From the NCBI RefSeq assembly GCF_000003605.2, contig NW_003109988.1, forward strand, positions 99,335 to 124,685: DNA of 25,351 nt. The letters run 5' to 3'. The notes under the pieces were generated by a model. That model saw nothing but the letters and a program-made list of their open reading frames with translations, was not told the DNA's origin and searched no databases. Each line of letters starts with the position of its first letter. Within the stretch, counting starts at the first letter, position 1. Shown here one piece after another: positions 1 through 25,351 of the stretch. The translations under genes and the position numbers were made by a program. Source of the DNA: Saccoglossus kowalevskii (lineage: Eukaryota; Hemichordata; Enteropneusta; Harrimaniidae).

Positions 1-536
1 TCATGTTGAACTGGGCAATATTGTTCTTGATGACATCAGACCTGGCAGAAACACAGGCATATACAGGTACACATGAAACTTGGTACATAGATGTTCTAGA
101 ACAATGCACAGAACTGCTCAGTTTTGGCTTAAAATCAGTTCATAATAATTACCTAATTTGCATAATAATTCATAATTTTGTTGGTTCTAATCATTTCAAT
201 GAAACTTGATACAAAGATGGTCTGTGACATTACATTGACTGTATTAGTCTTACATTAAAATCTTTTCATATTAATTGCCTGATTTGCATAATAATCAGTT
301 AGTTTTCAGCTTTTCCATCAATATCTCAAGTACTTATTATCTTATTTCAATGAATCTTAGTACGTAAATACTCTAAGACAATGCAATGATCTAATTAGTT
401 TTGGGTTTATATACATCCATAATAATTACTCAAGCTTCTTGTTTGAAAGGCTAGTTTTGATTTAATTTTGATGTTTCCCCAATACTCTTAGCACACAGGA
501 GTTCTTGCTAAGCTTTCTTTGATTTATTTTTTACAG
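1..536. other. Intron upstream of exon A
   Basis: Non-coding, AT-rich. It carries three diverged tandem units (see 72-440) and ends in the acceptor of exon A. No exon was found. Confidence 0.6.
72..440. repeat. Three diverged tandem units of about 125-150 bp
   Basis: Units begin near 73, 199 and 350 with ATGAAACTTGGTACATAGAT-like text and each later holds ATTACCTAATTTGCATAAT or a close variant. The opening text resembles the 140-bp unit repeat at 3.6 and 15.8 kb, so they may be remote relatives. Confidence 0.55.
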
Positions 537-631
537 AATGTTTGATAGATACCAGACTGCTAAAGAAAGGTCTAATGAAACCAACATGATAGATGTGCTA
601 TTCAAGCAATCTCCTTCTCAGGATAAGGAAA
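537..631 (+). CDS. VPS13C: VPS13A/C-like exon A (block 1)
   Basis: The acceptor TTTTTTACAG ends at 536 and the donor GTAAGT starts at 632. One leading base completes a codon from an exon outside the window; 31 codons follow, starting MFDRYQTAKERSNETNMIDV, and one base is left over. It corresponds to the stretch after the 'CxLDD' strand of VPS13C, where the human protein reads 'SSMIDISYKQ'; here it reads 'TNMIDVLFKQ'. The ATG at 538 is internal, not a start. Confidence 0.82.
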
Positions 632-3099
632 GTAAGTCTTTAGAATCCCACTAGATATCAAATGATAGTAATTAACATCAGTACATGGACTTGTTTTGTT
701 TAATGGAAATGGTACCCAGTGTTCTTGAATTGACTGACTCATTAGTTGAATCACTAGACAACATGATGAATTTTGTTTGACTTGTTACATTTGTAGCTCT
801 GCTGTTGACTTAGTCGAGCAGAGCTTATCATATGAGTTATTGTCCATCAGCATCCTCGTCGTTTTCCGTGTCAACTTTTTACTACAATTCTTGTTGCTTT
901 GATACTTGGTGTATATGTACCTTGGGCAGACCTGTCTTAGATTTGTTCATTTCATAATGATATCTTTAATTCTTTAATTTCGATGAATATTTTTTTTCAT
1001 TTTTGATAAAAAGTGATATTTTCGACTTCTTGTTGAAAACCGCGAGTCTGATTGCTTTGATATATATATATATATAGGTACTACATGTTGACCTCTCTCA
1101 GATTTGTTCATTTTGTTAAATGATATCTTCATTTCTTTAATTGAAACAGCAAAGCTATCTCAGCGGAGAGGCTGCTTGTTTAATTTTATTCAGGATTTGC
1201 TCTACTAGAAAAACATTTGAGAGACCACGTAAAACAAAAAAAATTGTGTTGCATTTCATTGAAATATGATTTATTTTAAATATAAGTAAAACACGCCTCT
1301 GTAGTTTTAGTGCATGTGCTACTTCCATAGCACACCATTTTCCATTTAAACATTCAGCCTTACATTTCTAGGTATAGTTTTTCATGTCTTGTTTTTCCTA
1401 CGACAGTCACTGTCAAAGTCAAGAAGATGTTCGTCTGCCTGTGTCTTGAGTATCTGTTAACAGTGGCTGACTTCTTCACCAAGGGACTACCAAAGAAAGA
1501 AGCAGAGGAGGAATCCCCGCTGCAGTCCAAAGCCGTGCAGAAAGTTGAAAAATCACCTGCTACCGCAGAGAAGAGTGAAGCACCGGTCGGAACTATTAGG
1601 ATTAAGCTGACTGTTGAAAACCCTGAGATTGTTCTTGTCGCTGATGCTACAGATCTGGAAACTGCTGCACTTGTACTGCAGGTAAGAGGACGCTGTTTGG
1701 TTTGCTATTCACCTTTTCTGTTAGTAACGCAATCTAGACGTCGATGAGTGAAAGTTTAAATCAATAACTGTGTTGGGTTGTGTAGTCGTTCGTCCACAGA
1801 CCGTATTCATTATTGCCCTCCCGCGATCTCATTGAGACATGCGAGAGCCACATAACTTGTTTTAACCCTCCCTTCTCAAACAGTGTCTCATTTATTATCA
1901 TCACGTTCTCTGCCCCGCTGATCAATGTAAACAGTGGACTCAATGGTGGCAGAACAAAACAATTTTCGTGGGGCGGCTTTTTCACTCTCATTTAGATCTC
2001 GGCCACCATTTGCAAATACGGTATATTAGAATACCGTATTTACTCCATTAGATGCACATCTCCAAATACTGCATTTGATATATATAACTGATTCAGAATC
2101 ATTAAAATACGACTTTTATACTTTGACCATAACAACACGTTCTGTAATTTACATGTGCTACTAGTAGAGCAAATGTTTTCGTAAACAATATTGAAGCTCA
2201 TTTTTGTGACAGAAATGAAATTATGGCAAGAAGGCGCAGTTCTTAACTTCAAGGACCACCTCATCGCATGATAACTGTTGAATGTTGGTAGTAGTACATG
2301 ACCACTATGAATATAACACATTATTATACAGTTACAGTTGTGCCGTAATTTTGTCATATTTTGATCCTACCCTATACGAAAATGCAAATTCTAAATATGG
2401 AATGATTGCGCGCGTAAGCTTCCTCTAATACTAAAAACAAACATGGATGCCAACAGGGTTTGACCCAAATCCACACAATGAAGTTTGCTGATTCTGTTGG
2501 ATTTTGGCATTCCCATGATGTATTCTTGGAAGGAAAAGATGTATAATAATACGAGAATACCTCAAAGTATGCACTCAGACAGTACGCCACGCATCCACCT
2601 CCGCTGTGCATCGGTCGATACTCCAGCTGGGTTGTCTTCGTGCATACTTTGAGGTATTCTCGTAATAACCTCCTAAATAAGTATAAAAACATCATGTTAA
2701 TAAAGGACACAAGAAGTAAATATTTTTGCCATAAGACTGTAAGTTGAACACTGTGATTTTAAATACACTGTATGATGTGGCTACTGCGATGTGTCACAAG
2801 AATTAAATGTGATACCCGCAGTTTTACATCCTCCATGTTTTGACACCACTCTTTCAACTGTGGTGACAATGATCCTAGCATTTAGACTTGTTTCTTCCCG
2901 CCTAGCCAACCACAGTGAACTCAGCCATCTTCTCATCATACTACAACTGCAGTTTATTTATTTTATTCACTTTCAGACTGAAATTGAACTTGGTATGACA
3001 ATAAGTCCAAGCAGGTTGACAGTGAGTGGTGCAGTCCACAATTTACAGATAATACACTGTCCATTTCTAAGGAGCAAGCGGCCTATGGACAGTTCAAAG
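537..3099 (+). CDS. VPS13C: VPS13A/C-like exon block 1 (three exons, partial)
   Basis: Three exons (537-631, 1407-1681, 2977-3099; 493 nt) join in one open frame with phases that fit: one leading base, then 1, then 0. The product matches the middle of the VPS13A/C lipid-transfer bridge, about residues 1,090-1,200 in VPS13A numbering. Telling strings are MFVCLCLEYLLTVADFF, NPEIVLVADATDLETAALVL and NLQIIHCPFL, the counterparts of the VPS13C segments around 'EFLMTVADFF', 'DPEVVFVA' and 'ACPFL'. In the family this part forms strands of repeating beta-groove units that carry glycerolipids between membranes at contact sites. In canonical order this block belongs after the exon at the right edge of the window, not before the exon at 4188. 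Whether it is part of a working gene, a duplicated fragment or an assembly error is open. Identification is firm; assignment to VPS13C rather than the VPS13A/C ancestor is tentative. Confidence 0.85.
632..1406. other. Intron A-B
   Basis: It contains a hairpin (AGCTCTGCT at 795-803 and AGCAGAGCT at 817-825), two diverged copies of a roughly 90-bp segment (about 893-985 and 1053-1145, each with TCAGATTTGTTCATTT-like text), and a TA run at 1062-1077. No exon was found. Confidence 0.6.
1407..1681 (+). CDS. VPS13C: VPS13A/C-like exon B (block 1)
   Basis: The exon runs from the acceptor CGACAG to the donor GTAAGA, 92 codons including the base carried from exon A. It opens with ITVKVKKMFVCLCLEYLL and TVADFFTKGLP, a strong VPS13A/C match. 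A charged Lys/Glu/Pro/Ser linker follows (about codons 32-58), then TIRIKLTVENPEIVLVADA and TDLETAALVLQ, the next bridge strands. The linker is likely a disordered loop off the groove. It ends in phase 0. Confidence 0.92.
1825..2002. mobile_element. MITE-like repeat, family 1 copy a
   Basis: It starts GATCTCATTGAGA and ends CTCTCATTTAGATC, imperfect inverted ends. A diverged copy lies at 23674-23877 with the shared order ACTTGTTTT, CCACTGATC-type text, CAGTGGA and AGATCTCGG. No target duplication is clear. Confidence 0.4.
2015..2040. repeat. 10-bp perfect inverted repeat
   Basis: AATACGGTAT and ATACCGTATT flank six bases. The text after it (CCGTATTTACTCCATTAGAT) looks like a transposon terminus, which is only a resemblance. 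Confidence 0.6.
2550..2664. repeat. Foldback with 25-bp perfect arms
   Basis: The arm at 2550-2574 (starting TACGAGAATACCTCAAAG) is perfectly complementary to 2640-2664, around a 65-nt loop. Weak matching continues outwards (CATGATGT at both outer sides), so the arms may be the core of a larger foldback element. Confidence 0.85.
2977..3099 (+). CDS. VPS13C: VPS13A/C-like exon C (block 1)
   Basis: The acceptor CACTTTCAG precedes 2977 and the donor GTGAGT starts at 3100; 41 whole codons in phase 0-0. It reads TEIELGMTISPSRLTVSGAV and then HNLQIIHCPFLRSKRP, matching the VPS13A/C strand pair that ends 'ACPFLxxKR'. In the family the next residues would be a 'TVLQPC' strand, which is not found in the following kilobase. 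Confidence 0.9.
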
Positions 3100-4187
3100 G
3101 TGAGTGAAGTCAAAGAAAATTCACTGTTCCAGTTGAAAACACTGATACACGATATAAATTACTGTAATTTCACAAACTCAGAAGGAGGTACATGTATGTG
3201 AGGATATGACCAGGTGATACATGTAGTTGCTCATAAAATAAGTGAGGTAAACTTTTACTAAGCCACTTGCACCTACATGTACATGTTTCACACCACAAAT
3301 TTTGAAAAAACAACCCTTCAAGTGTGCATGTATTTTAATGTGTTTTATTTGAGCCTTAGAGCACCAAATTTTAATTAGTCCCTGTTTGGACGATGTCCGA
3401 AAATGGGGACTTATAATTCGGTCTCCGTCCGTCTGTGCGTCCGTGCGGCCGTCCGGAGTCATATCTCAGAATCCCTTGGACCGATTCCGTTCATTCTTTG
3501 CATGTGCCTAGTACTTTATGTGGGACATATGCACATGCAATGGTTTAGCGATTCGATTCAAAATGGCCAACTGGCAGCCATCTTGTTTTTTAAAAATGTT
3601 GTATTTTGGACATGCTTTGTCAGTTGTCATTCAAACTTGGTACATAGATTATACATGTTAGAATACATGTCCATGACGATTTATTTCGCAATTGGATCAA
3701 AGATGGTCGACTGGCAGGCATCTTTTTTTTTTTTATCGCGGTATCTTGGACGTGCTCTGTCAGTTTTCATTCAAATTTGGCACATGCATGTACTTTATAC
3801 ATGTTAGGATGCATGTCCATGACAATTTGTTTCAAAATCTGATCAAGGATGGCCGATTGACAGCCATCTGACTTTTTGGCCTTACTACTATATTTCCACA
3901 ATTTATGTACCATTTTCATTCGTATTTGGCACATACATCATACATATGAGTGTGTTTCATAATCAGATCAAAGATGGCAGAATAACGACTGTTTTTATTT
4001 TTGGCCATATTACTACTACACGGAACACATGTTTTGATGTAAATAAACAATCTGTTGTATACGCCCCTTGGAATTCAAGTTTCAAGGACACGATTGCGAC
4101 AACCCCTCTGCTTTAATATGACGAGCACAAAGAGAACTTTCAAAAATTTAACGAGGACTGTGTCATTTTCAATGACTTGTTTTACAG
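3100..4187. other. Interval between exon C and exon D
   Basis: From 3100 to 3375 there is only AT-rich sequence; 3376-4180 is a dispersed repeat. No exon that would carry the reading frame from C to D was found. This is where the expected exon order breaks. Confidence 0.7.
3376..4180 (+). repeat. Long dispersed repeat with 140-bp tandem units, copy 1
   Basis: It opens with a hairpin (GTCCCTGTTT ... AAATGGGGAC, 3378-3410) and a TCCGTCCG tract, then units of about 140 bp containing ATGGCCAACTGGCAGCCATC (3565 and diverged repeats near 3705, 3849 and 3971), and a tail with GATGTAAATAAACAATCTGT and GAGCACAAAGAGAACTTT. The same layout occurs at 15558-16715. Reversed, the hairpin followed by CTAA recalls a Helitron 3' end, but no 5' end or insertion site was established. 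Confidence 0.8.
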
Positions 4188-4340
4188 GCTTCAAGCTGCT
4201 GCAATGTCTACTTTGGATACAATAAGGAACCAGAGTGCTACTGGTATGAACTATATGATTCAGTCTCGTAAAGTCACTGATATCAGCGTGGACATCAAAG
4301 GTTCCTACGCTATCATACCAGAGAATGGAATATATGACAG
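4188..4340 (+). CDS. VPS13C: VPS13A/C-like exon D (first of block 2)
   Basis: The acceptor TTGTTTTACAG ends at 4187 and the donor GTAGGT starts at 4341. The family frame needs one leading base, so the upstream exon must leave two bases. It reads LQAAAMSTLDTIRNQSATGM, NYMIQSRKVTDISVDIKGSY and AIIPENGIYD, matching the VPS13A/C helix plus strand 'TATGLxxIIExxKVLDL...SYxxVPQ'. The exon that should precede it ('YDAKTVNxxVEFF' in the family) is not in the window. Confidence 0.9.
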
Positions 4341-7300
4341 GTAGGTTTAAAAGTAATGGAACAGTCATCATAATATGGCTCGAAATAAAAAAAAAATATT
4401 TATTTAGCATTTAGAAACTATTATGGACCTGCCTGTTTGCAGTGAAAAAGAGGGAAATTGCTAATGAGTCTGTGGCTGTGATATGTCTCAGAGTATAGCC
4501 ACTGTATACTGTGAGTCGGAATAATTAACAAAGTTGGAAAGTTGACATTTATTGAACTATGAAACAGGAAAAATCAACATCGGCGGAACCACAACGTTCT
4601 CAAGTATCACATGACACAAAACTCAAGTTGTGATAGGTTGGTTCGAAACCAATCACTGATCGCAGTAATAATGTCATAGGTCAAATATGATATAATATTA
4701 GGAATACAAATAATCTAAACTAAACATCAAAGCTATTGCTGCACAGAAATAATACAGCAAATGGAATAATAGTTATAGAAAACATTTTGATGTCTAACTA
4801 GACAATTCAACTCAATAAGCAAACACACTTATGATTTGCATCCCGCCCCGACAGAGACCTGAATGTCCTCAGGCAGACGGGTAGGGAGAAGTGGTTAACC
4901 CCTCAGCTTCATTGTCAACTTTTGGTACCACCTACAAAATGATCTTGTACAGTCTGGTTCTCCCCATTTGATATATGGACAAAAATTGACAAAACTTTTT
5001 GATCAAAAAGTTAAAGCAATATCTAAACTGTTGATAAAATTGAGCAAAACTTTATACAAAATATGAAATTATTTTGAATTTTTTATGAGAATAATATCAG
5101 CCATTCATAGGGTTAAAGAGTCATTTGCCCAAATACATCTCCAATTAATTTTTAATGACTAGCTAATCAATAATTGGGAAGATAAACCCAATGTTTGCTC
5201 TTGTAAACTTGGTAAGTACGCCATGTTTACTGAAAGCTTCCACGCACAGCCAATTTCTTTGACCTTTTTTTTTTTTTTGGATCAAATTCTGCCTTGTATA
5301 TATGCTTTGACTCAACTGTGTCTTCTTGTGTTTTTCTCTTATATCAGTTCTGCATCTCTGATAATTGCCAACTTGGGTGATTTTAAAATGCAAAGCCTAC
5401 AAGCAGATAAATTGGCTGAGTGGAGACGACAGGTGAGTGAAAAACAAAAGCAAGCTAAGAGGTCTTACTATGAACACTTAGCTTGAATAAATTGATTAGT
5501 GTTTCAGTACAACTAAAATTTGAATCAGCCTGAAATTTCAGGGATGTGTAACTTCTGTAATATTGGAAGCAAATACTTGAAATCGTAATATGCATTGGTG
5601 GAATATCAGCTGCCATGACCGCAGTTTGAGTTAAAGTTGGATTTGACTAGATAACTGGCAAACATTTTGAATTGCAAATTGGGTTATACAGTTGAGGTTC
5701 ATAATTCAGATACTAGTTTGAGTATTGTAATTTTTTTTTAAATTTTTTTCATTTTTGCTAGAGATGTTGAATGACTTAGCAAAGTTTCAGGAAATCTGTA
5801 TGTAAAAATTATGACGTCTCCATCCTTAAAATGCGTTTAGATACATTGGTGTTAGGATAAAACTACTCTCTCACAATATCACCACACTTTGTGTTAGTGG
5901 GAGTTGTGCACCCTTGGTAATTTACCCTTGCCTGTAAACATAATGTTTTTTAATTAACACAAATTTTTGGTTTAAGGGTCATAGTCACCACATAGCACAT
6001 GTTCATATTCCCCCACACATGTAAACAATATACATGTGTATTACGTACATGTATATTGTATATGTTACATGTAGCCTATATCGAACATGGCGCAGTGCAA
6101 CGACTGTGATCATTAACTTATGTGAAGACTAACAAATATTCTGATTGTCTCGTATTTATTTCTTGTGAATTGTTGTTTTAATCATATGTCACCGTATTAT
6201 GTGCTTTCAATCTGTGTGCTTGCTTTTTAGCATGCTTGCCATGTTTAATTAACGCTAATATTTTGAAAGTGTATGTAACACTATTCAGAAGGAATTGTTC
6301 TACGCATTGTACTTGAAGTTGTGCATATACGCTTTACGCGCTTACTTTCTCAAAATATGTCGCGTCCTCTACAATCAGGACTGGCTGATCACATATTATT
6401 GTTAATAATTATATTTGCATTTATTTTCAGCATGCTATTATTTCTGATATCAGTATTTCTTATCTGAAAATAAATTTCACCAGGAAAAAAAATATCCTGC
6501 ATAATTTTTGGTATTGTTCATGTTAGAAACAATTATTTTTTGCTTCCCTACCCTGCGGCCAATCAGATGCAACAATTAATGGAGCAAGATCCCATCGCCT
6601 ATGTGTGTAAAAAAACAAGGCATTTTTCTTTTATATGATTGTTTTTGTAACCCTTTTACAAATTATTTGTAAAGTTTTTCTTAATTCATGAAATAACTTT
6701 TAACTATTAACATTTTCATGAATTTCTTCTCAAATATTTATACATCTGACTGTACGGACTTCACTTATAGTGCGCCCTCTATCAACAATTTTGACTACCA
6801 ATATAAATATTGGTAGAGGGCGCTGTATACTGCCAGTGTCAAAGCGCAGCCAATTGCCTCGTTATAATATTCCTTGTTATTAACTGTCTTATATAACAAC
6901 TAACCCCCCTACCTTATAATGTTTTATTTTATTTCCTATGTGTTCCTGTTAACTCCTTATTATGATAGCTTGCTATGGCTAAAGCTCTCAGAGAAGTACG
7001 ACCAATAAGTATAGTCACCTGCATGTCACCTTTTTATCTCCATCCTTTATTACAAACACTGTTCTTTTTATTCTTTCTAAATATTTATTCTATCGATCTC
7101 CACAATTTACGCATCAATAGTTTCTCTGTTGTCTTTTGTAACCAAAGTTCCATTGCTTTCTCCAGAATGTCCGTGACAATATTTTCATTGTTTTCTTATT
7201 GTTTATCCAATGTTCTCTCCATCTCTTGTAACTATGGTTACTGTTGTTTTCTCTAGAATGTCTGACTGAAGACACTAGGGAATACAGGGACATGCAACTG

Positions 7301-10300
7301 TGGTCTTTTCGTTGATGTAATGTCTCTTTGGATTCAAATGAGATTTTGAACATTCGACGTGCAATATTTCGTTCAAATCCACATCAAGTTGCATCACTGT
7401 TCACGCACGCACACATTTTCCTACAGATAAATTTCAGAACAAAAACGTGCCTGCACAACACATTAATAGTATGAAATAAACTAGTAGAATTTGAACGAGT
7501 GTAGTATATCTCAAAATTAGGGTAACAAAACGGCTTGGTCTCAGCATTTGGCAGGACAGTCACTTTGTGATTTGATGCAAGTAAATGATAAGACAATATT
7601 TTTATTCATTGATTTTCAAACAAAAGCATGTCTATGCCACAGTATGCGAATAGCAGTACCCAAACAGTGTATTCGAAAAATTTAGTTACATAAACTACAA
7701 GAAAAATGTGTGATTGGGAAAAACATAGAACACTTACATTATGGGACATGACACACCAAGACACATTGCATGGGACAACATCATTGATGTTTGCCACAGT
7801 TTCCTGTCCCTGTATTAATGTATGTAGTCTTTTATTGTTTTTTCATTGTTCTTTACATCTTTTGTAACCATGGTTTCATTGTTTTCTCTAGAATTTCTGT
7901 AACAATGATTTCTTTATTCTTTCCTTTGTTCCTTTCATAATTTGTTAATTCTTCCTCCTTGTAGCAGTCAACCATGGTATGTGGACTTTAATGAAATGTA
8001 ACAATTTCTGTTGTTTACCCATAATTCATTGGGAAATATGAAACTGCATACAGATCAACACTTATTTTTTCACAAACAAACCCATTCTATGCTCATGATG
8101 GAAATCTTTCACAGTTTATCTCAGAATTGCATATACAGCATTTATTGATGTATACATGTATGTAAAATCATGTCACAGGTTTCGTTTCTTTCTCACAATT
8201 GAATGTTCATATACAACTTAATAACTTTTACTTTAAATATTCTTAAATCAGTTTTCCATTTCAATTGTTCATTCATCAAGTTTGTGTAAAGAGAGATTTC
8301 TATTTTTGCTATTTTTACTAAATCAGCAACAAAAAACAAAAAACAAAAAAATGCTGAAAATTACTCTCCTCCACTCTCTCACACTGGTTTGCATTAGGTG
8401 CATGACAACCCAGTGAAAATAAATTATTCATATCAAACTCATTTGGTGATTTCAGCTAAAATAAATGTTATTTAATGAGAGAACTTTCTCCTAACGTTCT
8501 TAATCCTGATTGGTTACCAGTCCTCTTTCGACCTTTGACCCGAAAGTAATAACGGTTTATAATGTTACAAAATCGTTCTTTGCTAAATTCAAAGACGTAT
8601 TGATGAATGAAATTCTTTTTGACCAATTTCTTTCTCATGTATCTTTGTCATCATTATTCATTTTTTATTGTGATTTTTTATTTGATTTTTGCTAAAAGTT
8701 GTGTTTGATTCCTGCAGCAATGTGTACCAATAGAAGACTTACTGAATAAAGCATACGATAAATTCAGTTTAAAACTACAGAGTGTGCAGGTTATACTGGC
8801 CAAACCAGGTAATATTTCAAAGTTTTGACTTTAATGTATTATTTTCTTAAGTCATTCTTGGACTTGACCTTGAAGCAGATTTAATGCAGACATACTTGTG
8901 CGGCACAAACATGTAACGCTGTTACATAAAGCGACACAATCGCCACACGGCGTGTCGTAAAATTTTGTGAAAACAAATGACAAATTTAACATACGTTTTA
9001 TCAGAGGTACATTACTTGGGGTTTGCAACTACGGTGACATGATACCAAGATCCCGTCTCGCTCTCGCATAAGCGTTGCAACTCAGAAAAATTTGAATGCG
9101 CATGCTCGAGGTAACTAGGATACTGGGATGTCTAGGTGCTCACAAAATGACAGATTATGATAACTATATTTTCTGTACATTTTCGATGTATTACATTTTT
9201 TCACTATGAATGTGGTAATACATGTTTTATTATTTTATTACAAACCGCCTATCTCATGTCAGAAGGTTGTAGCATCAGTCTCGCTATCTACAAGATGAGA
9301 CTTGAATGGGATCTTGACATGATGTCACCATACAGTACTATGCACGTTGCAAACCCCAAGTAATGTACCTCTGGTTATATACTTCACATAGAATCTATGT
9401 TGAATACGATTACTTTTAAATTTCTCTAACTGTTCATATTCTTTGTCAACGATGCAGGTGAAGATTGGAAGGCAGCCATATTGGAGCCTAAATCGGCCTT
9501 ACATGTCTTGCAACCGACTGAATTGAGTGTGGAACTTCATAAATGTATGCTGACCAATGACACTCGAGTACCACAGTAAGTGATTTCACGTATATTGAGT
9601 TTGATTAGTGGTTTGTGAAACAATCAATTTAGTTACATTCACACTACTGAGAAAAATGTGGGAAAAAAGATACTTTCACCTCGCATTAAGCCTGTTCACT
9701 TTAACCTTTTCACTACCAGATCGCTCTTTTCATCACAAATTCACAATATACCGGTATTCCCATTTACAGTCTGCACTTTCCTTCCGAACATTGGGACAAA
9801 AATAGCTGAAAATTTACACAAATTGTGTCTGTTGGCTCCAAAATTATGTTCATTTCCAGAAATATTAAAGAATAAAAGAAAAAAGTGATGAAAAATTTGG
9901 GAGAGAAAGTCTGGTGGTAAAAAGGTTAGGAATAATGAAGGATGAACACGCATAACAAAACATGATTCTGCGAGTATCTGCTTGCAATAAACCCAATGCT
10001 AGTTTACATTGTAGCATAAAAATTGACCAAAGACCAAATAATACTAGTATTTCACATGAACATTTTGTAAGAAAACATTTCTGTATCAATTTGATGTGAT
10101 TTGATTGCATTACAGAAATAAGTACTTTATTTTTCATAGATAGACAAATAACAATGTCATTAAGTATGTTATTGATCAAAATTCTGCTTGATGAGAGCAA
10201 CTAATTTTTGATGAAATAGCTACATACTATTTTTAGTAGCGAATTTAATTAACATACTCTTAATTTAATTAACAGACTCTTAATTTAATTAACAGACTCT

Positions 10301-13300
10301 TAATTTAGCTAAACTACCAACAATCCCATTGTGAGAATATACTTTCTTTTGAAATTTGAGATATCTTGAATTAACAAAATTATGGTTTAGCTAATTTAAC
10401 TAAAATAATAGTTGCTGCTGACATAGAAAGTAAAGTAAGCAAATAACACTGATTAACAGCATGGTAAATACTACGTCAAATCGAAGTAAACATGTACTGG
10501 ATGCATGACTTGAATCGGCACTCACATGCTGCACCTAATCGCCTAGCTTCACGCCGTTACACCTCTTCCCCATGTATATTACATGTGCACACAGCTTTCC
10601 AGTATTTTGGGAATCACCTACATAACTTGAAAACAAAACTACATCACTGAATGTAGAAGTCCCAATGTCTGTAGAGTATCCTGTGTTCATACCGCAAGTC
10701 TTGTTACAGGGTTAGGATAGTTGGTGAACTTCCGCAGTTAAACGTCCAAATCTCCGATCAGAAGATCCACGAATTGATTAAAATTGCTGATAGTATTCCA
10801 TTACCTAAAAGTGACAGCCCATCACCTTCTGCATCTCAGAAAATGGCTGCGACAGTAAGTACCTCTCTTATGTCGAAACAGTTTAATAGTAACGTTTTGT
10901 GTTCAACATTGATCATTCTAGTCCTAAAAAAAAAAAATTTTTGAGTTTTTATGTAAGCTGAATTTGAATTTTCATAATATTCTGGCAAAAATAAAAAATA
11001 CAATTTTTTTTTTTTTAACTTTTAGCCAGATGTTTTTTTTTTCCATTATGAATAGGTGTGATATCTCTGTTGATTATTTGTAATTGAACACTGTTTCCCC
11101 TATGCTCTCATTGCAATTTATTTTCTTTGCTCATTGTGCTCAAGTAACATGTCTATTTTTAGAATAAATCATATTGCATTGTTCCAGGATATACTAAAAG
11201 CAATTTGTAGTTAATATGCACCTCTATTGTTGAAATTTTAATGTATTTTCATTAACTTTACTTATTAACGATTGGAATAAAGCATTTTTTTATCTTTATC
11301 TGTATATATATATATATATATATTGAACATTAGTTTTTCCTGAGATGGAAACATTTTCTTAAATGAATAAAAAATTGCGAAATTTCCTCGTCGGGGTCCT
11401 TAAGATTCTGAAACATTTATTTTCACATAATTTGTTCATTCAAACGCCTTTAAAGCTTTAAGTCGTGAACACTCATAGCAGCTAAAATTCAACTGTTTAT
11501 AGAATTATGAAAAGCGTTTATTGAGATTGAAATGTCATAACATAATATGCAAATGTTTTAACAGTCACTGCATTGTTTCTAGGTTCCTGAGCAGCTTACA
11601 GCTGGATATGAAGTCCACGCTCCAACTAATCTGAAAATAGCCGGCCATCAAGACGTTGATGTTGTTCTGGAATCCGACAGTGATACCGAAAGCACTGTGT
11701 GTGATGATTTCTTTACACCGGCACAGAGCGAAGAAGACATGATCCAGAAGTTTGGCAAGGAGGGGCCGTTGGACCAGCTAACACAGTTAGAATTAAACTT
11801 TGAAATTAAAGAGGTACGTAGCAAATCTGGTAACCATGGCGATAGTGATGATGATGATAATGATGATGAGTTTTACGATGCTTGCAAGAATGAGAATGAG
11901 ATGGTTGCTAGGCATGGCATTGACTTTAATGATAAGTGTCGTCGTAAGATGCTAACTCAGAAAAGATTTCAGGAGATGCGGGCACAACTCGTTTCTTTGT
12001 ATCTGAAATTGAACATCACTGAGGTATGTAGTTTTGTTTAGATGTGGCTGGTCATTGCATGTTGGGCTACCCTATTTGGTAAATGTGATTGGCATTACGG
12101 TATTGTATTCAGAGGTGTGGTGGGGTGTCGCCTTGTTTGTTACTGAGGTGTGGTTGAGGTGTGTCACGTCATTGAGGTTTATAGCTCTACCTGTATATGT
12201 TTAATGTAGGGATACAAATTTAGTCTGGGTCCAGTCTTGATGATAGTTATGTATTGGTATAATATACACCTTCTGAAGTTGATGCTTACTGAAATTAACT
12301 CTAAATTACATCATTAAATTAATTTATATTTATTTTAAATGTGTTCACTATTGTTTTCTTGTCCTCACTAGTCAAAAATTGATTGCTTTGATTTGATTCT
12401 CAAAGTTCGTTGTACTTACTCCACTTGAGCTAATCTAGTACAAAACTAGTATATAATTGAAGCGCAGTACAGTAATGTATGTAATTTGTAAAGTGGATCT
12501 TAAATGCTACGTTCACATACATGCAGATTTGTGTAAATAACAAGCGTACACAGTGTGTTTAGGGATCCTATTGCATACATGTACATTGTACCTTGTACAG
12601 TGGTTTTCAAACTGAGTAACAAATCCAGTGTAATGAGCAATAAGAGAGAGCAAACTCAATTTGATTTGAAATTCACTTCATCATGCCATGCTTGATAGCT
12701 GTACCTCATGCGTGTCCGGTAATGGAACACAAGTACACATTCGCATGAGCCTATTACGCATTTACTTGCAGCATGAATGCAGACCCCTATACTCTTACTC
12801 TTCTGAAAGAAAAACTCTTTACGATGACTTTAACAAAATATTTACTAATTTACATGAGATGGACAAAACAGAAAAATTCAAGACAATCATCAACGTATCA
12901 GATAAAACATTTACTGAAAACACTAATCCAATACATTGATAATGCAAACTTAAAAAGAAGCATGTAGTAACTTTCTTTGTTTTTGATACTTTTATTATAA
13001 TTATTTTGTGTTCATGTTTATTAATTTAACTTTATTACTCAGAGCCCAAAAGGATTGTAATTTATTTATTATTTATTTATTTATCATAAAGTGTTATTGT
13101 ATTGTATACCCCCCAACCAAAAATAAATGTGCAGTTGTACAATTCTTCTACATTCTAGTTACCCACATTTATTATTGAAAATTGCAGTTGAATATGGCCA
13201 GCAGTGTACATTTTAAAGAATTAAAACAAGGCCATACCACGTGACAGACCTAATACCAATAAAAACTACCACCTTCAGTGTATGATCCATGTATGCATGC

Positions 13301-16300
13301 ATATTCATTGTCATTTGTTAATTTTTTTTATTTACAACACATTCCCATTTTTTTGTGGTTGTATAATGGGTTGGGAAATATAAATCACCCTATCAGTATC
13401 GCTCACACATTATCCAAGATTCCTAACGACCATCGTTGCTATGTGTACTGTTACATGTAACCTCAACATTGACAGTTGAACATAGTGATTGACATTGAAT
13501 ATTATAATTTACAGTACAACATTTTGTCAATTTTTGGTATTTTTTGATAATTTCTTTGTTAATTTTGGATCAAATAAATATAATTTCCCAATGTCTACTC
13601 ATCTTGATCAAAAGTTTTGAAAAAATATAAAAAAAAATTTAGCAGATTTATTTTGTGAAAATAATTATTATTAAATAATTTGTATGTATTTTTTTGGATG
13701 CAAAAACAATATCTTTGAATATATATTAGTTATAACTGGAATAATGTGTGGGTGAGAACAAATAAATTCTTAAATCATGCTAAAAATTAAAATAAAAATT
13801 AAAATATTTCTGGTAATTTCTCTCTTATCATCTACGCTCATAATATTGCTGATGCTTCCACTACCATTTACCGTCACATTCCTGACATCCTAAAAAACTG
13901 GTTACCATGGCAATCATTAACATTCCGATCAATACAAATATATTTCCTAAAAGTTGTCACAAGAAAAGTGTAAATTTAACTGGCGATGATTGCAACATAT
14001 ATTTAGATATCATGTAATATTAAGTTTGGACATTGTATTCATTGCATATCTAACATGACGTGCAATAGCGATCATCGCTCTAGTGCATCATGGGTACATG
14101 TGTATACATATTGCCGCACTATTTTGACTCTTATGGTAGTGGAAGCACAAAGTGAATTTGTCTCTGTACTGATATTTTTTTTTTCCTCTCTTAAGGTCGC
14201 GTTGAATGTGTCACGTTTTAAAGACAATAAAGAAATTCCATTGATTGGTATAGCGGTACAGAATCTTGGCACTGAAGTAACAATCAGGACGTTTGATATT
14301 AATGTGGCTGCTTTCGTGGGCAGTATAACTGTCGAACATAAACACTTTACAGGTAATAGTGTCTGTATGTCATTGTCGTCTCATTGCGACTGCCCATTTG
14401 ATTGTGTGTTTCAAATTTGTTTGCCTTCTGAAAGTGTTGAAGATTATGTTCTAAAGGTGAACTTTTTTTTTGAGTGTCATTCCCTCTTTAAACATAACAT
14501 AGCATTTAACACTAGCGATCATCGAATTTCAAAACTTTGCTCTCTTCTTCAAAATGTTCGACCTGTTCTTCTGCTATCTAAGGCATGCTTGGAGAAATGT
14601 TCATCTAATGAGAAAGGCGTTAATAGTTTTACTATGTTTATTTTTATCCATTTAGCTCCTGGTGGTGCTGGACCGCTCTATCTTGTTAGTACGCCAACAA
14701 GTTTCAAACAAGAAGATAATTTATTATCTGTACACTATAAAAAGGTAGAACTCAAATTTTTCATTTATTTAGAGTTTGTTTTAAAAATAAATCATTATGT
14801 TTCAGATTAATTATTCAGGAAACGTCACAAGAAAGCAACATTGCTGAATATTGAAATTGACGTTTACTCTCTCCGCACACTGTCCTCATTTGATGTTTCA
14901 TGCACTCTTGCGCATTCTGTAATTAAGTCAATTTTATTTTTAGTCACTGTTCGGATGCAGTCTGAAAACGAGGACTATGGATTGACCTCTGTGTATGAGT
15001 CTGTGTGTACCTGCATCTGGACCTATATTTTAGACATGCCAGGAGCGATTACATTCAAACTTCACACATACATAATATTTTACATATGCACATCCAATTC
15101 TTTCATGATCGGATTCACGATGGCCAAATGGTGACCATTTTTGTACTGAAAAATCATCAAAATGAAGCATTTCTCGGCTGTTTACTGATGGATTTTGTTC
15201 AAACTTGGTACATACATTGGACATTATGGGTCCTTGATGCACATCGTTTTGTTTTGAAATAGTGAATCTGCCATATCTCTGACATGCTTTTACTTATTAT
15301 GTTAAAATTTTAATTATTCATTTTACATCATGTCATAGATATACAGATGTATTGCTTTGACGATAAGATTCAAAATGGTCGAATGGTAGCCATTTTTGTG
15401 CTAAAAAATCATCAAAAATCAAGCATTTCTGGCATTCTGGAACTAGATTTTGGTCGCTTATGGATGGTTTTTGTTCAAACTTGGACATTATGGGTTATGG
15501 TTGCACGTCATTTTGTTTTTCAGATGGGATTCAAAATGGACAACTGGCGGCTATTTTTAGTCCCCGTTCGTACGAAGTCCGAAAACGGGGACTTATAATT
15601 CGCTCTCCGTCCGTGCGTCCGTCCGGAGTCATATCTCAAAATTCCTTGGACCGATTCTGTTCATTCTTTGCATGTGCCTAGTGCTTTATGTGGGACATAT
15701 GTACATGCAGTGGTTTAGCGATTCGATTCAAAATGGCCGACTGGCAGCCATCTTGTTTTTTGAAAATGTTGTATTTTGGACATGCTTTGTCAGTTTTCAT
15801 TCAAACTTGGTACATAGATTATACATGTTAGAATACATGTCCATGACGATTTATTTCACAATTGGATCAAAGATGGTCGACTGGCTGCCATCTTGTTTTT
15901 TGAAAATGTTGTATTTTGGACATGCTTTGTCAGTTTTCATTCAAATTTAGTACATAGATCATACATGTTAGGATACATGTCCTCGACCATCCGTGAGTTC
16001 CTGAGTCTGTCCATCTGTTCGTGTGTCCGTTCGTTCGTGCGTCAGTCTGTCGAGAGTCATATTTCAGAATCCTGTTGACCGATTCCGTTCATTCTTTGCA
16101 TGTGCCTAGTACCTTATGTGGGACATATGCACATTCAGTGGTTTAGCGATTTGATTCAAAATGGCCGACTGGCAGCCATCTTGTTTTTTGAAAATGTTGT
16201 ATTTTGGACATGCTTTGTCAGTTTTCATTCAAACTTTGTACATAGATTATACATGTTAGGATACATGTCCATGACGATTTATTTCGACTGGCAGGCATCG

Positions 16301-19300
16301 TGTTTTTTTGTTTTTTTTATGCGGTAACTTGGACGTGCTCTGTCAGTTTTCATTCAAATTTGGCACATACATGTACTTTATACATGTTAGGATGCATGTC
16401 CATGACAATTTGTTTCAAAATCTGGTCATGGATGGCCGATTGACAGCCATCTGACTTTTTGGCCTTACTACTATATTTCCACAATTTATGTACCATTTTC
16501 ATTCGTATTTGGCACAGCTGTTTTATTTTTGGCCATATTACTACTACATGGAACATGTGTTTTGATGTAAATAAACAATCTGTTGTTTACGCCACTTGGA
16601 ACTCAAGTTTCAAGGACACGCTCGCGACAACCCGTCCGCTTTAATATGGCGAGCACAAAGAGAACTTTGAAAAATTTAATGGGTACTGTGTCATTTTCAA
16701 TGACTTGTGTTTTAATGAAAGTGTTTTTAGATCATGTCATAGATATACTGATGTATTCAAAATGCCTGAGTTGTGATCATTTTGTTCTAATTAATGCTGT
16801 TCCAGAGCAATGCAATGTATCTCTCAATATGGACATTAGATGATCACATACAAGATGACTGAATGTCATTCATTTTAATGTTAAATATCATTATAATCAA
16901 GCATCTGCTTCTGGATCCATATCTCTAACATGTTTATGTTCCAACTATATTACTATAAACAAATCTATATATCATAAGTTTGATAACTAACAGATGTTAT
17001 TGTTAACTGCAGAGGAAACTGCAACTACACTGTTGTGAACAACTGCAACAGTGGTATGAGTGGTAGAGTAAGATTACATGTGTAAATGTGCACTACTAAA
17101 GTGAACAGCTTGTCTCTTTTTTTTCAGGCGGATAAAAAGAGCCCAGAATTTTATACGACATACGAGAAAACAGAACAAAGTATAATAGTCTCATTTACAG
17201 CGCTCGAAGTCGTAGCTCATTTATCGGCCATCTTGGGACTGCTAGATTTTGTAGATACTGTAGTGCCGAAAAGTGACGAAGTCAGCAAAGAACCAGATGT
17301 TGTGGATGATGAGGGTTACATAAGCGATGATGAAAAAAAACAAAAACGTAAGTCACGTTATGCCATATAAAATCAAATGCTTCTCCAACCTAACTTCTCT
17401 TGTCTGTTTGATATCTATTAATAGCATTAAGTTCATTGACCTTTTGAGTGCTATTGACAACTCTTGGCACCATCTACTAAATGATTTTGTATAGTCTGCT
17501 TCTGCTCACATGAGATGGTGATTGAAATTGACAAACAATGTTGGAAACTTATGCTCCAAAATGGTGATAAAATTTACTGAGCATTTTACAAAATGTGAAA
17601 ATATTTGCTCTGAATTTTGGGCTGAAAAAAATATTCATCACTCAAAGGATTACTGAAGTGGAAATTTGTCATTTTGCTTCATAACAAAGTTAATTTCAGT
17701 GAAAATATAAAAATTATAATTTATGATGGACTTAAATTTATGATGATTTAAAATGGTTGCCTGGTGGTCATTTTGTTTTAACAAATTTCTAATATTTAAA
17801 CAAGTATATCTGACTTAGATATACATCATGTTGCACATATGCATGTTTATTCATTTGACAATTTAATTCAAGATGGGCGAATGGCGGTTGTTTTAATGTT
17901 AAAAATTCATCACAATCGAGCATTTCTGCCATTTTGAATTTCGGTCATGCATAGACAGATTTTGTACAAATTATGTACCAGTATGTACATTGAACTTCAT
18001 GTTATCTTTCTATAGAAAAATTAGTCATAAATCGCATGACAATGTTCATTAGTTTATTATGTACAATCATATCTCATGGTACAATGAAATAACATTATTT
18101 TGTGTGTTACAGGTATGCTTTTTGAGAAACGTGTCCTAATATTTCTAATATTTGCTATTTTTAGAACAATTCCATATAACACAATGTTAAAGAAAAAATT
18201 GCATTTGTTGACATATTTTAAAACCCAGATATTTATAAATAATTCTGAACAACAAAAAGTACTCTATCATTAATAATATGTGATTTTTTTCAGCCTATGT
18301 CACCATGTTAGATTTTGAGATATTGCATAATTGCCATAGGAACCTGTGAAAAAAGTGTTATAATAGTATCAAAATGGTGAATTTCCACTAAAGTACAGCC
18401 ATCAATTTCTCGAAAAAAAAGCTGGTAACCTACAACTTTTTCAAGGTCAATATCCTTATATTGCCTTGCAATTGGAGTATAATTTATTGCAAAATGAATA
18501 AATTCTGGGTTTTTTAATTTATGGGTAGACTTCTACCTTAATGCACTCACTTTATTTGTCAAATCAGACCAACTGGTAGCCTTTTTGTTTTATTATGTGC
18601 AGTTTTGAAGCCATATTTGTGTTCAAACTTTTCATATTTCTTAAACTTAAGAACTTACAGGGACTATGTAATGCAAAAGAAGAAAGACTTATCTTGTTAC
18701 ATGTATGTGGAGTTTGGAACCACAACATTGAAAACACAATCATGACAACTATTGCCCTAGGGTAATGTTCAAATAAATAAAATAAAATAAAAAAAAAACA
18801 TTGTTATGTTCGTAAAATGCACAGTGATGGAGTCTACAAAATTTAGCCATAATATAAATCAGTCATTAAATCACATAATCATGATTTTTTTTCTTCTGAT
18901 TTTTAATAGGTCAGCGTTACACACGTCCAGAACCAAGGTCAGAGATAGATGTCAAAGTCATGGCTGATTTAGACACAGTGTCTTTAGTTATATGCAGTGA
19001 CGCTGGAATAGTCGCAACAGCCAAGGTTAACGGTGAGTCAAGTTCATAGTCATAGTTAAGTAGGCTCGTCTATTCTTGGTATTTTTAGCTTCGTTTCCTA
19101 CTATATAATGTTTACAACATCCTGCGTGTTTGAATTTCCTGTAAACAAACAGTGTGGTTATGCTTGTTGTACATGGTGCGATGAGTCCCATATCGAACAG
19201 GATGCTACATAACAACCACCACCACCTTTAAATGTATTTAAAATCTGGATGGTTTGATTGTACATTTGTATCAATGTAAATTAGAATGCATTCATTCAAG

Positions 19301-22294
19301 TTATGACCAGACATTCAGTATAAGAAAAAACGATTTTCCCATATTTGGTCCAGATAAACTATTTTCAGACATCTTTAGAAACTACATTCAGAAGTCTTTA
19401 TTTCCAGAATTAGTGAATTTCTGATGGATTGAAAAACCTTTAAATTGGTAAATTGGCTTCCTGATCTGCCTATCATTCTGATCATTGTTTTCCTTGGAAG
19501 ACATTTTCAGAGAAGTGGTTATTCTGCATAGAAATACAACATATTAATTACTTATGATGACAATTGCTATGGTAATTTGATTATTGATCACTTAACAGAG
19601 TACGGGGGAGGGGGCCGTACGACATTGTGCTGTGACAAAATGACAATGTTTGGTCCAAAATTGGAATTTTAAAAAATCCAGAAAAGATTGCCTAGAAAAC
19701 ATTACTGTTTCATCATGCACCTAAAGTCAATAGGTGGTGTAGAAAAGATCAACAATGTCTCTCAGGCATGCTGAGAATTCCTCTAAGGGAATTTTTTCCA
19801 ATTTAATGTAGGGATGGGGGGGGGGGGTTCTGAGTACAACTGTGACAGGAACAATGTTTACCAGTAGTGAAAAAGGTTGAGGAATTTGCTGTCTGTGTAT
19901 AATTTGTAAATTCAACTGCTGGTTATATCCAGGTTTGAAAGCTGGGGTTATGGTGCAGAGACATCAGACAAGAATAGAGGCTTCCTTGAAGGATATCGCT
20001 ATACATGATCCAATGCCTAATGCTGCTTACCCCAAGGTACTGTCTCTATATTTAAAAAGATCCACCCTTCACTACATGCCTTCATTTTCAGGCAGATTCT
20101 GATATGTACATGGTTCCAGAATAGGAGAATTCTGGGTATTTTGCAGCCCAATGAAGCATGTATATAATGTTTGTATAGAATTCTTGTTCAAGATTTTGTT
20201 CACCAGTGATGTTAGGGCTTGCTTTGAAGACTAAATTTCATGTATTTATCTGAGAGACATTGTAATACAATTATAGCAGCCGGGAAATAGAGGTTTGTGC
20301 TCTTGCACGAGAAGAACATTTGGCCATTTGAACATTGGGTGCAAAATTCTCATATTCAGCCATTATTATATAATGCCGGGTCTATCTATCTAATTTGCTT
20401 CAAACTCAAAATAAAATAAAATATTGTATGATAATGAGCCAGAGGTATGACCTACTTATTAAATAGTTGTTGAATCAATCAACTTTGTTTATCTTATCAG
20501 ATTCTCTCCATCAAAGACGCTGAAGTATTTCATCTGAATATTGTAGCTCATAACAGCGCCACCGTTGGAGAATGGTACTCTGATATGAGCTCTGTGGATA
20601 CGGAAATAGAACTCAACTTAGGGAGAATTGACATTGTGTTCCTCAATAAATTTGTCATGGAAATACTGGTAAATACATTTTTTGTTTATTATTCATTTTC
20701 ATGCAGTAATATTTTCGAAATGTGTAGAGTTCTGATAACAATATTCATAGATGCCTGATGTTTGCTCAACTTGAGATCTGAAGTAATGAGACAGTCATGT
20801 GACTTTATTTAAACTACTGCACATTGTGTTTGAAAATCTTTGATTTATATAAAGGCAGCCAATCTGAGATCTAATCAATTTCTCTCTTAAAAAAAAAAAA
20901 AAAAAAAAAAATGTCTACATATATACATTTGTAAGGAAATGTTTTCAGAACCACAGAACTATGGGGCAGGGTGAGTGGGATGGGGGTGTCATAAATGTAT
21001 GACATATGCACCAAGAGTTGAATGCAACTGCATGACATTGATTTGGTTTACCCTTATTTTTTTCGCAATAGACTTTAATGCAAAAGGCCTTGTAGATCTC
21101 ATAGAGAGTTCCCTTCAGATAGTGTTCTATTCTCTCTTGTTGTCATGGAGACATCATAGCCACAGGTTATTTGACTGACTATGCCATAGGGTGACAATAC
21201 TAGTCTTTGGTTGAAATACTTCAAAAAAGTTGAACAATGCTCCTCTAATTTTTTTTTTCTTAGATTGCATTCCCTTTTTGTATTAAATGCAGAACACCTC
21301 TAACTGATTATTGGGATCAACATGAGAAATGATACAAATCTGTTGGCACGACCACAAATCCTGAAATATCATAGCACTGAAGCTAGCTTGCACTGAAGGC
21401 AGTGGTGTTTTATCACCAAATCAAACACATTTACATTTACATATTATAGGACGTCTTCTGAATTTGATTTCATTATTCTGTTGAATTTCTCATGATCTGT
21501 ACTAAACCCAAGGTCTTTAGATTCTTACAGTGGACTTTGAGAGTTTTTCTGCAGATCAATCAAAGTTGCATTAAAAAAAAGTTCCTTTTCACCACCAGCT
21601 CCCTTTTTTCATCACAAATTTAATTTATGTTTATAGTCTGCCTTTTCCTTCAGAAGATTATCACCAAAATAGGCAAATGTTTTGAGTAAAAAACTGAAAA
21701 TTGACTCAAATTTTGTCTGTTGGCTCCAAAATTAGCGTTCATTTCCAGAAATATTGAAGAATATGAGAAAAAAGTGCAGACAAATTTGGGTTGAGAAAGT
21801 CGGGTGATAGGAAGGGAAGGTTAATGCCATGAGTGATTGTTTAAAATTACAAAATTTCTAGCCTTAAATTCAATGTTACATTTTACAGGATTTTATCGAT
21901 CATTTCCAAGCGGCGAAAGATGCAGTCAAAGATGCCAGTGCGTCTGCAGCAAGTACTGCTGCTGCCAAAGTGCAGAACTTACACGAACGAAGCGCTAGAG
22001 TTGTACTCGACATAACCATTCAGGCACCGCTGATTATCATACCACAGAATTCGCTGTCATTGAATGCCATCATTGCTGATCTTGGCGTGCTGACAGTCAG
22101 TAATAGTTTTAGTATTGCGGGTGAGAACACTGATAAGTACATTCCACCTATTGTAGACACAATGATAGTAAAACTCAGCAGTGTCAAGTTAGGCAGGTGA
22201 GCTATTGCGTTAACTAGCTTAGAATTCAAATTTCTTACTTTCAGTTTCAGTGCTACTCAAATTAATAAATTGATCATCATTATTATTATTATTA

Positions 22295-22335
<41 letters not shown>

Positions 22336-25300
22336 TTTGTAGAGTCAGAATGGAAGAAAATCGGATCAAGTCGGAAGTCAGTATATTGGAACCAGTTGAT
22401 ATCATTATTGAAATTAAACGAAATTTAGCTGCATCCTGGTACCATCAAATACCAGATATAGACATTGGTGGGAAAATACCCGCTATGAAGGTATGAAGTC
22501 AATAAATGGAATCTTAAATGGCTAAGAATTTGTGCATCATAGTTATTACCATTGACAATTAACCTGTCAAACCGCTGCCTATATGATATAGCCTTTGTGT
22601 TCTTCGTCTAACTTATTGTCTCAAGAGGGGATGTTATCTTGGCACCTTGTTCTATGATGTTTGCCAAACTTCATTATTTATATTAGACAGGTTGATTTCA
22701 TGTGTACATCATCGACTTAAAGCCTCATCAAATAGCCAATATGAATAGGAAAAAAATGGTTCAGCTTAGGCATCCAATTCACCAGGTCCGCCAAAACGTG
22801 CATTAATCAAGTGATCTTCTTCCAATCTTCCAAGGTCGCTTTAGGACAGGATGACTTCACCATGGTGATGGCAACATTGGATGAGAATCTTCAAGAAGGT
22901 CAGAAAGAGAAACCAAAGAAGGCACCTACTGAGCCAACAGTCAAACCAACTGATGAGAAAAAGAGAAGAGGTGTGTTTGCTGCTTCTATCTTTTCTCCAA
23001 TAATGAGTATTTACCAACTAAAGAAAGATTCTAAATTTAAAGAATATGTACTGTGGGTGACTTTTTGCTGCAATTTATTTATTTTTTTCTGAAAATCGTA
23101 CTTAAAAAACACAGGATTTTACATACAAATGTACTGAATAATATTGGAAAATATTATAAATCATTGGATTTCATCCAGTATTTCATGTATGTAAATGTGT
23201 CGAAATGAGCGTAGTGCGAGTGGTTAGTGCTAGTAGCACTAATCCGAAAATGTACTAGATCTAGCGCTAAAAAGGCACGAGTTCTAGCGCTAAAATGGCA
23301 CTAGATCTAGCGCTAAAATGGCACTAGATCTAGGGGTAAAATGTGCACAGTGCGAGTGGCATTGTTATTGCATTGTCAACGACGTCGAATAATAGGAGGG
23401 GCATCCACTTTCATATGCAAACTACAAACAGTATAAAACTTTGGCAATATGCTAGAGATGTTCATAATAATACTTTCTATATGGTCTGCCGTAAATTCGC
23501 CCGTCCGAAATATAATTGGTTGACATATGGAATGTAGTTTTACTGATTTTTCACCTTCTACAGAAAAATTCCAAATGAATATAAAATACTCCACAGTATA
23601 AAAATGTTAACTGCAGTTTTTGTCCAGGTCTCTCCTTTCATCTGTGTTTGCAAAACATACCTTGGACACCAATGATCTTATTGAGAGAGAGAGAGAGAGC
23701 TACAAGACTTGTTTTTATCCATCAAATACTATTCTATCCTTTCTCGTCAACACTTTCACTGCTCCACTGATCTATGTAACAATATACGTATTTAATACAG
23801 TGGATGGGAGATGTCGAAACATTATTTAAATGTCAAAAACAAGTTCTGTAATTCTCTCACTTTAAATGAGATCTCGGTGACCATTCACATCAAAGGTCTT
23901 TTTTTCAGCTTCTTTAACAATTGATTGCCTATTTGAATGGAAATAAATGGGAATTTGTCATATTTGAATAGGTTATTTTCCATTCACTACAAGATCTCAC
24001 CTCTACTGCAAAAATCAAAGTGCCGATTTTTGAGATGGAATGTTGCATAGAGATACCTTTACTTCATCAAAATTGTGTATGGTACTTTATTAAGTAAGGT
24101 ATTTTATTAAGCGTGGCATTTGTCAAATCCCACATGATGACATCACTGCAATGCTATGACCTTTGTTTATCCTGATTTCACGCATAACGTAAATAAGCAT
24201 AAGCTTAATTAAAATTTTCAGAATCGCATTTTAAGAAATTCTGGAATGCTCTCAGTTTTATTTAATGTTTTTTTTTCTTTTCAGGCTCAACTAAAGGAAC
24301 AACTATCATTGAAATAACACCAAAATCTAAAGCAGTGTGGACCAAGCTAATATTCAATTTTTACATTGAAAGTATTTCAGCTGCTTTGTTTACTGGTAAA
24401 ACTGACCTGGTATGTTGTAAATTTCTTGGTGTTGTAACATTTCATAGTTTGCCCCATGCTTGTATGGGAAAACTGAGTTGAATTTTAATGACTTAGTATG
24501 TAATAAATGCAAGTTTATTGTTCTCAGTATATACAAATGTATATAGTTTGTTTATAATAACAAAATTTTTTTTGAGTGGTGGTGGAGTATTGCGAAGTGT
24601 ATTAGTGCCATGTGTGAATTAGTCTGTAATATTTATAGTATTGATCTAGAATGAGATTTAAAACCATTGTATGCCTCGTTTCTAACATTCAAAAAAACAA
24701 AATTATTTTTTTGCCTTCTAAAATTTTGCCCTATCACAACATTGTGCATTTTTTTTTTTTAATTCTAATTTCTGCATTAACAAAGAACACATACCATTGA
24801 TGAATGAATATAAACGATGCACACTATTATAGGAAGTGACACAATGAATTGTCAGTGAGAGTCTTAGCCTTAAATATTTGACATGATTTCGCCCAGGGTC
24901 TCCGGTAATTTGTCATCTTGTGCTATAATCCTGGAGGTTTGATTGACAAAACTAGATTTTTAATAGTTGGCGCCCTCTGCAGACCTGGACGCAACCCAGT
25001 TGCCATATTTTCCCACTTGCAAGTGATTTTATGTACGTTGGTATATATCATATGTTTGCTTTCAGTGTCCACATTTCGGCAAAGGCTGATACAAATTGAT
25101 AATATTGAGCTAATAATTGATAATAAAGAAATAGTTGTAGCTACTGTCATTTTTATTGTGAGCAAACATTATTGAAAACACTCATTCTATTCGACACAAA
25201 TTAAGCTTAAATCTGCTATGTTTTTTTTAATTTTATCGCAGATGTCCGGTATTGGAATTGTTGATAGAAATCCAGACAGTGGTCTCAGCAAAGTAGATTT

Positions 25301-25351
25301 GTGTATGGTGGGTGTGGATGGTACCATGTGGACGGATGATTCTATGCATGC
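4188..25351 (+). CDS. VPS13C: VPS13A/C-like exon block 2 (seventeen exons, partial)
   Basis: Seventeen exons (2,511 nt, about 837 codons) join with consistent phases from 4188 to the right edge. The product covers roughly VPS13A residues 600-1,080, the central part of the bridge-like lipid-transfer rod that works at ER contacts with endolysosomes, lipid droplets or mitochondria. Matches run in family order: the 'TATGL.YIIE' helix (here SATGMNYMIQSRKV), the 'AYDKF' strand, 'LPLxxxRISDQK' (here LPQLNVQISDQK), the acidic FFAT region, 'LGTEATMRTFDL' (here LGTEVTIRTFDI), 'YxDMSxVD', 'DFIDHFQAAKDAV', 'APLIIIPQNS' and 'NLAASWYHQIP'. Wording such as ALGQDDFTMVM and NAIIADLGV is closer to VPS13C than VPS13A, yet the internal duplication found in human VPS13C is absent. 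Both ends are missing: no chorein domain, no VAB or PH-like region. No stop or frameshift was found in any exon. Confidence 0.92.
4341..5347. other. Intron D-E
   Basis: AT-rich, with a MITE-like repeat at 4895-5116. No exon was found. Confidence 0.6.
4895..5116. mobile_element. MITE-like repeat, family 2 copy a
   Basis: The ends are inverted: TTAACCCCTCAG at the left and ATAGGGTTAA at the right. The inside carries GTCAACTTTTGGTACCACCT and ATGATCTTGTACAGTCTG, both mirrored in the copy at 17438-17651. TTAA at the two ends could be the target site. Confidence 0.55.
5348..5432 (+). CDS. VPS13C: VPS13A/C-like exon E
   Basis: The acceptor TTATATCAG precedes it and the donor GTGAGT follows. With two carried bases it gives 29 codons, SSASLIIANLGDFKMQSLQ and then a charged tail ending EWRRQ. 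It matches the VPS13 strand 'SxLLILDFGxFxxxS'. It ends in phase 0. Confidence 0.9.
6772..6823. repeat. Compact foldback with GCGCCCTCTA arms
   Basis: GCGCCCTCTA (6772-6781) and TAGAGGGCGC (6814-6823) are perfect arms, with an inner CCAATA/TATTGG stem. A related GGCGCCCTCTGCAG occurs near 24969. It is probably the remains of a small transposon. Confidence 0.6.
6969..6995 (+). CDS. Possible 27-nt microexon
   Basis: Between TTATGATAG and GTACGA lie nine codons, LAMAKALRE, in phase 0-0, which would fit between exons E and F. Family alignment needs no extra residues here, so it would be optional at best. Confidence 0.12.
7281..7816. mobile_element. MITE candidate, 536 bp, 23-bp terminal inverted repeats
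   Basis: The left end begins AATACAGGGACATGCAACTG and the right end is its complement (7794-7816), 21 of 23 bases matching. No transposase frame is present inside. The element splits a region of diverged direct repeats (ATGGTT..TTTTCTCTAGAAT on both sides). No clear target duplication. Confidence 0.65.
8718..8808 (+). CDS. VPS13C: VPS13A/C-like exon F
   Basis: The acceptor CCTGCAG and donor GTAATA bound 30 codons plus one base. It reads QCVPIEDLLNKAYDKF and SLKLQSVQVILAKP, matching 'LEEIMDKAYDKFDVEIKNVQLL' of VPS13C. The intron before it is the longest of block 2 (3.3 kb). Confidence 0.92.
8809..9457. other. Intron F-G
   Basis: More than half of it is a hAT-like MITE (9002-9373). The rest is AT-rich with nothing recognisable. 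Confidence 0.6.
9002..9373. mobile_element. hAT-like MITE, 372 bp, 28-bp perfect terminal repeats
   Basis: The ends 9002-9029 and 9346-9373 are perfect inverted repeats starting CAGAGGTACATTACTTGGGG. Similarity continues inwards (GGTGACAT, AAGATCCC on both sides). CAG-type ends are usual for hAT elements; the expected 8-bp target duplication is not clear (CGTTTTAT and GTTATATA). No transposase is encoded. Confidence 0.75.
9458..9575 (+). CDS. VPS13C: VPS13A/C-like exon G
   Basis: The acceptor GATGCAG and donor GTAAGT bound 39 codons plus two bases. It reads GEDWKAAILEPKSALHVLQP and TELSVELHKCMLTNDTRVP, matching the VPS13 strand pair 'ENWKK...STMHILQPMDIHVELAKAM...DIRMA'. Confidence 0.93.
9702..9928. 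mobile_element. MITE candidate, family 3 copy a
   Basis: The 19-bp ends TAACCTTTTCACTACCAGA and, reversed, TAACCTTTTTACCACCAGA match at 17 of 19. Outer TA on both sides fits a Tc1/mariner-type TA target. The inside has TGTCTGTTGGCTCCAAAATT and CATTTCCAGAAATATT, shared with 21581-21823. Confidence 0.7.
10241..10309. repeat. 20-bp tandem repeat, about 3.4 copies
   Basis: The unit TAATTTAATTAACAGACTCT is repeated with two exact copies (10261-10300), one variant before and a partial after. Confidence 0.9.
10710..10854 (+). CDS. VPS13C: VPS13A/C-like exon H
   Basis: The acceptor TTGTTACAG and donor GTAAGT bound 49 codons with the carried bases. It reads VRIVGELPQLNVQISDQKIH and ELIKIADSIPLPK, the family strand-helix 'FKVSGxLPLxxxRISDQKxxxxxxLxxSIPLP', then a Ser/Pro linker (SDSPSPSASQ). 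It ends in phase 0. Confidence 0.94.
10855..11582. other. Intron H-I
   Basis: Very AT-rich with long A and T runs and a (TA)n tract near 11303-11323. Nothing else was recognised. Confidence 0.6.
11583..11813 (+). CDS. VPS13C: VPS13A/C-like exon I, short form
   Basis: The acceptor TTGTTTCTAG precedes it; the first donor is GTACGT at 11814. It has 77 codons in phase 0-0. After a linker comes an acidic tract (ESDSDTESTVCDD), then DFFTPAQSEED, and a final strand LTQLELNFEIKE that continues into the next exon as VALNV. This matches VPS13C, where an acidic FFAT region is followed by 'LLLKFEIKEV'. FFAT motifs recruit VPS13A/C to the ER through VAP proteins. A second donor at 12024 extends the exon. 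Confidence 0.9.
11706..11726 (+). other. Phospho-FFAT-like motif (DFFTPAQ)
   Basis: Codons 42-48 of exon I read DFFTPAQ after an acidic run. The fourth position is Thr instead of Asp, as in phospho-FFAT motifs such as the one in STARD3, where phosphorylation allows VAP binding. The equivalent place in VPS13A/C has a conventional FFAT. The assignment rests on motif and position only. Confidence 0.45.
11814..12023 (+). CDS. VPS13C: In-frame extension of exon I (alternative donor, second FFAT-like unit)
   Basis: The frame stays open past the first donor for exactly 70 codons to a second donor, GTATGT at 12024, in the same phase. The extension repeats the layout of the short form: acidic tract (DSDDDDNDD), an FFAT-like core EFYDACK, a basic linker, and a strand LVSLYLKLNITE that would also continue into VALNV. 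Distance from core to strand (about 45 residues) resembles VPS13A/C better than the short form does. It could be the usual form, an alternative form, or an old duplication. RNA evidence would decide; coding nature is inferred from the open frame and motif. Confidence 0.65.
11868..11888 (+). other. Conventional FFAT-like motif (EFYDACK)
   Basis: The core EFYDACK follows DSDDDDNDD, the usual acidic flank. VPS13A has EFFDAPC and VPS13C EYFDAED in the corresponding region, both reported to bind the VAP MSP domain. It is only included when the second donor at 12024 is used. Confidence 0.6.
12024..14195. other. Intron I-J
   Basis: It holds a LINE remnant (about 12760-12970), ATTT-rich simple sequence near 13060-13085 and AT-rich spacer. 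No VPS13 exon was found. Confidence 0.6.
12760..12970 (+). pseudogene. LINE reverse-transcriptase C-terminal remnant (tentative)
   Basis: One frame reads LQHECRPLYSYSSERKTLYD and on to EMDKTEKFKTIINVSDK, the style of the Cys-x-x-Pro-Leu-Tyr...ER...EKF tail that ends many non-LTR retrotransposon ORF2 proteins. The next piece (HLLKTLIQYIDNANLKRSM, then stop) is in another frame, so a frameshift lies near 12905. A/T-rich sequence follows. This is recalled family style, not a search result. Confidence 0.35.
14196..14352 (+). CDS. VPS13C: VPS13A/C-like exon J
   Basis: A long pyrimidine tract and CTTAAG precede it; the donor is GTAATA. It has 52 codons plus one base: VALNVSRFKDN, then LIGIAVQNLGTEVTIRTFDI and NVAAFVGSITVEHKHF. 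It matches the family strand set 'VILEFTKQ...VFNVTQLGTEATMRTFDLTVVSYLKKISLDYH'. Confidence 0.94.
14353..14655 (+). other. Intron J-K, 303 nt and stop-free in frame
   Basis: The intron length is a multiple of three and the VPS13 frame passes through it with no stop, giving 101 Cys-rich codons if retained. Family alignment joins exon J directly to K, so it is normally an intron. Confidence 0.7.
14656..14744 (+). CDS. VPS13C: VPS13A/C-like exon K
   Basis: The acceptor CATTTAG and donor GTAGAA bound 30 codons with the carried base. It reads APGGAGPLYLVSTPTSFKQE and DNLLSVHYKK, matching 'GSKRKPLHLISSS...LLKVEYIKA'. It ends in phase 0, followed by a 2.4-kb repeat-filled intron. Confidence 0.92.
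14941..15557 (+). repeat. Long dispersed repeat, diverged copy 3
   Basis: It starts TAGTCACTGTTCGG ... AAAACGAGGAC, the same hairpin start as copies 1 and 2 but decayed, then units with ATGGCCAAATGGTGACCATT and ATGGTCGAATGGTAGCCATT and an AATCATCAAAA segment. A CATGTCATAGATATAC segment at 15329 recurs at 16734, beyond copy 2, so copy 2 may sit inside this older copy. Confidence 0.65.
15558..16715 (+). repeat. Long dispersed repeat, copy 2 (best preserved)
   Basis: The hairpin GTCCCCGTT ... AACGGGGAC is at 15560-15592, then TCCGTCCG-type text, two 140-bp units (GACTGGCAGCC at 15739, GACTGGCTGCC at 15879), a second TCCGT tract near 16000-16050, further units, and the same tail as copy 1. Text such as CATGTGCCTAGTACCTTATG is nearly identical between the copies, so they are fairly young. 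Confidence 0.8.
17128..17347 (+). CDS. VPS13C: VPS13A/C-like exon L
   Basis: The acceptor TTTTTTTTCAG and donor GTAAGT bound 73 codons plus one base. It reads ADKKSPEFYTTYEKTEQSII and VSFTALEVVAHLSAILGLLD, matching 'ADKNGPSFQTAFGKTEQTVKVAFSSLNLLL' of VPS13C, then an acidic linker (DVVDDEGYISDDEKKQK) that likely forms a loop. Confidence 0.94.
17348..18909. other. Intron L-M
   Basis: It contains family 2 copy b (17438-17651) and a remnant of the long repeat (about 17700-17990, with TTCAAGATGGGCGAATGGCG and AGCATTTCTGCC). The rest is AT-rich. Confidence 0.6.
17438..17651. mobile_element. MITE-like repeat, family 2 copy b
   Basis: The ends are ACCTTTTGAGTG and CACTCAAAGGAT, inverted. The inside GACAACTCTTGGCACCATCT and ATGATTTTGTATAGTCTG matches the copy at 4895. 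Confidence 0.55.
18910..19032 (+). CDS. VPS13C: VPS13A/C-like exon M
   Basis: The acceptor TTTTAATAG and donor GTGAGT bound 41 codons plus one base. After a short basic start it reads EIDVKVMADLDTVSLVICSD and AGIVATAKVN, matching 'DFRLFAKLNAFCVIVCNEKNNIAEIKI'. Confidence 0.92.
19033..19932. other. Intron M-N
   Basis: It has a small GTACGG/CCGTAC inverted repeat around a G-rich core (19600-19620) and a run of G near 19815-19828. No exon was found. Confidence 0.55.
19933..20036 (+). CDS. VPS13C: VPS13A/C-like exon N
   Basis: The acceptor TATATCCAG and donor GTACTG bound 35 codons: GLKAGVMVQRHQTRIEASLK and DIAIHDPMPNAAYPK. It matches 'GLDSSLSLQSRKQSLFARLENIIVTDVDP' of VPS13C. It ends in phase 0. 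Confidence 0.92.
20037..20500. other. Intron N-O
   Basis: AT-rich; nothing recognised. Confidence 0.6.
20501..20668 (+). CDS. VPS13C: VPS13A/C-like exon O
   Basis: The acceptor CTTATCAG and donor GTAAAT bound 56 whole codons. It reads ILSIKDAEVFHLNIVAHNSA, then EWYSDMSSVDTEIELNLG and RIDIVFLNKFVMEIL. It matches 'AVSIMGNEVFRFNL...LYTDMSKVDGVLSLNVGCIQIVYLHKFLMSLL'. Confidence 0.95.
20669..21888. other. Intron O-P
   Basis: It contains a run of about 22 A (20889-20910) and family 3 copy b. No exon was found. Confidence 0.6.
21581..21823. mobile_element. MITE candidate, family 3 copy b
   Basis: It shares TTTTCATCACAAATT, TGTCTGTTGGCTCCAAAATT and CATTTCCAGAAATATT with 9702-9928, in the same order and orientation. 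Its ends are more decayed (CCTTTTCACCACCAG left, GGGAAGGTTA right). Confidence 0.65.
21889..22196 (+). CDS. VPS13C: VPS13A/C-like exon P
   Basis: This is the longest exon here, 102 codons plus two bases, between TTTTACAG and GTGAGC. It opens DFIDHFQAAKDAVKDASASA, an Ala-rich helix matching 'FLNNFQTAKESLSAATAQAAE', then NLHERSARVVLDITIQAPLI, IIPQNSLSLNAIIADLGVLT and a strand ending PPIVDTMIVKLSSVKLG. 'NAIIADLG' is closer to VPS13C ('NAVIADLG') than to VPS13A. Confidence 0.97.
22279..22334. repeat. (ATT)n microsatellite at a splice acceptor
   Basis: About 18 ATT units with one interruption (ATTGTT) end only 8 bases before the exon Q start. The host intron is short (146 nt), so the repeat makes up much of its 3' part. 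Confidence 0.9.
22343..22490 (+). CDS. VPS13C: VPS13A/C-like exon Q
   Basis: An (ATT)n tract and TTTTTGTAG precede it; the donor is GTATGA. It has 50 codons with the carried bases: VRMEENRIKSEVSILEPVDI, IIEIKRNLAASWYHQIPDID and IGGKIPAMK. It matches 'LLHPINLEFLVNRNLAASWYHKVPVVEIKGHLDSM' of VPS13C. Confidence 0.95.
22491..22834. other. Intron Q-R
   Basis: 344 nt, AT-rich; nothing recognised. Confidence 0.6.
22835..22970 (+). CDS. VPS13C: VPS13A/C-like exon R
   Basis: The acceptor CTTCCAAG and donor GTGTGT bound 45 codons plus one base. It reads VALGQDDFTMVMATLDENLQ, matching 'VALSQDDLTVLMKILLENL' of VPS13C, then a Lys/Pro/Glu linker ending DEKKRR that is probably a disordered loop. Confidence 0.93.
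23253..23344. repeat. 23-bp minisatellite, four copies
   Basis: The unit is CACTAGATCTAGCGCTAAAA plus TGG, at 23253, 23276, 23299 and 23322. Each copy holds the palindromes CTAGATCTAG or a variant and AGCGCT. The array lies between two direct copies of AGTGCGAGTGG (23213 and 23349). Confidence 0.9.
23674..23877. mobile_element. MITE-like repeat, family 1 copy b
   Basis: It is a diverged counterpart of 1825-2002 in the same orientation, starting GATCTTATTGAGAGAG and ending AATGAGATCTCGG. An inner GA run is expanded. Confidence 0.4.
24285..24409 (+). CDS. VPS13C: VPS13A/C-like exon S
   Basis: The acceptor TTCTTTTCAG and donor GTATGT bound 42 codons with the carried base. It reads GSTKGTTIIEITPKSKAVWT and KLIFNFYIESISAALFTGKT. 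It matches 'QIVSLQFDFHFESLSIILYNND' of VPS13C. It ends in phase 0. Confidence 0.9.
24410..25241. other. Intron S-T
   Basis: AT-rich, with a GGCGCCCTCTGCAG motif near 24969 of the kind seen at small-transposon ends. Opposed reading frames at 24918-25175 have no recognisable product. Confidence 0.55.
25242..25351 (+). CDS. VPS13C: VPS13A/C-like exon T (cut by window edge)
   Basis: The acceptor TTTTATCGCAG precedes 25242; the exon runs off the window after 36 codons plus two bases. It reads MSGIGIVDRNPDSGLSKVDL and CMVGVDGTMWTDDSMH, matching 'FQLGELRLHLMASSGKMFKDGSMNVSVKL' of VPS13C. The next family segment ('CTLDD...', then 'MID...') is the one just before exon A at the left end of the window. 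Confidence 0.9.
   Translation, partial: MSGIGIVDRNPDSGLSKVDLCMVGVDGTMWTDDSMH

Follow-up and report, generated by a model that had tools for sequence, protein, structure and literature searches.

Permuted VPS13 exon order in a draft-genome contig, probably an artefact of circularisation through a repeat

VPS13 exons in the window and on the contig

The window analysed here, the whole stretch of 25,351 nucleotides, corresponds to positions 99335-124685 of contig C455 in a 572-Mb genome and contains exons of a VPS13A/C-type gene, all on the forward strand. Exons A (537-631), B (1407-1681), and C (2977-3099), at the left of the window, were placed with a spliced model and alignment to the human proteins; exon C leaves 0 nt, as does an alternative earlier donor after position 3021. 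To the right of exon C, beyond a copy of an interspersed repeat that we call repeat R, sixteen exons of the spliced model join into a single open frame: D (4188-4340, with a phase 1 start), E (5348-5432), F (8718-8808), G (9458-9575), H (10710-10854), I (11583-12023), J (14196-14352), K (14656-14744), L (17128-17347), M (18910-19032), N (19933-20036), O (20501-20668), P (21889-22196, also identified by the family search), Q (22343-22490), R (22835-22970, an exon distinct from repeat R), and S (24285-24409). The last exon, T, begins at 25242 and is cut by the right edge of the window. An extra exon at 25066-25157, between S and T, was considered and dropped, since S already joins T in phase and the homologous stretch is accounted for by exon T. 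Three of the six short window peptides that were searched singly gave no VPS13 match. The introns also contain an ATT microsatellite at 22270-22340, immediately 5' of exon Q, a short array of 23-base tandem repeats at 23247-23338, and two copies of another dispersed repeat at 9800-9901 and 21688-21790, which are about 89% alike.

The first-pass annotation of this DNA described the VPS13 exons as permuted, and this holds: exons A to C (537-3099) lie to the left of exons D to T, yet in human VPS13A and VPS13C the segment that they encode comes after that of exon T. Exons A to C align to human VPS13C from residue 2019 to about 2170 (2167 in a separate alignment; the first query extended into exon D), and the match of exon D starts at residue 661. 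The offset was larger than proposed, with exon D lying 929 codons ahead of exon A instead of about 500 residues. The order D to T followed by A to C is colinear with both human proteins and scores 797.1 bits against VPS13C when window bases 1-66 are left out. When the exons are read as a circle from exon D, the frame stays open for 1093 codons and is in phase at all 19 exon junctions (19/19), the passage from C to D being the sole frame break; since the homologues guided the manual choice of exon ends, the phase agreement is not a blind result. The same circular order gives VPS13_N (177.1 bits) and VPS13_M (273 bits), both above their cut-offs and in the canonical order.

Runs of N abut both edges of the window, at 57591-99334 and 124686-171057 of the contig (~88 kb). 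Beyond these runs, the contig carries further parts of a VPS13 gene on the same strand. Upstream, a first exon at 48951-49052 encodes the chorein start MVFES..., covers VPS13_N positions 1-34, and matches human VPS13C residues 1-45 with 41.3 bits; it is the only VPS13 feature among the matches listed for the left flank at 48.8-57.6 kb. Downstream, the C-terminal exons at 171951-172160 and 174357-174480 give a VPS13_C score of 110.2 bits (cut-off 21). The VAB domain profile (PF25036) gave 0 matches, with the expected region being N and the control likewise giving 0 in 14 genomes. Just past the right-hand run of N, the sequence at 171058-171300 of the contig, with its letters read by eye, resembles the end of a reverse-transcriptase-type element.

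Distant paralogues aside, the readable genome yielded a second copy neither of exons A to C (6 of 6 candidates scored) nor of exons D to S (20 of 20 candidates scored), the ~88 kb of flanking sequence being N. An argument from gene density, that a second copy could lie within the flanks, was set aside as too weak. The same genome holds at least three other VPS13-family loci, on contigs C1597, C1341, and C4612; such counts are lower bounds, as the family searches scored the best 35 of 72 and the best 54 of 74 candidates. The N-terminal exon of C4612 lies within one 321-codon open frame, and we take C4612 to resemble VPS13B and C1341 to resemble VPS13D. C1597 was considered as the other allele of the present gene and rejected as a distant paralogue, with 30% identity over part of exons A to C and 38% over part of exon P. 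C2731 gave a weak match to exons A to C (31%, E 1.3). Repeats at 799-1190 of the window are 77-91% identical to C1597 sequence near its VPS13 paralogue.

One exon across the two window edges

The two edges of the window are two halves of one exon. The 5' half of exon T occupies 25242-25351, where it is cut by the window edge, and it resumes at base 1, on the same strand, with the 3' half at 1-66. Window bases 1-66 are coding (HVELGNIVLDDIRPGRNTGIY) and are followed by two bases that fit the phase of exon A and then by the donor GTACAC. When base 25351 is joined to base 1, a single in-frame open exon of 176 nt results, MSGIGIVDRNPDSGLSKVDLCMVGVDGTMWTDDSMHAHVELGNIVLDDIRPGRNTGIY, which leaves 2 nt over and is in phase with exon A. 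The first-pass annotation had thus been right that exon T is succeeded by exon A but had ended exon T at 25351, and the rest of the exon lies in the first 66 bases. Adding the 22 residues from these bases raises the score against VPS13C from 797.1 to 834.5 bits and that against VPS13A (9yfw) from 262.9 to 287.2 bits. No gap falls across the join in the alignment to human VPS13A or in that to human VPS13C. The same stretch lies in one open frame in the C1597 paralogue, and the distance from GLS to DIR, counted by hand, is 37 residues in both. If the join is displaced by 1 or 2 nt in either direction, 10 or 20 stops appear, but the frame is still kept with 3 nt lost or duplicated there; hence, the exact join is placed by the gap-free alignments and not by the frame alone. 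The two contig ends were also searched for a common overlap, of the kind that some assemblers would leave on a circle, and none was found.

The continuity of the edges bears on two of the alternative readings. If the window straddled the boundary between two VPS13A/C genes in tandem, or that of an internal duplication that is functional and extends the lipid bridge, this would agree with the left-to-right exon order and with flanks of which ~88 kb is N. However, a linear duplication gives no reason to expect both edges at the same base of the two copies, as would then be required; the passage from C to D is out of frame, and the contig was found to carry a single first exon and a single set of VPS13 C-terminal exons. 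Such an arrangement, one of the three options raised in the first-pass annotation, is very improbable. It is also conceivable that the genome copy used here, rather than the original assembly, was rotated in handling, which would equally make the window edges abut. The genome search, however, shows the same exon order in contig C455, and rotating a linear piece at random would be unlikely to put a full-length copy of repeat R at the join, so that we give this explanation almost no weight.

Repeat R between exons C and D

The stretch between exons C and D contains a full-length copy of repeat R, of ~806 bp, at 3375-4180 on the forward strand, delimited by its conserved ends, and we regard it as the probable site of a false join. 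The repeat is interspersed and of high copy number. In a genome search in which the best 40 of 1931 first-look candidates were scored, 26 of 44 non-self rows spanned the query from position 18 or before to position 820 or beyond at 91-94% identity, and these 26 rows showed net length differences of at most 27 nt. Comparison of the window with itself revealed a second, rearranged copy on the same strand in the intron between exons K and L (15557-16711). The two copies in this gene have an exact 87-mer in common, which makes a merging of R copies by overlap plausible.

Repeat R contains internal tandem repeats of ~140 bp and a hairpin near its 3' end, features that we take to be reminiscent of Helentron-type elements, and it is possibly a non-autonomous Helentron, a tentative assignment. 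It resembles the non-autonomous Helentron/HINE elements described in passages of a report on the oyster (PMC7492417) and of one on Drosophila DINE-1 (PMC4067079) in being short, interspersed, and present in high copy number. Repeat R gives no consistent target-site duplication at any fixed boundary over the 11 copies compared.

The conserved end of the repeat and the start of exon D are 7 nt apart, and an insertion at such a position would be unusual. On its two sides, the copy between C and D carries a matching five-base motif, TTTTA, as the target-site duplication of one insertion would leave; if R were such a single insertion, then C and D would be true neighbours. When the flanks of 11 R copies were compared with free offsets, a match of at least 5 bases was obtained in 4 of 11 own pairs, the copy between C and D included, versus 12 of 110 mispaired flanks. 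The flank matching thus leans weakly against a merged R at this junction and is ambiguous.

Splicing directly from exon C to exon D loses the frame; with the earlier donor in exon C, which leaves the same phase, the shifted exon D runs for 27 codons before a stop. In-frame splicing from C to D through another acceptor was considered and rejected: the frame-restoring acceptors inside repeat R all follow GAG and appear poor by eye. Given this loss of frame, a functional duplication is unlikely.

Origin of the exon order and comparison with known systems

The window probably represents, at roughly three chances in four, a contig that was circularly permuted during assembly and that comes from the middle of one ordinary VPS13A/C-type gene, in which case the scrambled exon order is an artefact. 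The true order would be R-D-E-...-S-T-A-B-C-R, with R copies that precede exon D and follow exon C, respectively. These two direct copies would have been merged by the assembler, such that its path closed into a circle, which would then have been opened at an arbitrary position within exon T. We infer both the merger of the two R copies and the lack of an extra copy of the segment. A circle of this kind, opened at an arbitrary position, would account for an exon that is broken off at one edge and resumed at the other and, at the inner join, for an intact R together with the loss of frame. The edges of the window do abut within one exon, C to D is the only out-of-phase junction, R is full-length at that place, and runs of N lie at the edges. 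On the other side of the balance stand the TTTTA on both sides of R, the ends without overlap, the frame kept by a 3-nt shift of the join, and the N flanks, which might be something other than assembly gaps. An assembly misjoin had been among the options offered in the first-pass annotation, and the evidence favours that option, in the specific form of a permuted contig.

A biological circle would give the same picture in a different manner. Rolling-circle-type repeat copies might have helped to duplicate the VPS13A/C bridge segment in tandem, very recently and with almost identical copies, or to form an extrachromosomal circle with that segment; taken together, these possibilities are unlikely. 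In the case of a real duplication, two or more tandem copies of the segment from D to C, perhaps arising via recombination between direct R copies, would have been collapsed into one circular contig. Identical copies would yield the identical contig, with a full-length R at the C to D join and N in the flanks, and the short match flanking R fits, weakly, a real C-R-D neighbourhood. The splice from C to D is nevertheless out of frame, with its early stop in exon D, the readable genome has yielded no second copy, and the data are explained without one; we therefore hold this version to be improbable. The partial tandem duplication of the first-pass annotation is likewise not needed, although a collapsed identical copy would look alike. 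In the case of extrachromosomal DNA, a circle with the D to C segment and a single R, sequenced alongside the chromosome, would look exactly as observed. The contig is, however, scaffolded between the first exon of the gene and its C-terminal exons, as a chromosomal copy would be, and no other copy turned up in the readable genome, which leaves such a circle highly doubtful.

If the window is a permuted contig, as we favor, the VPS13 gene itself most likely looks ordinary, and any gene model based on this scaffold would render VPS13 incorrectly or in separate pieces. The case is a warning that, in draft assemblies, exons may appear permuted through a contig circularised at a repeat, for which there is a simple test, namely whether the last base continues into the first.

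Compared with the bridge-like lipid transfer proteins VPS13A and VPS13C, the gene matches in its first exon, middle, and C-terminal regions, and its order is canonical once read as a circle. Human VPS13C has an internal duplication of ~500 residues, and the window lacks it: one stretch aligns both to VPS13C residues 872-1388 and to residues 1414-2167, a statement that holds for the window only, the flanks being N. Unrolled, the window thus has a predicted layout that is VPS13A-like. Passages of PMC7613979 describe VPS13C and VPS13D as enlarged by internal duplications of about 500 residues, and flies as having one VPS13 that is related to VPS13A and VPS13C and has the domain structure of VPS13A; the single central stretch of the window is in line with this account. 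With respect to the artefact, the window resembles the cases treated in passages of PMC9516828, where assembly errors, false duplications among them, change gene structures, in that the anatomy of the gene would have been changed by assembly and not by evolution. In contrast to those false duplications, the alteration here would be a rotation through a repeat, and no extra copy is seen.
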